Of a DNA stretch of 64,000 bases, positions 1-64,000 are shown piece after piece. A program made the translations under genes and the position numbers. The first letter of the stretch is position 1; every line of letters starts with the position of its first letter. A model generated the notes under the pieces. That model did not search any database. It was given only the letters and a program-made list of their open reading frames with translations, and was not told where the DNA came from. The DNA is from Mycolicibacterium aichiense (GTDB taxonomy: Bacteria > Actinomycetota > Actinomycetes > Mycobacteriales > Mycobacteriaceae): assembly GCF_010726245.1 (NCBI RefSeq), contig NZ_AP022561.1, positions 2,728,001 to 2,792,000 of the forward strand. Reading direction: 5' to 3'.

Positions 1-122
1 GCATGGCCGGACTTGTGTCTGCGGATCGTGTCGGCGAGCCAGCTCATCCGCTCCCCGGACATTTGCAACATTGCTCGATCATGGGAAGCTCGCTCAGAGT
101 GCGCAACGCAATCACGTCAAGT

Positions 123-139
123 GATCAGTAAAACTGATC
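123..139. promoter_or_regulatory. candidate operator palindrome upstream of DeoR gene
   Basis: Perfect inverted repeat GATCAGT-AAA-ACTGATC (7-bp arms, 3-bp spacer) centred about 53 bp before the DeoR start at 184. An AT-rich palindrome in a GC-rich intergenic region just ahead of a DeoR-family gene is the expected position for an autoregulatory operator. Binding is inferred. Confidence 0.5.
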
Positions 140-183
140 GTTTGGCTGACTCGACCGGCCTGCGCAGCGGAGGAGGCACCGCC

Positions 184-969
184 ATGTCGACCAGACGCAC
201 CGATCGGATGCGTGAGGTGCTCTCGCTGCTGCGGGCCCGGGGCGAAGTCGACTCGCAGGCGCTTCGCGACGAGTTGCGGGTATCGGCGGCGACGCTGCGC
301 CGCGACCTCAGCGAGCTCGAGGACCAGGGACTGCTGGTCCGAACGCATGGCGGGGCAAGGGCTCTGGACCCGAGCGGCAGTGAGATTCCGGTCCGGCTGC
401 GTGATCACCGGATGATCGCGATCAAACGGCGGATCGCCCAGCACGCCGCCGCGCTGGTGCCTGCCGGACCTCAGGCGGTGGCGTTGACCGGCGGCGTCAC
501 CACAAGTGAAGTCGCGCGATCGCTCAAGGGGCGTCCGCAGATGACGATCGTGACGAACTCCCTGACCATCGCCGCCGAGTGCGCCGTCGACGCGCACATG
601 AAGGTGATCGTCACCGGCGGTCTGGTGCGGGCGAACTCGTTGGAGGCGGTGGGGCCGATGTCTGAGCACGCGTTTCAGGTGATCAATGTCGGCACTGCGG
701 TCCTCGGGGCGGACGGGATGTCAGCGGAGGTCGGGCCGACTACCTTCGACGAGGCGGAAGCCCGCACCGCGATGGCCATGGCCGCCAACGCCCAACAGGT
801 GATCGTCGCCGTCGACGGCTCCAAGATCGGCAAGGTCACTCTCGCAAAGATGGTGACACTCAACGAGATCGATCACCTCGTGACCGATTCGACCGCCGAT
901 CCCGCGCAGCTGGAACGAATCGGTGCCTCAGGGGTCCACGTCCATGTGGTCGAGGTGGGTGACGCCTGA
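184..969 (+). CDS. DeoR/GlpR-family transcriptional regulator
   Basis: Predicted 261-aa cytoplasmic repressor. Residues about 1-60 form the DeoR-type helix-turn-helix (RTDRMREVLSLL start, ATLRRDLSELEDQGLL recognition region, THGGA end). Residues about 80-250 form the DeoRC sugar-phosphate sensor domain, with VALTGGVTT and VTNSLTIA segments. The ATG at 184 was chosen over the in-frame ATG at 13 because GGAGGAGG lies just ahead of it and the length then fits the family. The gene is convergent with a class II aldolase (stops 10 nt apart), which suggests that it controls sugar-phosphate metabolism including that aldolase. The palindrome at 123-139 is a likely autoregulatory site. Confidence 0.9.
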   Translation: MSTRRTDRMREVLSLLRARGEVDSQALRDELRVSAATLRRDLSELEDQGLLVRTHGGARALDPSGSEIPVRLRDHRMIAIKRRIAQHAAALVPAGPQAVALTGGVTTSEVARSLKGRPQMTIVTNSLTIAAECAVDAHMKVIVTGGLVRANSLEAVGPMSEHAFQVINVGTAVLGADGMSAEVGPTTFDEAEARTAMAMAANAQQVIVAVDGSKIGKVTLAKMVTLNEIDHLVTDSTADPAQLERIGASGVHVHVVEVGDA

Positions 970-979
970 GTCCGTGCGG

Positions 980-1816
980 CTATCCGTCGATGGTCGTGAT
1001 CAGCGCGGCCACCGCCACGGCGATCGCCTCGCGTGCGGGCGCGAGATAGCGGCGCGGATCGTTGACGTTCGGGTCGGCGGCCAGATAGTCGCGCACCGCG
1101 GCCGTGAACCGGACGTTGAGCAGCGTGCCCACATTGATCTTGGTGATTCCCGCCTCGACGGCCCTGCGGAGTTCGCTGTCGGCGACGCCTGAAGATCCAT
1201 GCAGCACAAGGGGAACCGGCACTGCGGCTCGGATCCGTCTGATGAGCTCGAAATCCAGGGCCGCGCTGCGCTGCGCCATCGCATGGGAGCTTCCCACCGC
1301 GACGGCCAAGGCATCGACGCCGGTGGCCGCGACGAATTCGGCCGCTTCGCCGGGATCGGTGCGCACGCCCGGCGCGTGTGCACCGTCCTTTCCACCGACC
1401 TCGCCGAGCTCGGCTTCGAGGAAAAGGCTCTCTCGATGTGCCCACTGCGCAGCGGATTTCGTGGCGGCGACGTTCGCGGAATACTCCAGAGCCGATGCGT
1501 CGAACATCACCGACGAGGCACCCGTACCGGCGCAGGCATGCAGAAGGCGCTCGTCCTCGACGTGGTCGAGATGAACCGCAACGTCGACGGTGGCCGCGTC
1601 CGCGACGGCGGCGGCCGCGGCGGCGATCGGCGCAAGCCTGCCGTGGTGGAACTTGACGGCGTTCTCACTGAGTTGCAGGATCACCGGCCTGCCAACATGT
1701 TCGGCACCGGTGACGATGGCCTCGGCGTGTTCGAGCGTGATGACGTTGCAGGCGAGCACTCCGGTACCCGCGCGGTATGCGGTGGCGATGAGATCGGCGG
1801 TTCGAGCGAGCGGCAT
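980..1816 (-). CDS. class II fructose/tagatose-bisphosphate aldolase family protein (GatY/KbaY-like)
   Basis: 278-aa zinc-dependent class II aldolase. The Zn-binding HLDH segment is at about residue 82, the EAELGEVGG loop at about 134 and the phosphate-binding LHGSSG loop at about 204, followed by GITKINVGT, which is typical of the FBP/TBP aldolase barrel. Enzymes of this family cleave ketose bisphosphates to DHAP plus an aldehyde in the cytoplasm; the exact sugar cannot be told. It starts at ATG 1816 behind an AGGACAGG ribosome site. It is convergent with the DeoR regulator, and the pair resembles a small carbohydrate-utilisation unit without its kinase or transporter. It is not obviously connected with the catabolic island downstream. 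Confidence 0.88.
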   Translation of the reverse strand: MPLARTADLIATAYRAGTGVLACNVITLEHAEAIVTGAEHVGRPVILQLSENAVKFHHGRLAPIAAAAAAVADAATVDVAVHLDHVEDERLLHACAGTGASSVMFDASALEYSANVAATKSAAQWAHRESLFLEAELGEVGGKDGAHAPGVRTDPGEAAEFVAATGVDALAVAVGSSHAMAQRSAALDFELIRRIRAAVPVPLVLHGSSGVADSELRRAVEAGITKINVGTLLNVRFTAAVRDYLAADPNVNDPRRYLAPAREAIAVAVAALITTIDG

Positions 1817-1870
1817 CTGCCTGTCCTATCAGCGTGCTGCCGTGGTGTCCAGCAGCGGCTGCCGAACCGG

Positions 1871-2476
1871 TCAGGTCGTGCGCGGGTGGATGAACACCCC
1901 TTCCGCACGCACCGTGACTCCGTCGGAGGTCGACAGGTGGCCGACCGAAAAGGTCTTCACACCCGCGATCCGGTCGACGTGAGCCTCCGCGCGCACAGGT
2001 CCCAGCCGGGTGCCCGACTCGTAGCGCAGCGTGAGTGTTCCGGTGAAGGCCGGTCTGCCGGGTTTGTGCGCGGTTGCCCCGAGCACGTGATCGAGCAGCA
2101 AGGCGCAGATGCCGCCGTGCACGTGCCCGGGTGGTCCTTCGTAGGCCGCCCCCAGCGTCACCTCTGCCCACACGCTGCCATCGGATTCCCGGTGTACCAC
2201 GAGCGGCGGCGCCAACGCGTTGCGCAGTCCGATGACCGCGTTGCCCCACGCCCGTGGGCTCCCGGACGGGTCCAGTTGGACGCCGAACGATCCCGGAATC
2301 ATGCTGCTGCCGAGTTCGTCCGCCGCGGCGTCGATCTTGGCCTTCGCCGACGCGATGCCGTCGAGATCAGCTTGGCTGCGGATGGTTACATCGACGAGCC
2401 GGCGCACGGAGTTCGTCAGCGACGCATACAGCGCCTGTACCGCGTCATCGTCGTGCGGTGCGGACATCCCGATCAT
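1871..2476 (-). CDS. PaaI-family acyl-CoA thioesterase (hotdog fold)
   Basis: 201-aa protein whose C-terminal 120 residues form a single hotdog domain, with the GHVHGGICALLLDHVLG active-site helix typical of PaaI/4HBT thioesterases. It likely hydrolyses a CoA thioester in the cytoplasm. The open frame runs back to 3103, but the sequence before residue MIGMSAP is low-quality shadow of the PadR gene. The start was therefore placed at ATG 2476 (ATG 2467 is also possible), giving a divergent arrangement with PadR at 2567. The 90-bp gap would hold both promoters. Substrate unknown; an N-terminal helical extension of about 80 residues precedes the hotdog core. Confidence 0.82.
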   Translation of the reverse strand: MIGMSAPHDDDAVQALYASLTNSVRRLVDVTIRSQADLDGIASAKAKIDAAADELGSSMIPGSFGVQLDPSGSPRAWGNAVIGLRNALAPPLVVHRESDGSVWAEVTLGAAYEGPPGHVHGGICALLLDHVLGATAHKPGRPAFTGTLTLRYESGTRLGPVRAEAHVDRIAGVKTFSVGHLSTSDGVTVRAEGVFIHPRTT

Positions 2477-2566
2477 CTTTCGGCCGGCGGGGGCGCTGCG
2501 CAATGCGGCATCCCGGCCAGCGGTCGGGATGGGCAAACCTGTGACCTGGGTTGATACCCTGAGCGG

Positions 2567-3229
2567 ATGACCGAACCCGAGTCTGGCGCCATGCCGTCGC
2601 TGTCCGCGACCGGCTGGGCATTGCTCGGGATGCTGTCGTACGAGACGGAACTGTCGGGTTACGACATCCGGAAATGGATCGACTGGAGCATGCGCTACTA
2701 CTACGGCAGCCCGGCGTTCAGCCAGATCTATTCGGAGCTCAAGAAGCTCGAGAAGATGGGCTTGCTCACCTCGCGGGCGGACGGCGCAGGTACCCGCAAC
2801 CGTCGTCTCTACAGGATCACCCCGCGCGGGATGGACGCGGTGACCCGCTGGGCCAGGGAGTCTCCGGTCGAGCCGCCGACACTGAAGCATCCGGCGATCC
2901 TGAGGGTGACGTTGGGGCACCTGAGCGATCCGGCGTCGCTCAAACAGATGCTGCAGGAGCACATCGCCTACATCGACAGGATGCAGCGTGACGCCGCCAA
3001 GGAAGCGCGATGGGCCGCCGCGGATCCCTCCTGGGCGTACGCCAAGATCGCACTGGACTGGGCCGACCGGTACTACGCATCCGAACGGGAACTCACCATG
3101 CAACTCATGAAGGATCTCGACGAGGCAGAGGCGAACTTTCCGAAAGTCGGTGAGGGCGGCAAGATTCCGTGGCCCGATCCGTCCTACTGGTACGAGATCG
3201 AGCGGAAAGCCGACGCCGAGGACGCCTAG
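2567..3229 (+). CDS. PadR-family transcriptional regulator
   Basis: 220-aa protein with an N-terminal PadR winged helix: LLGMLSYETELSGYDIRKWID, then YSELKKLEKMGLL and a basic RRLYRITPRG wing. Residues about 100-180 are a helical Vir-C-like dimerisation region. Such regulators usually repress genes for aromatic or xenobiotic metabolism. It is divergent from the PaaI thioesterase. Its stop shares the palindromic tetranucleotide CTAG with the stop of the convergent KstD-like gene, so both genes end inside the same 4 bp. Likely a local regulator of the thioesterase or of the KstD/KshA genes; the target is inferred only from position. Confidence 0.88.
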   Translation: MTEPESGAMPSLSATGWALLGMLSYETELSGYDIRKWIDWSMRYYYGSPAFSQIYSELKKLEKMGLLTSRADGAGTRNRRLYRITPRGMDAVTRWARESPVEPPTLKHPAILRVTLGHLSDPASLKQMLQEHIAYIDRMQRDAAKEARWAAADPSWAYAKIALDWADRYYASERELTMQLMKDLDEAEANFPKVGEGGKIPWPDPSYWYEIERKADAEDA

Positions 3230-4932
3230 GTCCTCTTCGCGGCGTCGAGTGCGGCGATGTAGCCGTACACCAGCCCCTGCGCGATGGTCGCGCCGGCGCC
3301 GGGATAGGTGTCCCCGAATGCGTTGGCCGCGGTGTTGCCGATCGCGTACAGCCCGTCGATGACGGTGCCGTCCTCGCGAAGCACCCGGGCCCGCTCGTCG
3401 GCACGCAACCCGCCGCAGGTACCCAGGTCGCTGAGCACCATCTTCACCGCGTAGAACGGTCCCTTGATCAACGGCCGCAGGTTGGGGTTGGGCGTGATCG
3501 TCGGATCACCGTAATACCGGTCATAGGCGCTTCGGCCCCGACCGAACTCGGGGTCCTCACCGGCGAACGCATCTTCGTTGAAGCGGTCAACCGTCGCGCC
3601 GAAGCTGTCTGCGGGAACGCCCATCTGGTGCGCCAGCGCGGCGAAGTCGTCTGCTCGCACGGCGATTCCGGCGTCGTACCAGGCGCGGGGGATGGCCATC
3701 CGCGGAAACAGCTCGGCGGCAAAGACATAGCTGTTGCGGTACTGCTGGTCGAAGACGATCCACATGCTCTCCACCGGCGTTCCAGCGGATTCCAGCTGCA
3801 GGATGCGCTGGCCGAAGCTCATGTAATCGGCTGACTCGTTGGCGAACCGGCGGCCGTTCTGGTCGACGATGAACGAGCCGGGCAGCGACCGCTCGGCCAG
3901 CATCACCGCCGGCGCCCCGCCGGGCAACGGCGCCACCGCGGGGAACCACCACGCTTGATCCATCAATGCGATGTCTGCGCCGATGTCTTGGCCGATGCGG
4001 ATCGCATCACCGGTGTTGGTGTCCGCGCCGAGGCTCGCATTGCTTCCCAGCGCCTCGGACTGGAACTTGCGCCGCATGTCCATCCGATGGTCGAAGCCGC
4101 CGGCGGCGAGCACCACACCGCGTCGCGCCGTGACAGTGACGGCCGTGCCGGCGTGCTCGACGATCGCACCGGTGACCCGGCCACCGTCGACGAGGAGTTC
4201 GGCAAGGGTGGTGTTGAGCCAGATCGGGATCTCGGCACGGATGGCGCCGGCAAACAGCCCGGCGGCCAGTGCCTGACCCCCGGCGGCGTAGCGCCTGCCG
4301 AGCGCCAGACCGCCCAGCCCCTGGGCCAATCGTTTGACGATGGTGGGCAACCCTTTTCGGGGCACTCGGCTCACAAGATTCATCCAGCGGTAATCCGCAC
4401 CGGTGGTCGGCATCGGAATGCCGGACTCCATGATGCCGGGGCGAAGGTCCGGGAGGTACTCGCCGAGGATCGCGGTGTCGAGCGGGCGGCATTCGCAGGT
4501 CCGCCCGGCAGCGGATCCGCCGGGCGCCTCCGGGTGATAGTCGGAGTATTCCTTGGCCCAGAACAACTTCATCGGAGTCGTGCGGCGCAACATGTCGACC
4601 GTCGCCGGGAGATGGTCGACATACGCCGCTGAACGCTCCCGGGGTGCCGAGCCTGCGACGACGGAATCAAGATAGGTCTGTGCTCGGGCCGCGGTGTCCA
4701 CGCCGCCGCATTCCGCGATCACTGGGCTGGCGGGCAGCCACAACGCACCGCCGGACCGCGCGGTGGAGCCACCGACGTGCGACGACTTCTCCACGACGAG
4801 AACAGACAACCCCCGCTCCCGGGCGGTCAAAGCGGCCGCGAGCCCGGTACCGGAACCGACGACGAGGAGATCCACTTCGGCATCGGCGACGGTCAGGCCG
4901 GCGGGAATGGTGTTGTGGCTGGTGGAGATCAC
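3226..4932 (-). CDS. KstD-like 3-oxosteroid 1-dehydrogenase family flavoprotein
   Basis: 568-aa FAD-binding protein of the fumarate reductase/KstD family. The N-terminal dinucleotide motif is VVGSGTG, followed by LVVEKSSHVGGSTARSGG. The C-terminal FAD segment LYAIGNTAANAFGDTYPGAGAT closely resembles the C-terminus of actinobacterial 3-ketosteroid delta1-dehydrogenases, and the length matches (about 560 aa). Known KstD enzymes introduce the C1-C2 double bond in ring A of 3-ketosteroids. It is divergent from a KshA-like oxygenase; these two activities together open the steroid nucleus, which supports a steroid-like substrate. The specific substrate is not shown by the sequence. Confidence 0.85.
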   Translation of the reverse strand: MISTSHNTIPAGLTVADAEVDLLVVGSGTGLAAALTARERGLSVLVVEKSSHVGGSTARSGGALWLPASPVIAECGGVDTAARAQTYLDSVVAGSAPRERSAAYVDHLPATVDMLRRTTPMKLFWAKEYSDYHPEAPGGSAAGRTCECRPLDTAILGEYLPDLRPGIMESGIPMPTTGADYRWMNLVSRVPRKGLPTIVKRLAQGLGGLALGRRYAAGGQALAAGLFAGAIRAEIPIWLNTTLAELLVDGGRVTGAIVEHAGTAVTVTARRGVVLAAGGFDHRMDMRRKFQSEALGSNASLGADTNTGDAIRIGQDIGADIALMDQAWWFPAVAPLPGGAPAVMLAERSLPGSFIVDQNGRRFANESADYMSFGQRILQLESAGTPVESMWIVFDQQYRNSYVFAAELFPRMAIPRAWYDAGIAVRADDFAALAHQMGVPADSFGATVDRFNEDAFAGEDPEFGRGRSAYDRYYGDPTITPNPNLRPLIKGPFYAVKMVLSDLGTCGGLRADERARVLREDGTVIDGLYAIGNTAANAFGDTYPGAGATIAQGLVYGYIAALDAAKRT

Positions 4933-5067
4933 AATTGTCGACGATAGGTCTGCGACCGGAGAATCTGAATCCCGCCTCCCTTTGAGCGGAACGCGCCCCT
5001 TCGCACGGCGTTTCTGCGAGGTTGAATGGTGACATCAGCCCGCGGATCCATGAAGGACGGACGCAAG

Positions 5068-6213
5068 ATGACGCATGCCGAGGCCGACGAAATTCGCGTG
5101 ATCGAGGCCGGATCGGTCCCCACCCGCTTTGCCCGGGGATGGCACTGCCTGGGTCTGATCCGGGATTTCGCCGATGGCAAGCCGCACCAGATCAACGCGT
5201 TCGGCCAGAAGCTCGTGGTGTTCTGCAGCCAGGACGGCGCCATCAACGTGCTCGACGGCTATTGCCGGCACATGGGTGGTGATCTGTCCCAGGGAACGGT
5301 GAAGGGCAACGAGATCGCCTGCCCCTTCCACGACTGGCGCTGGGGAGGCGACGGCCGGTGCAAGTCGGTGCCCTACAGCAAGCGCACGCCCCGGCTGGCG
5401 CGCACGGCCTCATGGCCCACCTTGCAGCAGGACGGCATGCTGTTCGTCTGGAATGACCCGGAGCGCAAAGCGCCGCCGGCAGATGTGACGATTCCCCGCA
5501 TCGAGGGCGCCGGTAGCGACGACTGGACCGACTGGCATTGGTACACCACCGTGGTGAACACGAACTGCCGGGAGATCATCGACAACGTCGTGGACATGGC
5601 GCACTTCTTCTACATCCACGGATCGCTGCCCACCCATTTCAAGAACATCTTCGAAGGCCACGTCGCAACGCAGTACATGAACAGTGGCGGCCGGCCCGAT
5701 ATCGGCGAGCCCGGTGAAACCCAGATGTTGGGAACGACATCGGTCGCGTCCTACCACGGGCCGTCATTCATGATCGACGATCTGACCTATCACTACACCG
5801 ATGTCGACCACCATACGGTTCTGATCAACTGCCACTATCCGATCGACGCGAATTCCTTTGTCCTGCAATACGGGATCATCGTCAAGAAGTCGCCCGAGCT
5901 GCCCGACGACCTGGCCATGCAGACGGCGATCGGTCTCGGCGACTTCGTGAAGATGGGCTTCGAGCAAGATGTCGAGATCTGGCGTAACAAGACCCGGATC
6001 GACAACCCCTTGCTGGTGGAAGAAGACGGGCCGGTGTACCAGCTGCGGCGGTGGTACGAGCAGTTCTATGTCGACGTCGCCGACGTCACGCCGGATATGG
6101 TGGACCGCTTCGAGTTCGAGCTCGACACCACTCAACCCACCGCGGCGTGGATGAAGGAAGTGGAGGCCAACCTGGCCACCCAAAAGGCGGCATCCGGGTC
6201 AGTGGGGGGATGA
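5068..6213 (+). CDS. kshA: KshA-like Rieske oxygenase (3-ketosteroid 9alpha-hydroxylase oxygenase component family)
   Basis: 381 aa from ATG 5068; two in-frame ATGs upstream (5026, 5050) would add 14 or 8 residues without family similarity. The Rieske [2Fe-2S] ligands are C66-x-H68 and C85-x2-H88 (CRHMGGDLSQGTVKGNEIAC region). The mononuclear Fe site is D176, H179 and H184 in DNVVDMAHFFYIH. The sequence strongly recalls actinobacterial KshA (RGWHCLG, PFHDWRWGGDG, TRIDNPLLVEEDG). KshA needs a KshB reductase, and none is encoded next to it. The stop codon overlaps the start of a small Cys-rich gene. Paralogues of KshA differ in steroid preference, so the exact substrate is open. Confidence 0.9.
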   Translation: MTHAEADEIRVIEAGSVPTRFARGWHCLGLIRDFADGKPHQINAFGQKLVVFCSQDGAINVLDGYCRHMGGDLSQGTVKGNEIACPFHDWRWGGDGRCKSVPYSKRTPRLARTASWPTLQQDGMLFVWNDPERKAPPADVTIPRIEGAGSDDWTDWHWYTTVVNTNCREIIDNVVDMAHFFYIHGSLPTHFKNIFEGHVATQYMNSGGRPDIGEPGETQMLGTTSVASYHGPSFMIDDLTYHYTDVDHHTVLINCHYPIDANSFVLQYGIIVKKSPELPDDLAMQTAIGLGDFVKMGFEQDVEIWRNKTRIDNPLLVEEDGPVYQLRRWYEQFYVDVADVTPDMVDRFEFELDTTQPTAAWMKEVEANLATQKAASGSVGG

Positions 6214-6491
6214 TGACGGTCCGCCCAGACATTCGGCTCGCTGACTCGCCGATGGTCCCGGTGACGTGTGAGCGTTGCGCCGCCGGTGTTGAGGTCCGAA
6301 AGAGTAGTTGGAATCAGACCAGTGTGCAGTGGACCGCGTCGGCTTTGAGTCGTTGCGAAGAGCGCTGCAGCGCATCGCAATTGGCGGAGAACGGCAGGGG
6401 CGGTCTCTTCCTGGCGTGCTCGGCCCTCAATCGTTCGATCGTCGATGCGGTGAAGGCGGGCACGGTTCCCGTTCTCGACACCGCCCTCTGA
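6213..6491 (+). CDS. small Cys-containing protein translationally coupled to KshA
   Basis: 92-aa protein beginning at ATG 6213, with an alternative ATG at 6210 overlapping the kshA stop in ATGATG and a GGGGGA purine stretch just ahead. It has five cysteines: C19-x2-C22 near the N-terminus, C48-x3-C52 and C69. The spacing fits a small zinc- or iron-sulfur-binding fold, but I cannot place it in a named family. The stop-start overlap with kshA implies co-translation and a role as partner, electron carrier or assembly factor of the Rieske oxygenase (inference). It fills the interval that otherwise looks empty between kshA and the TetR gene. Confidence 0.65.
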   Translation: MTVRPDIRLADSPMVPVTCERCAAGVEVRKSSWNQTSVQWTASALSRCEERCSASQLAENGRGGLFLACSALNRSIVDAVKAGTVPVLDTAL

Positions 6492-6508
6492 TCGACGACT
6501 GACACGGT

Positions 6509-7123
6509 TTAAGGCTGACGCTGTTTCGCGTCGAGCGACCCAATGATCATCTGGATCGCGATTCGCAGCGCGGATTGCAGGCGGGCGAAATCACCATCGT
6601 CGACCCAGTGCACGTAAGCATGCCTGCATGCCTGAATTATCAACTGTGCAGGCAACTCTCGCGAGAAGGAGTCGGTGCCGAGGTCGAACCGGTTGTCGAG
6701 GAACTCGGTGATCGGCATGGCGAGGTCTTGGCCCCAATCCAGCCAACGCAGTCGATACTGCTGGTCGCTGAGCACCAAGGCCATAAACGCACGGTCGACG
6801 TCGAATTGACCGCGCTTGGGGATTTCGCTGCCGAAGGCACGAACCAATACGTCGACGGGGTCGCTGCCTGATTCCGCGCCGGCCAGCACGTGAATGCTCA
6901 GGCTGCCGAACTTGCCGAAGAGCGGCAGGATGACGTCTTCCTTGACAGGGAAGTGGCGGTGAAACGTCCGAGGCGCGATGCCGACGACCTCACAGATCCG
7001 CTCCACGGTCGCCGAAAAGGATCCGTCGGCAAGGAAGATGTCCCGGGCCGCCACGGCGACTTCGAGGCGCAACTCCTCGGCGCGCCGCTCGGTGAGTGTG
7101 GCCGGCTTAGCTGTCACCGCCAT
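6509..7123 (-). CDS. TetR-family transcriptional regulator
   Basis: 204 aa from ATG 7123, behind an AGAAGGGGGTGAC ribosome site; the open frame extends to 7354 but that part overlaps the promoter region. N-terminal TetR helix-turn-helix: RLEVAVAARDIFLADGSFSATVERICEVVGIAPRTFHRHFPVKEDV. The C-terminal helical ligand-binding domain is of the type seen in many mycobacterial AcrR/TetR proteins. It is divergent from the unknown 310-aa gene at 7323, and a perfect 9-bp inverted repeat at 7257-7287 lies between them. It likely represses itself and that gene in response to a hydrophobic ligand. Confidence 0.88.
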   Translation of the reverse strand: MAVTAKPATLTERRAEELRLEVAVAARDIFLADGSFSATVERICEVVGIAPRTFHRHFPVKEDVILPLFGKFGSLSIHVLAGAESGSDPVDVLVRAFGSEIPKRGQFDVDRAFMALVLSDQQYRLRWLDWGQDLAMPITEFLDNRFDLGTDSFSRELPAQLIIQACRHAYVHWVDDGDFARLQSALRIAIQMIIGSLDAKQRQP

Positions 7124-7256
7124 GCTGTCACCCCCTTCTCTGACCAGCTGATTCATCGTAATCGCCGCGGTCTTGGCCGCTTGCTTCACGCGCCGCAGGT
7201 CTCCCGCTGACCGGGAATCCCGCAGTGACGCGAGTGACCCGAGCTTTATCGTCCTT

Positions 7257-7287
7257 GTCAGATTCTGCCACAGAGGCCGAATCTGAC
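7257..7287. promoter_or_regulatory. candidate TetR operator (9-13-9 inverted repeat)
   Basis: GTCAGATTC, 13-bp spacer, GAATCTGAC: perfect 9-bp arms. It lies in the gap between the TetR gene (start 7123) and the divergent gene at 7323, 35 bp before the latter. Position and symmetry fit a TetR dimer or dimer-pair site; binding is inferred. Confidence 0.5.
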
Positions 7288-7322
7288 TACCACCCAGAGT
7301 CGAGTGCTCCCAGGAGGATCCA

Positions 7323-8255
7323 GTGTCAACGGCTACCGCAGAACCCGACACCACCGCCGATGATCTGAACTACGACGACTACACCCACGACTTCATGGGC
7401 AAAGTCGGCAACATCGGCGACTTCTCTCGCGAGTTCCTCGTCGGATTGGCCCGTGTCTTCGAAGACGTCTTGAACTTCATGCCGTACGCGCACGTGAAGA
7501 TCTACTCGGAGAAGGTCGGTATCAACGCGGCCATGGACGTCGCTGCCGAGGTGTCCAGAGCCGGGATGCGACAGGTCATGCCGATGGCCCGGTTCATCGC
7601 CCCTCCGGGTTGGGATTGGAAAGACGCTCAGTACCAGGCTATTCCGTTCGACGTGCAGACCGAGGACCTGACCAAGCCGGCCTTGATCCGGCTGATCAAG
7701 ACGTATTGGGACCAGTACCTCAAGGGGCACAACTACTTCATCGACCAGTGGACCAAGATCATCCCCGAAGAAGAAGTCTGGTTGGGCCTGCCGGACATGT
7801 ACCAGCTGATCATCGACTACCAGTACCCGAAGCTGGCGAAGGTCTTCAAGATCGAGCCCATCCACGTCGTGGACTTCCTCAAGTTGGCGGTCCTGAGTAT
7901 CGACGGCACCCTCGGATACGGCGGCGAGTACATCGTCTACAACCCGGACCACGTGGTGCTGAACATGCGCCGCTGTGAGGTGCTGCAGAAGTACACCGAC
8001 GAGGGCCTCTACCCGCCGGCGCGGGCATGGATGAACTGCACCTTCGAGCAGCGCATCTCTGCACCGTTCTTCCCGGGCTGCAAACTGGCGATCAACCTGC
8101 CGCCCAAGGATTTCACGTTCGCGCAGGGTGAGCCATTCTGTGTGTGGACCTACACCCGCGGTGAAGAAAATCATGCCGCAGCGGCGGCAGCGCCGGATCC
8201 GCGCGCGACTGCCATGCAGCGCATCCCGCTCATGGATGTGACGGTGTCGAAATGA
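7323..8255 (+). CDS. unknown 310-aa protein, faint resemblance to ATC-hydrolase-like proteins
   Basis: GTG start at 7323 behind AGGAGGATCCA. I do not recognise a well-defined family. The protein is soluble, rich in aromatic residues (YDDYTHDFM, WDQYLKGHNYFIDQW) and has no signal peptide. Its last third carries spaced cysteines and acidic residues (RRCEVLQKY, WMNCTFEQR, FPGCKLAI, GEPFCVWTY), faintly like the C-terminal part of L-2-amino-thiazoline-4-carboxylate hydrolase-like/DUF6125 proteins. It follows an inverted repeat and a divergent TetR gene, so it is probably inducible. Its position between KshA and the acyl-CoA operon suggests a catabolic role. The function is not inferred further. 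Confidence 0.7.
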   Translation: MSTATAEPDTTADDLNYDDYTHDFMGKVGNIGDFSREFLVGLARVFEDVLNFMPYAHVKIYSEKVGINAAMDVAAEVSRAGMRQVMPMARFIAPPGWDWKDAQYQAIPFDVQTEDLTKPALIRLIKTYWDQYLKGHNYFIDQWTKIIPEEEVWLGLPDMYQLIIDYQYPKLAKVFKIEPIHVVDFLKLAVLSIDGTLGYGGEYIVYNPDHVVLNMRRCEVLQKYTDEGLYPPARAWMNCTFEQRISAPFFPGCKLAINLPPKDFTFAQGEPFCVWTYTRGEENHAAAAAAPDPRATAMQRIPLMDVTVSK

Positions 8256-8274
8256 GCTGACCGGAACGGGGAGT

Positions 8275-8727
8275 TCAACGCGGTTTCTCGTCGAACACCT
8301 CAAGGGTGCCGACGAAGCCGCGATTGACCTTCACCCGTTCGACCAGCTGCCATGATCCATCGGCCGTACGCCGCCAGGCGTCGCGGTAGTCGCCGAGGGT
8401 GTACATCCGCGTCGCTGGATCGTTGGTCGAGTCCAGGTGAACATCGCGGATGTAGGCCCGGCTGGTGGCCTCATCACCCGAAACATCGATCACGACATTG
8501 CCGAGCAGGTGCTGGGTGAGTCCGCAGTGGTCCAGGTAACCGCGGACGAGGCCGATGACCGCGGAGCGCCCAGTCACCCGCCCGGTGCCGAAATCGCCCT
8601 CGGCGTCGGCGGAAAGGATGCGCTCCATCGCCGCCCAGTCCCGTTCGTCCATTGCACGCGCGAAGAGAACCAATGCCCGTTCGATGGCACGTTCGTCGCG
8701 CAGCTGTGCCAGAAAAGCTGAATCCAT
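8275..8727 (-). CDS. NTF2-like (SnoaL/ketosteroid-isomerase fold) protein
   Basis: 150 aa from ATG 8727, 7 nt after the stop of the upstream gene. The pattern is typical of NTF2-like small enzymes: RDERAIERALVLFARAMDERDWAAMERIL helices, then a beta-sheet ending VERVKVNRGFVG. This fold includes ketosteroid isomerases, SnoaL cyclases and ring-hydroxylating beta subunits. It is the last gene of the seven-gene minus-strand operon (14990 to 8275). In a steroid-type island an isomerase or hydratase role is plausible but not shown. The open frame extending to 8856 was rejected because it overlaps the previous gene. Confidence 0.8.
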   Translation of the reverse strand: MDSAFLAQLRDERAIERALVLFARAMDERDWAAMERILSADAEGDFGTGRVTGRSAVIGLVRGYLDHCGLTQHLLGNVVIDVSGDEATSRAYIRDVHLDSTNDPATRMYTLGDYRDAWRRTADGSWQLVERVKVNRGFVGTLEVFDEKPR

Positions 8728-8734
8728 CCGCTGA

Positions 8735-9811
8735 TTATGCGAATTGGAATGCGCTGATGGGTGCTTCTTCTGGGTAGCTCGTTGGTCCGCCGAGGTCATA
8801 GGCGGAGTTGAGGGCCGCGATGAACTGCGGATCGTGCAACGGCTCGCTCGGCACATCGAGCGTGATGCCCTTGTCCTTGAGGTCGTCGACCATCATGCCG
8901 ATCGCGCGTTCGATCGTGATGTCGTCGGTGCCGTCCATGTTCTTCTTGAGCTCGTCGAAGTCGGAGAACACCTCGGCCGACCAGTGGACGAGGAACCTCA
9001 GTTCATCGGTGTGGTGGCGGGCGATGACATCCTCACCGTTCTTCAGCAGCCATTGATCGCGGTCGGTGGGGTCCCCGGCGAAGACGGTGTCGAAGGCCAA
9101 TCCGGCCGGAACCTGTTGATCCAGTGGGCCATTGGCCTCACCGCGGTGCACCATCATCTCGTTCTGCACGACAACTCCGCGGTTGTTGATCGGGGGCAGA
9201 ACCCGCTGTGGGGCCTTCAGCGGGCCGTCCGGCCAGTAGGTGAACCCGGACCCCTCGTCGAGGGAGAACCACGTGATCACCTGGGCCATCTTGATCAGGT
9301 AATCGGTGAACAGGCCGGACTTGCCCATCACGCTGCACAGCCAGGTGGGGGCGTTCTCGTGCCGTACGCCGCGGAAGCTGGGGGAGTCGAGGTGGCCGGG
9401 ATCGCGGTTGGCGCAGGGGCCGTTGATGTTGAACAGCATCATCTCCGGCTTGGCGTATTGCGCGTTCCAGTAGCTCTTGGCGTGCTCGATGAACTCGGCG
9501 TTGTAGAAGCAGTCGTGCAGTTCCGGATACAGCACAGTGCCGTAGTTGGCCAGATAGCCGCGGAAGGTCGGGGTGAGGAACAGGTCCAGTGAGGGTGTGA
9601 ATCCCTCGGGGAATGCGCCACTCATGGTGGCCATCAGTTCGTCGGCGGACGCGAAATGCTGAGCAATGATGAGCTTCCACGGCCCCTCGGTGTGTACGAC
9701 GTCGAGCAGTCGCCGCCGTTGGTCAGGGGTGTAGATATCGGTGAGCTCCCGCGGAGGGGCCACCGGACGCAGGATGTCGGACAGTTCCAGGCGCTGCTCA
9801 TCAGTCAGCAT
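8735..9811 (-). CDS. putative Fe(II)/2-oxoglutarate-oxygenase-like protein
   Basis: 358 aa from ATG 9811, where AAGGAG sits five bases ahead; the GTG at 9826 would place that ribosome site inside the gene. Visible features are an H-x-D pair, H140-L-D142 in RDPGHLDSPSF, and a distal H222-R in EMMVHRGEANG. This spacing is compatible with the facial triad of a double-stranded beta-helix oxygenase such as the phytanoyl-CoA dioxygenase group. I cannot assign a family by name. It lies between an HSL-type hydrolase and an NTF2-like gene in the acyl-CoA operon, so hydroxylation of an acyl or ring intermediate is a reasonable guess. Confidence 0.6.
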   Translation of the reverse strand: MLTDEQRLELSDILRPVAPPRELTDIYTPDQRRRLLDVVHTEGPWKLIIAQHFASADELMATMSGAFPEGFTPSLDLFLTPTFRGYLANYGTVLYPELHDCFYNAEFIEHAKSYWNAQYAKPEMMLFNINGPCANRDPGHLDSPSFRGVRHENAPTWLCSVMGKSGLFTDYLIKMAQVITWFSLDEGSGFTYWPDGPLKAPQRVLPPINNRGVVVQNEMMVHRGEANGPLDQQVPAGLAFDTVFAGDPTDRDQWLLKNGEDVIARHHTDELRFLVHWSAEVFSDFDELKKNMDGTDDITIERAIGMMVDDLKDKGITLDVPSEPLHDPQFIAALNSAYDLGGPTSYPEEAPISAFQFA

Positions 9812-9822
9812 GAGGATCTCCT

Positions 9823-10836
9823 TCACAAGGTGAGGCGTTCGATTGTGGTGGGTGTCGAGTTGGACGATCTGACGACCGTCCGTTGATCGGGAGATCCGCT
9901 TTCGGTGCCGAGATGGCGGAATTTCGCGTGTAACAGCGCCCCGATCTCCGCGATCGCCAGACGGCCCCGCGCGGTGGCATCAGAACGCATCAGGAAGCCG
10001 TGATACATGCCCGGGTAGCGCGTGAGCGTCGTCTGCACGCCGGCATCACGCAGCCGGCACGCGTACCGTTCGCCCCAGTCCCGGATCGGATCGCACTCTC
10101 CGGTGACCACGATGGCTGCCGGCAGATCGCGCAGATCCTGTGCATAGGCCGGGATTTGATAGGGATCCCGCGCCACCCCAGACCCCTGATCGACCAACTC
10201 GTGCATATAGAGGATGTCGTCGTGGCGCAGCATCGGCGCATCCGGCATCGAGGTGATCGACGTCGTGCCCATGTCTCTGTCCAGGCCCGGGTAGAGCAGC
10301 ACTTGAGCGGCGATGTCGGGTCCGCCGTGATCCCGCGCCGCCAATGCGACAGCGGCAGCCAGCGATCCGCCCGCGCTGTCGCCGACCACCGCGAGCCGGC
10401 CCGCGTCGACACCAAGCGAATCGGCCTGCGTCGCAACCCATTCAGTAGCAGCGTAGGCGTCGTCGAACTGGGCCGGTGGCGCCGCCTCCGGCGCCAGTCG
10501 GTAGTCGACCGATACCACCGCGGCGTCGCTGGCGTGGGCCAGCGCACGCGCCAGGGGTTCGAACGAGTGATTGCTTCCCATCACCAGCCCACCGCCGTGC
10601 AGGTAGACAAGCACAGGCGCGGACTGTTCGGTGGTGGGCCGGTAGATTCGCAGCGGGATCGGTCCCGCCGGGCCGGGAGCCGTCAGATCGTCGATGGCCG
10701 CCATCGGCGGCATATCGGGCAGCGGCGCGGATTCGAGGCCGGCCCGCACCGCGGCCAGGCCGCGGATGCGCATCGGCGGCAGCTCACCGAGAGAGGCGAC
10801 GCGCGCTGCGGCGTCCGGATCGAGTTGGGGGAGCAC
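9823..10836 (-). CDS. alpha/beta hydrolase, HSL-type esterase/lactonase
   Basis: 337 aa from GTG 10836, one nucleotide after the stop of the SDR gene. Hormone-sensitive-lipase family signature: YLHGGGLVMGS oxyanion motif at about residue 79, nucleophile GDSAGG at about 153, acid in GECDPIRDWG and His in YPGMYHGF. Such enzymes hydrolyse esters or lactones in the cytoplasm. In this operon, and close to a Baeyer-Villiger monooxygenase, opening of a lactone is a sensible role (inference). The C-terminal 30 residues after the catalytic His region are low complexity and extend close to the start of the next gene. Confidence 0.87.
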   Translation of the reverse strand: MLPQLDPDAAARVASLGELPPMRIRGLAAVRAGLESAPLPDMPPMAAIDDLTAPGPAGPIPLRIYRPTTEQSAPVLVYLHGGGLVMGSNHSFEPLARALAHASDAAVVSVDYRLAPEAAPPAQFDDAYAATEWVATQADSLGVDAGRLAVVGDSAGGSLAAAVALAARDHGGPDIAAQVLLYPGLDRDMGTTSITSMPDAPMLRHDDILYMHELVDQGSGVARDPYQIPAYAQDLRDLPAAIVVTGECDPIRDWGERYACRLRDAGVQTTLTRYPGMYHGFLMRSDATARGRLAIAEIGALLHAKFRHLGTESGSPDQRTVVRSSNSTPTTIERLTL

Positions 10837-10837
10837 G

Positions 10838-11701
10838 TCAGTTCTGCGCGGGGTCGAATCGGCGTTGGGTACGTAGCCGGGGTGTCTCCTGGTTGGTCAG
10901 GACGCGGGCCCGCTCGGCCATCGCCGACCCGACGTAGTCGGGCTGAGTGAGCAGATAGAACCGGCCTTCGGCGGCCTGTTCGAACACCACTTCGGCGGCC
11001 GCGATCGGATCCATGGCCTCGGCTTTGATGTCCAGCATGGCGGTTCGCTGGGCCTCGGCGGCACCGGCGTCACCGGAGTTCACGCCGCCTGCGGACTCAA
11101 AGATGTTGGATACCACCGCACCTGGCAGCACTGCCTGCACGTGCACATGGTGATCGTGCCCGGCGGACTGGACCTCGAGGTGCAGGCACTCGGTCAGCGC
11201 CAGCACGGCATGCTTACTCATGATGTAGGGCGCCTGCAGCGGAACGACTGCGACGCCGCCGATCGAGGACAGATTCCATACCCACGCGGGCGTGTCGGTG
11301 GCCATCATCCGGGGTAGGAACGCCCGAATACCGTGGAAAACCCCACTGATATTGATGTCGACGACGCGCTGCCAGTTGGCCACGGGGGTGTCCCACAGGT
11401 AGCCGAATTGTTCGACACCGGCGTTGTTCACCAGCAGGCGCACATCGCCGACATCGCGGTAGACGGTCTCGGCCAACTCTTCGACCGCGTTGGCGTCGCG
11501 CACGTCGCAGACCGCCTCGACCGCTGATCCGCCTGCCGCGGTGAGTTCCTCGCGCAGCGCCGCCACGGCTGCGGCATCGACGTCGGCCAGGACCACAGTC
11601 ATGCCCAGGCGGCTGGCCTGACGAGCCAAGCCCGCACCGATTCCCGCACCGGCCCCGGTGATGACGGCGACCCCGCCGCCGAAGGTCTCGCGTGCGCTCA
11701 C
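10838..11701 (-). CDS. short-chain dehydrogenase/reductase
   Basis: 287-aa classical SDR. Cofactor loop VITGAGAGIGAG near residue 14, D-rich ADVDAAA (favouring NAD over NADP), LLVNNAGV, catalytic Ser in WNLSSIGG and Y-x3-K in YIMSKHAV. GTG start at 11701 overlaps the stop of the upstream NTF2-like gene in GTGA, and its own stop is followed almost at once by the hydrolase GTG. Oxidoreduction of a hydroxy/keto group of a pathway intermediate is expected; the substrate is unknown. The C-terminal 60 residues (AAEVVFEQAAEGRFYLLT) are of the type seen in mycobacterial SDRs acting on bulky substrates. Confidence 0.88.
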   Translation of the reverse strand: MSARETFGGGVAVITGAGAGIGAGLARQASRLGMTVVLADVDAAAVAALREELTAAGGSAVEAVCDVRDANAVEELAETVYRDVGDVRLLVNNAGVEQFGYLWDTPVANWQRVVDINISGVFHGIRAFLPRMMATDTPAWVWNLSSIGGVAVVPLQAPYIMSKHAVLALTECLHLEVQSAGHDHHVHVQAVLPGAVVSNIFESAGGVNSGDAGAAEAQRTAMLDIKAEAMDPIAAAEVVFEQAAEGRFYLLTQPDYVGSAMAERARVLTNQETPRLRTQRRFDPAQN

Positions 11702-12183
11702 GCGAGGGTGCTGGCGGAGGTGGTGGCGGTGTACTGCGCGAGCGGCACGGAATCCTCGGCATCGAGAACCACTGTCATCGAGGTGAATACGAGGCCGGCG
11801 CTCGCGCGGCGGATGCCGGCGTCGACGACACCGCTCGAGACGGCGAACGGAACGTTGTTGGTGACCTGGTTGACGAAAAGATAGAACCGGACCGAGGTCA
11901 CCTCACCGTCGACACCGGTGCGGAAGATGTTGGTCGCGTGGTGGCGGCACGGGTAGGGGTTCTCGTTGCGGTGCTCCATGAGCCACGCGCGGGTCTGCGC
12001 ACCGCCGTGAAGGTCTGCCGCGAGGAGATGCTCGAACGGGCAGTTCCCGGAATCCGAACGGCTCAGGTAGTGCATCTCGTCGCCGATACGGGCGTCCACC
12101 TCGGTGAAATGGCCCTGGTCGTAGTGATACCAGAACCCCGCGATGAACTCCTGGACCTCGGACAAGGCGATCTCGTTGCTCAT
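11698..12183 (-). CDS. NTF2-like (SnoaL-type) protein
   Basis: 161-aa protein with N-terminal helices (LSEVQEFIAGFWYHYDQGHFTEV) and a curved beta-sheet, CRHHATNIFRTGVDGEVTSVRFYLFV, as in NTF2-like/ring-hydroxylating-beta-like proteins. It is coupled to the downstream SDR by a GTGA overlap and lies 75 nt after the acyl-CoA synthetase. It is one of three NTF2-like genes in the first 33 kb. Possible roles are isomerase, dehydratase or small accessory subunit; no large Rieske subunit is adjacent, so a dioxygenase beta role is less likely. Confidence 0.78.
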   Translation of the reverse strand: MSNEIALSEVQEFIAGFWYHYDQGHFTEVDARIGDEMHYLSRSDSGNCPFEHLLAADLHGGAQTRAWLMEHRNENPYPCRHHATNIFRTGVDGEVTSVRFYLFVNQVTNNVPFAVSSGVVDAGIRRASAGLVFTSMTVVLDAEDSVPLAQYTATTSASTLA

Positions 12184-12258
12184 GCCGAGAAGTCAACCCC
12201 GGATGTGGCGCCAGTTACACCGCTGATGACCGTTGAGTGGAACACCTCATGGGGGTGG

Positions 12259-13827
12259 TCACGACGGCAGGCTGAACCGTTGCCGGAGATCGCGTTTGAG
12301 CAGCTTGCCGCTGGGGTTCTTCGGTAGCTCGCTGACGAAGAACACATGCTTGGGGGTCTTGAACCCGGCGAGGTGCGTCCGGCAGTGGGCGAGCACCTCG
12401 TCTTCGCTCAGATCCGCACCTTGGCGGAGAACCACCGCGGCGACCACCGCCTCCACCCAGACGGGATGCTCCAACCCGAACACCGCGGCCTCCTCGACGC
12501 CGGCGTGCAGATAGAGCACCTCTTCGACCTCCCGACTGGCCACGTTCTCGCCACCCGTTTTGATCATGTCCTTCTTGCGGTCCACCACGTGGAGCAATCC
12601 GGCGTCATCGTAGAAGCCGAGATCGCCTGAGTGGAACCAGCCGGCACGGAAGGCCTCTGCGGTCTTGCCGGGGTCGTCGAGATATCCGAGCATGAGATGC
12701 GGACTGCGATGCGCGATCTCGCCGATGGTTCCCGCCGGTACCGGCTCGTCGGACTCGTCGAGGATGGCGGTTTCCACATTGAGCACCGGCCGTCCCGCAG
12801 CGCCGGCGTGTGCCTCCTGTTCTTCCGGACCCAGCGCCGAGGCGAGTGGAGCGATCTCGGTCTGGCCGTAGAAGTTCCAGAGCTGCAGGTTGGGTAAGCG
12901 GTGCCGGATCTCGTGCAGGATCTCGGTCGGCATCGCCGACGCTCCGTAGTAACCCTTACGCAAGCTCGACAGATCTACCTGATCGAAAACGGGGCTCCGG
13001 AGCAGACTGATCCAGACGGTCGGGGGCGCGAAGTAGTTGGTCACCGCGTAGCGCTCGATGGTGCGCAGCACAGCCTCGGGATCGGGGCGGGGGAGGATGA
13101 TGCTGGTTGCGCCGAGGTACACATCGGTCGCCAGGAAGTTGTCCAGTTGGGCACAGTGGTACAACGGCAGCGAATGGATCTCGACGTCGTCTACGGCCAT
13201 AGAACCCGCGGTGATGGAACTGACGTACTGCCACATCAGAGTGCGACTGGAGTGCATGACACCTTTGGGTCGAGACTCGGTTCCGCTGGTGTACATGACC
13301 CGGAGCAGTTGGTCGTCGTCGACATCGGGGTTCGGTGGCGACGACGTTGTGGCCAGGCACTGCTCGAAGTCGACCCAGCCCGACGGAGCCGGCGATTCTG
13401 CTTCTGCGATGGCCATCTTCGTCGCAACGGAGGTGTCCGGGCTCATCGCGTCCTCGGCGACGGTAATCAGATCAGCCTCGACAATGAAACCCGTCGCGCG
13501 GCAATGCCTGAGAATGTAGGCGATCTCTTCGGCGGTGAGCATGAAGTTCACAGGCACGAGCACGACGGCCGCACGAGCCGTGGCGAAGGCGAGGACCGCG
13601 TATTGCCAACAATTGCGCGCCAGGAGCGCTACTCGGTCACCCGGCCCGAACCCGTTGTCGCTCAATGCCGCCGCAGCCCGGTCGACGAGATCGTCGAACT
13701 CCGAGAACGTCAACGTCACGTCGCCGTCGATGATTGCGACCTTGTCCGGATAGCGGCGCGCGGAGCGCCGCGGAATGTCGCCCAGGCCATGACCGCGTGC
13801 GGCGCGGATGGAATCCTCCAGGCTCAC
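12259..13827 (-). CDS. fatty-acid-CoA-ligase-type acyl-CoA synthetase (AMP-forming)
   Basis: 522 aa from GTG 13827, which overlaps the acyl-CoA dehydrogenase stop in GTGA; the longer frame to 14208 is a shadow. ANL-superfamily motifs are in order: YTSGTESRPKGV (A3, with ES in place of the usual TG), FYGQTE (A5), GWFHSGDLGFYDD and VDRKKDMI (A7-A8), and NPSGKLLKR with the A10 Lys. It activates a carboxylic acid to its CoA thioester. With the dehydrogenase directly upstream it forms the entry to a beta-oxidation-like route, probably for a ring-derived or side-chain acid of the island substrate. Confidence 0.9.
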   Translation of the reverse strand: MSLEDSIRAARGHGLGDIPRRSARRYPDKVAIIDGDVTLTFSEFDDLVDRAAAALSDNGFGPGDRVALLARNCWQYAVLAFATARAAVVLVPVNFMLTAEEIAYILRHCRATGFIVEADLITVAEDAMSPDTSVATKMAIAEAESPAPSGWVDFEQCLATTSSPPNPDVDDDQLLRVMYTSGTESRPKGVMHSSRTLMWQYVSSITAGSMAVDDVEIHSLPLYHCAQLDNFLATDVYLGATSIILPRPDPEAVLRTIERYAVTNYFAPPTVWISLLRSPVFDQVDLSSLRKGYYGASAMPTEILHEIRHRLPNLQLWNFYGQTEIAPLASALGPEEQEAHAGAAGRPVLNVETAILDESDEPVPAGTIGEIAHRSPHLMLGYLDDPGKTAEAFRAGWFHSGDLGFYDDAGLLHVVDRKKDMIKTGGENVASREVEEVLYLHAGVEEAAVFGLEHPVWVEAVVAAVVLRQGADLSEDEVLAHCRTHLAGFKTPKHVFFVSELPKNPSGKLLKRDLRQRFSLPS

Positions 13828-14990
13828 GCCGATTCCTTGGTCGGGTCCAGGGCGAGGTCGCGCCCGATGATCTCGCGCATGATCTCCGACGTTCCGCCGT
13901 ACACCCTGGTGACGCGGGCATCGATGGCAGCCCGCGCGACGGGGTATTCCCGCATGTAGCCGTAGCCGCCGAACATCTGCTGACAGCTGTCGAGGACGCG
14001 GAACTCCATCTCGGTCGCCCACAATTTGGCCTTCGCCGCGTCGGCGGCAGTCAGCAGGCCCGCGTTCAATTGCATGACGCATCGGTCGATGAACGACTCG
14101 GCAACGGTGATCTCTGTTGCGGCGTCGGCCAATGTGAACCGGGTGTTCTGAAGGGCCCCAATGGGTTTGCCGAACGCGGTTCTCTCCCGCACGTAGTCGA
14201 CGGTCCACTGCACCGCCGCGCGTGCCCGCCCCAGACTGCCTACTGCGATCTGCATACGCTCCTGGGCCAGGTTACGCATGAGGTACTCGAAGCCTCGGCC
14301 CACCTCACCGAGAACATTGGCTTTGGGCACCACCACGTCCATAAACGACAGCTCCGAGGTGTCTTGGCAATGCAGCCCGAGCTTGTCGAGGTTGCGTCCA
14401 CGTTCGAAGCCCGGCATCCCACGCTCGATCACCATCAGCGTCAAACCCGTGTGGCGATCAGGGGAGGTGCGCACCGCGGCGATCACGAGGTCGGCGTTCT
14501 GCCCGTTCGTGATGAAGGTCTTGGCTCCATTGACGACGAAGTGATCACCGGCGTCGACACCAGTGGTACGGATACCGGCCACATCGGAACCGGCTCCCGG
14601 CTCCGTCATCCCGATAGCAGCGATCAGCTCGCCCCGGACAAAGCCGGGCAGCCACCGCTCGCGCTGTTCAGGGTTGCCGATATCGGCGAGATAGGGCAGG
14701 CAGATATCGTTGTGGACCGCGAAACTGAGCCCGACATTGCCCGCGTGGGCCTCCATGCACCGCTCGATCAGGATCTGGTTGTAGCGAAAGTCCTTGATTC
14801 CCAAGCCGCCAAACTGTTCGGGCGCAGCGAAGCCGAGCAGACCGATCGCGCCGGCCGCCGCGAACACGTCGCGCGGGGCGATCCCGGCGTCTTCCCAGCA
14901 TTCGATGTGGGGAGCGATCTGCTTGGTGGCGAAATCACCCGCCAGCTCGCCGAAGGCCACGTGGTCGTCTTCGTAGTGCACGCGCTGCAT
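13824..14990 (-). CDS. acyl-CoA dehydrogenase
   Basis: 388 aa from ATG 14990, first gene of the minus-strand operon; the frame reaching 15218 would cross the divergent promoter. Canonical ACAD signatures: AIGMTEPGAGSD (FAD/substrate loop), FITNGQNADLVI, FGKPIGALQNTRF and the C-terminal QMFGGYGYMREYPVARAAIDARVTRVYGGTSEIM. It catalyses alpha,beta-dehydrogenation of an acyl-CoA, passing electrons to ETF. The partner synthetase follows with a 4-nt overlap. It is divergent from the BVMO at 15092 across a 101-bp gap with an inverted repeat. Confidence 0.92.
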   Translation of the reverse strand: MQRVHYEDDHVAFGELAGDFATKQIAPHIECWEDAGIAPRDVFAAAGAIGLLGFAAPEQFGGLGIKDFRYNQILIERCMEAHAGNVGLSFAVHNDICLPYLADIGNPEQRERWLPGFVRGELIAAIGMTEPGAGSDVAGIRTTGVDAGDHFVVNGAKTFITNGQNADLVIAAVRTSPDRHTGLTLMVIERGMPGFERGRNLDKLGLHCQDTSELSFMDVVVPKANVLGEVGRGFEYLMRNLAQERMQIAVGSLGRARAAVQWTVDYVRERTAFGKPIGALQNTRFTLADAATEITVAESFIDRCVMQLNAGLLTAADAAKAKLWATEMEFRVLDSCQQMFGGYGYMREYPVARAAIDARVTRVYGGTSEIMREIIGRDLALDPTKESA

Positions 14991-15004
14991 AGCCAGAACT
15001 CTAG

Positions 15005-15038
15005 GCGGGAGAGCCACTGTCACCGCTGAGTCTCCCGC
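15005..15038. promoter_or_regulatory. inverted repeat in divergent promoter region
   Basis: GCGGGAGA, 18-bp spacer, TCTCCCGC (perfect 8-bp arms) in the 101-bp gap between the acyl-CoA dehydrogenase operon and the BVMO operon. On the minus strand the repeat overlaps two direct copies of ACTCAGCGG. Possible shared operator; a chance GC-rich repeat is not excluded. Confidence 0.35.
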
Positions 15039-15091
15039 TGAGTAGACAACTGGACCGCCGGCGCCGCGTAGCTCTCCGATACTCGGCTGCC

Positions 15092-17014
15092 ATGACCACT
15101 GGACAGTCTGCGATCGCCTCGAGCACCGATCTCGACATACGCACGCTGCGAGACCACTTGATGAAGGCAGACCCCGGCGTTCTGGTTGCGGTGCTCGCCC
15201 AGATGACCGGTGATGCATCGGTCGTGGACCGGTACGCCGGCAAGATCGACCACGTCCCGGACCCGCCGGAGCGAGCGGGAACCACCGATCCCGCCACCGC
15301 GGATGCGCTGGCCGACGAAATCATCGCCGCGCTCGGTCGGCCCCGGCCGGCCGGCGCGATCGCCGCGGACGATCGTGAGCTGTTCGCCGTCCTGTTGCCG
15401 ATCGCGCTGGGCACCGACGTCGACGACGAACAGGTGGATCTGCTGCTCGAGCAGGGCGGCTTCCGCCCCTCTCAACCCACGCTGCCCCGCACCACGCCGA
15501 TTCCCTCGACGACCACGATGGCGATCATCGGTGCCGGTATCGCCGGTATCGCGGTAGCACTGGCCGCGGCCGAAGAGGGCGTGCACTTCCAGATCTACGA
15601 CCGCAACGACGAGGTCGGAGGCACGTGGCTGACCACGACATACCCGGGCATCGGCGTGGACACGCCGTCGGCGTACTACTCGCTGTCCCGGGAAGTGAAC
15701 CCGGACTGGTCCAACTACTACCCGGAAGGTGCCGAATACCAGGAATACCTGGTGGCCCTGGCCGACAAACACGAACTGCGCCGCCACATCCGGTTCGGTA
15801 CCGAAGTGGAAGCGCTGTGGTGGGACGAGCAACGCCAGCAGTGGCAGATCCACTCACGCGCCGCCGACGGTACGGTCAGCTTTGACTACGCCAGCGTTGT
15901 CGTCACCGCCGCCGGCTATCTGAATCGCCCACGGTTTCCTGACCTCAAGGGTCGAGACACGTTCGCCGGAACCAGCATTCACTCAGCGCTATGGGATCCC
16001 ACCCTCGATCTCACCGGGAAGAGGGTGGCCGTCATCGGGGCGGGGTGCACTGCTGTGCAGATCGTCGACGCCTGTGTCGACGACGTCGAACACCTCACCG
16101 TGTTTCAACGGCAGCCGCACTGGGTGGCGCCCCGCAAGCGCCTCTCCGATGAGGTGCCCGAGCATCGGCGCTATCTGGGCCGGGTGCTGCCGTTCTACGC
16201 GATGTGGCACCGGCTCAAGTCGTACTGGGGCACAGCAGACAACAACTATCCGATCATCCTGCAGGATCCCGAGTGGTCGCAGACGCACCTGTCGATCTCC
16301 CCGGCCAACGACGTCTTGCTGCGGATGTGCTTGGACTATATCGACCGCATGTTCGGGGCCGGAACGGAATTGGCGCGCAAGGTCACCCCGGACTTCGCAC
16401 CCTATGGCAAACGCATCATTCGCGACCCCGGTGGCTACTACGCCGCCTTGACTCGCGAGCATGTCGATGTCGAGGCGAGTGAACCCGCCGAGGTGAACTC
16501 CGACGGAATCGTGACTGCGGACGGCCGCCAGATCGACCTCGACGTCATCGTCTATGCCACCGGCTACCATCTCGACTTCTTGTCCACCGTCGACATCCGC
16601 GGCCGTGGCGGCAAGACGTTGTCGGGGGAGTGGGGGGACAGTCCCCGTGCCTACCGAGGCGGAACCGTTCCGGGATTCCCGAATCTGTTCATCACCTCGG
16701 CCCCCAACTACAGTCCCGGGCACGGAGCAGGCGCCAACTTCTCCATGGAAGTCCTCGCCCACTTCATCCTGGAGTGCCTGCAGCTCATGGCCTTACGCGG
16801 CGCGACGACGATCGAAGTGACCGAGCGCGCGTTCACCGAGTATGTCGCCGGCATCGACCAGGCGATGCAACGCACCGTGTGGTGCCACACCCCGAACGCC
16901 CACACGTACTACCGGTCGGAATCGGGTCGCGTGGTCGTCGCCACCCCGTATCGACTGGTCGACTTGTGGCAGCAGCACCGGGCTCCCGTCGAAGAGGACT
17001 TCGTCCTGCAATGA
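15092..17014 (+). CDS. Baeyer-Villiger monooxygenase with N-terminal extension (HAPMO-like)
   Basis: 640-aa flavoprotein. The first 140 residues form a helical extension like that of 4-hydroxyacetophenone-type BVMOs. Then come the FAD motif IIGAGIAG, the BVMO fingerprint F-x-G-x3-H-x3-W (FAGTSIHSALW), and the NADPH motif VIGAGCTAVQ. It is expected to insert oxygen next to a ketone with NADPH and O2, giving an ester or lactone. Its stop overlaps the start of an SDR in ATGA, so the SDR may supply the ketone or reduce the product. It is divergent from the acyl-CoA operon, which could take up hydrolysed products. Confidence 0.9.
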   Translation: MTTGQSAIASSTDLDIRTLRDHLMKADPGVLVAVLAQMTGDASVVDRYAGKIDHVPDPPERAGTTDPATADALADEIIAALGRPRPAGAIAADDRELFAVLLPIALGTDVDDEQVDLLLEQGGFRPSQPTLPRTTPIPSTTTMAIIGAGIAGIAVALAAAEEGVHFQIYDRNDEVGGTWLTTTYPGIGVDTPSAYYSLSREVNPDWSNYYPEGAEYQEYLVALADKHELRRHIRFGTEVEALWWDEQRQQWQIHSRAADGTVSFDYASVVVTAAGYLNRPRFPDLKGRDTFAGTSIHSALWDPTLDLTGKRVAVIGAGCTAVQIVDACVDDVEHLTVFQRQPHWVAPRKRLSDEVPEHRRYLGRVLPFYAMWHRLKSYWGTADNNYPIILQDPEWSQTHLSISPANDVLLRMCLDYIDRMFGAGTELARKVTPDFAPYGKRIIRDPGGYYAALTREHVDVEASEPAEVNSDGIVTADGRQIDLDVIVYATGYHLDFLSTVDIRGRGGKTLSGEWGDSPRAYRGGTVPGFPNLFITSAPNYSPGHGAGANFSMEVLAHFILECLQLMALRGATTIEVTERAFTEYVAGIDQAMQRTVWCHTPNAHTYYRSESGRVVVATPYRLVDLWQQHRAPVEEDFVLQ

Positions 17015-17898
17015 GTCAAATCCTGGCGGGCAAGACGGCATTGGTGACCGGAAGCAGTCGCGGGATCGGGCGGGCGATCGCCCAGCGACTTGCCGCCGAG
17101 GGCGCCACCGTCGCGGTCACCGCCCGCGCCTACACACCGTCGCCCTCGATGCGTTCCGGCAACACCGAGGCTCTGCCCGGCACCATCGAGGAGACAATCG
17201 CACTCATCGTGCAGGCGGGCGGGAAGGCTTTCGGTCTCGCCGCCGACCTGGAAGACGCGGCAGCGCGCGCCGGCCTGGTTGATGCGGTGGTGAACCACAC
17301 CGGCCGGATCGACATCGTGGTCAACAACGCGGGTTTCGCCGACTACTCAGTGGTCGAGAGCATGTCTCTGGAGACGTTCGACCGCACCGTCGAGCACTAC
17401 CTCACAACACCGTTCGTCTTGACGAAAGCCGCAGTGCCCCATATGCGCCGGCAGGGTGCGGGCTGGATCGTCAACATCGGATCGGTAACCGGGGTGCCAC
17501 CGGTTCGGCCGTATCGCGACTACAACAAGACCGCGGGCGACGTGATCTACGCGTCCTGCAAGGCCGCGTTGCACCGGTTCACCCAAGGAGTCGCGGCCGA
17601 GTTGCTCGACGCCAATATCGCGGTGAACTGTGTTGGCCCGTCCACGGCGGTGCGCACTCCCGGTGCGGCGTCGCTGATTCCGGACAGTTTCCCCACCGAA
17701 CCGGTCGAATACCTGGCCGAGACCGTCTTGGCGATGTGCCACCTACCTGCCGAGCAGCGCACGGGTCTGGTGGCATTCAGCTTGCACTACCCGTGGTCGC
17801 AAGATCTTCCGGTGCATTCGCTGGACGGGCTCACCACGTTGCCGCCGCTGGAGCCACCGGCAATAGCGAACCCGAATATCCTGCCCGCCGGGCTCTGA
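17011..17898 (+). CDS. short-chain dehydrogenase/reductase coupled to BVMO
   Basis: 295 aa from ATG 17011, overlapping the BVMO stop (ATGA); the longer frame to 16630 lies inside the BVMO. Cofactor loop VTGSSRGIGRA, the SDR motif VVNNAGF at about residue 97, Ser in NIGSVTGV, and a Tyr-containing RDYNKTAGDVIYASCKA region where Y-x3-K is YASCK. An unusually long beta2-alpha3 loop (AYTPSPSMRSGN) and a Pro-rich C-terminus extend the protein beyond 250 aa. It likely oxidises an alcohol to the ketone used by the BVMO. Convergent with the Dabb gene. Confidence 0.87.
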   Translation: MSQILAGKTALVTGSSRGIGRAIAQRLAAEGATVAVTARAYTPSPSMRSGNTEALPGTIEETIALIVQAGGKAFGLAADLEDAAARAGLVDAVVNHTGRIDIVVNNAGFADYSVVESMSLETFDRTVEHYLTTPFVLTKAAVPHMRRQGAGWIVNIGSVTGVPPVRPYRDYNKTAGDVIYASCKAALHRFTQGVAAELLDANIAVNCVGPSTAVRTPGAASLIPDSFPTEPVEYLAETVLAMCHLPAEQRTGLVAFSLHYPWSQDLPVHSLDGLTTLPPLEPPAIANPNILPAGL

Positions 17899-17911
17899 AT
17901 GGCTGCCGCTT

Positions 17912-18898
17912 TCAGCTCAGAACGGGCCCATCCGTTCGGCAGAAGCTGTGACACACGCGGTCTCGGATGATCATGTCGGTCGTCTCCGGATCGAACCAGC
18001 GATCCACCACGGCCCAGTGGACGGGGTGCATCAGGTAGGGCCCCATCAACCCGTCGACATCGGTGAACTCCTGCTCGAAGACGTGAGTCCAGCCCGTGTT
18101 CCCGATCGCGTTGTCGACGCGGCTCAATTGCCATGCCCGGATTGTCGACACGTATGTGGGCATCATCGCCAGTTCGTGTTCGAATGCGCTGACCCGGTCC
18201 GCGGGGACCTCCGGCGGCACCCGCAGTAGCAACGCTCGGTACACCGTGCCGGCGCCCCGATGCAGAGGAGTTCCCCGGTACGTCACGCCGTTGACGTTGG
18301 TGATCGCCGGATCGCGAAGCGCATCGTCGAAATCGCTTCGGGCCCAGGCATTCAGGTCCGGAAACCGAAGGTGCACCAGGATGTCGCCACCGTTGCGTGA
18401 TCCCGCTTCCGTCGGTTCGAGCAGTGCCCGCATCGGTCCGCCGGCATCGGCTGCCGTCCGCAATGCACTCAGTACCCGTGGGCGCTCGGACTCGACAACG
18501 TCCAACAGTCGGGTGACACCCACCGCCGGACTACCCGCGCGGGGATCGGGCATCGGGGCTGAGTTCTCGGTGCGATCGATGTCCTGGCTGCGCGTCGCGA
18601 CGCTGCGGCTGCGCTCGACCACGAGCTCTGAAATGCCGTCCCACCAGCGGGCGACCGTCGGATCGGGGCGACCCTGCCAGGTCATCTGCCACCAGGCCTG
18701 CGGGCTGGGCAACGACCAGGTGATCGTGACGACGTTGGGGCGGTCGTCGAACAGGATCGGTGGACTCACCAACACATCGCGCAACTCCATGCCGCGATCC
18801 CGGGCGCCGGGGGCGTAGCCGGACAGGTAGGAGTCGATGAACGTCTGTCCGCAACCCGGGGCGGTGACCACGCGGTCGACGATGAACACCTCGGCCAT
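17912..18898 (-). CDS. Dabb (stress-responsive alpha/beta-barrel) domain protein
   Basis: 328 aa. The C-terminal part (about 230-325) carries a Dabb-type ferredoxin-like barrel: WTHVFEQEFTDVDGLMGPYLMHPVHWAVVDRWFDPE. The N-terminal half (VFIVDRVVTAPGCGQTFIDSYLSGYAPGARDRGMEL) resembles a second, diverged barrel of the same or NIPSNAP-like type, so the protein may be an internal duplication. Members of this group include small monooxygenase- and cyclase-like enzymes, but many are uncharacterised. It is divergent from the Old Yellow Enzyme gene across 101 bp. The role is unknown. Confidence 0.72.
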   Translation of the reverse strand: MAEVFIVDRVVTAPGCGQTFIDSYLSGYAPGARDRGMELRDVLVSPPILFDDRPNVVTITWSLPSPQAWWQMTWQGRPDPTVARWWDGISELVVERSRSVATRSQDIDRTENSAPMPDPRAGSPAVGVTRLLDVVESERPRVLSALRTAADAGGPMRALLEPTEAGSRNGGDILVHLRFPDLNAWARSDFDDALRDPAITNVNGVTYRGTPLHRGAGTVYRALLLRVPPEVPADRVSAFEHELAMMPTYVSTIRAWQLSRVDNAIGNTGWTHVFEQEFTDVDGLMGPYLMHPVHWAVVDRWFDPETTDMIIRDRVCHSFCRTDGPVLS

Positions 18899-18948
18899 GG
18901 TCGCGACGCTACGGTCCGCGGCCGCGGTGGTCCGCGGCGGCTCCCGGC

Positions 18949-18967
18949 CAACGGGAAACCACCGTTG
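18949..18967. promoter_or_regulatory. inverted repeat between Dabb and OYE genes
   Basis: CAACGG-GAAACCA-CCGTTG, perfect 6-bp arms with a 7-bp spacer, 32 bp before the OYE start and 50 bp before the Dabb start. The CGGGARACC core recurs in the 7-7-7 repeat at 26671-26691. Possible shared operator (inference). Confidence 0.4.
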
Positions 18968-18999
18968 ACCGCACGTGGTGCCGGGGCGATCGTGATGCG

Positions 19000-20211
19000 A
19001 TGAGCGATGTGTTCAGCCCGGCGCGCCTTGGACCGGTAACCTTGCGCAACCGAGTGATCAAGGCCGCGACATCCGAGGGACGCTCGCCATCCGGTGCGGT
19101 CACCGATGACTTGATCGCGTTTCACCTGGCCTTCGCCGAGGGCGGTGTCGGCATGACGACGGTAGCCTACTGCTGCGTGTCGCCCCAGGGTGCCAGCGCG
19201 CCGGGTCAGATCGTGATGAGCAAGGTGGCGGTGGCGGGTCTGCGCACGCTGACCGACGCCGTGCATGGAGCCGGGGCAGCGATATCGGCGCAACTCGGGC
19301 ATGCCGGAGTGGTGGCGCCGCGCAAGCTCACCGGTGTCACGGCGCTCGCTCCGAGTCGATTCGTCAATCCGACATCGTTGGCGTATTGCCGCGCCATCAC
19401 CGTCGAGGAAATCCGCACCGTCATCAAGCAGTTCGGTCTCGCCGCTCAGGTGGCAATCGATGCCGGATTCGACGCGGTCGAACTGCATTTCGGTCATCTT
19501 TATCTGCCGAGCTCCTTTCTCAGCCCGCTCATCAATCGGCGAAAAGATCCCTACGGCGGCAACATCGACAACCGCTCGCGGCTGGTCCGCGAGATCGCCC
19601 AGCACGTCCGTCAGGTGGCGGGCGATCAGATCGCGGTGATCGCCAAGCTGGACATGGACGACGGTCTGCCCGGCAGCATCTGGATCGACGAGGCACTACG
19701 GACCGCACAGCTTCTCGACTCGGACGCCACCTTGGATGCATTGGAATTGACCCAGGGCTCGTCGGTGTACAAGCCGATGTACCTGTTCCGCGGAGATGTG
19801 CCGGTCAAGGAGTTCGCCGGGGTGATGCCGCCCGCGCTGCGTCCGGCTGTTCGGCTGTTCGGTAAGCGGACGATGGGTGTGTATCCGTACCAGGACCTGT
19901 ACATGCTGGATGCCGCGCGCCAATTCGTGCCGCTCATGCGCAATACCAAGCTGATCCTGCTGGGCGGCATCACCGAGCGCGAGCACCTGGAGACCGGGCT
20001 GGCCGAGGGGTTTGACTTCTTCGCGATGGGCCGGGCGCTGCTGCGCGAACCTGGCCGCGTCAATTCCATGATGTCGCAACCTGATTCGCGTAGCCGATGT
20101 AACCACAACAACAAGTGCATGGTGACGGTCTTCGGCCGGACGCACTGCGTGCTCGACCCGGTGCAGCGCTACGGTGCGGCAGTGCCGTCAGCGTCCGAGC
20201 AGCTCACCTAA
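19000..20211 (+). CDS. NADH:flavin oxidoreductase, Old Yellow Enzyme family
   Basis: 403-aa FMN TIM-barrel. It opens with the OYE-type LGPVTLRNRVIKAATSEG; the active-site loop is FDAVELHFGHLYLPSSFLSPLINRRKDPYGGNIDNRSRLVREI; and the FMN-phosphate end is GGITE with FDFFAMGRALLREP. It reduces activated C=C bonds (enones) using NAD(P)H. Near the C-terminus the sequence RCNHNNKCMVTV has only part of the Cys cluster seen in Fe-S-bearing relatives. The 3' end overlaps the convergent hydrolase by 24 bp. It probably reduces an unsaturated ketone intermediate of the island pathway. Confidence 0.9.
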   Translation: MSDVFSPARLGPVTLRNRVIKAATSEGRSPSGAVTDDLIAFHLAFAEGGVGMTTVAYCCVSPQGASAPGQIVMSKVAVAGLRTLTDAVHGAGAAISAQLGHAGVVAPRKLTGVTALAPSRFVNPTSLAYCRAITVEEIRTVIKQFGLAAQVAIDAGFDAVELHFGHLYLPSSFLSPLINRRKDPYGGNIDNRSRLVREIAQHVRQVAGDQIAVIAKLDMDDGLPGSIWIDEALRTAQLLDSDATLDALELTQGSSVYKPMYLFRGDVPVKEFAGVMPPALRPAVRLFGKRTMGVYPYQDLYMLDAARQFVPLMRNTKLILLGGITEREHLETGLAEGFDFFAMGRALLREPGRVNSMMSQPDSRSRCNHNNKCMVTVFGRTHCVLDPVQRYGAAVPSASEQLT

Positions 20212-21111
20212 CGATCGGGCCGCATCCCGCCGGGCCTGCTGGGCCAGGTCGAGCATCGGCATCGTCATGAAACCGTGGATGCCGCCCTCGAATGAGCACC
20301 GCATGGTCGGCGTGCCCGCCGCGGCAAGGGCATCCGCGTAGGCGATCCCTTCGTCGTGCAGCGGATCGTGGCCGGCCAGCACGACGACGGCAGGGGGTAG
20401 ACCGGTCAGATCCGCCTGCAGTGGCGAGGCGTACGGATGCTGCCGGTCCTCGACCGCGGGCACGTACTGATCCCAGTACCACTGCAGTGCCGGCCGCGGG
20501 TTATAGTAGCCGCGGCCGTACCGCCGGTAGGAGTCGGTGTCGAAATCGGCAGCGATCACGGGATACAGCAGCAACTGTGCGCCGATGGGCGGGCCGCCGC
20601 GGTCGCGGGCCATCACCGCGGTGACGGCGGCGAGGTTGCCACCCGCGCTGTCCCCGCCGACCGCAAGCCTGGTGGCATCGCCGCCGAGTTCGGCGGCGTG
20701 CGCCGCCGCCCAGTGTGTGACCGCAAAGACGTCTTCGGCCGCGGTGGGCCACCGATGTTCCGGGGCCAGCCGATAGCCGACCGAAACCACCACGGCGGAA
20801 ATCGAATTCGCGAGGTTGCGGCATAAGCCGTCGTGACTGTCGAGGTCGCAGAACACAAACCCGCCACCGTGGGCGTAGACGAGTATCGGCAACGGGCTGC
20901 CGGACTCGGGCCGGTAGACCCGGACTCCGACGCTGCCGTCGGCGACGTCGACGCGGTGTTCGGCTACCTGGAAAACCGGTTCGGGGTTCGGGTTCGGGAC
21001 GAAGCGGGAGCGGATCGCCGCTCGGGCCTCGGCACCGGTCATCGTATGCACCGGCGGGAAGCCGGAGTCGAGGGTGTCGATCAGGCCGGCGATCTGCGGA
21101 TCGAGTGTCAC
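20188..21111 (-). CDS. alpha/beta hydrolase, HSL-type esterase/lactonase
   Basis: 307 aa from GTG 21111, which overlaps the IclR stop in GTGA; the ORF to 21291 lies inside the IclR gene. Catalytic features: YAHGGGFVF oxyanion motif, GGDSAGGN nucleophile elbow, acid in AGHDPLHDEG and His in GGIHGFMTM. It probably hydrolyses an ester or lactone. It is co-transcribed with the IclR regulator, which suggests that the hydrolase is under its control. It overlaps the 3' end of the OYE gene on the other strand. A distant paralogue of the hydrolase at 9823-10836. Confidence 0.87.
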   Translation of the reverse strand: MTLDPQIAGLIDTLDSGFPPVHTMTGAEARAAIRSRFVPNPNPEPVFQVAEHRVDVADGSVGVRVYRPESGSPLPILVYAHGGGFVFCDLDSHDGLCRNLANSISAVVVSVGYRLAPEHRWPTAAEDVFAVTHWAAAHAAELGGDATRLAVGGDSAGGNLAAVTAVMARDRGGPPIGAQLLLYPVIAADFDTDSYRRYGRGYYNPRPALQWYWDQYVPAVEDRQHPYASPLQADLTGLPPAVVVLAGHDPLHDEGIAYADALAAAGTPTMRCSFEGGIHGFMTMPMLDLAQQARRDAARSLGELLGR

Positions 21112-21953
21112 GCGGGCTGCAGGCGTCCGATGGTGCGAGGCGTGGGGCCGGCGCGCAGTGGACGAAGCGGCTGCAGCGTCGGAGCGACTCGGTCCGGTCC
21201 GCCTTCGGCGCTGCGCCAGATAGCCATGGCCGTCATTCGTACCGGTGCCACCAGTCGGTTGTCGAAGGCCATTCGATTCATCGGTCCGCACACCGAGACC
21301 GCTGCCACCGCGTGACCGTCCGGGCCGATGGGTGCGGCCACGCAGCCGAAGCCGGGCAGCGACTCCTCGCGTTCGAAGGCCACTCCGTGCGCACGGACCT
21401 TCGCCATCTCGGCGGCCAGCTGCGGAGCGGTGGCGATCGAAAACCGGGTCTTGCGCCCGGACAGGTCGACGTCGGTGATGTCCTTGTCGGCGAGGATGGC
21501 TTTACCGATCGCCGTGCAGTGGGCCGGCTGACGCCCGCCGACCCGGGTCGGGATCGCCGCTCCCATCTGTTCGCCGATCTTCTCCAGGTAGACCACGTCG
21601 GAGCCGTCCAGGACCGCCAGGTGCACGACCAGCCCGGTTGCCCGGTGCAGGTCGCGCAGTAGCGGGATGGCGGCCCGATGGATGCGGTCTTGATGCAGTG
21701 CCAACGATCCCAGCTCGACCAGCCGCATCCCGAGCTCGTAGTCGCGGCCGTCGCGGCGCAGCCACCGCAGTGCGACCAGACGCTCGAGCATGCGGTGCGC
21801 CGACGATCGGGGCAGGCCGGTGCGGCGCACGATCTGTGCCAGCGTCAGCCGGCCCGGCCCGTCGAATGAATCCAGGACCAGTGAGATCCGGTCGATGACG
21901 GCGCTCGGCGTCTCACTCGACTTCTCGACAGCCTTCTCGACAGCCATGGTCAT
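21108..21953 (-). CDS. IclR-family transcriptional regulator
   Basis: 281 aa from ATG 21953 behind AAGGAGGCCCCC, a strong ribosome site that settles the start. N-terminal winged helix: LTLAQIVRRTGLPRSSAHRMLERLVALRWLRRDG. C-terminal IclR effector domain: GLVVHLAVLDGSDVVYLEKIG, CTAIGKAIL, GFGCVAAPI. It is followed by the HSL-type hydrolase with a 4-nt overlap. A perfect 19-bp palindrome at 21990-22008 lies 37 bp upstream and is a likely autoregulatory operator. IclR proteins commonly govern aromatic and steroid catabolism in actinobacteria, so it may control the adjacent cassette. Confidence 0.9.
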   Translation of the reverse strand: MTMAVEKAVEKSSETPSAVIDRISLVLDSFDGPGRLTLAQIVRRTGLPRSSAHRMLERLVALRWLRRDGRDYELGMRLVELGSLALHQDRIHRAAIPLLRDLHRATGLVVHLAVLDGSDVVYLEKIGEQMGAAIPTRVGGRQPAHCTAIGKAILADKDITDVDLSGRKTRFSIATAPQLAAEMAKVRAHGVAFEREESLPGFGCVAAPIGPDGHAVAAVSVCGPMNRMAFDNRLVAPVRMTAMAIWRSAEGGPDRVAPTLQPLRPLRAGPTPRTIGRLQPA

Positions 21954-21989
21954 GGGGGCCTCCTTGCTACCACTGCATGCCAACCCGGC

Positions 21990-22008
21990 ATATGACTATT
22001 AGTCATAT
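21990..22008. promoter_or_regulatory. perfect 19-bp palindrome, candidate IclR operator
   Basis: ATATGACT-ATT-AGTCATAT: 8-bp arms and 3-bp spacer, strikingly AT-rich in a GC-rich genome. It lies 37 bp ahead of the IclR start, where the promoter should be. Likely autoregulatory operator; the same sequence was not seen elsewhere in the window. Confidence 0.6.
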
Positions 22009-22092
22009 AGTTGTAGCACGGTGGTGTGGGCGCTGTCACACCAACACGCGGACCTCATCCGGCCGGTGCTCGACGCTCGCGCCCCTGCCGCA

Positions 22093-22332
22093 TCAGCCGA
22101 GCGGCGGCATGGAACCCCAGGGACCGTAAGGTCCGTTCTGGTGACCGGCGCCTGCACTGGAATCGGGCACAGCGAAGCCGGCAACGCCGGCAGGCCCCAG
22201 GCAGCGGGATGACGAGACCGCCTCGCTGCATGGATCCACACTTGCGTTTGCTACCGGTCCGGCCATCAGCCCGGCGGTCAGGCCGGCGGCTGCGATGGCT
22301 ACCGAGAGTCCCAGTGATTTGATGTGCATCAT
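22093..22332 (-). CDS. small secreted mycobacterial-type protein
   Basis: 79 aa from ATG 22332 (second ATG at 22329) with GAAGGGA four bases upstream. A signal peptide is evident: MMHIKSLGLSVAIAAAGLTA, then a likely signal-peptidase site after PVANA. The mature part of about 50 residues has two cysteines (DPCSEAVSSSRC, probably one disulfide) and ends in a Gly/Pro-rich NGPYGPWGSMPPLG. Such short exported proteins with a GPYGPWG-type tail occur in mycobacteria, function unknown. It has no operon partner; the IclR promoter lies downstream. Confidence 0.72.
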   Translation of the reverse strand: MMHIKSLGLSVAIAAAGLTAGLMAGPVANASVDPCSEAVSSSRCLGPAGVAGFAVPDSSAGAGHQNGPYGPWGSMPPLG

Positions 22333-22589
22333 GCATTCCCTTCTGTCGGGGAGAATCGAAAGCCGCCGTATCGACATGCCACAACTGTTGCGGCGCAAGG
22401 TGTGTCAACTATTGATGAACGTAATCGGCGGTGCGACAGTGGTTGTCGCGTCGAGTTCGTCCTAACTCCGTTGTACCCACGCCCTGGTGCCCGGGCCACC
22501 TTGTGAGAACGATTCATACGGGACGCATATTCGGCCATGCCGATAGCGGCCGTCAGCGGCAGTGCGGCACAAGCCGGGTGGTCGAGCCG

Positions 22590-24059
22590 TCAGGCGGTGG
22601 CGGCGGAACGACCGGCGCGGCGGCCGTAGAAGCTGCCGTCGCCGAGTGAGACACCGCTGGCGTAACCCCACGCCGCAAGCCCCGCGGTGCAGCGTCCCGC
22701 CGCGAACAGCCCGGGTATCGGGTGTCCGCTGACGTGAAGTACTGCGCCGTCCAATGAGGTCATCAGTCCGCCGAGCGTGAAACCACCGCAGCTGGCCCGC
22801 AAGTCGATCGCGCCGACCGGAGTCCCGACGGGCTTGATCCACTCCGGCTTCTTGTGCAGCAATGGATCCTCCCCGCGTGCGGCCGCCTCGTTATAGGCGC
22901 CGATCGTCGCTTGCAGGGAGCCGACCGGGAGACCGATCTCCGCTTCGAGCTCGGCGACCGTGTCACACACCCACGTCGCGGGCCGTTTGAGGAACGGAGT
23001 GGCCGATGTTGCCGCCATCGCGTCCTCTTGGGCGTCGCCGTCGATGATCAGGTAGGCGGTGTCCTCCTGCCGATACAGCGTCAGCTGGCCGATCCGGCCG
23101 GAGTACATGTCCTCGGGGACATACCGCTGGCCGAGCCCGTTGACGAGAACACCGCGCACGGTCTGTTGCGGATCGATGAGGAACGCCACCTCGGTGGCGT
23201 CCATGTGTGCGAGGTCAGCGCCGAGTGCCTGCGCCATCCGGATCGCGCGGCCGTCGTGCTGTTCGATGGAGGCGGCCGGCCGTCCCGCGATGGCCGGGGC
23301 GAACTGCTTGACCATCGACTCGCTGTAGGCGAAGCTGCCCGCGGCCAGCATGACTCCGCGCCGCGCGCGCACTCGCACCGTCTCGCCGTATTGTCGCGCC
23401 ACCACGCCCGCCACCCGGCCATCGGATTCGACGACCAGCGTCTGCACCCGCACGTCGTAGACAGCTCGGACGCCGAGTGCTGTAGCGGTTTCGACCAATG
23501 GCTTCATCAACATGAAACCGCCGCTCTTCTCGCCGGCGACTTTTCCGGTCATCTGCGGGATGTGGCCACGCGGAGCGGGTTCGGCGATCCTGTTGAACGG
23601 GTAGGCGTTCTCCCCGCCGGTGAACATCAGGCCCTGGTCGCCGGGCGGCTCCCAGCCGGGCTCGCCCCAGAACTCCGGCTTGAACGGCACACCGCAGTCC
23701 GTCAGCCAGTCGAAGTGCTCCAGGCTGCCGTCGCAGTAGTCCGCGATGCGGGTTTCATCGGCGCCGGGCCCCATGGCGACATTGAGGAATGCCGCCATAT
23801 TGGACGGCGAATCGGTGAAACCGCAGGCCTTTTGGATCGGTGTGCCGCCGCCCAGGTAGATGAACCCGCCGGCCATCGCCGCGGCGCCGCCCCAGGATCC
23901 GGTGCGCTCCAGCACCAGCACATCGGCACCCGCACGCGCCGATTCGACCGCTGCCGCCGCACCGGCGATGCCGTAGCCGACGATGACCACGTCGGCCTCG
24001 TGGTCCCAGTGGTCGATCGACGATGCAGGGACCGGGCTGACGTCATCTTCGACGGTCAT
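22590..24059 (-). CDS. FAD-dependent dehydrogenase, KstD/fumarate-reductase family (copy A)
   Basis: 489 aa from ATG 24059, overlapping the stop of the dioxygenase gene (ATGA). Dinucleotide loop VVIVGYGIAGAAAAVESARAG, then LVLERTGSWGGAAAMAGG, and the C-terminal FAD segment GLFAAGRCTAGLAAWGYASG. Shorter than KstD proper and in a separate branch of the family. It is the last gene of the first divergent arm (HsaA-like, HsaC-like, FAD enzyme). A close paralogue at 35772-37229 sits in the same gene order; by eye about three quarters of residues match. It probably desaturates or reduces a ring intermediate just before or after ring cleavage (inference). Confidence 0.83.
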   Translation of the reverse strand: MTVEDDVSPVPASSIDHWDHEADVVIVGYGIAGAAAAVESARAGADVLVLERTGSWGGAAAMAGGFIYLGGGTPIQKACGFTDSPSNMAAFLNVAMGPGADETRIADYCDGSLEHFDWLTDCGVPFKPEFWGEPGWEPPGDQGLMFTGGENAYPFNRIAEPAPRGHIPQMTGKVAGEKSGGFMLMKPLVETATALGVRAVYDVRVQTLVVESDGRVAGVVARQYGETVRVRARRGVMLAAGSFAYSESMVKQFAPAIAGRPAASIEQHDGRAIRMAQALGADLAHMDATEVAFLIDPQQTVRGVLVNGLGQRYVPEDMYSGRIGQLTLYRQEDTAYLIIDGDAQEDAMAATSATPFLKRPATWVCDTVAELEAEIGLPVGSLQATIGAYNEAAARGEDPLLHKKPEWIKPVGTPVGAIDLRASCGGFTLGGLMTSLDGAVLHVSGHPIPGLFAAGRCTAGLAAWGYASGVSLGDGSFYGRRAGRSAATA

Positions 24060-24964
24060 GGACGCATGGCCGCCGGAAGGTCGGATACCCACTGATGCCC
24101 CCAGTAGCTGTCTGCGGTGATTTCCTCTGCGGTGTAGTACATTTCGTCGACGCGCATCCCTTCGGTGCCGAATTCGATGTCCCAATCGCCGGGCGCGCGC
24201 ACGTAGAACGACACCATCTTGTCGTTGGTATGCCGACCCAGGGTCGACGATAGTGCAAAGCCCGCGGCGTTGACCCGATCTAGCGCCTGACCCACTGCGT
24301 CGAGCGAGTCGACTTCGACCATCAGGTGGATCAGGCCCGGATCGCGAACCGTTTGTGCGGGACAGATCGCCAAACTGTGGTGCCGTTGGTTGACACCCAT
24401 GAACCGCACCCGGATCGGCCCGAACTCGGGCGGCGCGGGGACCCGGAATGCGCCACGGGACGTGAACCCCAGGACCTCGGTGTAGAAGGCGAATGCTCCG
24501 TCGACGTCGAGCGCGGGCAACACGATGTGGCCCAGTCCCTGATTGCCGGTGACGAAACGCGCGCCGAACGGGGTCACGACAGGGGAGTGGTCGAGGACCG
24601 CGCCGTGGAAGACCTCCAGCGAGGTTCCGGCGGGATCGTCGAAGGCGATCACTTCCTCGACACGCCTGCTGTCTGCTTCATCCGGTAACAGTTGTTTGAA
24701 GGAGATACCGGCAGTGTCGAGTGCGGCCTTGACCTGCTCCAGGTCGGTGTGGTCGCGCACCTCCCATCCGACCGTGACGATTCTGTCCACATCACCGGGC
24801 ACGACGATGATGCGTGCGGCTCGTTCGTCCATCCGTAGGTACAGCGCTGACGCATCGGAACCCGTGCCCTGGGCGAAGCCGAGGACACCGAATGCGAAGT
24901 GGCGCCAGCGTTCGATATCGGAGGCGGCAACGGTGACGTAGCCCAGGCCTTTGATGAGACTCAT
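24056..24964 (-). CDS. HsaC-like extradiol ring-cleavage dioxygenase (copy A)
   Basis: 302-aa type I extradiol dioxygenase made of two VOC modules. The 2-His-1-Glu iron ligands are H146 (QGLGHIVLP), H213 (GLIHLMVEV) and E264 (WDIEFG). The conserved second-shell region NQRHHSLA and the TLGRHTNDKMVSFY strand match HsaC/BphC-type enzymes (M. tuberculosis HsaC is about 300 aa). HsaC cleaves the catecholic ring of secosteroids (3,4-DHSA). The start at 24964 gives the usual MSLIKGLGYV opening; the gene is 11 nt after the HsaA-like gene, so the hydroxylase and ring-cleavage enzyme are co-expressed. Copy B is at 37231. Confidence 0.9.
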   Translation of the reverse strand: MSLIKGLGYVTVAASDIERWRHFAFGVLGFAQGTGSDASALYLRMDERAARIIVVPGDVDRIVTVGWEVRDHTDLEQVKAALDTAGISFKQLLPDEADSRRVEEVIAFDDPAGTSLEVFHGAVLDHSPVVTPFGARFVTGNQGLGHIVLPALDVDGAFAFYTEVLGFTSRGAFRVPAPPEFGPIRVRFMGVNQRHHSLAICPAQTVRDPGLIHLMVEVDSLDAVGQALDRVNAAGFALSSTLGRHTNDKMVSFYVRAPGDWDIEFGTEGMRVDEMYYTAEEITADSYWGHQWVSDLPAAMRP

Positions 24965-24975
24965 GCTTCTCCGAC

Positions 24976-26160
24976 TCAGATCATCGCTCGCAGCGGACCC
25001 TGCGGGTCCACGCCCAGCGAGCTCAGAGCCGACGCGTGGTAGACCGTTCCGGGAACATGGATCGCGTGCGCCTGCCCGACATGCACATCCCGCCAATACC
25101 GTTGCAGCGGTTTGTCCATCCGCGCGGCATTGCCGCCGCACCGCGCGAAGATCTCGTCGACCGCTGATACCGCGCGCCACACAGCGCGGACCTGGGTACG
25201 GCGGCCCGCCGCCCGGTCCTCGAAGGACACCTCCTTGCCGGCGTCGACCAAGTCGTAGATGCGATCGGCGTTGGCCAGCAATTCCTGTCGGGCGGCGTTG
25301 ATGTCGGCGGCAGCTTCGCCGATGGCGTACATGACGTAGGGGTCGTCCTTGACTGCGACGCCACTGGCGTTCACGCGCTCACGCTGGTAGTCCAGCGCGG
25401 CGGCCAGGGCGCCCTCGGCGATCCCGATGGTCGCTGCGCTGATCCCCAGCGGGAACATCGTCGACCACGGCATCAGGTAGAGCGTGTCGGTCATTCCGGC
25501 TTCGCGCTGCGCGGTGCCGTCCATCACCTTCGTCGCATCCATCGTGCGATAGGACGGCACGAACGCCTCTTTGACGATGACATCCTTGGAGCCGGTGCCG
25601 CGCAGTCCGACGACATTCCAGGAATCCTCGACGATCTCGTAGTCCCGGCGGGGCAGGACCATGTGCAGCATCTGCGGCGGCATCAGAGGTTTGCCCTCGG
25701 CGTCACCGAGCATCGCGCCGAGGAAGATCCAGTCGCAGTGGTCGGTGCCAGAGCTGAATTGCCATCTGCCGGTGAAGATGTAACCGCCGTCGACGGGCGT
25801 TGCGACGCCCTGAGGAGCGTAGGGCGACGCGACCCAGGTGTCGATGTCATCGGCCCACACCTCGGCGGCGACCTTGGGATCGGCATACGCCAGCTGATAG
25901 GGATGCACACCGACCACGCCGTTGATCCAGCCGGCGGCCGGGTCGAGCGTGGCCGTGGCCATCACGGTCTCGGCGAACTCGCGAGGATGGACCTCCAACC
26001 CGCCGTGTGTCTTCGGCTGGAGCAGGCGGATATTGCCTGCCGATTTCATCAGCTTGACGGTCTCGTCGGTAAGCATGCCGATCTTCTCGGCCTCGGTTCC
26101 CTGCTCTCGCAGTCGATCGGCAACCTGGTGCACCCGGTCGATTACCCGCTCACTCATCAT
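24976..26160 (-). CDS. HsaA-like flavin-dependent hydroxylase, acyl-CoA dehydrogenase fold (copy A)
   Basis: 394 aa, the same length as M. tuberculosis HsaA, and similar along its whole length: LLQPKTHGGLEVHP, WINGVVGVHPYQLA, GGYIFTGRWQFSSGTDHCDW, VVGLRGTGSKDVIV, LQRYWRDVHVGQAHA. HsaA is the oxygenase part of a two-component FMN monooxygenase that hydroxylates the phenolic ring of 3-HSA; it needs a flavin reductase (HsaB). No HsaB-like gene is in the window. It heads the minus-strand arm and is divergent from the BVMO arm. An ordinary acyl-CoA dehydrogenase is unlikely, given the HsaA-like sequence and the dioxygenase partner. Confidence 0.88.
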   Translation of the reverse strand: MMSERVIDRVHQVADRLREQGTEAEKIGMLTDETVKLMKSAGNIRLLQPKTHGGLEVHPREFAETVMATATLDPAAGWINGVVGVHPYQLAYADPKVAAEVWADDIDTWVASPYAPQGVATPVDGGYIFTGRWQFSSGTDHCDWIFLGAMLGDAEGKPLMPPQMLHMVLPRRDYEIVEDSWNVVGLRGTGSKDVIVKEAFVPSYRTMDATKVMDGTAQREAGMTDTLYLMPWSTMFPLGISAATIGIAEGALAAALDYQRERVNASGVAVKDDPYVMYAIGEAAADINAARQELLANADRIYDLVDAGKEVSFEDRAAGRRTQVRAVWRAVSAVDEIFARCGGNAARMDKPLQRYWRDVHVGQAHAIHVPGTVYHASALSSLGVDPQGPLRAMI

Positions 26161-26258
26161 GTGGTCCTATCGTCGCTGGCTGACACTGATCGTGGACCGC
26201 AAGTGGTGCACCCGCCGCGGTGCTTCCCGGTCAGCGGAAAGCTGTTGTGGCCGTGCCC

Positions 26259-26624
26259 TCAGAACTCGATGTGCAGGTCGTCGGACACCGGCCTGGCCTG
26301 GCAACCCAGGATCAGGCCCTCGGCGAGGTCGTCGGGCTCGAGAATCTCGCAGCTGGCCATGTGCACCTCACCGCGTACGGCAGTCGCCACGCATGACCCG
26401 CAGTGGCCTTCACGGCAGGAGTGGGGGGCCGCGATTCCGGCTGAGATCAAGGTGTCGACGAGTGTGGCGTCCCGGGGCCACCGCAGATGGTGACTGGTTC
26501 CGTCCAGATCGACCCGGACGGTCGCGGTGTCGGCATTGCCGAAAGTGGTTGCCGCTGAGCTGGTGTCATCTCCAAGGAGGTCACCGGGCAATTCGCTGCG
26601 GTTGTCGACGTCTGACATGGGCAT
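26259..26624 (-). CDS. [2Fe-2S] plant-type ferredoxin, KshB C-terminal-domain-like
   Basis: 121 aa (ATG 26624; ATG 26618 also possible). An N-terminal 30-residue acidic/Ser-rich lead is followed by one ferredoxin domain with the ligand pattern C-x4-C-x2-C (CREGHCGSC) and a distal Cys in LILGCQARPVSDDLHIEF. The pattern is that of the C-terminal domain of KshB-type reductases, but the FAD/NAD domains are absent. It likely shuttles electrons to an oxygenase, possibly the KshA-like protein or a cytochrome P450 elsewhere. It lies between the two arms of cassette copy A; copy B has no equivalent. Confidence 0.87.
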   Translation of the reverse strand: MPMSDVDNRSELPGDLLGDDTSSAATTFGNADTATVRVDLDGTSHHLRWPRDATLVDTLISAGIAAPHSCREGHCGSCVATAVRGEVHMASCEILEPDDLAEGLILGCQARPVSDDLHIEF

Positions 26625-26670
26625 CGATTCTGCGGCCCGATGGCCGGGACGCGGCGTCTCTGCGTCCGGT

Positions 26671-26691
26671 CACCGGGAGACCGCCCCGGTG
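26671..26691. promoter_or_regulatory. 7-7-7 inverted repeat in divergent ferredoxin/BVMO promoter
   Basis: CACCGGG-AGACCGC-CCCGGTG with perfect 7-bp arms, centred between the ferredoxin start (26624) and the BVMO start (26723). It is suitable as an operator for both directions. The core CGGGARACC is shared with the repeat at 18949-18967. Confidence 0.45.
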
Positions 26692-26722
26692 CGAGAGCGC
26701 GGACCGCCTACCGTTTCGGCGT

Positions 26723-28336
26723 GTGAGCACTGGATCGAAGTCCGATGTCGATGTCGTCGTGGTGGGGGCCGGGTTCGCCGGCCTGTATGCCTTGCACAGG
26801 TTCCGCTCGCAGGGGCTGTCGGTGCGGGTGTTCGAGGGCGCACCTGATGTCGGCGGCACCTGGTACTTCAACCGCTATCCAGGCGCTCGCTGTGATGTCG
26901 AAAGCGTGGACTACTGCTATTCGTTCTCCGACGAGTTGCAGCAGGAGTGGACGTGGACCGAGAAGTACGCCACGCAGTCCGAGATCCTGGCGTACATCAA
27001 TTGGGTGGCCGACAAGCTGGACCTGCGCCGGGACATCACCTTCAACACTCGCGTGGTGGGCGCGGTGCTCGACGAGCAGACGGTGCGCTGGACGGTGAGC
27101 ACCGACGCAGGGGAGAGCGTCGTGGCGAGATTCGTGGTGATGGCAACAGGCCCCCTGTCAGCCTCCATCACACCGAAGTTCCCAGGGCTGGACAGCTTCC
27201 GAGGCGAGATCTACCACACAGCGCATTGGCCCCATGAGGGCGTCGACTTCACCGGCAAGCGCGTCGCCGTGATCGGTACTGGGTCTTCGGGAGTTCAATC
27301 CATCCCGATCATCGCCGAACAAGCCCAGCAGTTGTACGTGTTCCAGCGCACACCGAACTACAGCGTCCCGGCAGGCAACCGGCCGTTGACGGCCGAGGAA
27401 ATCGCCGACATCAAAGCCAACTACGCCGAGCGACGACGGGTATCGTGGCGCAGCGGCGGCGGGTCACCGCATGTCGCGCATCCGAAGCTGACCATGGACG
27501 CCACCCCCGAGGAACGGCGGGCCGCTTTCGAAACGCGCTGGGAACTGGGGGGCGTCTTGTTCTCCAAGACCTTCGCCGATCAGATGGTGTCCCTGGACGC
27601 AAACGAGGAAGCCCGCAAGTTCTACGAGGAGAAGATCCGCTCCGTCATCGACGATCCCGATCTGGCCGATTTGCTGATCCCCGACGACCATCCGATCGGC
27701 ACCAAGCGAATCTGCACCGACTCCAATTACTTCCAGACGTTCAATCGGCCCAACGTGACGCTGGTCAGCGTGAAGAAGACTCCTATCGAGTCGATCGACG
27801 AAACCGGAATCACCACCGCTGAAACGCACTTCGACATCGATGCACTGGTTTTGGCTACCGGGTTCGACGCCATGACCGGCTCTCTGGCCAAGATCGACAT
27901 CGTGGGTCGCGCCGGTCAACGGCTGGTGCAGGACTGGGCCGACGGGCCGCGCACGTATCTGGGATTGGGCACCGACGGGTTCCCCAATCTGTTTCTGGTG
28001 TCCGGCCCCGGGGCGCCGGCAGTGCTGGCCAACATGGTGCTGCATGCCGAGGCCCACGTGAACTGGATTTCCGATGCCATCTCATACCTCGACGAAAACG
28101 GTTACGCCGGAATCGAACCGACCGCCGACGCGGTGGACTCCTGGATCGCGGAATGCGCGCAACGCGCCGAGGCGACACTGTTCACCAAGGCCAACTCCTG
28201 GTACCTGGGCGCGAACGTGCCCGGCAAACCACGCCAATTCATGTTGTTCATCGGCGGCTTCGGCACCTACCTCGACATCTGCAACGAGGTGGCCGGCGCC
28301 GGGTACACGGGCTTCGATCTGCTCAAGGCGCCGTGA
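26723..28336 (+). CDS. Baeyer-Villiger monooxygenase, cyclohexanone/steroid type (copy A)
   Basis: 537 aa from GTG 26723, the start that places the FAD loop VVVGAGFAG near residue 12 as in copy B; the long open frame to 25922 lies inside the HsaA-like gene. The BVMO fingerprint is FRGEIYHTAHW, the second Rossmann motif VIGTGSSGVQ, and the C-terminal domain ends with NMVLHAEAHVNWI. It should oxidise a cyclic ketone to a lactone with NADPH and O2. It is directly followed, with no gap, by a mycofactocin-type SDR. Paralogue at 39454-41061. It may act on the C/D-ring part or another ketone of the island substrate. Confidence 0.9.
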   Translation: MSTGSKSDVDVVVVGAGFAGLYALHRFRSQGLSVRVFEGAPDVGGTWYFNRYPGARCDVESVDYCYSFSDELQQEWTWTEKYATQSEILAYINWVADKLDLRRDITFNTRVVGAVLDEQTVRWTVSTDAGESVVARFVVMATGPLSASITPKFPGLDSFRGEIYHTAHWPHEGVDFTGKRVAVIGTGSSGVQSIPIIAEQAQQLYVFQRTPNYSVPAGNRPLTAEEIADIKANYAERRRVSWRSGGGSPHVAHPKLTMDATPEERRAAFETRWELGGVLFSKTFADQMVSLDANEEARKFYEEKIRSVIDDPDLADLLIPDDHPIGTKRICTDSNYFQTFNRPNVTLVSVKKTPIESIDETGITTAETHFDIDALVLATGFDAMTGSLAKIDIVGRAGQRLVQDWADGPRTYLGLGTDGFPNLFLVSGPGAPAVLANMVLHAEAHVNWISDAISYLDENGYAGIEPTADAVDSWIAECAQRAEATLFTKANSWYLGANVPGKPRQFMLFIGGFGTYLDICNEVAGAGYTGFDLLKAP

Positions 28337-29140
28337 ATGTCAGGCCTATCGGGGAAGGTCGTCCTGGTCACCGGGGCGGGTCGCGGCACGGGTCGCGTGC
28401 ACTGTGAGCGGTTCGCCGACGAGGGTGCCGACGTCATCATGCTCGACCACAGCGACGCCGCCGATGATCTACGTGCGACCGCACTGCGGGTGGAACAGCG
28501 GGGCCGGCGCGCCGTCCTCGGGACGGCCGACGTCGCCGACCTTGCCGCAGTCACCGCCGCGGTCGATGCAGGGGTCGAGCGCCTCGGCCGCCTCGACGTG
28601 ATCGTCGCCAACGCCGGCATCCACAGTCCCGGCGCCCCGGCGTGGCAGATCACTGCTCAGGACTGGCAGCGCACTATCGACGTCAATCTCACCGGGGTAT
28701 GGCACACCGTCCGAGCGGGTGTGCCGCATGTCGGGTCCGAGGGCGGCTCCGTCGTGATCATCAGCTCCACCAACGGCTTACGCGGCACCGCCGGGACCGC
28801 CCACTACACCGCCAGTAAGCATGCTGTCGTCGGCCTGGCCCGCACACTGGCCAATGAGCTGGGTCCGCGAAACATTCGGGTCAATACCGTGCACCCCGGC
28901 GCCGTCGCCACACCGATGGTGCGAAATCCGGCGACGTACCGGCGGTTACGGCCGGATCTCGACGACCCCACCGAGGCTGACGCCGCCGAGGTGCTCACTG
29001 CGCGGAACCTGCTTCCGGTGCCGTGGGTCGAGCCCGTCGACGTGGCCAACGCCGTCGTCTTCCTCGCCTCGGACCATGCCCGCTACATCACCGGCACTCA
29101 GCTCGTCGTCGACGCGGGCCTGACCCAGAAGACGACATGA
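28337..29140 (+). CDS. SDR oxidoreductase, mycofactocin-coupled type
   Basis: 267-aa classical SDR starting immediately after the BVMO stop. Cofactor loop LVTGAGRGTGRVH, VIVANAGI, Ser in IISSTNG, and HYTASKHAVVGLARTL with Y-x3-K. The C-terminal LLPVPWVEPVDVANAVVFLASDHARYITGTQLVVDAGL and the long variable insert are typical of the mycofactocin-dependent (carveol-dehydrogenase-like) SDR branch, whose NAD is not freely exchanged. It probably oxidises an alcohol to the ketone used by the upstream BVMO. It overlaps the next SDR by ATGA. Confidence 0.88.
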   Translation: MSGLSGKVVLVTGAGRGTGRVHCERFADEGADVIMLDHSDAADDLRATALRVEQRGRRAVLGTADVADLAAVTAAVDAGVERLGRLDVIVANAGIHSPGAPAWQITAQDWQRTIDVNLTGVWHTVRAGVPHVGSEGGSVVIISSTNGLRGTAGTAHYTASKHAVVGLARTLANELGPRNIRVNTVHPGAVATPMVRNPATYRRLRPDLDDPTEADAAEVLTARNLLPVPWVEPVDVANAVVFLASDHARYITGTQLVVDAGLTQKTT

Positions 29141-29970
29141 CGGGACGGCTGGCGGGTAAGACCGCATTCATCACCGGGGCGGCGCGCGGAATCGGCCGCG
29201 CACAAGCGGTGCGGTTCGCCCAGGAGGGCGCGGCGATCGTCGGCGTCGACCTGTGCGGACCTGTCGAGTCGGTGCAGGTGCCGGCGAGCACGCGGGACGA
29301 TCTCGACGAGACGGCCCGGCTGGTCGAGAACCTTGGCGGCCGTATCGTGACCGAGACCGTCGACGTACGCGATGTTGACGCGTTACGAGTGGCGGCCGGC
29401 CGGGGCGCCGACCGTTTCGGTGGTCTCGATATCGTCTGTGCCACAGCGGGAATCACCTCACGCGCCCCCGCCGTCGACATGGCCGAGTCCATGTGGCGGA
29501 CTATGCTCGACGTCAATCTCACCGGCGTGTGGAACACCTGCACCGCCACGACGCCACATCTGATCCCCCGTGGGGCAGGTTCCATCGTGTTGGTGAGTTC
29601 AATCGCCGGGCTGCGGGGCCTCGTCGGCGTCGCTCACTACACGGCCGCCAAACATGGTGTCGTCGGCCTGATGCGAAGTCTGGCGATTGACCTGGCGCCG
29701 TTCGGCATTCGGGTCAACTGTGTGCACCCCACGAACGTCGATACGCCGATGATCCAGAACGATGTCGTCAGCAGTGCGTTTAGACCCGACTTGGGCCGGC
29801 CTCCGAGCCGACAAGAATTCGCCGAGGCCGCCACCAGGATGAACATGCTGCCGGTGCCGTGGGTCGACCCGGTGGACGTGGCCAATGCCAGTCTTTTCCT
29901 GGCCTCAGACGAGGCGCGATACATCACCTCGGTCAGCCTGCCGGTGGATGCGGGTGCGACTCAACGATGA
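29137..29970 (+). CDS. SDR oxidoreductase, mycofactocin-coupled type
   Basis: 277 aa from ATG 29137, overlapping the previous stop. Cofactor loop FITGAARGIGRAQAVRFAQEG, Asp in VGVDLCGPV, Ser in VLVSSIAGL, Y-x3-K in HYTAAKHGVVGLMRSL. The extended insert (TRDDLDETARLVENLGGR) and the C-terminal NMLPVPWVDPVDVANASLFLASDEARYIT segment place it in the mycofactocin-dependent SDR branch, more clearly than its neighbour. Two consecutive members suggest successive oxidations at two hydroxyl groups, or tandem duplication followed by divergence. The substrate is unknown. Confidence 0.9.
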   Translation: MTGRLAGKTAFITGAARGIGRAQAVRFAQEGAAIVGVDLCGPVESVQVPASTRDDLDETARLVENLGGRIVTETVDVRDVDALRVAAGRGADRFGGLDIVCATAGITSRAPAVDMAESMWRTMLDVNLTGVWNTCTATTPHLIPRGAGSIVLVSSIAGLRGLVGVAHYTAAKHGVVGLMRSLAIDLAPFGIRVNCVHPTNVDTPMIQNDVVSSAFRPDLGRPPSRQEFAEAATRMNMLPVPWVDPVDVANASLFLASDEARYITSVSLPVDAGATQR

Positions 29971-29987
29971 ACAACGAAGGAAACACC

Positions 29988-30782
29988 ATGCTCGATGTGA
30001 CCAAGTACGGGCCGTGGGCTGTCATCGCCGGCGGCTCGGAAGGCGTGGGTGCCGAATTCGCGCGCATGCTGGCCGAGACCGGTTTCAATCTGGTGCTGAT
30101 CGCGCGGAAACCGGGACCGCTGGAGGAAACAGCGCAACGCTGCCGCACCCACAGTGTCGAGGTGAGAACCGTCGCTGCCGATCTTCTGGATCCCGGAGCG
30201 GTCATGCACATCGCGGATCAGACCGCCGACATCGAGGTGGGTCTGCTGATCTACAACGCGGGCGCCAGCACGTGCAACGAGCTGTTCCTCGACACCGATT
30301 TGAGCGAATTCCAGAGGGTCATCGACCTCAATGTCACCAGGATGCTCGAGATGGTGCAGCACTACGGACGCCAGATGGCGGACCGTGGGCGCGGCGGCAT
30401 CATGGTCGTCGGCTCGTTGTCCGGCTACATGGGAGCCTGGCGACACACCGTCTATGCCGGTGCCAAAGCGTTCTCCCGGGTCTTCGCCGAAAGCCTGTGG
30501 CTGGAACTGCGGGAGCGCAACGTCGATGTCGTCGAACTGGTGCTGGGTGTGACCCGGACCCCGGCGATGGAACGCGTGGGACTGAACTTCGACGCCCCGG
30601 GGATCCTGGTCAACGAACCCGCCGAGGTCGCCGCCGAAGGCCTCGCACATCTGGGTGATGGGCCGGTGTGGATTGCCGGGGGCAATGCGGAGACGGCCAT
30701 CAGGAACAGCGTGCCGGACCGGGCAGCGGTGGTGCTGGAGTCCCATGAGGCGATCAAGGCGCTGATCGCAGGGGCGCACTGA
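29988..30782 (+). CDS. short-chain dehydrogenase/reductase
   Basis: 264 aa from ATG 29988, chosen because GAAGGA sits seven bases upstream; the ATG at 29967, overlapping the previous stop, would add seven residues. SDR motifs: VIAGGSEGVGAEFARMLAETG, LLIYNAGA, Ser in VVGSLSGYMG, Y-x3-K in VYAGAKAFS. The divergent sequence and the WLELRERNVDVVELVLG region are more like DltE-type SDRs than the two preceding genes, so it is not part of that pair. It belongs to the BVMO-SDR-SDR-SDR-LLM operon, two nucleotides before the next start. Confidence 0.87.
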   Translation: MLDVTKYGPWAVIAGGSEGVGAEFARMLAETGFNLVLIARKPGPLEETAQRCRTHSVEVRTVAADLLDPGAVMHIADQTADIEVGLLIYNAGASTCNELFLDTDLSEFQRVIDLNVTRMLEMVQHYGRQMADRGRGGIMVVGSLSGYMGAWRHTVYAGAKAFSRVFAESLWLELRERNVDVVELVLGVTRTPAMERVGLNFDAPGILVNEPAEVAAEGLAHLGDGPVWIAGGNAETAIRNSVPDRAAVVLESHEAIKALIAGAH

Positions 30783-30784
30783 CT

Positions 30785-31630
30785 GTGCGGCTGGGGTTGT
30801 CAACTCCGGTCGTCGCGCAGGTCCCGGGGTCAGCGGCCGAGTGGGAGAGTAGGGCCGACATCTCCGATCTGGCCTTGATCGCCCGTGCTGCAGACGATTT
30901 GGGCTTCGACTACTTGACGTGTTCTGAACACGTGGCGATTCCCGCCGCCGATGCGGCCAGCCGCGGTGCGATGTATTGGGACCCGTTGGCGACCTTGGGA
31001 TACCTCGCCGCGCTCACCGCTCGCATCCGGTTGGCAACCTCGGTGCTGGTGCTCGGTTACCACCATCCCCTGGCGATCGCCAAACGCTACGGCACTCTCG
31101 ACCAGGTCAGTGGGGGACGGCTCGTGCTTGGAGTGGGAATCGGCTCGCTGACAGAGGAATTCGCGCTGCTTGGGGCCACTTGGGAACAGCGGGCCGAACG
31201 GGCCGACGATGCTCTTCGCGCGCTCCGGGCGTCGTTGTCCACAGCAACTCCGCGCCATCACGGTCCCTACTATGAGTTCAAGGATCTCAGGCTGCTACCA
31301 CATGCCCAACAAGACCGGGTGCCGATATGGGTCGGCGGACGTAGTCGGGCCTCACTTCATCGGGCGGTGACACTGGCCGACGGCTGGATGCCATTCGGAT
31401 TGACAGTCAAGGAGATTCGAAACCTGGTCGCCGAGGTCGACTTACCGGCTCACTTCGACATGGTGCTTTCCGCCCATCTGGATCCGCAACGCGATCCGGC
31501 GGCCACTGCCGCACAACTGGAAATGCTGCGAGACGCGGGTGCCACCGCAGTCACCTGTACCGTGCGCGCCGACAGCTCGCAGCACTACTGCGACCAACTC
31601 GCCGTGCTTCACGACCTGAAGGGGCGGTGA
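30785..31630 (+). CDS. luciferase-like (LLM class) oxidoreductase, probably F420-dependent
   Basis: 281 aa from GTG 30785, two nucleotides after the SDR stop. Bacterial-luciferase TIM barrel: LGFDYLTCSEHV, AALTARIRLATSVLVLGYHHPLAIAKRYGTLDQVSGGRLVLGVGIG, VPIWVGGRS. The ARIRLATSVLV and SGGRLVLGVGIG strands are characteristic of mycobacterial F420-dependent family members; FMN use cannot be excluded. It probably catalyses reduction or oxidation of a pathway intermediate. It is tightly coupled to the downstream NTF2-like gene. Confidence 0.87.
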   Translation: MRLGLSTPVVAQVPGSAAEWESRADISDLALIARAADDLGFDYLTCSEHVAIPAADAASRGAMYWDPLATLGYLAALTARIRLATSVLVLGYHHPLAIAKRYGTLDQVSGGRLVLGVGIGSLTEEFALLGATWEQRAERADDALRALRASLSTATPRHHGPYYEFKDLRLLPHAQQDRVPIWVGGRSRASLHRAVTLADGWMPFGLTVKEIRNLVAEVDLPAHFDMVLSAHLDPQRDPAATAAQLEMLRDAGATAVTCTVRADSSQHYCDQLAVLHDLKGR

Positions 31631-32148
31631 TGGCCGACCTCGACATCCTGGCGCGACTGCAACGCCTCGAGGATCAGCAGGACATTGCGACTCTCATCGC
31701 CTCATACGGCCCAGCGGTCGATGCCGGCGACGCGCACAGCGCTGCGGGGTTGTGGACGCATGACGGCCGCTATGACGTGGAAGGGTGGCAGATGTCGGGC
31801 CGCCAGGGCGTCTACGACATGGTCGCCTCGGATTCTCACCAGGAGTTGGTGGCGAAGGGGTGCTGCCACTTCTTGGGGCCGGCGGTGGTGACGGTCGACG
31901 GAGACCGGGCCGTGGCTGTGTGCGAATCACTGGTGCTTGTGCGCCGCCAAGGTCACGAGGACTTGGACCACACCGATCAGTACTGTGTCTGGCGGGCGAC
32001 TGCAAACCACTTCGCACTGGATCGGGTGGATGGGCGATGGCAGATCACCACTCGCGTCAGTCGCGTCCTCGACGGTGACCGTCTTGCACACGCGCTTCTC
32101 GGTGCCGGCTTGGCCGGTGACCCTGCGCCCCTCGATGGGCGCGGGTGA
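31630..32148 (+). CDS. NTF2-like (SnoaL-type) protein
   Basis: 172 aa from ATG 31630, sharing the TGATG stop-start overlap with the LLM gene (GTG 31627 possible). N-terminal helices DILARLQRLEDQQDIATLIASYGPAVDAGD precede a beta-sheet core with VDGDRAVAVCESLVLV and RVDGRWQITTRVSRVLDG, the standard NTF2-like layout. It may be an isomerase or dehydratase acting on ring ketones; the fold includes delta5-3-ketosteroid isomerase. It is the last gene of the plus-strand operon from 26723. Third NTF2-like gene of the island. Confidence 0.8.
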   Translation: MADLDILARLQRLEDQQDIATLIASYGPAVDAGDAHSAAGLWTHDGRYDVEGWQMSGRQGVYDMVASDSHQELVAKGCCHFLGPAVVTVDGDRAVAVCESLVLVRRQGHEDLDHTDQYCVWRATANHFALDRVDGRWQITTRVSRVLDGDRLAHALLGAGLAGDPAPLDGRG

Positions 32149-32252
32149 TCGGATGTGATCCGGTCGATTCCCAGTCACCGGCACATCGCGTGCACTGTGG
32201 CGACCACTGCGATGCAGATTGGAGGTACACACAGTGACGCGAAGGAGTTGGC

Positions 32253-33107
32253 ATGGCTGCAGACGATGACGATGTGGTGACCTACGAAGTCGTCGGCGGA
32301 ACGGCGGTGGTCACGATGAATCGGCCGCGGTACCGCAATGCGCAGAACTCCGTCATGACCTACGCACTCGATGCGGCGTTCCAACGGGCCGTCTCCGACG
32401 ACGATGTGCGCGTGATCGTCTTGGCCGGCAACGGAGATCATTTCAGCGCAGGCCACGACATCGGCACACCAGACCGCGACCACCATGTGTCCTACGAGAA
32501 CAAGGCCGCGCTCTGGTGGGATCACGTCGACAAAGAGGGCGGCGACATGCGCTACGCCCGCGAGGTCGAGGTGTATCTGGGCATGTGCCGGCGGTGGCGC
32601 GAGATCCCGAAACCCACGATCGCGATGGTGCACGGGGCGTGCATTGCCGGCGGACTCATGCTGGCCTGGGTGTGCGACCTGATCGTCGCCTCCGAGGACG
32701 CCTTCTTCTGTGATCCTGTGGTGCGAATGGGCATTCCCGGGGTCGAATACTTCGCGCACCCATGGATTCTGGGGTCCCGCTTCGCCAAAGAGATGCTGTT
32801 CACCGGGGACAAGTTCGGTGCGCAGCGCGCCTACGAGATCGGGATGGTCAGTCGAGTCGTGCCGAAGGCTGAACTCCGCGACGCGACGCTTGCGCTCGCG
32901 GAGCGCATCGCGACAATGCCGAGATTTGGTCTCGCGCTGACCAAGCGGGCGGTCAACCAGTGCGAAGACCAGATGGGACTGCGCAACGGTATGGATGCCG
33001 TGTTCGGGCTGCATCACTTCGCGCATGCGCACAATGTGGAGGTGGGCCAGGATTCGCTCGGTGGGCTGGATGCCAAGACGATGGCCGCACCTCGTAAACG
33101 TCCGTAG
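32253..33107 (+). CDS. enoyl-CoA hydratase/isomerase family protein
   Basis: 284-aa crotonase with a strong GAAGGAG ribosome site. NRPRYRNAQNSVM opening, first oxyanion-hole segment GDHFSAGHDIGT, second GACIAGGLMLAWVCDLIVASEDAFF. A 25-residue insert (HVSYENKAALWWDHVDKEGGDMR) follows the first oxyanion segment, as in several mycobacterial EchA proteins. The usual catalytic Glu positions are not clear to me, so hydratase, isomerase or hydrolase activity remains open. A 104-bp gap upstream suggests its own promoter. It would work with the acyl-CoA dehydrogenase and synthetase in CoA-dependent steps. Confidence 0.88.
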   Translation: MAADDDDVVTYEVVGGTAVVTMNRPRYRNAQNSVMTYALDAAFQRAVSDDDVRVIVLAGNGDHFSAGHDIGTPDRDHHVSYENKAALWWDHVDKEGGDMRYAREVEVYLGMCRRWREIPKPTIAMVHGACIAGGLMLAWVCDLIVASEDAFFCDPVVRMGIPGVEYFAHPWILGSRFAKEMLFTGDKFGAQRAYEIGMVSRVVPKAELRDATLALAERIATMPRFGLALTKRAVNQCEDQMGLRNGMDAVFGLHHFAHAHNVEVGQDSLGGLDAKTMAAPRKRP

Positions 33108-33192
33108 CCCAGAGCTTTCCACAGATACGCGTTCGTCCACAGCCGCGGCTGGAACGTTCAGAATTGTCGGTGACCCGACGTAGTATTCGAAC

Positions 33193-34476
33193 ATGGGTTC
33201 GATCACCGCGGCGCTGGATGCACTCGACGCCGCGGTCGAGATGCTGGGAGCAGCCGACATCGACGAGTTGCCCGTGCCGCAACGCTTTACGGCTCTGGAA
33301 CGACTCGAGACTGCGGTGCGTCGCCAGGTCGCGGTATCCCATGAGCAGATCACCCATCTCGTGCGGTACGAGGGCTGCCCGCCGATCGCAAACGTGTTGG
33401 CTGACGTGTTGCGGATCAGCCGAACTGCGGCCAAGCGCCGACTGCGTGACGCCGAACAACTGACCCCGCGCACCACGTTGACCGGCGACCCACTGGCGGC
33501 ACTGCTGCCCGAAACCGGCAGGGCCTGGGCGGCGGGTGAGCTGGACGGCGAGCATCTGCGGGTCATCCAGAAGTTCTTCCGCGATCTGCCCGATCACGTC
33601 GGCCCGGTCGAGGTGGACGACGCGGAACGCGCCCTGGCACAGCACGCCCGGACGATGCGCCCCGATCAGCTGGAGAAGGTCGCGGACCGGTTGGCCGTAC
33701 ACCTGAACCCCGACGGCAAGTTCTCCGAGGAGGACCGGGCGCGCAAGCGGGGCTTCCAATGGTGCGGGGGCCAGCGGCCGGACGGGATGAGCGTTGGAAA
33801 GCTGGTCGCCGATCCGGTGCTGCGGGCACAACTGGATGCGCTGTTCGCCAAAGTCGCCGCCCCGGGACCCGACGATGTGCGCAATCATGCCCAGCGGCAA
33901 CACGACGCATTGGCCGACGTGGTCGGTAGCTGTCTCGGAGATCCGAAACTGGGACAGCACAACGGACTTCCGGTGACCATGATAGTGACGACGACCTTGC
34001 AGGACCTGCAACGGCGTGCCGGGCACGCGGTCACCGCCGGCGGGACGCTGATCCCCGTCACGGACCTCATCAAAGCAGCAACGCCGTCGTACAACTACTT
34101 GGCGGTGTTCGATGGAGTCACCGGAAAGTCGCTCTGGCTGGGGCGCAGCAAGAGGCTGGCGTCGGCAGATCAGCGAATCATGTTGTTGGCCAAGTATCGT
34201 GGCTGTAGTGCGCCAGGCTGCACCGTCAACGGTTACAACAGCCAGGTCCACCATGCCGCCAAGGACTGGAAGCACGGCGGCAACACCGACGTCGACGACA
34301 TGACGCTGGCGTGCAAATGCGACAACCTGTTGGTCGAAAACGACGGCTGGAGCACCCGCCAACTTCCGAACGGTCGGACGGAGTGGCACCCGCCGCCGGA
34401 CGTACCCCTACGCGGCGGCACCAACGACTATCACCACCCGGAACGCCTGCTGGCCAAAGACGACGAGAAAGACTAA
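33193..34476 (+). CDS. DUF222/13E12-repeat family HNH endonuclease-like protein
   Basis: 427 aa. The N-terminal DUF222 region (LERLETAVRRQVAVSHEQITHLVRYEG to about residue 300) is followed by the HNH module CSAPGCTVNGYNSQVHHAAKDWKHGGNTDVDDMTLAC. This family is found in many near-copies in mycobacteria (the M. tuberculosis 13E12 proteins). Whether it is an active nuclease or a mobile element remnant is unclear. It lies between the two copies of the catabolic cassette and its stop overlaps the convergent TetR stop (CTAA). The frame is intact. Confidence 0.9.
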   Translation: MGSITAALDALDAAVEMLGAADIDELPVPQRFTALERLETAVRRQVAVSHEQITHLVRYEGCPPIANVLADVLRISRTAAKRRLRDAEQLTPRTTLTGDPLAALLPETGRAWAAGELDGEHLRVIQKFFRDLPDHVGPVEVDDAERALAQHARTMRPDQLEKVADRLAVHLNPDGKFSEEDRARKRGFQWCGGQRPDGMSVGKLVADPVLRAQLDALFAKVAAPGPDDVRNHAQRQHDALADVVGSCLGDPKLGQHNGLPVTMIVTTTLQDLQRRAGHAVTAGGTLIPVTDLIKAATPSYNYLAVFDGVTGKSLWLGRSKRLASADQRIMLLAKYRGCSAPGCTVNGYNSQVHHAAKDWKHGGNTDVDDMTLACKCDNLLVENDGWSTRQLPNGRTEWHPPPDVPLRGGTNDYHHPERLLAKDDEKD

Positions 34477-35090
34477 CTCGGAGCTGTCGGGGACGCTTCG
34501 CTCTGCATTGCGCGGATGGCCGGATCAATCCACAGCCGGAGGAGTTCGCGAAGTTCTGTGGAATCAGCCGGCGGCGTGATGATCAACGACTGCAGGGTCC
34601 GAAGAGAGATGTGCAGAACGTTGTCCACGGCACCTGGTGGCAGGGCAGACCAGTCGATGTCGAGCCCGATGAGCATCGCGCGGCCCTGGATTCGGGCGTT
34701 CGAGTTCTCGCGCAACACGATTTCAGCGAGCGCGGTCGCGCGTTGCGCTCGCACCATCAGCCCTACCAGAGGATCGCCCGGGAGTCGCTCGAGGGCGAGC
34801 GCAATCCCTTCGACCACGGCATCGGCGGGATCGGTGATACCGCGCAGAGACGCCTGTATTCCCTCGATGAAGCTTGTGGACGCCTCCGCCCCGACCGCCG
34901 CCATGAGCTGGTCGATATTGGCGAAGTAGTGATAGATCGTCTGGCGGGTCACTCCCAGGACTCGGGCGACGTCCGCGATGGTCGTGCGCTCACCGAACTG
35001 TTCAATCGCGCTGCGCGCGGCCGTGAGGATGCGGGCGATCGCGTCGTCGTCTGATGCCGGAACGTCGCCTCCCCAGCCGCGAGTCCGCAT
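34473..35090 (-). CDS. TetR-family transcriptional regulator
   Basis: 205 aa from ATG 35090 with CAGGAGACGGT just upstream. N-terminal helix-turn-helix ILTAARSAIEQFGERTTIADVARVLGVTRQTIYHYFANIDQLM is a textbook TetR DNA-binding domain. The C-terminal ligand domain includes ALERLPGDPLVGLMVRAQRATAL. It is separated from the HicB-like/HTH gene by a 263-bp gap that contains an inverted repeat at 35161-35189. It may regulate cassette copy B or itself. Confidence 0.88.
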   Translation of the reverse strand: MRTRGWGGDVPASDDDAIARILTAARSAIEQFGERTTIADVARVLGVTRQTIYHYFANIDQLMAAVGAEASTSFIEGIQASLRGITDPADAVVEGIALALERLPGDPLVGLMVRAQRATALAEIVLRENSNARIQGRAMLIGLDIDWSALPPGAVDNVLHISLRTLQSLIITPPADSTELRELLRLWIDPAIRAMQSEASPTAPS

Positions 35091-35160
35091 ACCGTCTCCT
35101 GACGCATCAATCGGCCGAAACCGCCGTTCGCCGGAACGCTACCGTACCCGAATTGCACAG

Positions 35161-35189
35161 ATCATACGAATGATGTTCACTGTGTATGA
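35161..35189. promoter_or_regulatory. inverted repeats upstream of TetR gene
   Basis: Two overlapping symmetries: ATCAT-ACGA-ATGAT (35161-35174) and TCATAC (35162-35167) with GTATGA (35184-35189). AT-rich and 70-100 bp before the TetR start. Candidate operator; otherwise the 263 bp between 35090 and 35354 show no gene. Confidence 0.35.
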
Positions 35190-35353
35190 CCGGGACACCG
35201 TTCAGTCCGAGGCATCAGGGGAGGTCCGTGATGTCCGCACGACGTGGACTGTTTACCGGCGAGCTTCAAATATTCTCTGCCACAAACCATTTGACGGTCT
35301 CTACTGGAGCGGTCGGGCTCTTTCCACAAGGGTGGCGACCAGATTGAAGACTG

Positions 35354-35743
35354 ATGCGCGTATATAAAATTGAGATCGTTCGTGACGGTCGCTGGTGGAT
35401 GATCCGCATTCCTGAAGTCCACGGTGCCACCCAGGTGCATCGACTCAAAGAAGCCGAGGCGATGGCCCGTGAATACGTCGCGCTCCATCTGAATGTGCCT
35501 CTCTATGAAATCAGCATCGAGATCACCAGCATCCGTATGAAGCGACCCGAGTTTCGTGAGATCGGGGCGATGGCAGAGAAGATTCGTGACCTCCGCGAGC
35601 AAGCCCGCCGGCTCGAGCGGGAATCGGTGGCCAGTGCCCGTGAGTTCGCCCACTGGCTCATCGCCAATGGGGTGCCTGTTCGCGATATCGCCGAGCTCCT
35701 CGACGTCTCCTCACAACGAGTGAGCCAACTGACGAAGGACTAG
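35354..35743 (+). CDS. HicB-like domain protein with C-terminal helix-turn-helix (orphan antitoxin-like)
   Basis: 129 aa. The first 50 residues look like a HicB-type partial RNase-H-like sheet (YKIEIVRDGRWWMIRIPEV, then EAEAMAREYVALHLNVP). A coiled helix of about 30 residues (IGAMAEKIRDLREQARRLERES) follows. The last 30 residues form a small HTH (GVPVRDIAELLDVSSQRVSQL). This is the layout of a DNA-binding HicB antitoxin, but no HicA toxin lies beside it. A paralogue of the N-terminal part is encoded at 58244. It starts at ATG 35354 with GAAGA five bases ahead. Role unknown, probably regulatory. Confidence 0.7.
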   Translation: MRVYKIEIVRDGRWWMIRIPEVHGATQVHRLKEAEAMAREYVALHLNVPLYEISIEITSIRMKRPEFREIGAMAEKIRDLREQARRLERESVASAREFAHWLIANGVPVRDIAELLDVSSQRVSQLTKD

Positions 35744-35771
35744 TGATCGCCGATGGTTCGGCGACCGATGG

Positions 35772-37229
35772 CTACCCGCGGGCAGCGGAGCGTCCGGCCC
35801 GGCGGCCGTAGAAACTGCCGTCTCCCAACGAGATGCCGCTGGCATACCCCCACGCCGCGAGGCCGGCGGTGCAGCGTCCCGCCGCGTACAGACCGGGGAT
35901 CGGCTCGCCACTGACGTGCAACACGTGCGCGTCGAGGTTGGTGCGCAACCCACCCAGCGGGAACCCGCCGGTCGCATGCCGCAGATCGAGGGCGCCGACC
36001 GGGCTGCCAATCGGCCGCAGCCAGCGCGCCTTCTTGTGCAATAGCGGATCCTCGCCGTGAGCGGCGGCAGCGTTGTAGCGCGCCACCGTGTCCTGCAGGC
36101 TGCCAAACGGCAAGCCGAGCTCCGCCTCGAGTTCCGCGACGGTCTCGCATACCCACTTGGGCTTGCGCAGAATCAGTTTCGGTGTCTGCGATGCCACAGC
36201 CTCGTCGTGAGCGTCGCCGTCGAGGATGAGATATGCCGTGTCGTCTTGGTGATAGAGCGTGAGCTGACCGGCACGGCCGGGATAGGTGTCTTCGGCGACG
36301 TAGCGCTGCCCGCGCGCATTGACCAGGATGCCGCGCACCAACTGCTGCGGATCGACCAGGAACGCGACCTCGGTCGCATCAACATGGGCCAGGTCCGCGC
36401 CGAGCGCCTGTGCCATCCGGATGCCTTGCCCGTCATGCTGTTCCACCGCGGACACCGGCCTCCCGGCGATCCGCGGCGTGAAGCGGGCCATCATCGACTC
36501 GTTGTAGGCGAAGCTGCCGGTGCCCAGGACCACGCCGCGCCGGGCCCGGATGGTGACCTCGGTGCCATACTGGCGTGCGGTGATCCCGCTGACGCGGCCG
36601 TCGGACTCGACCACGAGAGCCTGCACGCGGACGTCGTAGAGCGCGCGGACACCCAGGTCCGTCGCTCTCTGCACCAACGGCTTCATCAACATGAAGCCGG
36701 CGCTGGCCTGACCCTGCTTCTTGTTCTGCATCTGCGGGACATGTCCGCGCGGCGCAGGCTCGGCGATGGTGTTGAAGGGGTAGGCGTCCTCGCCGCCGCT
36801 GTACATCAGCCCTTGGTCGCCCAGCGGTTCCCACCCGGGCTCACCGAAGAACTCCGGTTTGAACGGCACCCCGCAGGCCACCAGCCACTCGAAGTGGGCG
36901 ACACTGCCCTCGCAGTAGTCGGCGATGCGCTCCCGGTCGGCACCCGGTCCCATGGCGGCATCCAGGAATGCCGCCATGTTCTCGGCGGAATCATCGAACC
37001 CACACGCCTTTTGAAGTGCGGTGCCGCCGCCCATGTAGATGAACCCGCCGGCCAGCGCGGCAGCCCCACCCCAGGCGCCGGCTCGTTCGAGCACCAGGAC
37101 ATCAGCACCGGCACCGGCAGCCTCGACCGCCGCGGCCGCTCCGGCGACACCGTAGCCGGCGACAACCACGTCGGCTTCGTGGTCCCACGTCGCCACCGAG
37201 GCTGCCGGAACCGGGCGGACGCCGGTCAT
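35772..37229 (-). CDS. FAD-dependent dehydrogenase, KstD/fumarate-reductase family (copy B)
   Basis: 485 aa from ATG 37229, one nucleotide after the dioxygenase stop. FAD loop VVVAGYGVAGAAAAVEAAGAG, LVLERAGAWGGAAALAGG, and C-terminal GLYAAGRCTAGLAAWGYASG. Nearly collinear with the protein at 22590-24059; about three quarters identical by eye, diverging mainly in the surface loops and the N-terminus. It belongs to a duplicated cassette. A different substrate or timing for the two copies is likely, but not visible in the sequence. The longer open frame to 37400 is inside the dioxygenase gene. Confidence 0.83.
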   Translation of the reverse strand: MTGVRPVPAASVATWDHEADVVVAGYGVAGAAAAVEAAGAGADVLVLERAGAWGGAAALAGGFIYMGGGTALQKACGFDDSAENMAAFLDAAMGPGADRERIADYCEGSVAHFEWLVACGVPFKPEFFGEPGWEPLGDQGLMYSGGEDAYPFNTIAEPAPRGHVPQMQNKKQGQASAGFMLMKPLVQRATDLGVRALYDVRVQALVVESDGRVSGITARQYGTEVTIRARRGVVLGTGSFAYNESMMARFTPRIAGRPVSAVEQHDGQGIRMAQALGADLAHVDATEVAFLVDPQQLVRGILVNARGQRYVAEDTYPGRAGQLTLYHQDDTAYLILDGDAHDEAVASQTPKLILRKPKWVCETVAELEAELGLPFGSLQDTVARYNAAAAHGEDPLLHKKARWLRPIGSPVGALDLRHATGGFPLGGLRTNLDAHVLHVSGEPIPGLYAAGRCTAGLAAWGYASGISLGDGSFYGRRAGRSAARG

Positions 37230-37230
37230 G

Positions 37231-38139
37231 TCAGGGCCGCATGGCGGCGGGCAGGTCGCCGACCCACTTGTGACCCCAGTAGCTGTCCGCCGTGATTTCC
37301 TCAGCGGTGTAATGGTTTTCGTCGATCCGCACGCCGCCGGTGCCGAATTCGATATCCCAGTCGCCGGGAGCGCGGACGTAGAACGACACCATCTTGTCAT
37401 TGGTGTGCCGACCGAGTGTGGACGACAGCTGGAACTCCTGCGCGGCGATGCGGTCCAGCGCCTCTCCGACCGCGTCGAGGGTGTCGACCTCCACCATCAT
37501 GTGAATCAAGCCGGGATCGCGCCGGTGCATCGCCGGGGCGATCGCCAAGCTGTGATGGCGTTCGTTGATGCCGAGGAAGCGGATCCGGATCGGCCCGAAC
37601 TCCTTGGGCAACGGCACCCGGTATGCACCGCGGGACACGAAGCCCAGGACCTGGGTGTAGAAGTCGAACAGGCCGGGTGCGTCGAGCGCCGGCAGCACGA
37701 CGTGGCCCAATCCTTGGTCGCCGGTGACGAATCGGGCGCCGAACGGGGTCACCACCGGGCTGTGATCCAGCACCGCGCCGTGGAAGACCTCCAGGTGGGT
37801 GCCCGCCGGGTCGTCGAACGCCACGACCTCCTCGACTCGCCGGTCGTCCGCCTCGGACTGCGACAGCTGTGTGTAGGCGACCCCCGCGCGCTCGAGCAGC
37901 TCTTTCACCTGTGCCAGCGCGGCGTGATCGCGGACCTCCCAGCCGACCGTCGCGATCCGATCACCGTCGCCGGGCACCACGATGATCCGCGCCGCCCGTT
38001 CGTCCATACGCAGGTACAGCGCGGACGGATCGGGTCCCTTGCCTTCGGCGAATCCCAGTACGCCGAAGGCGAATTGGCGCCACCGATCGATGTCAGCGGT
38101 GTGAATCGTGACGTAGCCGAGGCTCTTCAGGAGGCTCAC
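37231..38139 (-). CDS. HsaC-like extradiol ring-cleavage dioxygenase (copy B)
   Basis: 302 aa from GTG 38139. The same iron ligands as copy A are present: H146 (QGLGHVVLP), H213 (GLIHMMVEV) and E264 (WDIEFG), with the conserved NERHHSLA and TLGRHTNDKMVSFY segments. Two VOC modules in tandem. It is 13 nt downstream of the HsaA-like gene. It should cleave a catechol next to its hydroxyls. Both copies are full length and keep all ligands, so both are expected to be active. Confidence 0.9.
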   Translation of the reverse strand: MSLLKSLGYVTIHTADIDRWRQFAFGVLGFAEGKGPDPSALYLRMDERAARIIVVPGDGDRIATVGWEVRDHAALAQVKELLERAGVAYTQLSQSEADDRRVEEVVAFDDPAGTHLEVFHGAVLDHSPVVTPFGARFVTGDQGLGHVVLPALDAPGLFDFYTQVLGFVSRGAYRVPLPKEFGPIRIRFLGINERHHSLAIAPAMHRRDPGLIHMMVEVDTLDAVGEALDRIAAQEFQLSSTLGRHTNDKMVSFYVRAPGDWDIEFGTGGVRIDENHYTAEEITADSYWGHKWVGDLPAAMRP

Positions 38140-38152
38140 GGGTGCGCTCCGA

Positions 38153-39337
38153 TCAGATCATCGCCCGCAGTGGGCCCTGCGGATCGACACCGAACGAGCT
38201 CAGAGCCGACGCGTGATAGACCGTGCCCGGCACGTGGATGGCGTGGGCCATCCCGGTGTGGGCGTCGCGCCAGTAACGCTGCAGCGGCTTGTCCATCCGC
38301 ATCGCATTGCCGCCGGAGCGGGCGAAGATCTCGTCGACGGCGCTGACCGCACGCCACACCGCACGTACCTGGGTGCGCCGCCCGGCGGCGCGGTCCTCGA
38401 ACGAGACCTCTTTGCCGGAATCCACCATGTCGTAGATCCGGTCCACGTTCGCCAGGATCTCCTGGCGGGCGGCGTTAATGTCGGCGGCGGCCTCGCCGAT
38501 CGCGTACATCACGTAAGGGTCGTCCTTGATGGCTGTGCCTGCCGCACTGACCCGCTCACGCTGATAGTCCAGGTGTGCGGCCAGCGCGCCTTCGCAGATG
38601 CCGATCGTGGCCGAGGAGATGCCCAATGGGAACATCGTCGACCACGGCATCAGGTAGAGGGTGTCGGTCATGCCGGCCTCGCGCTGGGCGGTGCCGTCCA
38701 TGACCTTGAACGCGTCCATCACGCGGTACTCGGGCACGAACGCGTCCTTGACGATGACGTCCTTGGAGCCGGTGCCCCGCAACCCCACCACATCCCAGGA
38801 GTCCTCGACGATTTCGTAGTCCTTGCGCGGCAAGATCATGTGCAGCATCTGCGGTGGCATCTGCACCTTGCCGTCGGCATCGCTTTTGATGGCGCCCAGG
38901 AAGATCCAGTCGCAGTGGTCGGTCCCGGAGCTGAACTGCCAACGGCCGTTGAAGATGTAGCCGCCGTCGACCGGCCGGGCGATGCCCTGCGGGGCGTAGG
39001 GCGAGGCCACCCAGGTGTCGACGTCGTCGGCCCAGATCTCCTCGGCCACCCGTGGGTCGGCATAGGCCAGCTGATAGGGATGCACGCCGACGACGCCGTT
39101 GATCCAGCCCGCGGCGGGGTCGAGTGCGGCAATCGCCATCACGGTCTCGGCGAACTCCCGCGGGTGCACTTCCAGACCTCCGTACTTGGCCGGCTGAAGA
39201 AGGCGGATATGGCCGGCTTCCTTCATCGCCTTGACGGTCTGATCGGTGAGCTTGCCGATTTTCTCGGCCTCAACGGCCTGCTCGCGAAGCTGGTCAGCGA
39301 TCTCCATGGTCTTGTCGAGCACCGAAGCAGTCATCAT
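38153..39337 (-). CDS. HsaA-like flavin-dependent hydroxylase, acyl-CoA dehydrogenase fold (copy B)
   Basis: 394 aa, close paralogue of the protein at 24976-26160. Same motifs: LLQPAKYGGLEVHP, GGYIFNGRWQFSSGTDHCDW, VVGLRGTGSKDVIV, LQRYWRDAHTGMAHA. Likely the oxygenase component of a two-component FMN monooxygenase that adds an ortho hydroxyl before extradiol cleavage. The needed flavin reductase is not in the window. It is the first gene of the minus-strand arm of cassette B; 116 bp separate it from the divergent BVMO. Confidence 0.88.
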   Translation of the reverse strand: MMTASVLDKTMEIADQLREQAVEAEKIGKLTDQTVKAMKEAGHIRLLQPAKYGGLEVHPREFAETVMAIAALDPAAGWINGVVGVHPYQLAYADPRVAEEIWADDVDTWVASPYAPQGIARPVDGGYIFNGRWQFSSGTDHCDWIFLGAIKSDADGKVQMPPQMLHMILPRKDYEIVEDSWDVVGLRGTGSKDVIVKDAFVPEYRVMDAFKVMDGTAQREAGMTDTLYLMPWSTMFPLGISSATIGICEGALAAHLDYQRERVSAAGTAIKDDPYVMYAIGEAAADINAARQEILANVDRIYDMVDSGKEVSFEDRAAGRRTQVRAVWRAVSAVDEIFARSGGNAMRMDKPLQRYWRDAHTGMAHAIHVPGTVYHASALSSFGVDPQGPLRAMI

Positions 39338-39453
39338 GCATCCTTAGTCCAGGTCTGGGCTGTTGATCTCATCCTGAACCCGCGAGGCCGTCAGTACCGG
39401 GCAATGTCTCGATGAGCGGGGCTACGTCAGAATTTGGTCCTACTCTGCTGGAC

Positions 39454-41061
39454 ATGAGCGCAGCGGAGGAACTCGACGTGGTCGTGGTCGGCGCCGGATT
39501 CGCCGGGCTGTACGCGCTGCACAAGTTCCGCGGGCAGGGGCTGTCGGTCCGTGTTTTCGAGGCGGCCCCCGAGGTGGGCGGCACCTGGTATTTCAACCGT
39601 TACCCGGGAGCCCGATGTGACGTCGAAAGCGTTGACTACAGCTACTCGTTCTCCGACGAACTGCAGCAGGAATGGACGTGGACCGAGAAGTACGCCACCC
39701 AAGCGGAAATACTGGCCTACCTGAATTGGGTCGCCGACCAGCTCGACCTGCGCCGCGACATCAGCTTCGACTCCCGGGTGATCTCAGCGGTCCTCGACGA
39801 AGGCACGCTGCGCTGGTCGGTGACTACCGAGGACGGCCGGATGACCACTGCCCGGTTCGTGGTGATGGCGACCGGGGCGTTGTCGGCCGCCATCACGCCG
39901 GCGTTCGACGGGCTGGACACCTTCGGCGGGGAGATCTATCACACCGCGCACTGGCCACACGAGGGTGTGGACTTCGCCGGCAAGCGGGTCGCGGTCATCG
40001 GCACGGGTTCCTCAGGGATCCAATCGATCCCGATCTTCGCCGAACAGGCGCAGCACCTGTATGTCTTCCAGCGCACCCCCAACTACAGCATCCCGGCGGG
40101 CAACTCCGCGTTGACCGCCGAGCAGGTTGCCGAGGTCAAGGCGAATTACGCCGAGCGCCGGCGGATCTCGATGCGAAGCGGCGGCGGCTCGCCGTATGTG
40201 GGCACGACCACACCCACCATGGCGGCGTCGCCCGAGGAGCGCCGCGCCGCGTTCGAGAAGCGTTGGAGCCTCGGCGGTGTGCTGTTCTCCAAGACGTTCC
40301 CCGATCAGCTCACCGACCAGGCCGCCAACGACGAGGCGCGGCGGTTCTGGGAAGAGAAGATCCGTGCGGTCATCGATGATCCCGCGGTCGCCGAACTGTT
40401 GATACCCGACGATCATCCGATCGGGACCAAGCGAATCTGCACCGATTCCAACTACTTTCAGACCTTCAACCGGCCGAACGTGACGTTGATCAGCGTCCGC
40501 CGCACCCCGATCGTGTCCGTCGACCGGACCGGCATCGCCACCTCCGCAGAGCACGTGGATCTGGACGCGATCGTGTTCGCCACCGGATTCGACGCGCTGA
40601 CAGGGGCTTTGGGCAAGATCGATATCGTCGGGCGCGGGGGAGAGCGCCTGGCCGACGACTGGGCCGACGGCCCGCGCAGCTACCTGGGTCTGGGCGACGA
40701 CGGTTTCCCCAACCTGTTCGTGGTAACCGGCCCGGGGGCGCCGGCCGTGCTGGCGAATATGGTCCTGCACGCCGAGGCACACGTGGATTGGATCGCCGCC
40801 GCCATCGGCTATCTCGACGAGCATGGGTACGCCGGCATCGAGGCGCGCCCGGACGCGGTTGAGAACTGGCTCGCCGAGCTCGACCAGCGCGCCGCGACCA
40901 CGCTGTTCCCTAAAGCCAACTCGTGGTATCTGGGTGCCAATGTGCCCGGTAAGCCACGGGTTTTCATGCTCTTCATCGGCGGCTTCGGGACCTACAACGA
41001 CATCTGCGCCGAGGTCGCCGCTGACGGATACCGGGGCTTCGACCTGATCAGGATGAGCTAG
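39454..41061 (+). CDS. Baeyer-Villiger monooxygenase, cyclohexanone/steroid type (copy B)
   Basis: 535 aa from ATG 39454; the ATG at 39412 would add 14 residues not shared with copy A. FAD loop VVVGAGFAGLYAL, BVMO fingerprint FGGEIYHTAHW, NADPH loop VIGTGSSGIQ. It aligns end to end with the enzyme at 26723-28336, with roughly 75-80% matches by eye. Unlike copy A it has no SDR downstream; an HsaD-like hydrolase on the other strand follows. It should convert a cyclic ketone into a lactone. Confidence 0.9.
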   Translation: MSAAEELDVVVVGAGFAGLYALHKFRGQGLSVRVFEAAPEVGGTWYFNRYPGARCDVESVDYSYSFSDELQQEWTWTEKYATQAEILAYLNWVADQLDLRRDISFDSRVISAVLDEGTLRWSVTTEDGRMTTARFVVMATGALSAAITPAFDGLDTFGGEIYHTAHWPHEGVDFAGKRVAVIGTGSSGIQSIPIFAEQAQHLYVFQRTPNYSIPAGNSALTAEQVAEVKANYAERRRISMRSGGGSPYVGTTTPTMAASPEERRAAFEKRWSLGGVLFSKTFPDQLTDQAANDEARRFWEEKIRAVIDDPAVAELLIPDDHPIGTKRICTDSNYFQTFNRPNVTLISVRRTPIVSVDRTGIATSAEHVDLDAIVFATGFDALTGALGKIDIVGRGGERLADDWADGPRSYLGLGDDGFPNLFVVTGPGAPAVLANMVLHAEAHVDWIAAAIGYLDEHGYAGIEARPDAVENWLAELDQRAATTLFPKANSWYLGANVPGKPRVFMLFIGGFGTYNDICAEVAADGYRGFDLIRMS

Positions 41062-41112
41062 TCCCGATTGCCCGACTCCTCCTCATCGCTCGTTCCTCGC
41101 TCTGCATCGTCG

Positions 41113-41970
41113 TCAGGCGTCCCGCTGCAGGAAGCTCATCACCGTGGTTTCGAACGCCTGCTTGGCCTCGATCATCACCCAGTGTCCGCAGTTGGGGAAC
41201 ACGTGCAGCTCGGCGTTGGCGATGGTGCGCATCGGGATGAGTGCCATGTCCAACGGGCTGACCCGATCGTCGCGGCCCCACGTCAGCAGGGTGGGCGCCT
41301 TGACCTTGTGCATGATGGCCCACGGCAGCGGGAAGTCGGCGTTGCGCATCATCTTCGTCATGGCCGCGAACGCCGCCTTGCCGTACATCCGCCGCGCGCT
41401 CTCGAGGGTCTCGGGATCGGTGGCCAGTGCGAAGCGCTCCTCGATGAGTTGCTCGGTGACCAGTGCCGGGTCGTAGACCATGGAGTTGAGCCAGTCGATG
41501 AGCCGCTGGCGGGTGGGATCCTCGGTGAACTCCTGGAGCAGCCGAATTCCCTCGCTCGGGCCCGAGCTGAAGATGTTGGTCCCGATGCCGCCGATGGTGA
41601 CCAGCTTGCCGATCCGGTCGCGATGATTGATCGCGAAGTTGATGCCGACGCCGCCGCCCATCGAGTTCCCGATGACGTCGACCTTGTCGAGGCCGAGCGC
41701 GTCGACGAACGCCGGCACCGCCGCCTGCGCATCCAGCATGGGGTGGCCGCCGAAGTCGTCGCTGACCCCGAATCCGGGAAACTCCAGCACCAGGCACCGG
41801 TAGCGCTCGGCGAAGAACGCCAGGTTGCCGCGGAAGTTGCGCCAGCCGGTGACTCCCGGCCCGGATCCGTGCAGCAGCAACAGGGTGGGGCCCTCACCGG
41901 CCTCGTGGTAGCGCAGAACGCCCTTCTCGGTGGCGATCTCGCGCTTGGTGCCTTCGTAAGTCGTGTCCAC
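41113..41970 (-). CDS. HsaD/BphD-like meta-cleavage product hydrolase (alpha/beta hydrolase)
   Basis: 285 aa from GTG 41970 (the family is about 290 aa; ATG 42075 would add 35 residues without similarity). The catalytic triad is Ser103 in GNSMGGG, Asp235 in GRDDRV and His263 in NCGHWV; the oxyanion region is LLLHGSGPGVTGW. It strongly resembles HsaD, the C-C bond hydrolase that cleaves 4,9-DSHA after extradiol opening. One HsaD-like gene serves two HsaA/HsaC pairs in this window. It is convergent with BVMO copy B and divergent from the cyclase gene. Confidence 0.87.
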   Translation of the reverse strand: MDTTYEGTKREIATEKGVLRYHEAGEGPTLLLLHGSGPGVTGWRNFRGNLAFFAERYRCLVLEFPGFGVSDDFGGHPMLDAQAAVPAFVDALGLDKVDVIGNSMGGGVGINFAINHRDRIGKLVTIGGIGTNIFSSGPSEGIRLLQEFTEDPTRQRLIDWLNSMVYDPALVTEQLIEERFALATDPETLESARRMYGKAAFAAMTKMMRNADFPLPWAIMHKVKAPTLLTWGRDDRVSPLDMALIPMRTIANAELHVFPNCGHWVMIEAKQAFETTVMSFLQRDA

Positions 41971-42135
41971 GGGTGCTATCCGACCATCGGGCCCGGGGGT
42001 GTGGCAACCAGGTGTACCGCTGGCCGGGCCGTAGCTCGGGCTGATATCAGCAGTCTCGTAGGCCTCATTTGCCACATCATCCTGCTAATCTGCACCGGGA
42101 CCGGTTAGCTGCGGGGTGACCGCGAAAGGGTGCCG

Positions 42136-44340
42136 ATGTCGCAAGTGACTGAGCAGAGCGCGTCGCAACCCGTGCCGACGCCGGATCCCGCCCCTGGCAA
42201 GCGCGGGCTGCTGGAGCGGTTCCGCCGCGATCGGCTGCTCGCGCGGGTCAGTATCCAGTCCAAGCTGATCTTGATGCTCGTGCTGTGCACGATGCTGGCC
42301 GCAGCCGTCGTCGGCGCGATCGCCTTCGAAGTCGGCCGCACGTCGCTCCGCACTGCTGTGTTCAGCCGGTTGATCGAGATCCGGGAGGCGCAGTCCCGTG
42401 CCCTCGAGGGCCAGTTCGGGGATCTCAAGAATTCGCTGGTCATCTACAGCCATGGCACGAGCACGTCGGACGCGCTTGCGGCGTTCACCGCCGGGTTCAA
42501 TCAGCTCGACAACGTAGCGATCAGCCCGGCGCAGTGGCAGGGAGTGCTCGCCTACTACGACACCTTCATCAAGCAAACCGAACAGCAGAGCGGCACCCAG
42601 TTGGATGCGGCCGCCTTGTTGCCCACAGCCCCCGCCCAGCGATATCTGCAAGCCAACTACACAGCGCGGTTACCCACCGACGACGCGGCAATCGCCATGG
42701 GCGACGCCGGTGACGGGAGCCAGTGGTCGGCCGCAAACGCGCGGTACCAGGATTTCTTCCGGCAGATCGCCACCCGGTTCGGTTTCCAGGACGCCTTACT
42801 CCTCGATGCGCGCGGCAACGTCGTCTACAGCGCTTATAAGGGTGTCGACCTCGGCACCAACATCATCACCGGGCCCTACGCCGGCTCGAAACTGCATGCC
42901 GCCTATCTCAAGGCGATGTCGGCCAACACCGTCGACTATGTCGGCCTTACCGATTTCGAGTTCTATCAGCCGGCTCAGATGCAACCCACCGCGTGGATGG
43001 TCGCCCCGATCGCGCCGAACGGCAGAACCGAAGGCGTGCTCGCTTTGCAGTTCCCCATCTCGAAGATCAACCAGCTCATGACCTTCGACCGACAGTGGAA
43101 GGATGCCGGCCTCGGCGCCACTGGAGAGACATTTCTCGTCGGACCCGATGGACTGATGCGGTCGGACTCGCGAGTGTTCGTCGAGGACCCGCAGCGGTAC
43201 AAGCGCGAGGTGACTGCGGCGGGTACACCCGCTGAAGTCGCCGACAAGGCGATTCTGCTCGGTGGCACCACGTTGGTGCAGCCCGACGTATCCCAAGCCA
43301 CATCCAACGCGCGGCGGGGCGAGACCGGCACGCTGGTGTCCAGCGACTACCTGGGCAACCGAGCCCTCCAGTCCTATGCCCCTCTGCCCGATCACAATTC
43401 GGGACTGCAGTGGTCGATCATCGCCAAGGTGGACGTGGCCGAGGCTTTCGCCAAAGAATCCTCGTTCACCCGCACGATGGTCCTCAGCACCGTCGGGATG
43501 ATCTTCATCGTCTGTGTCCTGGCGGCCTACCTCGCGCAGGTGTTCGTGCGTCCGATCCGCCGGCTGGAGGCCGGGGCGCAACGCATCGCTGCGGGTGACT
43601 ATCTGGTTGCCATCCCCGTGGAAACGCGAGACGAACTCGGTGACCTGACGCAGGCGTTCAACGATATGAGCCGAAGTCTGACCGTCAAAGATGATCTCCT
43701 CAAAGAGCAGCGGCAGCAAAACGACGAATTGCTCCGGTCCCTGATGCCGGACGCCGTGGTCGAACGGTTCCGGCAAGGCGAAGAGACGATCGCCAGTGAG
43801 CACCACAATGTCACCGTCATTTTCGCCGACCTGCTCGGCATCGACCGCCTGCAGGCCGAAATGAGCCCCGGCGACTACCTGGCGCTGGGCAATGAGTTGA
43901 TGCGCCAGATCGAAGCCGCCGCAACCGACTTGGGTATCGAGAGCGTCCACACCGTACGCAACGGTTATCTGGCCAGCTGTGGGCTGACAGTGCCCCGACT
44001 CGACAACGTCCGACGTACGGTGGATTTCGCGGTCGAATGCGTGCGGATCGTCGAACGGTTCAATTCTGATGCGGGCATCGCCTTGCAACTGCGCGCCGGA
44101 ATCGACAGTGGAGATGTGGGTAGCGGCCTCATGGGCAGCCCATCGCTCGTCTATGACATGTGGGGCGACGCGGTGAACCTGGCGCATCAGGTCAAGGATG
44201 GTTCACCGCGTCCAGGCATCTTTGTCACCGCCAAGGTCTATGAAGCCCTGCGAGACACGATGACGTTCGTCGAGGCGGGATCGGTCACGGTCGGTGACAC
44301 GGCTCAACCGATCTGGCAGGTGTCGGAGGACCAGCGATGA
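42136..44340 (+). CDS. membrane class III nucleotidyl cyclase-like protein, degenerate active site (Rv2435c-like)
   Basis: 734 aa from ATG 42136 with GAAAGGG five bases upstream. Layout: a cytoplasmic lead, TM helix 1 (ILMLVLCTMLAAAVVGAIAF), a large extracytoplasmic Cache-like sensor, TM helix 2 (MVLSTVGMIFIVCVLAAYLA), HAMP (VRPIRRLEAGAQRIAAGDY) and a C-terminal cyclase homology domain. Metal ligand D565 in FADLLG is kept. At the usual Lys and second metal Asp (K-x3-D-x-Y) stand H605 and N609 (HTVRNGY). N681 is kept in WGDAVN, but the transition-state Arg is Q685. Catalysis therefore looks lost or altered. It is coupled to the MscS gene by ATGA. Confidence 0.85.
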   Translation: MSQVTEQSASQPVPTPDPAPGKRGLLERFRRDRLLARVSIQSKLILMLVLCTMLAAAVVGAIAFEVGRTSLRTAVFSRLIEIREAQSRALEGQFGDLKNSLVIYSHGTSTSDALAAFTAGFNQLDNVAISPAQWQGVLAYYDTFIKQTEQQSGTQLDAAALLPTAPAQRYLQANYTARLPTDDAAIAMGDAGDGSQWSAANARYQDFFRQIATRFGFQDALLLDARGNVVYSAYKGVDLGTNIITGPYAGSKLHAAYLKAMSANTVDYVGLTDFEFYQPAQMQPTAWMVAPIAPNGRTEGVLALQFPISKINQLMTFDRQWKDAGLGATGETFLVGPDGLMRSDSRVFVEDPQRYKREVTAAGTPAEVADKAILLGGTTLVQPDVSQATSNARRGETGTLVSSDYLGNRALQSYAPLPDHNSGLQWSIIAKVDVAEAFAKESSFTRTMVLSTVGMIFIVCVLAAYLAQVFVRPIRRLEAGAQRIAAGDYLVAIPVETRDELGDLTQAFNDMSRSLTVKDDLLKEQRQQNDELLRSLMPDAVVERFRQGEETIASEHHNVTVIFADLLGIDRLQAEMSPGDYLALGNELMRQIEAAATDLGIESVHTVRNGYLASCGLTVPRLDNVRRTVDFAVECVRIVERFNSDAGIALQLRAGIDSGDVGSGLMGSPSLVYDMWGDAVNLAHQVKDGSPRPGIFVTAKVYEALRDTMTFVEAGSVTVGDTAQPIWQVSEDQR

Positions 44341-45752
44341 GTGACGTGTTCACCTCGGCCTGGTTCTACTGGGCAATAGGGATCGCCATCGGGCTGCCCG
44401 TCGGGCTAATCACGCTCACCGAGTGGCAGCACGCGCTCCGCCGCAGGAAAAGCTTTCTGCTGAAGCCGGTGACTCTGCTGCGCAACTACCTTCTGCCGCT
44501 GGGCGCGCTGTTGCTCTTGATGATCGAAGCCAGCCGGGTGCCGGCGGGATCGACCTCGGTGCGGATGGTGGGCACCCTGGTAGCTTTCGTCGTCCTGGTC
44601 CTGCTGCTCTCGGGGATCAACGCCGCAGTGTTCCAAAGCGCACCGGACGGAAGCTGGCGGAAACGAATTCCGGGAATCTTCCTCGACGTCGCCCGTTTCC
44701 TGTTGATCGCCGTGGGCCTGGCGATGATCTTCGCCTACATCTGGGGTGCCAACGTCAAGGGCCTCTTCACCGCGCTCGGAATCACCTCGATCGTTGTCGG
44801 CCTGACACTGCAGAACTCGGTCGGCCAGATCATCTCCGGGTTGCTGATGCTGTTCGAGCAGCCGTTCAAAATCGGTGACTGGCTTGATACTCCGGCCGCC
44901 AAAGGGCGGGTCGTGGAGGTGAACTGGCGAGCCGTCCATCTCGAAACCGGCACCGGCCTGCAGATCACACCGAACTCGGTACTGGCTGGGGCATCGTTCA
45001 CGAACCTGAGCCGGCCGCCGGGAAAGCACACGATCATGGTCACGAGCGTCTTCGCGGTCGATGACGCTCCTGACGAAGTGTGCGCCATGCTCGTGCGGGT
45101 GGCCTCGGAGCTGCCGCAGTGCCACCCTGATCTGCCCCCGTCGGCAGTTCCCTTGGGGGCCAAGGAGTACCAGACCAAGATTCCGTTGAAGTCGCCGGCC
45201 GATGACGGAAAGGCCAAAGCGACGTTTCTACGCTGGGTCTGGTACTCGGCACGACGTGCAGGTCTGCACTTGGACGAAGCGGAGGACCAATTCTCCACTC
45301 CCGAGCGAGTCACCGCGGCGATCCGTTCCATCGTCGCGCCGACATTGCGACTGGACCGCGAAGAGCAGCAGCGTTTGATCCCGCACGCGACGATGGAGCG
45401 GTTCGGCGACGGAGAGCTTGTGCAGCGCTCCGGTGAGGTTCCCGCCGGCATCAAATTCATTGTCTCCGGCGAGGTTCGGTTGACCGCTATCGCGGAGGAC
45501 GGCAGCGAGGTGGTGGTCGGCAGCCACGAGCGCGGTTCGTTCCTGGGACAGAGCACGCTGACCCGTCAGCCCGTGATCGGCTGGTCGTACGCGGTGGGCG
45601 AGGTCACCATGGTCTACCTGGCCCGCGAGCAGGTTGAGACGATCGTTCACGACAATCCCTTGCTCTTGCAGGAATTCGGCCGCACGATCGAGCAGCGCCG
45701 TGACTACATGCTGCGAGCGGTCGCGACGAGTGAGGGTGATGACGCGTCCTGA
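44337..45752 (+). CDS. MscS-family mechanosensitive channel with C-terminal cNMP-binding-like domain (Rv2434c-like)
   Basis: 471-aa membrane protein: four to five TM helices in the first 160 residues, the MscS pore/beta domain (GLTLQNSVGQIISGLLMLFEQPFKIGDWL; ITPNSVL), then a C-terminal cyclic-nucleotide-binding-like beta-roll (about 345-460; GIKFIVSGEVRLTAIAEDGSEVVVG). In the phosphate-binding cassette the expected F-G-E is FLGQ (Q405) and the conserved Arg before A-x-V is absent (IGWSYAVGEV), so cAMP binding by the usual mode is doubtful. Its start overlaps the cyclase stop, giving a sensor-to-channel pair as in M. tuberculosis. Inner membrane; osmotic or signal gating inferred. Confidence 0.87.
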   Translation: MSDVFTSAWFYWAIGIAIGLPVGLITLTEWQHALRRRKSFLLKPVTLLRNYLLPLGALLLLMIEASRVPAGSTSVRMVGTLVAFVVLVLLLSGINAAVFQSAPDGSWRKRIPGIFLDVARFLLIAVGLAMIFAYIWGANVKGLFTALGITSIVVGLTLQNSVGQIISGLLMLFEQPFKIGDWLDTPAAKGRVVEVNWRAVHLETGTGLQITPNSVLAGASFTNLSRPPGKHTIMVTSVFAVDDAPDEVCAMLVRVASELPQCHPDLPPSAVPLGAKEYQTKIPLKSPADDGKAKATFLRWVWYSARRAGLHLDEAEDQFSTPERVTAAIRSIVAPTLRLDREEQQRLIPHATMERFGDGELVQRSGEVPAGIKFIVSGEVRLTAIAEDGSEVVVGSHERGSFLGQSTLTRQPVIGWSYAVGEVTMVYLAREQVETIVHDNPLLLQEFGRTIEQRRDYMLRAVATSEGDDAS

Positions 45753-46938
45753 GCATGACCTCGTTGTCGTCGGCGCGGGCATCGTCGGCCTGGCGGTGGC
45801 CAGGGAGTGGATGTCGCGGCGTCCCCAGGACTCGGTGGCCGTCGTCGAGCGCGAGGACGGGCCTGCTCGCCACCAGACCGGCCACAACTCCGGGGTGGTC
45901 CATGGCGGGATCTACTACCCGCCGGGATCGCTGAAGGCTCGGCTCTGCGTCGACGGCGCCCGGATGATGTACGAGTACTGCGAGCACAACGCCATCAGTC
46001 ACGAGCGGTGCGGCAAGCTGATCGTCGCGGTGTCAGCCGACGAGTTGGGCCGTCTGGACGACTTGCAGGAGCGGGGCATCGCCAATGCCGTCCCGGGGCT
46101 GCGTCGCGTCGGTGCCCGGGAGATCGCCGAGATCGAACCCAATGCTGTTGGTCTGCAGGCACTTCACGCACCCAATACCGGGATCGTCGACTATCCCGCG
46201 GTGGCCCGCACCCTTGCCGCGGAGCTGACGGCCGCGGGAGTGTCGATCCGGTTCGGCACCGAAGTCACCGGGATCGAAGGGGCGGACAACCCGACCGTCC
46301 ACACCACCGGCGGCCCGTTGCGAGCCCACACCGTCATCGCCTGCGCCGGACTGTGGGCCGACCGCCTCGCCCGTCGGGCCGGGGCGCCCCGCGACCCGCA
46401 GATCGTGCCGTTCCGCGGCGCCTACCTCGGACTCACGCCGACGGAGTCGCCCCGCCTGAACGGGATGATCTATCCGGTGCCCAACCCCGATTTACCGTTT
46501 CTGGGGGTGCACATCACCAAGCACATCACCGGCGATGTGACGCTGGGCCCGACCGCCATGATGGTCGGCGCCCGTGATGCGTACTCGCTGCGCCGGTTGA
46601 GGATTCGTGACTCCTGGGAGACGCTGGCGTGGCCCGGGACCTGGCGGGTGGCGCGCCGGTACTGGCGAGTCGGGCTGGACGAGATCCGCATGGCGGCCAG
46701 CCGACGGGCCTTCGTCACTGCTGCGGCCCGATACATGCCCGGCCTGACCCTGGCCGATCTGGACGGCAGCTCGCACGCCGGGGTGCGCGCCCAGGCCGTC
46801 GGCCGGGACGGCTCTCTCGTCGACGATTTCGTGATCTCCCGGGACGGTCACATCTCTCATGTACGCAATGCGCCGTCGCCGGCCGCCACGTCGGCGTTCG
46901 CGCTCGCCGGCGAATTGGTGGACCGCGTCACCGGCTGA
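45739..46938 (+). CDS. lhgO: L-2-hydroxyglutarate oxidase family flavoprotein
   Basis: 399 aa from ATG 45739 with GAGGG just upstream (GTG 45736 possible); it overlaps the MscS 3' end by 14 bp. DAO-fold FAD motif LVVVGAGIVGLAVAREWM, then the LhgO-type HQTGHNSGVVHGGIYYPPGSLKARLC and the C-terminal PSPAATSAFALAGELVDRV. Members oxidise L-2-hydroxyglutarate to 2-oxoglutarate (metabolite repair) with quinone or oxygen as acceptor. The coupling to the channel may be only positional. Convergent with the DUF1214-type gene. Confidence 0.87.
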   Translation: MTRPEHDLVVVGAGIVGLAVAREWMSRRPQDSVAVVEREDGPARHQTGHNSGVVHGGIYYPPGSLKARLCVDGARMMYEYCEHNAISHERCGKLIVAVSADELGRLDDLQERGIANAVPGLRRVGAREIAEIEPNAVGLQALHAPNTGIVDYPAVARTLAAELTAAGVSIRFGTEVTGIEGADNPTVHTTGGPLRAHTVIACAGLWADRLARRAGAPRDPQIVPFRGAYLGLTPTESPRLNGMIYPVPNPDLPFLGVHITKHITGDVTLGPTAMMVGARDAYSLRRLRIRDSWETLAWPGTWRVARRYWRVGLDEIRMAASRRAFVTAAARYMPGLTLADLDGSSHAGVRAQAVGRDGSLVDDFVISRDGHISHVRNAPSPAATSAFALAGELVDRVTG

Positions 46939-46944
46939 GCCGGA

Positions 46945-48255
46945 TCAGTACTGGCGGTACCGGCGCTGGACGTGTGCCTGACGGATGGCGATCTGTTCGG
47001 CACGTTCAGCGGCCGAGACCGTTCGACCCGTTGCCGGCAGGTGCTCGCCCAGCTGAGCCAATGGCACAGTGCTGACCGAGATTTCAGGCAGCTGCTCGGG
47101 GTCATCGGCGTAGGTCCACCGGAAGCTGAGGAAGCCCTTCTGCAGGCCGGTGGTGTCCAGCCAGTTCGGCACGCCGGGGTCGCTGGCGGCCACGACGTAA
47201 CGGACCACGCCGTCAGCGTCCGGTTCGGCCTGAAACCCGTTGAGGCTGGATTGGTGATTGGCGTAATCCAGCGACTCACCCCATAGGTTGCTGAGGTGAA
47301 ATCCGCTGTAGGCGGGCTCGACCGGCACTCGGGTCTCGATCAGCAGACTCTGGTCCGGTTCGAGATCGAAAACCCCGCCGGCGTAGACGTTGGTGTTCTG
47401 GCCGCCACCGGTCGCCAGATTGGCCCGCGCCGGTGCGTTCAATCCGTTGCGCGGCATGAACGTTGCGCCGTCACCGTTGCGGTCGCCGTGCGCCTCCAGG
47501 ATGACGTCGTAGAACTCGTTCCAGAACTTCATCTGGTTTTCGACGATCGCACCGGCCCGGCGCATTCGGCTGGCAGCTCCCGGGGCGTCGATCGGCGCGG
47601 GATGGCGTCCCGCCTGACCGATCTGTTCGATGTGCAGATCCGGGCAGACCTCGTTGGCCCAGTCATGGAAGAGCAGCCGCACGATGAGGTATTGCGCTGT
47701 CCCGGAACCGTTGTCGGTGACCCGGCGGCTGGAAAGGTAATTGCCCGCAGTATCGGGGAGCGGTTCGGGACCGACCACGATCTCGAATCGGCCGTCGTCG
47801 TCGATGCACAATTCGCTACTGTCCAGCGACCCGGTGATCATGCGATGAACCGGGCTCAGTTCCATCAGACTGCCCGAGTCGCCGGCGTAGGCGGTGTGGG
47901 TTTCGAAGATGATGTACCGGGGCGCTTTCGCGAGTACCTGCCCCCGGATGCGGTAGGTCTGCTCGCCGTCGATGGCCGCGGAGAGGTAGAGCGCGTCGGC
48001 ATTGTCGATGGTGGCTTTGTCGACGGGCTGGATGGCCCGCCGGAAGTAGGGAAAGTTCGGGTCTTCGAAAAAGGCACGTTCGATGGCGGCGAACGTGAAC
48101 CCGAGCAGATAGCGGTAGCCCTCGGCCAGTCCGCGTTCGGTCGGCGGGGGAGCGTGCAGCGCTTCGGAGTCGACGGCGTCGCGAGCCCGGTTCAGGGCCG
48201 CGGTCAGATCGTCCCAGGCGGCGCGCAGCTCCGCTGCACCGTGGTCAGTTGGCAC
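46945..48255 (-). CDS. DUF1214-domain-type protein
   Basis: 436 aa from GTG 48255, overlapping the sulfotransferase 3' end by 11 bp, with AAGGAG nine bases ahead. No signal peptide. The C-terminal third has the DUF1214-like pattern GGVFDLEPDQSLLIETRVPVEPAYSGFHLSNLWGESLDYANHQSSLNGF. The middle region has a jelly-roll-like run (TYRIRGQVLAKAPRYIIFETH). The function of the family is unknown. The open frame reaching 48561 is a shadow of the sulfotransferase. Linked with the sulfotransferase as a two-gene unit, it may take part in modification of a sterol- or lipid-like molecule (inference). Confidence 0.75.
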   Translation of the reverse strand: MPTDHGAAELRAAWDDLTAALNRARDAVDSEALHAPPPTERGLAEGYRYLLGFTFAAIERAFFEDPNFPYFRRAIQPVDKATIDNADALYLSAAIDGEQTYRIRGQVLAKAPRYIIFETHTAYAGDSGSLMELSPVHRMITGSLDSSELCIDDDGRFEIVVGPEPLPDTAGNYLSSRRVTDNGSGTAQYLIVRLLFHDWANEVCPDLHIEQIGQAGRHPAPIDAPGAASRMRRAGAIVENQMKFWNEFYDVILEAHGDRNGDGATFMPRNGLNAPARANLATGGGQNTNVYAGGVFDLEPDQSLLIETRVPVEPAYSGFHLSNLWGESLDYANHQSSLNGFQAEPDADGVVRYVVAASDPGVPNWLDTTGLQKGFLSFRWTYADDPEQLPEISVSTVPLAQLGEHLPATGRTVSAAERAEQIAIRQAHVQRRYRQY

Positions 48256-49408
48256 CGGCGTGTTCTCCTTCGTGTCCGTCGCCTGCCCAGCCGTACTGGT
48301 CGAAGAGGGGTGCGAGCCGGACGTGGATCGCTTCCGGGTCCAGGCCGAACTCCTCGAGGCTGTACCGGTGGGTGGTTTCGTGGCCTTGGCCGCGGGACGC
48401 CCCGATGGCGGCGGCCACGTCTGCAGGCAGATCGAGCTCGAGCTCGTCGTAGACGTGCCGCATGGTCGATGCGGGATCGCTGACCAGATCGCGGTAATCG
48501 ACGACGCACGAACGTATTTCGGGATGGCGGGCGAGCACGTCGAGCGGATGACAGTAGGCATCGAAAGACTGATCGGCCAGGATCCGCATCGATTCCAGGA
48601 TCAGGCGCTCGTCGCGGCCCTGCAACTGCCACGTGGTCTGCAACATCTTCAGCAGACTCGGAATGGTCTCGTAGGGATTGCGCATCGGCACAATGAATTT
48701 CGCGTCAGGGAAGGTCTCGATGAGTGCTTCGACCCGTCCGCAGAAGGTCGGGTTCTTGCTCAGATGCGTCCGGCCGCCGTTGAGGGCCAGCTGGCGCCGC
48801 ACACACTCTTTGTAGAACAGCATGAGCCGCCTGCGCTTGGGTTCGCTCCACCGGTCGACGTGGTAGAAGTCGAGTTGACCCAGGTACGGGAAGAGGACGA
48901 TCCAGAATCCCGATCCCAGTGACCAGGTGAGCAGGAAGTCGTCTTCCTCTGCGGCGAAGAAGCCGGTGCGGTGCATGTCATTGGTCTCGGCGAAGGCACG
49001 CTCCTCGATCGCCTCGATGCGGCGTCGCAACCGCTGTGCCCACAGCACTTCGTCAGCACGGAACAGCAGCCGGAGCAGCCGTTTCTCCAACAGCGACGGA
49101 AAGAACATCTCGTACATCATGACCACGCTGAACTGATCGTCACGAGCCATCAGTCGATGCAGGTAGGTCGTTCCGCTGCGGGCATGACCCACGCAGAAGA
49201 CCGGCTCGCGGACCTCGGTGCGCCGCAACGAGGGGAACAGCACCGGGTCCAGCGCGAAGCAGACGGCGTGGAGGGCAGCCATCGCCGGAACGCCGATCAC
49301 GAACACGGCGAGCAGCTTTCGGCGGCGGGACTTGTCGGTCTCGGCGTGCACCAGCCGCAGCATCGTGACGTAGTTGCCCACGTCGAAATGGAACCGTGCC
49401 CCGGCCAT
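48245..49408 (-). CDS. PAPS-dependent sulfotransferase family protein
   Basis: 387 aa from ATG 49408. The 5'-phosphosulfate loop is CVGHARSGTTYLHRLMA and the 3'-phosphate site is FIVPMRNPYETIPSLLKML, as in the mycobacterial Stf/sulfotransferase_3 group; the C-terminal EEFGL tail is typical. A hydrophobic segment (LLAVFVIGVPAMAALHAVCFAL) suggests membrane association. It transfers sulfate from PAPS to a hydroxyl of a lipid, sterol or glycolipid. It is coupled to the DUF1214-type gene. A promoter is likely in the 57-bp gap to the MarR gene. Confidence 0.88.
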   Translation of the reverse strand: MAGARFHFDVGNYVTMLRLVHAETDKSRRRKLLAVFVIGVPAMAALHAVCFALDPVLFPSLRRTEVREPVFCVGHARSGTTYLHRLMARDDQFSVVMMYEMFFPSLLEKRLLRLLFRADEVLWAQRLRRRIEAIEERAFAETNDMHRTGFFAAEEDDFLLTWSLGSGFWIVLFPYLGQLDFYHVDRWSEPKRRRLMLFYKECVRRQLALNGGRTHLSKNPTFCGRVEALIETFPDAKFIVPMRNPYETIPSLLKMLQTTWQLQGRDERLILESMRILADQSFDAYCHPLDVLARHPEIRSCVVDYRDLVSDPASTMRHVYDELELDLPADVAAAIGASRGQGHETTHRYSLEEFGLDPEAIHVRLAPLFDQYGWAGDGHEGEHAGAN

Positions 49409-49465
49409 TATCGAAGGCTAGAAGCGAAAGATTGACAAAGTCAAGCAAATCATGGGGTGGCCGCG

Positions 49466-49933
49466 TCAGTCGTCGATCGGGGTGGCGAGGGAGTCGGCGA
49501 CGAACCGGGTCAGGAACCGGTCGAACTGGTCGAGTTCGGCTTCGGTCCATCCCGACAGTGCCCGCCGCAGATGACCGATTCGGACGCCCAGCAGCTTTCC
49601 GGCTTCGCGCCGGCCCTGTGCGGTGACCGCCACCAGGGCGACCCGTAGGTCGGTCGGGTCCGGGTTGCGGGTCACGAGTCCCGCGTCGACCAGGGAGGTG
49701 ACCTGACGTGTCGCCATCCCGAGGTCCATGTGGGCGCCCCGGGCCAGCGCACCCATGGGCAGCGGGCCGTTGTCGATCAGGATCCGCAGCAGCGCGTACG
49801 ACGGTTGGGTCAGGCCCACACCCGCTGCGCCGGCCTGACGGGCAAACAGGGATCGGCTGCTGGTCAGGCGCACGACCTGGGCCAGGCTTCGGCTGATCGA
49901 GTCGAGAGACTCGTCCTTCGGTGAAGAAGTCAC
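49466..49933 (-). CDS. MarR-family transcriptional regulator
   Basis: 155 aa from GTG 49933, behind GGACGAGCT. MarR layout: N-terminal helix SISRSLAQVVRLTSSRSLF, winged helix LTQPSYALLRILIDNGPLPMGALARGAHMDLGMATRQVTSLVDAGLVTRNPDPTDLRVALVAVTAQGR with the DLR-type wing, and a C-terminal dimerisation helix. It probably controls the divergent EamA transporter at 50025; the 91-bp gap holds both promoters. The longer open frame to 50305 is inside the transporter gene. Confidence 0.88.
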   Translation of the reverse strand: MTSSPKDESLDSISRSLAQVVRLTSSRSLFARQAGAAGVGLTQPSYALLRILIDNGPLPMGALARGAHMDLGMATRQVTSLVDAGLVTRNPDPTDLRVALVAVTAQGRREAGKLLGVRIGHLRRALSGWTEAELDQFDRFLTRFVADSLATPIDD

Positions 49934-50024
49934 AGCTCGTCCGTTCCGCAGCGTCCGTTCCTTATGGGGTGTCAGAGACGTTGATACCAGCCCGGCGCTG
50001 TCACGGTGCGTGGGGTGTCGTTGA

Positions 50025-50900
50025 ATGCGAACCATGACCGCACGTCCGGCTCGCGTGGGTGCAGCTCTCGCGGTGGGCGCGATGGTGTGCGTACAGCTCG
50101 GGCTTGCGGTGGCGATCGGACTGATCGGCCGGATCGGGGCCGAAGGCGCCGCGTGGCTGCGGGTGGCCTGGGCCGGGGTGCTGCTTCTGGTGCTCGTGCG
50201 CCCGCGGCCCTCGGCGTTCACCAGGGCCACGTTCGGGATCTGCGTGCTGCTCGGGTTGGTGACCGCGCTGACCACCATGTTGTTCATGGCCGCGCTGGCG
50301 CGCATCCCGATGGGGACGGCCAGCGCTCTGGAATTCCTCGGCCCGCTGGCCGTCGCGGTCGTCAGCGGCCGAGGGCGAGGCCGCTGGGGGTGGCCGGCGC
50401 TGGCCGCGGTCGGCGTCGCGGCGCTGACGCAGCCGGGCCACGGTGCGATCGACCTGGTGGGGGTGGGGTTCGCCCTGGGTGCCGCGGTCTGTTGGGCGGC
50501 CTACATCCTGCTGACTCAGCGCGTCGGCGACCGGGTGAACGGGCTGCAGAGTCTCGGGGTGTCGATGCCGGTGGCGGCGGTGACCACCACCGCGGCGGTC
50601 GGCTGGGCGGTGCTACCCCGGATGACGCCGGACATGATTCTCATCGGTCTCGGATTGGCCCTGTTGCTGCCGATCGCGCCGTTCGTCCTGGAGTTGCTGG
50701 CTCTGCGCCGCCTGAACGCCGCGGCGTTCGGGACGTTGATGAGCCTGGAGCCGGCGCTGGCACTGTTGATCGGGTTCGTGGTCGTGCACCAGGTGCCCAA
50801 CTCGTGGGCGATCCTCGGCGTCGGCTTCGTCGTGGCCGCCGGCATCGGGGCGGCCCGCGCCGGCGCGCGCGACGCACCGACCGCCGTTCAGCCTGGGTAG
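50025..50900 (+). CDS. EamA/DMT-family transporter
   Basis: 291-aa inner-membrane protein with ten hydrophobic segments in two EamA repeats ([22 protein letters not shown] to [31 protein letters not shown] to [16 protein letters not shown]). It resembles the RhtA-like threonine/homoserine exporter branch. ATG 50025 is placed seven bases after GGGGTG; ATG 50034 is also possible. Divergent from a MarR regulator, which suggests inducible export of an amino acid or small toxic compound. The 3' end nearly touches the convergent MFS gene. Confidence 0.87.
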
Positions 50901-50901
50901 C

Positions 50902-52356
50902 TCAGCCCCACTCGTGGTTCATTGCGCGCGACTCGGTGACGTCCTCGGTCGAGGCGTCCCGCAGCTTCGGGCGGGTGATCGCGATCAGCAGCATCGCAGC
51001 GGCAGCGGTGATCGCGCCGAGGGCGAAGATCATGGTGAAGCTGCTCTCCGGGATGTGGCCGTGGTCCGATCGGCCAAGCAGTACCGCGACGATAGCGGCG
51101 GCGATCGAACTGCCGACGGTGCGCGCGATGGCGTTCATGCTTGTCGCGACCCCGGTTTCGCTCGCGTCGACCTCGCGCACGACCAAGGCAGGCAACGCGC
51201 CATAGGCCAGGCTGATGTAGGCGTTGGCCAGCACACCGGCCATGATCACCTGCCACGGCTGGTGGTGCAGGACTGCCAGCAGTACGAACCCGAGGACGCC
51301 GGCCGCGGCGCCGACCATCAACACCACCCGGGCGCCGAAGCGGTCGATGTAGCGGCCGCTGGCCACCGCGGTGAGGAAGCCGGCGAGCGCGCCGGGCAGC
51401 AGGAACACGACGCTGGCCCCGAGCACCGTCGCGCCGAAGCCGTAGCCGCTACCGGCGGGCGCCTGGACGAAGTCGGTGAGCCCGAGGAACGCGAAATACA
51501 GGCCCATTCCGACCAGGACCGTCGCGAGATTGGTCAACAGGATCGGCCGGCGCGAGAGCATCGCCGTCGACACCAACGGGTGCGGGCTGCGCCGTTCCCA
51601 CCACCACCAGGCGCTCAACACCGCCAGCCCGGCGGCCAGGCAGCCGATCGTGCGTGGGGACACCCAGCCCCAGCCGTGGCCCTGGGTGATCGCCAGCAGC
51701 ACCGCGGACAGACCCAACGCCAGCCCGGCCGCGCCGCCCCAGTCGACCGTCCCCGCCGCACTTCGCGGGCGGGTTGGCAGGACCACCAGCACCGCGACGA
51801 TCACCAGCACCGTGAACGCCGTCGTCAACCAGAACACCCGGTGATAGCCCGCGTCACCGCGCATCAACAGCCCGGTGACGACCAGACCCATGCCGCCGCC
51901 GAATCCGAGCGAGCCGGACAGCACGGCCATCGCCCGCATGAGGCGGTCGGTGGGCAACTCCTCGCGCAGGATGGACACCCCGATCGGGTACAGCGCGTAC
52001 GACGCACCCTGCAGCACCCGTGCGGTGATCAGCAGCGGCAGCGAGGACGTCAGCGCGGCGAGCAGCGAGCCGGCGAGGACGATCGCCAGGACCGTCAGCA
52101 GCACGCCTTTCTTGCTGTACAGATCGGCCAATCGGCCGATGAGGGGAGTGGTCGCCGCCGCCGCGAGAAGGTTGGCCGTGACCGCCCAGCTGACGTCGAC
52201 CGGGGACGCGTGCAGCTGCCGGGCCATCACACCGAGGACCGGCACAACACCGGTCTGCAGCACTGCCACGGTCAGGGCGACGACGCTCAGCGTGGCCACG
52301 AGCAGCCCCGGCCGGTGATACCCGGCGCCGGTGTGGGTGGCGTGGAGGTCGGACAC
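50902..52356 (-). CDS. MFS transporter, DHA2-like drug/metabolite efflux
   Basis: 484 aa from GTG 52356, with about fourteen hydrophobic segments. The A-motif is present after TM2 (IGRLADLYSKKGVL), and the TM5 motif-C region is LSGSLGFGGGMGLVVTGLLM. Fourteen-helix DHA2 permeases export drugs or metabolites by proton antiport. Overlapping long ORFs on the other strand are shadows of this gene. It is divergent from the thioesterase at 52422. No regulator is directly coupled. Confidence 0.9.
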   Translation of the reverse strand: MSDLHATHTGAGYHRPGLLVATLSVVALTVAVLQTGVVPVLGVMARQLHASPVDVSWAVTANLLAAAATTPLIGRLADLYSKKGVLLTVLAIVLAGSLLAALTSSLPLLITARVLQGASYALYPIGVSILREELPTDRLMRAMAVLSGSLGFGGGMGLVVTGLLMRGDAGYHRVFWLTTAFTVLVIVAVLVVLPTRPRSAAGTVDWGGAAGLALGLSAVLLAITQGHGWGWVSPRTIGCLAAGLAVLSAWWWWERRSPHPLVSTAMLSRRPILLTNLATVLVGMGLYFAFLGLTDFVQAPAGSGYGFGATVLGASVVFLLPGALAGFLTAVASGRYIDRFGARVVLMVGAAAGVLGFVLLAVLHHQPWQVIMAGVLANAYISLAYGALPALVVREVDASETGVATSMNAIARTVGSSIAAAIVAVLLGRSDHGHIPESSFTMIFALGAITAAAAMLLIAITRPKLRDASTEDVTESRAMNHEWG

Positions 52357-52421
52357 GTAGTTGATTATGTCGTCTAAGCACCGAGTGCCCGACGCCGGAG
52401 GGGCTGTGCGAGGATGCCCGG

Positions 52422-53234
52422 ATGGCCACCCGACCGGCGCATTTCATTTCTGATCCCGACGGCAACTTCCATCCGACGGAGAATGCCCGAAGCCGCTGGG
52501 GCGACGACATGCTCAACGGGCCCGCCGTGGTGAGCCTGGCCGCGTTGAACCTCGAGCAGCGGTTCGGCCTGCCCGACTTTCTGCCCGCTCGGCTCACCGT
52601 CGACCTGTTCAAGGCGGCACGTCGGGTGCCAACGACGGTCCGTGTCCGGCTGATTCGTGACGGCAGGCGGATTCGCAACTCGGAATGCGACGTCCTTCAG
52701 GGTGATGCGATCGTCGCGCGGGCGACGATGGTGCAGTACCGGCTGTCCGAACCGCCGCCCGGCGACGAGTGGAGGGCCCACGCCGAGTTCACCCCGCCGA
52801 CCGGTGGCGAGCGGCACGGCTACTTCATCGGCAGCGACGATGTCGGCTGGCTCGCCGACGGCGGCGCGCATCAGAACACCTCACGTAAACGCGTCTACCA
52901 CTGCCCGATCGATGTGGTCGCCGGTCACGACATCACGCCGTTTGTTCGCACCGTCGTCGTGGCCGAGGCCACCAGCCTGGTGAGCAACCTCGGCACCAAG
53001 GGCATCGGCTATATCAACGGTGACCTGACCGTCGCACTGTCCCGGCTGCCGCAGTCGGAACACATTGGTGTGCAAGGAGATTCACACTGGACATCGGAGG
53101 GCATCTCGGTGGGCTCCGGAACGCTGTTCGACGCCGCAGGTCCTTTTGCGACCGGTCTGGTCACCGCGATCGCGAACCCGGCGGCTCAGATCGACTTCAG
53201 CAAGCCCGACACGATTCCGACGCTGAACGTCTGA
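52422..53234 (+). CDS. acyl-CoA thioesterase family protein (TesB-like double hotdog)
   Basis: 270 aa; ATG 52422 with GAGG eight bases upstream. The N-terminal hotdog has the substrate-loop pattern WGDDMLNGPAVVSLAALNLEQRF and LTVDLFKAARRVPTTV. The C-terminal hotdog includes ISVGSGTLFDAAGPFATGLVTAIANP. This is the layout of mycobacterial thioesterase-family proteins; it hydrolyses acyl-CoA, but the chain specificity is unknown. Convergent with the DmpA-type peptidase gene (one base between stops), and divergent from the MFS exporter. Confidence 0.83.
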   Translation: MATRPAHFISDPDGNFHPTENARSRWGDDMLNGPAVVSLAALNLEQRFGLPDFLPARLTVDLFKAARRVPTTVRVRLIRDGRRIRNSECDVLQGDAIVARATMVQYRLSEPPPGDEWRAHAEFTPPTGGERHGYFIGSDDVGWLADGGAHQNTSRKRVYHCPIDVVAGHDITPFVRTVVVAEATSLVSNLGTKGIGYINGDLTVALSRLPQSEHIGVQGDSHWTSEGISVGSGTLFDAAGPFATGLVTAIANPAAQIDFSKPDTIPTLNV

Positions 53235-53235
53235 G

Positions 53236-54387
53236 TCACAGCAGCGCGCGCAGTCGGTCGTGCGGCAGCGCGGGGGAGCGGTGCCCGTCGCGACCCACCA
53301 TGTCGGCGTTGACCACCAACGCGTTGAGGACGGCCTCCTCGACGCTGTGCACGACCGCGGCGTAGAAGTCGTCCATCCGGCCCCACGGCAGGAATCGCAG
53401 GTGGCCGAATTCGTCGTCACCGACCGGGCCAATGGGGAACCGGCTGGCCAGATCCGGTGCGTCGGCGGTCGAGAAGGCCAGGAAGATGTCTCCCGAGAAA
53501 TGACTGCCGGTGGTGCCGGTGCGGGCCAGCCCGAGCGGCACCCGCCGGGCCAGGGCCTTGCACTGCCCGGGCAGCAGTGGGGCATCGGTCGCGATCACGA
53601 CGATCACCGAACCTGCGCCCGGTGGCGGCCGGTTCAGGTCGCGCTCGAACCAGTCGCCGTCGAGCGGATTCTCGATGTCCAGGTGCGGGCCGACGAGACG
53701 CCCGGCCACGGTGAGTTCGTGGCGGGCACCGAAATTCGCTTGGACGAAGGCACCGACGGTGAAGGTGTGGCTGCCGTACCGCACCAGCCTAGACGCAGTT
53801 CCGTTGCCGCCCTTGAACTCATAGCAATTCATCCCGGTGCCGCCGCCGACCGACCCCTCCGGTACCGGACCTCCGGTGGCCCGGTCCAGGGCGGCTTCGG
53901 CGTGTTCGGGCCGCACATGCCCGCCGTTGATGTCGTTGAGGTAACCGTCCCACGTCTCGGCGCACACCGGCAGCAGCCACTGACGGGCCAGCACCGGATC
54001 GGAGCGGTTCACCCAGGAGATCACACCGGCGTGGCAGGCGCCGACCGCGTGTGTATTCGACAGCAGCACAGGGAGATTGAAGGCACCGGACTCCTCGATC
54101 CAGGTGGTGCCGGTCATCTCGCCGTTGCCGTTGAGGGAGAACCAGCCCGCGGCGCAGGGTTTGCCGAGTCCGGCCCGGCCGCGGGGCAGGATCGCGGTGA
54201 CGCCGGTGCGCACCGGTCCGCTGCCCACGATCAGTTCGCCGTCGCCGGCCACCAAGGTGGTCACGCCGACCTCGACACCGGCCACATCGGTGATGGCGCC
54301 CAGTGGGCCTGGCTCGCCGGCAAGCGGGATCCCGAGTCCACGCGCGCGAGGCCGGCCGTCGGCGGTGAATGCCGCTGGAGACGTCAT
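53236..54387 (-). CDS. P1-family (S58) DmpA-type aminopeptidase/amidase
   Basis: 383 aa from ATG 54387; the frame to 54573 has no similarity upstream. S58 signatures are present: VRTGVTAILPRG, SNTHAVGACHAGVI, GSVGGGTGMNCYEFKGG, and the self-cleavage site before Ser260 in GAGSVIVVIATDAPLLPGQ, which would become the N-terminal nucleophile of the beta chain. Such enzymes are N-terminal-nucleophile hydrolases acting on beta-amino, D- or L-amino amide bonds. No signal peptide, so cytoplasmic. The gene stands alone. Confidence 0.9.
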   Translation of the reverse strand: MTSPAAFTADGRPRARGLGIPLAGEPGPLGAITDVAGVEVGVTTLVAGDGELIVGSGPVRTGVTAILPRGRAGLGKPCAAGWFSLNGNGEMTGTTWIEESGAFNLPVLLSNTHAVGACHAGVISWVNRSDPVLARQWLLPVCAETWDGYLNDINGGHVRPEHAEAALDRATGGPVPEGSVGGGTGMNCYEFKGGNGTASRLVRYGSHTFTVGAFVQANFGARHELTVAGRLVGPHLDIENPLDGDWFERDLNRPPPGAGSVIVVIATDAPLLPGQCKALARRVPLGLARTGTTGSHFSGDIFLAFSTADAPDLASRFPIGPVGDDEFGHLRFLPWGRMDDFYAAVVHSVEEAVLNALVVNADMVGRDGHRSPALPHDRLRALL

Positions 54388-54716
54388 CCGGCCGACCCTA
54401 CCGTCGGCTGCCGGGCGAGGATGCCCGAGAAAACCACGGACGCCGGGGAAGGCTCGATGACCTTCCCCAGCGCCGCCTGGCGTTCGCACCACACCCCCCA
54501 TAGCCGCGGTGCGAACCATCAGGCGATCCCGGCGCCCCCGTCGGAATCCGTGTGTCGTCTGATGCTGTAGCAAAGTTATCGGGCTGATATCGACGTGCGC
54601 ACGCGTAGTGGACTACTTGATTTCAGCTTCTTCTCAGGTTGACCACCTGGTGCCTGCGTGCGCGAGTGCGCGGGGGCATGATCATCGGTGCCGACCGACG
54701 ACGAACGGGGGACTCG
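54388..54716. other. 329-bp intergenic region without recognised gene
   Basis: Gap between the divergent starts of the DmpA-type gene and the rhodanese gene. It must hold both promoters. A local AT-richer stretch is at about 54560-54650 (GTAGCAAAGTTATCGG, TTGATTTCAGCTTC). No palindrome of note, tRNA or clear coding signal was seen; the open frames crossing it have shadow-type composition. Confidence 0.5.
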
Positions 54717-55565
54717 ATGACTGGGCGCGCTGACGTGCTGATCACCGCTGAAGCGCTGGTGGATCGCGTGGCGGCCGGCGATCCGGTGACCGTGCTCGAC
54801 GTGCGCTGGACCTTGAGCGAGCCGGACGGGCGGGAGTATTACCTGCAGGGCCATGTTCCCGGCGCGGTGTACGTATCGCTGGACGACGACCTCAGCGACC
54901 ACAACGTCTCCGGCCGCGGACGGCACCCACTGCCGTCCGGGACGGCGGTGCAAGCCGCCGCACGTCGCTGGGGAATCCGGGCGGGGCAGACCGTGGTGGT
55001 CTACGACGACTGGAATCGGGCCGGCTCCGCACGCGCCTGGTGGGTGCTGACCGCGGCAGGTATCCCGGACGTCCGCATTCTGGACGGCGGCTGGGCGGCA
55101 TGGAAAGCGGCAGGTGGACGCGTTGACACCGGTTCGGTCGAACCGTCCGCGGGTGACGTCACGGTGACCCATGAGGACCTGTACGCCGGGGCGCTGCCCA
55201 CCCTGACCGCCGATGAGGTCAGCAACCGGCGATTGCTGGACGCCCGCGCGCCGGAACGTTTCCGCGGTGACGTCGAACCGGTGGATGCGGTGGCCGGGCA
55301 TATCCCGGGGGCGCGCAACCTGCCGAGTACGGCACTGCTCACCCAGGACGAGAGCTTCATCAGCGATACCGCACTCGAGGGCCTGCTGGCCGCGCGCGAT
55401 ATCGGTGCCGACGCACAGATCGGTGTCTACTGCGGATCGGGCATCACCGCGGCGGTCGCCGTCGCCGCGTTGACCGCCGCGGGCCGTGACGCCGCGCTGT
55501 TCCCGGGGTCATGGTCGCAATGGAGCTCGGAGCCGGACCGGCCGGTCGCCCGCGGTGAGCAGTGA
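54717..55565 (+). CDS. thiosulfate/3-mercaptopyruvate sulfurtransferase (two-domain rhodanese)
   Basis: 282 aa from ATG 54717 behind ACGGGGGA. Two rhodanese domains: the N-terminal one (VTVLDVRWTLSEPDGREYYLQGHVPGA, inactive) and the C-terminal one with catalytic Cys239 in YCGSGITAAV, the CGSGITA form seen in mercaptopyruvate sulfurtransferases. It transfers sulfane sulfur to cyanide or thiols in the cytoplasm. The stop overlaps the start of a small membrane protein gene, and the following three genes overlap in series (to 58204), so it heads the operon. Confidence 0.9.
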   Translation: MTGRADVLITAEALVDRVAAGDPVTVLDVRWTLSEPDGREYYLQGHVPGAVYVSLDDDLSDHNVSGRGRHPLPSGTAVQAAARRWGIRAGQTVVVYDDWNRAGSARAWWVLTAAGIPDVRILDGGWAAWKAAGGRVDTGSVEPSAGDVTVTHEDLYAGALPTLTADEVSNRRLLDARAPERFRGDVEPVDAVAGHIPGARNLPSTALLTQDESFISDTALEGLLAARDIGADAQIGVYCGSGITAAVAVAALTAAGRDAALFPGSWSQWSSEPDRPVARGEQ

Positions 55566-55804
55566 CGATGGAGACCTTCCTGGTCTATCTGAAAGTGCAG
55601 GCGATGTGCCTGGTGTTCGGCATCGTGGGCCCGATATTCCTGGTCGTGTACTTCGCCGCGCAACCCGACCCGACCATCCGGTGGATGTACTACTGGGGAT
55701 TGGTGATCACCGCGATCGACGTGCTGATCGCGCTCGGCCTGACCGACCAGACCATGCGGGCCAAGCAGGTCGCTCGCCCGCAGGACGAGGCTCGTAGATC
55801 GTGA
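55562..55804 (+). CDS. small two-helix membrane protein
   Basis: 80 aa from GTG 55562 (ATG 55568 possible), overlapping the rhodanese stop. Two hydrophobic segments, [21 protein letters not shown] and [18 protein letters not shown], joined by a short polar turn, with a basic C-terminal tail. No family recognised. It sits directly before and overlaps a K+ channel gene, so it may be a small channel-associated subunit; this is positional inference only. Confidence 0.72.
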
Positions 55805-56571
55805 CCGTCGTCGAATACGAAACACCGGACGGGGCAACGGAGCCCGAGTCGCGGCTGCAACGTTGGGAGAACCTCGCGGAGTGGCCGCTGGCGGCGTGCG
55901 CCGCGGTGTTCCTGGCGTTGTTCTCCGTCAAGGTGCTCGCGCAACCGCACGGCGTGAACAAACACATCGTCCATGGACTGCTGTTCGTGCTCTACCTTCC
56001 GTTCGTCGTCGACTACGTCGCGCGATTGACGCTGGCGGAGCACCGGATGCGATGGTTCTTGCGGCACCTGCTCGATCTGGTGATCGTCGTCCTGCCCTTG
56101 ATGGGCCCGCTGCTGCTGCTGCGATTGGTCGCCTTGGTGGGTGCCCTGCAGCGGGCCGTCGGTGACGCGATCCGGGGCCGCGTGGTGGCCTATACGGCGT
56201 TCAGTGCGGTGCTGCTCGTTTATGCCGCGTCGCTGGCGGTGCTGCAGGTCGAGCGTCCCGCAGCAGGAGCCAATATCAAGACTTTCGGCGACGCCGTGTG
56301 GTGGTCGGTGGCCACGATCACCACGGTCGGCTACGGCGACCTGTATCCGGTCACTGTCCTGGGCAGGATCGTGGCCGCACTTCTCATGATCGGCGGAATC
56401 AGCATGGTGGGAGCGATCACCGCGACCATTGCCAGCTGGATCGTCCAGCGCGTATCGGCGCAGGACAGCGCCCAGCAGGCCGCCACCGTGGCGCATATCG
56501 AAAGTCTGCAGGCCGAGGTGTCCCGCCTCGCGGATCTGGTTGCCGCGCAGTCCAAGGGAAGGAACGGGTGA
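55801..56571 (+). CDS. voltage-gated-like potassium channel
   Basis: 256 aa from GTG 55801 (GTGA overlap). Four hydrophobic segments come first, with a charge-poor S4-like stretch ([21 protein letters not shown]), then S5, pore helix and the K+ selectivity filter TTVGYGD ([21 protein letters not shown]), S6 ([21 protein letters not shown]) and a C-terminal coiled coil ([20 protein letters not shown]) suited to tetramer assembly. The arrangement is like small bacterial Kv-type channels. Inner membrane. It is followed with a 4-nt overlap by the aldolase gene, an unusual partner. Confidence 0.88.
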
Positions 56572-57764
56572 GCCGCGGGCCGTTCGACGGTAAGGCCGTC
56601 ATCACCGGAGCAGGCAAGTCGCAGGTCGGGCGCCGACTGGGCCGCACCGGGCTGGAACTGACGATCGAAGCGGTGCTGCGCGCGATCGCCGACGCGGGGC
56701 TCGATGTCGACGATGTCGACGGCATCGCCAGCTACCCGGGTGCGGTCGCCGCCAACCCGGGCTTCTCCGGTGCCAATGTCACCGAGGTGCGTACCGCTCT
56801 GGGCCTGCGGAGCAGGTGGTACATGTCCGGGTTGGAGACCGCGGGACAGATCGGCCCGGTGATCGAAGCCTGTATGGCCGTTACCCTCGGCCTGGCCAAA
56901 CACGTGGTGGTGTTCCGGTCGGTGTGGGAGTCCACCGCCGCCCAGCAGGCCGGCGGTGGCCACGCCTCGGTGCTGCTCGGCGCAGGCGGCAAGCTGCCCC
57001 CGCAGATGGAGTGGACCGCGCCGTTCGGGGCGCTGTCGGCGGCCAACTGGCTCGCGATGCCGGCGCAGCGGTACATGCACGAGTTCGGGCTCACCCGTGA
57101 ACAACTCGGCGCCATCGCGCTCAACGCCCGGCGCAACGCCGGCCGCAACCCCGACGCCGTCTACCGCGACCCGTTGACGATGGCGGACTATCTGTCCGCG
57201 CGGATGATCTCAGAACCCTTGTGCCTCTACGACTGCGACGTGCCCTGCGACGGGGCAACTGCGGTCATCGTCTCCCGCCGGGACGCCTGCGGCGGCTTGC
57301 CCCGCCATCCGTTGACGGTCGAGTCGGTCGGACCGGGAATGTTCGAAAGGCCAACGTGGGAGCAGCGTTTCGACCTCACCACGATGGCGGCCCACGATTC
57401 GGCCGCCACCTTGTGGGAGCATACCGAGCTGCGGCCGAGTGACGTCGACATGGCCCAGTTGTACGACGGCTTCAGCTTTCTCACCGTGATGTGGTTGGAG
57501 GCGTTGGGATTCTGCGAGCGCGGCCGGGTCGGTGAGTTCATCGAGGGCGGTGACCGAATCGCCCTCGACGGGCAGCTGCCGCTGAACACCAGCGGTGGGC
57601 AGCTGTCGGGTGGACGGCTACACGGGATGGGCTTCCTACACGAGGCCTGTGTGCAGCTCTGGGGCGAGGGTGGCGAACGTCAGGCTCCGCGCACACCTGA
57701 GGTCGTTGCGGTCGGCGTCGGCGGCGGTCCCGTCGCGGGGTCGATGTTGGTGAGCAGCCGATGA
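56568..57764 (+). CDS. thiolase-fold lipid-transfer/aldolase (Ltp2-like)
   Basis: 398 aa from GTG 56568 with AAGGGAAGGAACGG ahead. Thiolase-superfamily fold ([32 protein letters not shown], and [18 protein letters not shown] near the end). The usual nucleophilic Cys of thiolases is not found in the expected segment ([12 protein letters not shown]). The catalytic-loop Tyr of Ltp2-type retro-aldolases is seen in QLYDGFSF. In steroid-degrading actinobacteria, Ltp2 works with a DUF35 protein (ChsH2) to cleave the side chain. Here a DUF35 protein is encoded next, overlapping by 4 nt. A role as CoA-linked retro-aldolase is therefore likely (inference). Confidence 0.85.
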
Positions 57765-58204
57765 GCTATCAACGACCGGATCTACGCCTCGCGCCCAGCC
57801 CCACACCCGAGTCGGAAGCATTCTGGACCGGCGGCCGCGACGGCAACCTCATGATCAGCCGCTGCCACACATGTGGCCATTTCTTTCACCCGCCCGGGCC
57901 GGCCTGCTGGCGTTGCCGCAGCATCGATGTCGCGCCCGAAAAGGTCTCCGGGCGAGCCACCGTTGCGGCGTTCAGCGTTGATCGGCAGCCCTGGATTCCG
58001 GGATTCGAACCGCCCTACATCGTGGCGATCGTCGAGATCGCTGAGGATCCCGGGGTCCGGCTGATCACCAATGTCGTGGACATCGAGCCGGCGGACATGC
58101 GCATCGGGCTCGAGGTGGAGGTGTTCTTCGAAGATTGGACCGCATTGTCCGGCGGCGAGGACACCCGAGTGTGGATACCGTTGTTCCGACCGATCGCTCG
58201 CTGA
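57761..58204 (+). CDS. DUF35 (Zn-ribbon/OB-fold) partner of thiolase-fold aldolase
   Basis: 147 aa from ATG 57761, overlapping the previous stop. The rubredoxin-like Zn ribbon has CHTCGHFFHPPGPACWRC (two C-x2-C pairs), followed by an OB-fold (VSGRATVAAFSVDRQPWIPGFEPPYIVAIVEI; VRLITNVVDIEPADMRIGLEVEVFFEDW). DUF35 proteins bind acyl-CoA next to thiolases and Ltp2-like aldolases and are needed for their activity. The gene closes the operon; 39 bp separate it from the convergent HicB-like gene. Confidence 0.9.
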   Translation: MSYQRPDLRLAPSPTPESEAFWTGGRDGNLMISRCHTCGHFFHPPGPACWRCRSIDVAPEKVSGRATVAAFSVDRQPWIPGFEPPYIVAIVEIAEDPGVRLITNVVDIEPADMRIGLEVEVFFEDWTALSGGEDTRVWIPLFRPIAR

Positions 58205-58243
58205 CAGGTTGCACTCAACCGTTGCGAGGCAACGGGATTGCGA

Positions 58244-58429
58244 TCAGTCGCGGACCCAGACCGAGATGTAGCCGATGGGGATGCCGGTGCGGGCGGCAAT
58301 GCACTCACGGGCGGCCAGTTCGACCTTGTCGCGGGCGGTTGCCTCGGTGGCGTCGTTGATTTCGGGGATCCGGACCAGCCACCGGTTGTTCTCGAACCGA
58401 ATATCGATCTCGAAGCACTGACCGGCCAT
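58244..58429 (-). CDS. HicB-like mini-protein (orphan)
   Basis: 61 aa from ATG 58429 (MAGQCFEIDIRF); an upstream ATG at 58507 would add 26 residues of basic sequence without counterpart. The core EIDIRFENNRWLVRIPEINDATEAT followed by a helix (DKVELAARECIAARTG) is the same HicB-like sheet-and-helix as at 35354, without its HTH. No HicA toxin is adjacent. Probably a small DNA- or protein-binding element of unknown role; the start is uncertain. Confidence 0.6.
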   Translation of the reverse strand: MAGQCFEIDIRFENNRWLVRIPEINDATEATARDKVELAARECIAARTGIPIGYISVWVRD

Positions 58430-58602
58430 CGGCCGAAGTACCTGGTGGGTGCGAAGACCCCGTTGCGGACGAGTGGAGAAGCCGCGAGTTCTGTAATGAG
58501 TACGCATCTTCAAGCTTTCCGAAACGATTCTGGGCCGCGGGAAAAGATACTCCCTGTGACCGGCGAATACAAAATCGCGGTCGGTGCGGCCATGATGGGG
58601 AT

Positions 58603-59004
58603 ATGGCTGACGCCGACATCACCGCTTCGCAGCGAATCGACGCCCGAATTGCCGAATTAGACGATTGGCGAGGCGAGACGCTCGCCCAGATCCGTGCCGT
58701 GATCAAGCGGGCCGATCCCGAGGTGGTCGAGGAGTGGAAGTGGCGGGGCGTCCCGGTGTGGTCGCACGCCGGAATGATCTGCACGGGAGAGACGTACAAG
58801 GCCTCGGTCAAGATGACATTCGCCAAAGGTGCGGCACTGCCGGATCCGTCGGGCCTGTTCAATTCGAGCCTCGAGGGGAACACCCGGCGGGCCATCGATT
58901 TCCACGAAGGCGACGTGATCGACGAACGCGCGTTGGTTTCCCTCATTCAGTCGGCGGTTGAACTGAACATGTCCTCGAAGCCGCGGTCGGGTAAACGCGG
59001 GTAG
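58603..59004 (+). CDS. DUF1801 (YdhG-like) domain protein
   Basis: 133 aa from ATG 58603 with a GATGGGGAT purine stretch upstream. DUF1801 pattern: IAELDDWRGETLAQIRAVIKRADPEVVEEWKWRGVPVWSHAGMICTGETYKASVKMTFAKGA, then FNSSLEGNTRRAIDFHEGD. A small SCP2-unrelated alpha/beta protein seen widely in actinobacteria, biochemical role unknown. It stands alone between the HicB-like gene and a secreted protein gene. The C-terminal SSKPRSGKRG tail is basic. Confidence 0.85.
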   Translation: MADADITASQRIDARIAELDDWRGETLAQIRAVIKRADPEVVEEWKWRGVPVWSHAGMICTGETYKASVKMTFAKGAALPDPSGLFNSSLEGNTRRAIDFHEGDVIDERALVSLIQSAVELNMSSKPRSGKRG

Positions 59005-59086
59005 CCGACTTTTCGGGCCGAATTGCCGGGCAGCCGATCTCAGCAAACCACGCCCTGCGCCCATTGCACGTCGATACGCTCTGCTG

Positions 59087-59875
59087 ATGCCGGGGGTGCG
59101 GTTGACGGGGGTTCTGGGTGGCCTGGCGGTTGGATTCGGGATCTGGCTGGCCATGGGGATCGCCAGCGCGCAACCGGCGTCGGCGGCGCCGGCCGGTTCT
59201 TCCGACAGCACCAGCGCGCACACCGCGACCAGCGCACGCGATCACAAGACCACCGCCGTCCGCCGGTCGGCGGCCCCACGGGCGGCCCCCAGCACGACGA
59301 AACGACCTGTCGCGACAGCGCGTCAACCGGCGGCCGCCGCGTCCTCGGCCCGAAACCCGATAGGGCATCGGATCGTCATCTTCAAGAACACGCACCTGGC
59401 GCTACCCCCGCAGATGGTGTTCTTCGCCAAACGCGTTGCCGGGACTGCCACCTTCACCGAGAACTCGGTCTACGACTTGCAGACCGTGGACCAGTACGAC
59501 TGGAATAAGCTGACCGGCATCTCGTTCACGCTGCTGCGGCCGGACACCGACGCGATCATGGTGGCCTGGCGATACAACGTGACGACCCAGATGTTCGAAG
59601 TCGGGCCCTACTACAACGTCGACACCGCCAGGATCATGCCGACCGACTCCGAGATCATCTCGGTACCCGTCGGGCAGCAGTTCAGCTTCGATGCCGACTA
59701 CCGGGGCATCACCGTGCAATACGGAGACACGCTGGTATACAAGCCGATTCCCGAGGGCCTGCACCCGAACCAGTTGTGTGCGTTCCGGATCAACAGCTGG
59801 TTCGGCGGCACCAGCCGGGCGCCGAAAAACATCTCGTTCTATCTTGATCTCAAGCCGTGGTGGACCGAGTTGTGA
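59087..59875 (+). CDS. secreted protein with Ala/Ser/Thr-rich linker, unknown function
   Basis: 262 aa from ATG 59087. A long signal peptide (GVLGGLAVGFGIWLAMGIASA) has a likely cleavage after ASA. A disordered linker of about 55 residues rich in A/S/T/R follows, then a 170-residue globular domain (IGHRIVIFKNTHLALPPQMVFFAKRVAGTATF to KNISFYLDLKPWWTEL) with many aromatic and beta-type segments. I do not recognise this domain. Such exported linker-domain proteins are common in mycobacteria. Convergent with the NorE/NorF-like operon. Confidence 0.75.
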   Translation: MPGVRLTGVLGGLAVGFGIWLAMGIASAQPASAAPAGSSDSTSAHTATSARDHKTTAVRRSAAPRAAPSTTKRPVATARQPAAAASSARNPIGHRIVIFKNTHLALPPQMVFFAKRVAGTATFTENSVYDLQTVDQYDWNKLTGISFTLLRPDTDAIMVAWRYNVTTQMFEVGPYYNVDTARIMPTDSEIISVPVGQQFSFDADYRGITVQYGDTLVYKPIPEGLHPNQLCAFRINSWFGGTSRAPKNISFYLDLKPWWTEL

Positions 59876-59888
59876 CGGCCCCTCGGCG

Positions 59889-60167
59889 CTATCCGCCGGT
59901 GAAGTAGACGCCGAGCATTGCCGCGACGACCACGATCACCCAGCCGCCGGTAACGGCCTTGAGCCACAACGGCGCCCGACGAACCTCCATGAAATGCCAG
60001 ATCACCAGCTGCGCCTTGACGGCTGCGATCAGGAGCACGACGGTGGTGACCGTCGCATTGAGCTGATGGGCGGCTCCGCCGTCGCGGGACACCAACCACG
60101 ACACGACGGTGACGGCCGTCAGCAGCGCCCACACGATGGTGAGCGGGTTGCGGATCAACGACGTCAT
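59889..60167 (-). CDS. cytochrome c oxidase subunit IV-like (NorF-like) protein
   Basis: 92 aa from ATG 60167 behind GAGG; the GTG at 60173, overlapping the previous stop, is an alternative. Three hydrophobic helices (LTIVWALLTAVTVVSWLV, ATVTTVVLLIAAVKAQLVIWHFMEV, VTGGWVIVVVAAMLGVYF). The KAQLVIWHFMEVRRAP segment is the hallmark of prokaryotic cytochrome oxidase subunit IV and NorF proteins. Inner membrane. It comes directly after a subunit III-like gene; no subunit I or II is nearby. Confidence 0.83.
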   Translation of the reverse strand: MTSLIRNPLTIVWALLTAVTVVSWLVSRDGGAAHQLNATVTTVVLLIAAVKAQLVIWHFMEVRRAPLWLKAVTGGWVIVVVAAMLGVYFTGG

Positions 60168-60169
60168 CG

Positions 60170-60781
60170 TCACCTCATCAAGTAGAACGCGGCGAACAGG
60201 ATCAGCCACAGGACGTCGACCATGTGCCAGTAGGTGGCCCCGGTCTCGACGAACGAGATCTTCGGCGGCCTCGACACTCTCAGATTGCGGATCACGAAGC
60301 ACAGGATGATCAGACCGAGCAGGACATGACACAGATGCAGTCCGGTCATCACGAAGTAGAACATGAAGAACAGATTGGTTCCGGGCGTGATGCCGGCCGT
60401 GATCTCCGGAATCCACTCGACCATCTTCAGGATCGGGAAGACGGCACCCAACACCAGCGCGACGATGAACCGGCGCAGCGCGTCCGCGGAATTGCCGGCT
60501 CGTGCCGCCATGGTCCCGAGAACCACGAACAACGAACTGGTGAGCAGCACAACGGTGTTGATTGCACCGAGGTCCACGTTGAGCCTTGCCTGGCTCTGCA
60601 GGAAGAGATCCGGGTTCTGGCCGCGGTAGTACACGTAGCCGACGAAGTAGATGCCGAAGATCAGCAGATCGCCGATGACGAAGAACCACATGCTCGGATC
60701 GCCGGGGATGTGCGCCCGCGCGTGCTGGTCCGGACGGGACTCGTTGAGGTCGTCGGGGTGTCCTTCGGCGACCTCGGTCAT
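60170..60781 (-). CDS. cytochrome c oxidase subunit III-like (NorE-like) protein
   Basis: 203 aa from ATG 60781, overlapping the previous gene by 4 nt. Five TM helices, starting after HIPGDPSMWFFVIGDLLIFGIYFV; helices with NTVVLLTSSLFVVLGT and FVMTGLHLCHVLLGLIIL; and the terminal YWHMVDVLWLILFAAFYL that defines subunit III. The short length and the five-helix form match NorE-like subunits. Such proteins accompany heme-copper or nitric-oxide reductases, but orphan copies occur in mycobacteria. No catalytic subunit is in the window. Confidence 0.87.
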   Translation of the reverse strand: MTEVAEGHPDDLNESRPDQHARAHIPGDPSMWFFVIGDLLIFGIYFVGYVYYRGQNPDLFLQSQARLNVDLGAINTVVLLTSSLFVVLGTMAARAGNSADALRRFIVALVLGAVFPILKMVEWIPEITAGITPGTNLFFMFYFVMTGLHLCHVLLGLIILCFVIRNLRVSRPPKISFVETGATYWHMVDVLWLILFAAFYLMR

Positions 60782-61533
60782 GCGTTTGCCCCGGTGCGGG
60801 GATCGCCTGTGGCGGTGGACAGATCGGCGTTGTCGAGTTCGGCGTCAGGTTGTTTCTTGATGGAGCGGTAGATACAGGTGTAGACGACCATCTGCCACGA
60901 GACGTAGAGCACCACGGTGAACCAGAACGTCATCAGCCCGTTCCACGCGAACGGGCCCGACTTGTTGATCCAGACCGGCGCGGCCATCAGTTCGGTCATG
61001 TACTGCCACACGGTGTAGTAGCCCAACCACTTCGGCAGGACGTTGTTCTTGTCGAGGAGGATGGCCAGCCCGAACGCCATCCACATGACACAGAAGCAGC
61101 CGAGGGATCCGATGAACGCCAGATAGCCGAAGTCGTAGAGCATAGACACTACGGCCGGGCTGTAGCCCGTTCGAAACGCGCCGACGCCGAAGCAGAACAT
61201 CGGGAACAGCATGCCGACGATGGCGCCGGTGATGGCCCCCATCATCAGCGTGTAGCGGAACGCCGGGCTGACCGACATCCGCTTGATCTGCATGAGATAC
61301 ACCGCGTTCGACACCGGGGCGAGTCCGAAGGTGAGCGTCAGTAGGACACACGCGACGAGCAGATTGTGGGACTGCATGAACGCGACGATCTGCGATGTCG
61401 GGGCGCTCGGCGATCTCGGCGGCATCATCCAGCTCAGCGGCACGAACACCAGACCGAATACGGTGAAGAAGAACGGCACGCTCCAGAACGTGATCCACTG
61501 GTCGAGCTTGCGGTTCCTGCGCCGCGGCCTCAC
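60778..61533 (-). CDS. multi-pass membrane protein of unknown function (pair member 1)
   Basis: 251 aa from GTG 61533 (GTGA overlap). About seven hydrophobic segments with no recognised family. Conserved-looking features are FCFGVGAFR, GLGYYTVWQ-like DKNNVLPKWLGYYTVWQYM and the GPFAWNGLMTFW stretch. The neighbouring gene at 61530 encodes a protein of like size and topology sharing the G-P-x-A-W-N-G motif, so the two are probably paralogous. The location with NorE/NorF-like genes suggests a respiratory or oxygenase-associated membrane complex. The C-terminus is acidic and soluble. Confidence 0.8.
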   Translation of the reverse strand: MRPRRRNRKLDQWITFWSVPFFFTVFGLVFVPLSWMMPPRSPSAPTSQIVAFMQSHNLLVACVLLTLTFGLAPVSNAVYLMQIKRMSVSPAFRYTLMMGAITGAIVGMLFPMFCFGVGAFRTGYSPAVVSMLYDFGYLAFIGSLGCFCVMWMAFGLAILLDKNNVLPKWLGYYTVWQYMTELMAAPVWINKSGPFAWNGLMTFWFTVVLYVSWQMVVYTCIYRSIKKQPDAELDNADLSTATGDPRTGANA

Positions 61534-62234
61534 GCGAGGACTTCCCGCTCACTGCCCTGGCGATTCACCGCACGCAGGAGCACGAGGAACATCACCACGA
61601 TGTAGACCGCAAAAGTGAACAGCCGCAACGTGAACGACAGCGTGCCGTTCCAGGCCAGGGGACCGGTCTTGACCAGAATCGAAAACGCGCTGGGAGCCAG
61701 CAGTGCAACGGTGGCGACGTTGAAGTGCGCCGCCCAGCGGGGGAAGATCGGATCGGGTCGCTCGTCGAGGTACACACTCAGCGCGAAGCACAGATTCTGC
61801 ACGATGATGGTGCCGACCGGCGCGATGAAGAAGAACCAGGCCATGTCATTGAGAAGACTGATGAGTTCGGGATCGCGGTCGGGCCTGAAAGCGGCCATGC
61901 CCCAGCAATAGTCGGCCAGGATGAACGCGGTTGTCCCGACACCGACGCAGATGATGTACGCGTAGGTCAGCACGACGCTGGAGGTTGCCACCCGCGAAAT
62001 TTGGACAGCCGTCACCGCGAAGAGCGGGATGAGAGAGCCGGCGATCAAGTTGCACAGAATCGCGACGCCGAGCACGCCCGTCGCGTTCTCGCGGAAGAAC
62101 GCCGCGACGTCGTCGGGGGACAGCGTCGGGGACAGCGGCGGGGAGAAGACCGGAAACAGTACGTAGGCCAGGGCGAGCAGAGCCGCCGCCGGCGGCGCGG
62201 TCCACAACAGAATGCGTTGACCTCGTGTCTTCAT
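61530..62234 (-). CDS. multi-pass membrane protein of unknown function (pair member 2)
   Basis: 234 aa from ATG 62234, first gene of the minus-strand operon. Hydrophobic segments include LLWTAPPAAALLALAYVLF, ILCNLIAGSLIPLFAVTAV, VVLTYAYIICVGVGTTAFIL, FFFIAPVGTIIVQNLCFAL, and LFTFAVYIVVMFLVLL. It shares TGPLAWNGTLSF with the GPFAWNGLMTFW motif of its neighbour, and both carry an early Pro-rich LSP/MPP turn. No family recognised. The 130-bp gap to the divergent TetR gene holds inverted repeats that may be its operator. Confidence 0.78.
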   Translation of the reverse strand: MKTRGQRILLWTAPPAAALLALAYVLFPVFSPPLSPTLSPDDVAAFFRENATGVLGVAILCNLIAGSLIPLFAVTAVQISRVATSSVVLTYAYIICVGVGTTAFILADYCWGMAAFRPDRDPELISLLNDMAWFFFIAPVGTIIVQNLCFALSVYLDERPDPIFPRWAAHFNVATVALLAPSAFSILVKTGPLAWNGTLSFTLRLFTFAVYIVVMFLVLLRAVNRQGSEREVLA

Positions 62235-62250
62235 CGAACTTTTTGTAGCA

Positions 62251-62340
62251 CGTTCGCTGACACATGACAACGAAACTGAAGCGGATTGGGGATGATCTGC
62301 CGTTGTTTGTGGGTCTTTGAGTGACATCTGTCGGCGAACG
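62251..62340. promoter_or_regulatory. near-perfect inverted repeats in TetR/NorE-operon divergent region
   Basis: CGTTCGCTGACA (62251-62262) and TGTCGGCGAACG (62329-62340) are inverted copies with one mismatch, 66 bp apart, flanking the gap between the membrane-protein operon and the TetR gene. They may be two half-sites or looped operators for the TetR protein (inference). Confidence 0.4.
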
Positions 62341-62364
62341 GGACTTGTGCGGCACAATGGGCAT

Positions 62365-62961
62365 GTGCGAGAGACCGCGACGAGCCGCGAAGCCCAGCGC
62401 CGTCGGACGCGTGCGCGCGTACTCGACGCGGCCATCGTCGAGTTTCAGCGCGCCGGTACCAGCTCGGCCGACATCAATGCCATTGTCGAGGCTGCGGGAG
62501 TCGCCCGAAGCACGTTCTACTTTCATTTCCCGACCAAAGAGCACGTTCTGCTCGAGCTGATCCGGCGCGACGAGGACTACCTCGGCGAGGAACTCAGTCG
62601 GTTCCTGGAGACCCGACACGACTTGGAAGCCGTCCTCCAGGAGATCATCAGGCTTGTCGTCGAGCTCGAAAACCGTTGGGGTGCTGCGTTGTTCCGCGAT
62701 GTCATCAGTCTGTACTTCTCGCCGGCGCTGGCTCAGGACGAGCAGTGGAGCAGACACCCGACATTCGTACTGCTCGCCGCGGAGATCGAGCGCGCCCGCA
62801 TCCGCGGTGAACTCTACGATGATGTCGAAGCCTACGACGGGGCGGCGTTCTTCCTCATCGGGCTCCATGCCGTTCTCATCAGCGCCCGGGAAACCGGGGC
62901 GGCCCGCGATGTGGTGCTGAAGAAGTTCGTAAAGAGCACGCTGCGTAGTCTTCGGCCCTAG
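62365..62961 (+). CDS. TetR-family transcriptional regulator
   Basis: 198 aa from GTG 62365 (GTG 62347 or TTG 62317 possible). N-terminal HTH: RARVLDAAIVEFQRAGTSSADINAIVEAAGVARSTFYFHFPTKEHVLLELI, a complete TetR DNA-binding domain. C-terminal ligand domain of about 140 residues. Divergent from the NorE/NorF-like operon, which it probably controls; the inverted repeats at 62251-62262 and 62329-62340 lie in between. Effector unknown. Confidence 0.87.
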   Translation: MRETATSREAQRRRTRARVLDAAIVEFQRAGTSSADINAIVEAAGVARSTFYFHFPTKEHVLLELIRRDEDYLGEELSRFLETRHDLEAVLQEIIRLVVELENRWGAALFRDVISLYFSPALAQDEQWSRHPTFVLLAAEIERARIRGELYDDVEAYDGAAFFLIGLHAVLISARETGAARDVVLKKFVKSTLRSLRP

Positions 62962-62970
62962 GTTCGCCTG

Positions 62971-63654
62971 TCAGTCACGTGCACTGGGCGGACAGACCGC
63001 AGGCTGAAGACCCAGCGAATTCGCCATGGCGTTTTGGTTCTGACACGCATTCACGCCGGAGTCAGGTGGGGTGTTGGGGCCTTGGCTGGCCCGGCAGGTG
63101 GTGGGTTGCAGTCCGATGGCGATGGGCATCGCGCTCTGGTTCTGGCAGGCGGTCACGCCGGAGTCAGGTGGGGTGTTGGGGCCTTGGCTGGCCCGGCAGG
63201 TGGTGGTTTGTAGGCCGACGGCAACGGGCATCGCGCTCTGGTTCTGGCAGGCCGTCATCCCGGAGTCAGGCGGAGAGTTCGGGCCCTGGCTCGCACGACA
63301 GGTGGCGGTCGGCAGTCCGAGCGAGGTCGTCATTGCGCCTTGGTTCTGGCAGGCGGTCAGCCCGGAATCTGCGGGCGTGGTCCCGGTCGGGCTGCTTTCG
63401 GACTGGTCCTTGTCCGGCGAGCCGGATCCGTCCTGGTCGGCATTCTGATCGTCGGGAGTGGGTGTGCTGCTGGTCGAGGACGTTTTCGACGCCCCGCCGC
63501 TTTTCGGAGCGGTGGTTGCGCAGGGGGCGGGGTTGTAACCGCCGCGTTGGAAGCAATCGGCCGCTGCCGTGCCGGTTGTCGCGAGGGCCCCGAGACCGGC
63601 CGCCGAGGCGGTGAGAACGACTGCCGTCAGGCATCGGCCCCACGCGTCTCGCAT
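62971..63654 (-). CDS. secreted protein with four 34-residue Cys-containing tandem repeats
   Basis: 227 aa from ATG 63654. A signal peptide (CLTAVVLTASAAGLGALA) has a predicted cleavage before D33 (TAAAD). Then two Cys, an acidic S/T/D/Q-rich linker (about 46-95), and four repeats at residues 96-129, 130-163, 164-197 and 198-227 of the form DSGxxACQNQxAMxxxxGLxxxxCRASQGPN. Each repeat has two Cys, probably forming a loop disulfide. The last repeat is shorter and ends CPPSARD. Function unknown; probably cell-wall or extracellular. The frame to 63831 upstream of this start is not supported. Confidence 0.8.
   Translation of the reverse strand: MRDAWGRCLTAVVLTASAAGLGALATTGTAAADCFQRGGYNPAPCATTAPKSGGASKTSSTSSTPTPDDQNADQDGSGSPDKDQSESSPTGTTPADSGLTACQNQGAMTTSLGLPTATCRASQGPNSPPDSGMTACQNQSAMPVAVGLQTTTCRASQGPNTPPDSGVTACQNQSAMPIAIGLQPTTCRASQGPNTPPDSGVNACQNQNAMANSLGLQPAVCPPSARD
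62974..63369 (-). repeat. four in-frame 102-bp tandem repeats
   Basis: Units at 63268-63369, 63166-63267, 63064-63165 and a partial unit 62974-63063. The middle two are almost identical at DNA level (the GGGGCCTTGGCTGGCCCGGC stretch occurs in both), which points to recent duplication and possible repeat-number variation between strains. Confidence 0.8.
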
Positions 63655-64000
63655 CAGCGCTGGCCCCCGAGGCGCAGATCTCACAGTGACGGATTCTAGC
63701 TTCAGTTGGGCATAATCGTCACAGTGACGAATTGCCTTGGGGGCGTGAGTCTTTCGGTGCGGCACTCCGATCGAGCTTGCACGGGTGCCCGAGCCAGGGC
63801 TGCGCGGTCGACCGCGGAATCGACCGCTCATAGGTTCGAAGATGTTGCCGGGGAATGCGATTCGCGAATCACTGGGGTCGAGTCGGGTAGAGGCATTCCG
63901 TCACTGTGACGAATCACTCTCAATCACTGGAGGGGCGGAGTGGGGGTGACCGGGAAAGCGCTTTGATCATCGGCCGTGAGAGATGCCTCGGGGCGATTGG
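63655..64000. other. terminal 346 bp without recognised gene
   Basis: Apart from the promoter sites described separately (including CGTCACTGTGACGAATC at 63899-63916) and a GAATCACT repeat, no convincing gene is seen. A 67-codon open frame at 63706-63909 has no ribosome site and shadow-like composition. Confidence 0.5.
63681..63733. promoter_or_regulatory. paired GTCACnGTGAC palindromes in the promoter of the Cys-repeat protein gene
   Basis: Site 1 (CTCACAGTGACGGATTC, from 63680) and site 2 (CGTCACAGTGACGAATT, 63717-63733), 38 bp apart. On the minus strand a TAGAAT box lies between them and site 2 overlaps the -35 position, so site 1 would cover the start site. A third copy is at 63899-63916. 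Candidate operators of an unknown regulator. Confidence 0.5.

What the first reader, a model, noticed from the sequence alone, without database searches (positions are those of the whole stretch)
22590..41061. Duplicated catabolic cassette: FAD enzyme + HsaC-like + HsaA-like facing a BVMO
Both units (22590-28336 and 35772-41061) hold the same four genes in the same order and orientation, with proteins of matching length (489/485, 302/302, 394/394, 537/535 aa). All visible active-site residues are kept in both copies. The spacers differ: copy A has an extra ferredoxin gene. This looks like an old segmental duplication kept by selection, perhaps for two related ring substrates or two successive rings. 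An HsaA/HsaC pair permanently linked to a BVMO and a KstD-relative is not an arrangement I know from the cholesterol regulon.
Basis: partly seen in the sequence, partly recalled or inferred. Interest (0 to 1): 0.75.

Follow-up and report, generated by a model that had tools for sequence, protein, structure and literature searches.

The report
Two diverged steroid cassettes side by side
A soil mycobacterium carries two look-alike gene sets for breaking down steroids next to each other; they do not look like a recent copy of one another but like two versions that parted long ago and ended up together.

Summary
Units 22590-28336 and 35772-41061 hold the same four genes in the same order (74/78/85/78% protein identity, 76% DNA), under purifying selection (dN/dS 0.11-0.17): Kst4d-type dehydrogenase, HsaC-like, HsaA-like and steroid-monooxygenase-type BVMO. 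An HsaD-like hydrolase lies beside unit B.

Unit A proteins are closer to copies in genomes outside the B-carrying set than to their partner in B (57 of 71, 45 of 59, 49 of 49, 42 of 53). All four gene trees separate A from B. Holding them together is rejected in a concatenated tree (p 2e-72), weakly by BVMO (p 0.024) and not by HsaA alone (p 0.12).

Unit A belongs to a conserved mycobacterial steroid cluster that, by synteny, matches the C-19+ cluster. Unit B is an extra lineage found, in the genomes sampled, in one clade (M. rhodesiae, M. sphagni, strain M26); some members have only B. How B arose is open.

Most likely role: ring-A degradation of 3-keto-5alpha- and 20-keto steroids by two parallel sets sharing one HsaD. 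No function was tested.

The parts
22590..24059 (-). Unit A: Kst4d-type 3-ketosteroid dehydrogenase (489 aa)
   Evidence: best solved relative 4at0 (RHA1 3-ketosteroid-delta4-(5alpha)-dehydrogenase), 781 bits; NCBIfam NF005512 922 bits, cut-off 812
24056..24964 (-). Unit A: HsaC-like extradiol dioxygenase (302 aa); overlaps the previous gene
   Evidence: 2zi8 288 bits; TIGR03213 373 bits over cut-off 366; HsaC model 357 under cut-off 450
24976..26160 (-). Unit A: HsaA-like flavin monooxygenase (394 aa)
   Evidence: 2or0 561 bits, 3afe 301 bits; HsaA model 365 under cut-off 450
26259..26624 (-). Unit A only: [2Fe-2S] ferredoxin (121 aa)
   Evidence: matches the C-terminal part of TIGR02160 and fdx_plant, below their cut-offs; found in most A-type units of the fetched loci, in no B-type unit (tblastn E 1e-10), whose HsaA-BVMO gap of 10-142 bp leaves no room for it
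26723..28336 (+). Unit A: steroid-monooxygenase-type BVMO (537 aa from GTG)
   Evidence: 4aos steroid monooxygenase 822 bits, phenylacetone monooxygenase 634 bits
28337..32148 (+). Unit A flank: three SDRs, F420-type luciferase-like oxidoreductase, SnoaL-like protein
   Evidence: Pfam; TIGR03619 240 bits over cut-off 167 for 30785-31630; several of the same genes beside unit A in many A-only loci
32149..35771 (.). Stretch between the A cluster and the B unit: enoyl-CoA hydratase 32253-33107, DUF222 33193-34476, TetR 34473-35090, short ORF 35354-35743
   Evidence: Pfam; position between the two units in loci that carry both
35772..37229 (-). Unit B: Kst4d-type dehydrogenase (485 aa)
   Evidence: 4at0 744 bits; NF005512 919 bits
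37231..38139 (-). Unit B: HsaC-like extradiol dioxygenase (302 aa)
   Evidence: 2zi8 285 bits
38153..39337 (-). Unit B: HsaA-like flavin monooxygenase (394 aa)
   Evidence: 2or0 563 bits
39412..41061 (+). Unit B: steroid-monooxygenase-type BVMO (549 aa from ATG 39412, or 535 aa from ATG 39454)
   Evidence: 4aos 817 bits; conserved start region
41113..42075 (-). HsaD-like meta-cleavage-product hydrolase, the only one seen beside the two units
   Evidence: 2vf2 229 bits; NF045632 273 under cut-off 400; groups with HsaDs of B carriers
17912..21983 (.). A-cluster backbone: Dabb protein, old-yellow-enzyme relative, Abhydrolase_3 esterase, IclR regulator
   Evidence: Pfam; conserved order in many A-only loci
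15092..17014 (+). A-cluster backbone: third, more distant BVMO-like protein
   Evidence: Pfam; about 29% identity to the other two
3226..6213 (.). KstD (3226-4932, minus) and KshA (5026-6213, plus)
   Evidence: KstD: NF009479 1066 bits over cut-off 793; KshA_C 307 bits; same KstD-KshA pair in M. neoaurum ATCC 25795 locus L187
42130..46938 (+). Outer flank of unit B: cyclase, MscS-type channel with cNMP-binding domain, DAO oxidoreductase; conserved beside B units

Best explanation
Two homologous steroid ring-A cassettes of different ancestry stand side by side. Unit A is the resident member of a widespread mycobacterial steroid cluster that matches the C-19+ cluster. Unit B is a separately evolved version that the common ancestor of the M. 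rhodesiae / M. sphagni / strain M26 clade already had, perhaps by horizontal gain. Each unit is predicted to take a 3-ketosteroid through Kst4d (delta-4 double bond), then, with the KstD and KshA of the same region opening ring B, through HsaA (4-hydroxylation of the phenol) and HsaC (meta-cleavage). One HsaD would serve both. The BVMO is predicted to turn a 20-keto side chain into a 17-acetate, which the linked Abhydrolase_3 esterases could hydrolyse. Shown: homology, gene order, trees, selection. Inferred: every reaction, the substrate (3-keto-5alpha and 20-keto pregnane-type steroids), the shared HsaD, and how B arrived.
For: Unit A is closer to copies in genomes outside the B-carrying set than to unit B in most comparisons. 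All four gene trees separate them; concatenated AU test p 2e-72, and p 4e-5 with the M26 group included. The 18 B carriers among 30 chosen genomes form one clade in an rpoB+rpoC+gyrA tree, support 100/100. The cluster backbone of window, M. rhodesiae and M26 groups with the M. fortuitum and M. chlorophenolicum groups, much as unit A does, and M26 keeps most of that backbone without unit A. Enzyme assignment. KstD-KshA context as in M. neoaurum ATCC 25795, whose KstD2 and KstD3 lie in a C-19+ homologue (PMC5962712, passage).
Against: HsaA alone does not reject A+B as one clade (AU p 0.121), BVMO does so weakly (p 0.024); HsaC and Kst4 were not AU-tested. Test groups were named after the first tree was seen. 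B lies outside all A-type units only in the concatenated tree (support 91); the HsaC and Kst4 trees nest B among A-type units. Kst4 of unit A has another affinity (L022 and the M. llatzerense group), so units are mosaic and concatenation mixes histories. No donor of B was found. The BVMO substrate was not tested. M. neoaurum has a second contig with two KstD-like genes (L188), and the C-19+ paper was not held, so the C-19+ match is an inference. PMC12239570 (section read) links progesterone use in M. smegmatis to another locus, MSMEG_4862.
Confidence: 0.6

Rival explanations
1. In-situ segmental duplication in the ancestor of the present host group, kept by selection.
For: Same order and orientation, 13 kb apart, equal divergence of both blocks; HsaA alone does not reject it.
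Against: Concatenated AU p 2e-72; A closer to copies outside the B-carrying set than to B; each version found alone; the ferredoxin difference follows the lineages.
Confidence: 0.06
2. Old duplication deep in the mycobacteria; most lineages later lost B, and a few lost A. Both units are then vertical paralogues.
For: B branches outside all A-type units in the concatenated tree (support 91 for the A side); B carriers are one clade in the species tree.
Against: Needs B losses in the other sampled lineages: 24 of 396 genus genomes, the window's own included, have a match of 90% or more to the B HsaA.
Confidence: 0.26
3. Unit A, not B, is the newcomer: transferred from a M. fortuitum-like donor next to resident B.
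For: B is in 23 of the 25 rpoB-clade members, A in 16 of 25; A nests beside the M. fortuitum group.
Against: The backbone around A, present without A in M26, has a similar placement, so A and backbone look co-inherited. 18 of the 25 were chosen because they carry B.
Confidence: 0.15
4. The cassettes act on other cyclic compounds (diterpenoids, biphenyl-like aromatics), not steroids.
For: HsaC-like proteins pass the biphenyl-diol dioxygenase model and fail the HsaC model.
Against: Relatives of Kst4d, steroid monooxygenase, KshA and KstD in one region.
Confidence: 0.12

Closest known systems
C-19+ steroid gene cluster of M. smegmatis and its homologue in M. neoaurum ATCC 25795 (PMC5962712, PMC10672877: passages seen)
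   Same: KstD and KshA neighbours with ring-degradation genes; M. neoaurum ATCC 25795 loci L187 and L023 carry KstD, KshA, BVMO3, Dabb, OYE, Abh3, IclR, Kst4, HsaC, HsaA, ferredoxin and BVMO as the window's A cluster does, and an HsaD
   Different: L023 shows one unit; the window has a second, diverged unit beside it and one HsaD next to B. M. smegmatis sequence was not compared
Plasmid pRHL1 steroid cluster of Rhodococcus jostii RHA1 (function unknown according to PMC4810484, passages seen)
   Same: HsaA 69%, HsaC 62%, HsaD 62%, KstD 63%, KshA 59% identity
   Different: KshA beside HsaA; no match to the two BVMOs over 40% of their length in the stretch fetched; plasmid-borne
Steroid monooxygenase of Rhodococcus rhodochrous (4aos; organism recalled and from PMC12239570)
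   Same: closest solved relative of both BVMOs (817 and 822 bits)
   Different: activity not tested here
pdc progesterone cluster of Caenibius tardaugens (PMC12239570: abstract, passages, two sections read)
   Same: a type I BVMO and a luciferase-like protein near steroid genes
   Different: its BVMO is 30.4% identical to the R. rhodochrous enzyme (paper); the window's luciferase-like protein is of the F420 type; ring genes are not part of pdc

Membership tests
HsaA (NCBIfam NF045629 equivalog) | score over curated cut-off 450 | tested here: not met
   365 and 387 bits; related to HsaA, closest to 2or0
HsaC (NCBIfam NF045631 equivalog) | score over curated cut-off 450 | tested here: not met
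   357 and 362 bits
Biphenyl-2,3-diol 1,2-dioxygenase (TIGR03213) | score over curated cut-off 366.45 | tested here: met
   373 and 374 bits; a narrow pass, and the model name does not prove the substrate
HsaD (NCBIfam NF045632 equivalog) | score over curated cut-off 400 | tested here: not met
   273 bits
Kst4d | subfamily model NF005512 over cut-off 812; catalytic Tyr, Tyr, Ser (recalled) | tested here: met
   922 and 919 bits; motifs in both units, aligned with 4at0 for unit A. The model is named only FAD-binding protein
KstD (NF009479 equivalog), gene 3226-4932 | score over curated cut-off 793 | tested here: met
   1066 bits
Steroid monooxygenase (type I BVMO) | converts progesterone to testosterone acetate | not testable with these tools
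   sequence closest to 4aos
C-19+ cluster | KstD and KshA neighbours plus ring-A genes, no KstR box near them | tested here: met
   KstR consensus recalled
C-19+ cluster | orthology with M. smegmatis MSMEG_2851-2901 (range recalled) | not tested
   M. smegmatis sequence not reached; the original paper not held
In-situ duplication | A and B sister to each other | tested here: not met
   HsaA alone inconclusive
pdc progesterone cluster | BVMO and LLM with TetR and LuxR regulators | tested here: inconclusive
   BVMO, an F420-type LLM and TetR present; no LuxR domain among the 50 window proteins given to Pfam; no direct comparison with pdc proteins made

The most novel reading that the evidence does not exclude
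The cassette is the missing actinobacterial progestogen module, the native home of steroid-monooxygenase-type BVMOs, and this clade runs two long-diverged, isofunctional versions of it, specialised for different steroid ring stereochemistry or side chains and sharing one HsaD.
Probability: 0.3. Interest if true: 0.6.

Novelty: new variant of a known kind. Interest (0 to 1): 0.38.

Why it matters
Relatives of Kst4d and of steroid monooxygenase sit here in one conserved unit with ring-cleavage genes, which suggests a physiological role (20-keto and 5alpha-steroids) and a prediction for the related pRHL1 cluster of unknown function. The A-only, B-only and A+B species form a natural experiment for asking what a second catabolic version adds. 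It also warns that neighbouring look-alike operons need not be tandem duplicates.

Tried and rejected
In-situ duplication: tested with four gene trees, concatenation, AU tests and plain identities; rejected, with HsaA alone inconclusive. Unit A as the newcomer: my first model; no longer the main one after searches showed M26 keeping most of the A backbone without unit A. KstR control: one motif at 47510 only. A shared operator between the divergent promoters: the conserved stretch upstream of unit B's BVMO is more likely its start-codon region, so no operator is claimed. Plasmid origin: a near-identity DNA search with unit A found one Rhodococcus match at 71%; a protein search with the unit-B HsaA found 25 plasmid records, the best at 69%. 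YN00 dN/dS failed for most distant pairs; NG86 values are given and dS is near saturation. The pairing rule gave the B unit of L089, which has no B-type BVMO, its neighbour's BVMO; that unit was left out of the B set. One motif expression was written wrongly for Kst4; one search gives the corrected one (RY..ED.Y in 65 of 77 rows, both window copies included). The BVMO fingerprint is in 84 of 89 rows.
Full report
What is there. The window lies in a single-contig 5.93 Mb genome close to Mycolicibacterium rhodesiae (97% over 10 kb of rpoB, rpoC and gyrA; the handle G053 is taken for M. rhodesiae DSM 44223 because its coordinates fit locus L001). Two four-gene units, 22590-28336 (A) and 35772-41061 (B), match over nearly their whole length at 76% DNA identity. 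Protein identities are 74% (FAD enzyme), 78% (HsaC-like), 85% (HsaA-like) and 78% (BVMO). NG86 dN/dS between A and B is 0.172, 0.145, 0.114 and 0.148 in that order, with dS near 1.

What the genes are. The FAD enzyme is Kst4d-type (4at0, 744-781 bits). The HsaC-like and HsaA-like proteins are relatives of the steroid enzymes 2zi8 (285-288 bits) and 3afe/2rfq (287-325 bits), and the hydrolase beside unit B is a relative of HsaD, but all fail the HsaC, HsaA and HsaD equivalog cut-offs. The HsaA-like protein is closest to 2or0 (561-563 bits); the protein of the RHA1 plasmid locus L075 is a relative of 2or0, not 2or0 itself. The BVMO is closest to steroid monooxygenase 4aos (817-822 bits, against 589-634 for phenylacetone monooxygenase). 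The same window holds a KstD that passes its equivalog model, KshA, a third BVMO-like protein, SDRs, an F420-type luciferase-like oxidoreductase and two Abhydrolase_3 esterases.

Distribution. In 396 genus genomes 269 have an HsaA-like match at E 1e-100 or better; this includes a more distant family at about 60% identity. Twenty-four, the window's own genome included, have a match of 90% or more to the unit-B protein: 19 at 95% or more and 5 at 90%. Of the 19, fifteen also have an A-type match of 85-87% on the same contig; four (G018, G156, G286, G313) do not, two of them having only a 59-62% second match. The five at 90% each have one match. The named loci L001-L073 come from the best 80 of 457 stretches that resemble the unit-B HsaA, so they are not a survey. 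In the 96 loci held, 78 units have HsaA, HsaC and BVMO together by its distance rule, the window's two not counted; this includes both units of two-unit genomes, two units from outside the genus (L074, L078), one genome counted twice (L007 and L096) and the mispaired L089 unit.

Two lineages, not a duplication. The trees of HsaA, HsaC, Kst4, BVMO and HsaD were quick searches with SH-aLRT support (the BVMO print-out was cut in the middle). In each of the four unit genes A and B of the window fall in separate clades. In the concatenated HsaA+HsaC+BVMO tree of 80 units, A units of the two-unit genomes nest (99*) beside the M. fortuitum and M. chlorophenolicum groups, and the B units and the M26 group lie outside a clade of all other mycobacterial units (support 91), unresolved towards each other. 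Forcing A and B into one clade costs 245 log units (AU p 2e-72), or 182 with the M26 group included (p 4e-5). Single genes are weaker: BVMO p 0.024, HsaA p 0.121, not rejected; HsaC and Kst4 were not tested. Against a simple 'B is oldest' reading, the HsaC and Kst4 trees nest B among A-type units. Groups were named after seeing the first tree. Without any tree: unit-A proteins are closer to copies in genomes outside the B-carrying set than to their own partner in 57 of 71, 45 of 59, 49 of 49 and 42 of 53 comparisons; unit-B proteins in 30 of 71, 30 of 59, 45 of 49 and 2 of 53 (HsaA, HsaC, Kst4, BVMO).

Which is the extra one. In an rpoB+rpoC+gyrA tree of 30 chosen genomes the 18 B carriers form one clade (100/100), with four B-only genomes (M26 group) sister to the other 14, of which 11 have both units and 3 only B. 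An rpoB tree of 50 genomes puts 25 in that clade (99/94): 15 with both, 8 with B only, one with an A-type unit only (G009; its second match was not looked at) and one with no match at all (G043). Eighteen of the 25 were picked because they carry B, so the proportions are biased. The backbone around unit A (IclR, esterase, Dabb, BVMO3, old yellow enzyme; loci with at least four of the five) of the window, M. rhodesiae and M26 forms a clade (100*) in a place like that of unit A. M26 keeps most of this backbone, without the old yellow enzyme, about 350 kb from its B unit, with a Kst4 relative (77%) next to KstD but without HsaA, HsaC or BVMO of unit A. So unit A looks inherited with the backbone and lost in M26, and B looks like the extra set. 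Kst4 of unit A has a different affinity from its neighbours, a sign of mosaic exchange. Whether B came by transfer or is a relic of an old duplication is open.

Anatomy that follows the lineages. The ferredoxin belongs to most A-type units in the loci and to no B-type one, so it need not be explained by change after a duplication. The B-type loci were found through HsaA; in each with the stretch complete (L028 is cut) HsaC and HsaD are there too, while the BVMO is missing in L012, L080 and L089 and only partly matched in L006 and L095 (one genome), and Kst4 is missing in L012, L013, L079, L080, L081 and L089. The window's HsaD groups with those of B carriers, so both units may share it; HsaD genes elsewhere in the genome were not searched for.

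Relation to what is known. M. neoaurum ATCC 25795 (loci L187, L023) has the A-type cluster with the KstD-KshA pair. PMC5962712 (passage seen) says that KstD2 and KstD3 of this strain lie in a cluster homologous to the M. [quoted passage not shown] PMC5270728 (passage seen) lists MSMEG_2867 and 2869 as KstD and MSMEG_2870 as KshA, none with a KstR operator, an arrangement like that of L187. M. neoaurum has a second contig with two KstD-like genes but no KshA match (L188), so the C-19+ identification is an inference from synteny. PMC12239570 (section read) ties progesterone use by M. smegmatis to MSMEG_4862 in what it calls the ADD+ cluster, by personal communication, which is a different locus number. 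R. jostii RHA1 plasmid pRHL1 carries a related cluster; PMC4810484 (passages seen) says the function of the pRHL1 steroid genes is unknown. The listings of paper searches (titles and abstract openings) show no description of a steroid-monooxygenase-type BVMO linked to Kst4d, HsaA and HsaC in mycobacteria; the library is open-access only, and the C-19+, Kst4d and steroid monooxygenase papers were not held.

Verdict. The repeat is real and under selection, its content is a steroid ring-A cassette of a known cluster kind, and its two copies are diverged versions rather than a tandem duplicate. Function is predicted, not shown.

Noticed in passing
42130-45752: A dCache/HAMP adenylate-type cyclase is followed directly by an MscS-type channel with a cyclic-nucleotide-binding domain: a likely cyclase and cyclic-nucleotide-gated channel pair, conserved beside B units.
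   Followed up: no
63025-63369: Direct repeat with a shift of 102 bp (83% over 245 bp) and a weaker one of 204 bp: a short tandem array near the window end.
   Followed up: no
L030, L031, L054, L062 near 10001: HsaA-like gene followed by IclR with no HsaC, Kst4 or BVMO match in the stretch: eroded A-type clusters that kept HsaA.
   Followed up: partly
L076:7381-16751: A Streptomyces plasmid carries an HsaA relative (57%) and a flavin reductase directly after a mycofactocin biosynthesis operon.
   Followed up: no
L061: A contig titled Acidobacteria MAG carries HsaA (88% to unit A) and HsaD (80%) of mycobacterial type, perhaps a binning error.
   Followed up: no
28337-29970: Two neighbouring SDR genes are 50% identical, a tandem pair inside the A cluster.
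   Followed up: no
G018 (M. pinniadriaticum), L193:12700-16000: A third, more distant HsaA-HsaC-KshA set (HsaA 62-63%, HsaC 64%, KshA 58%) in a B-only genome.
   Followed up: no
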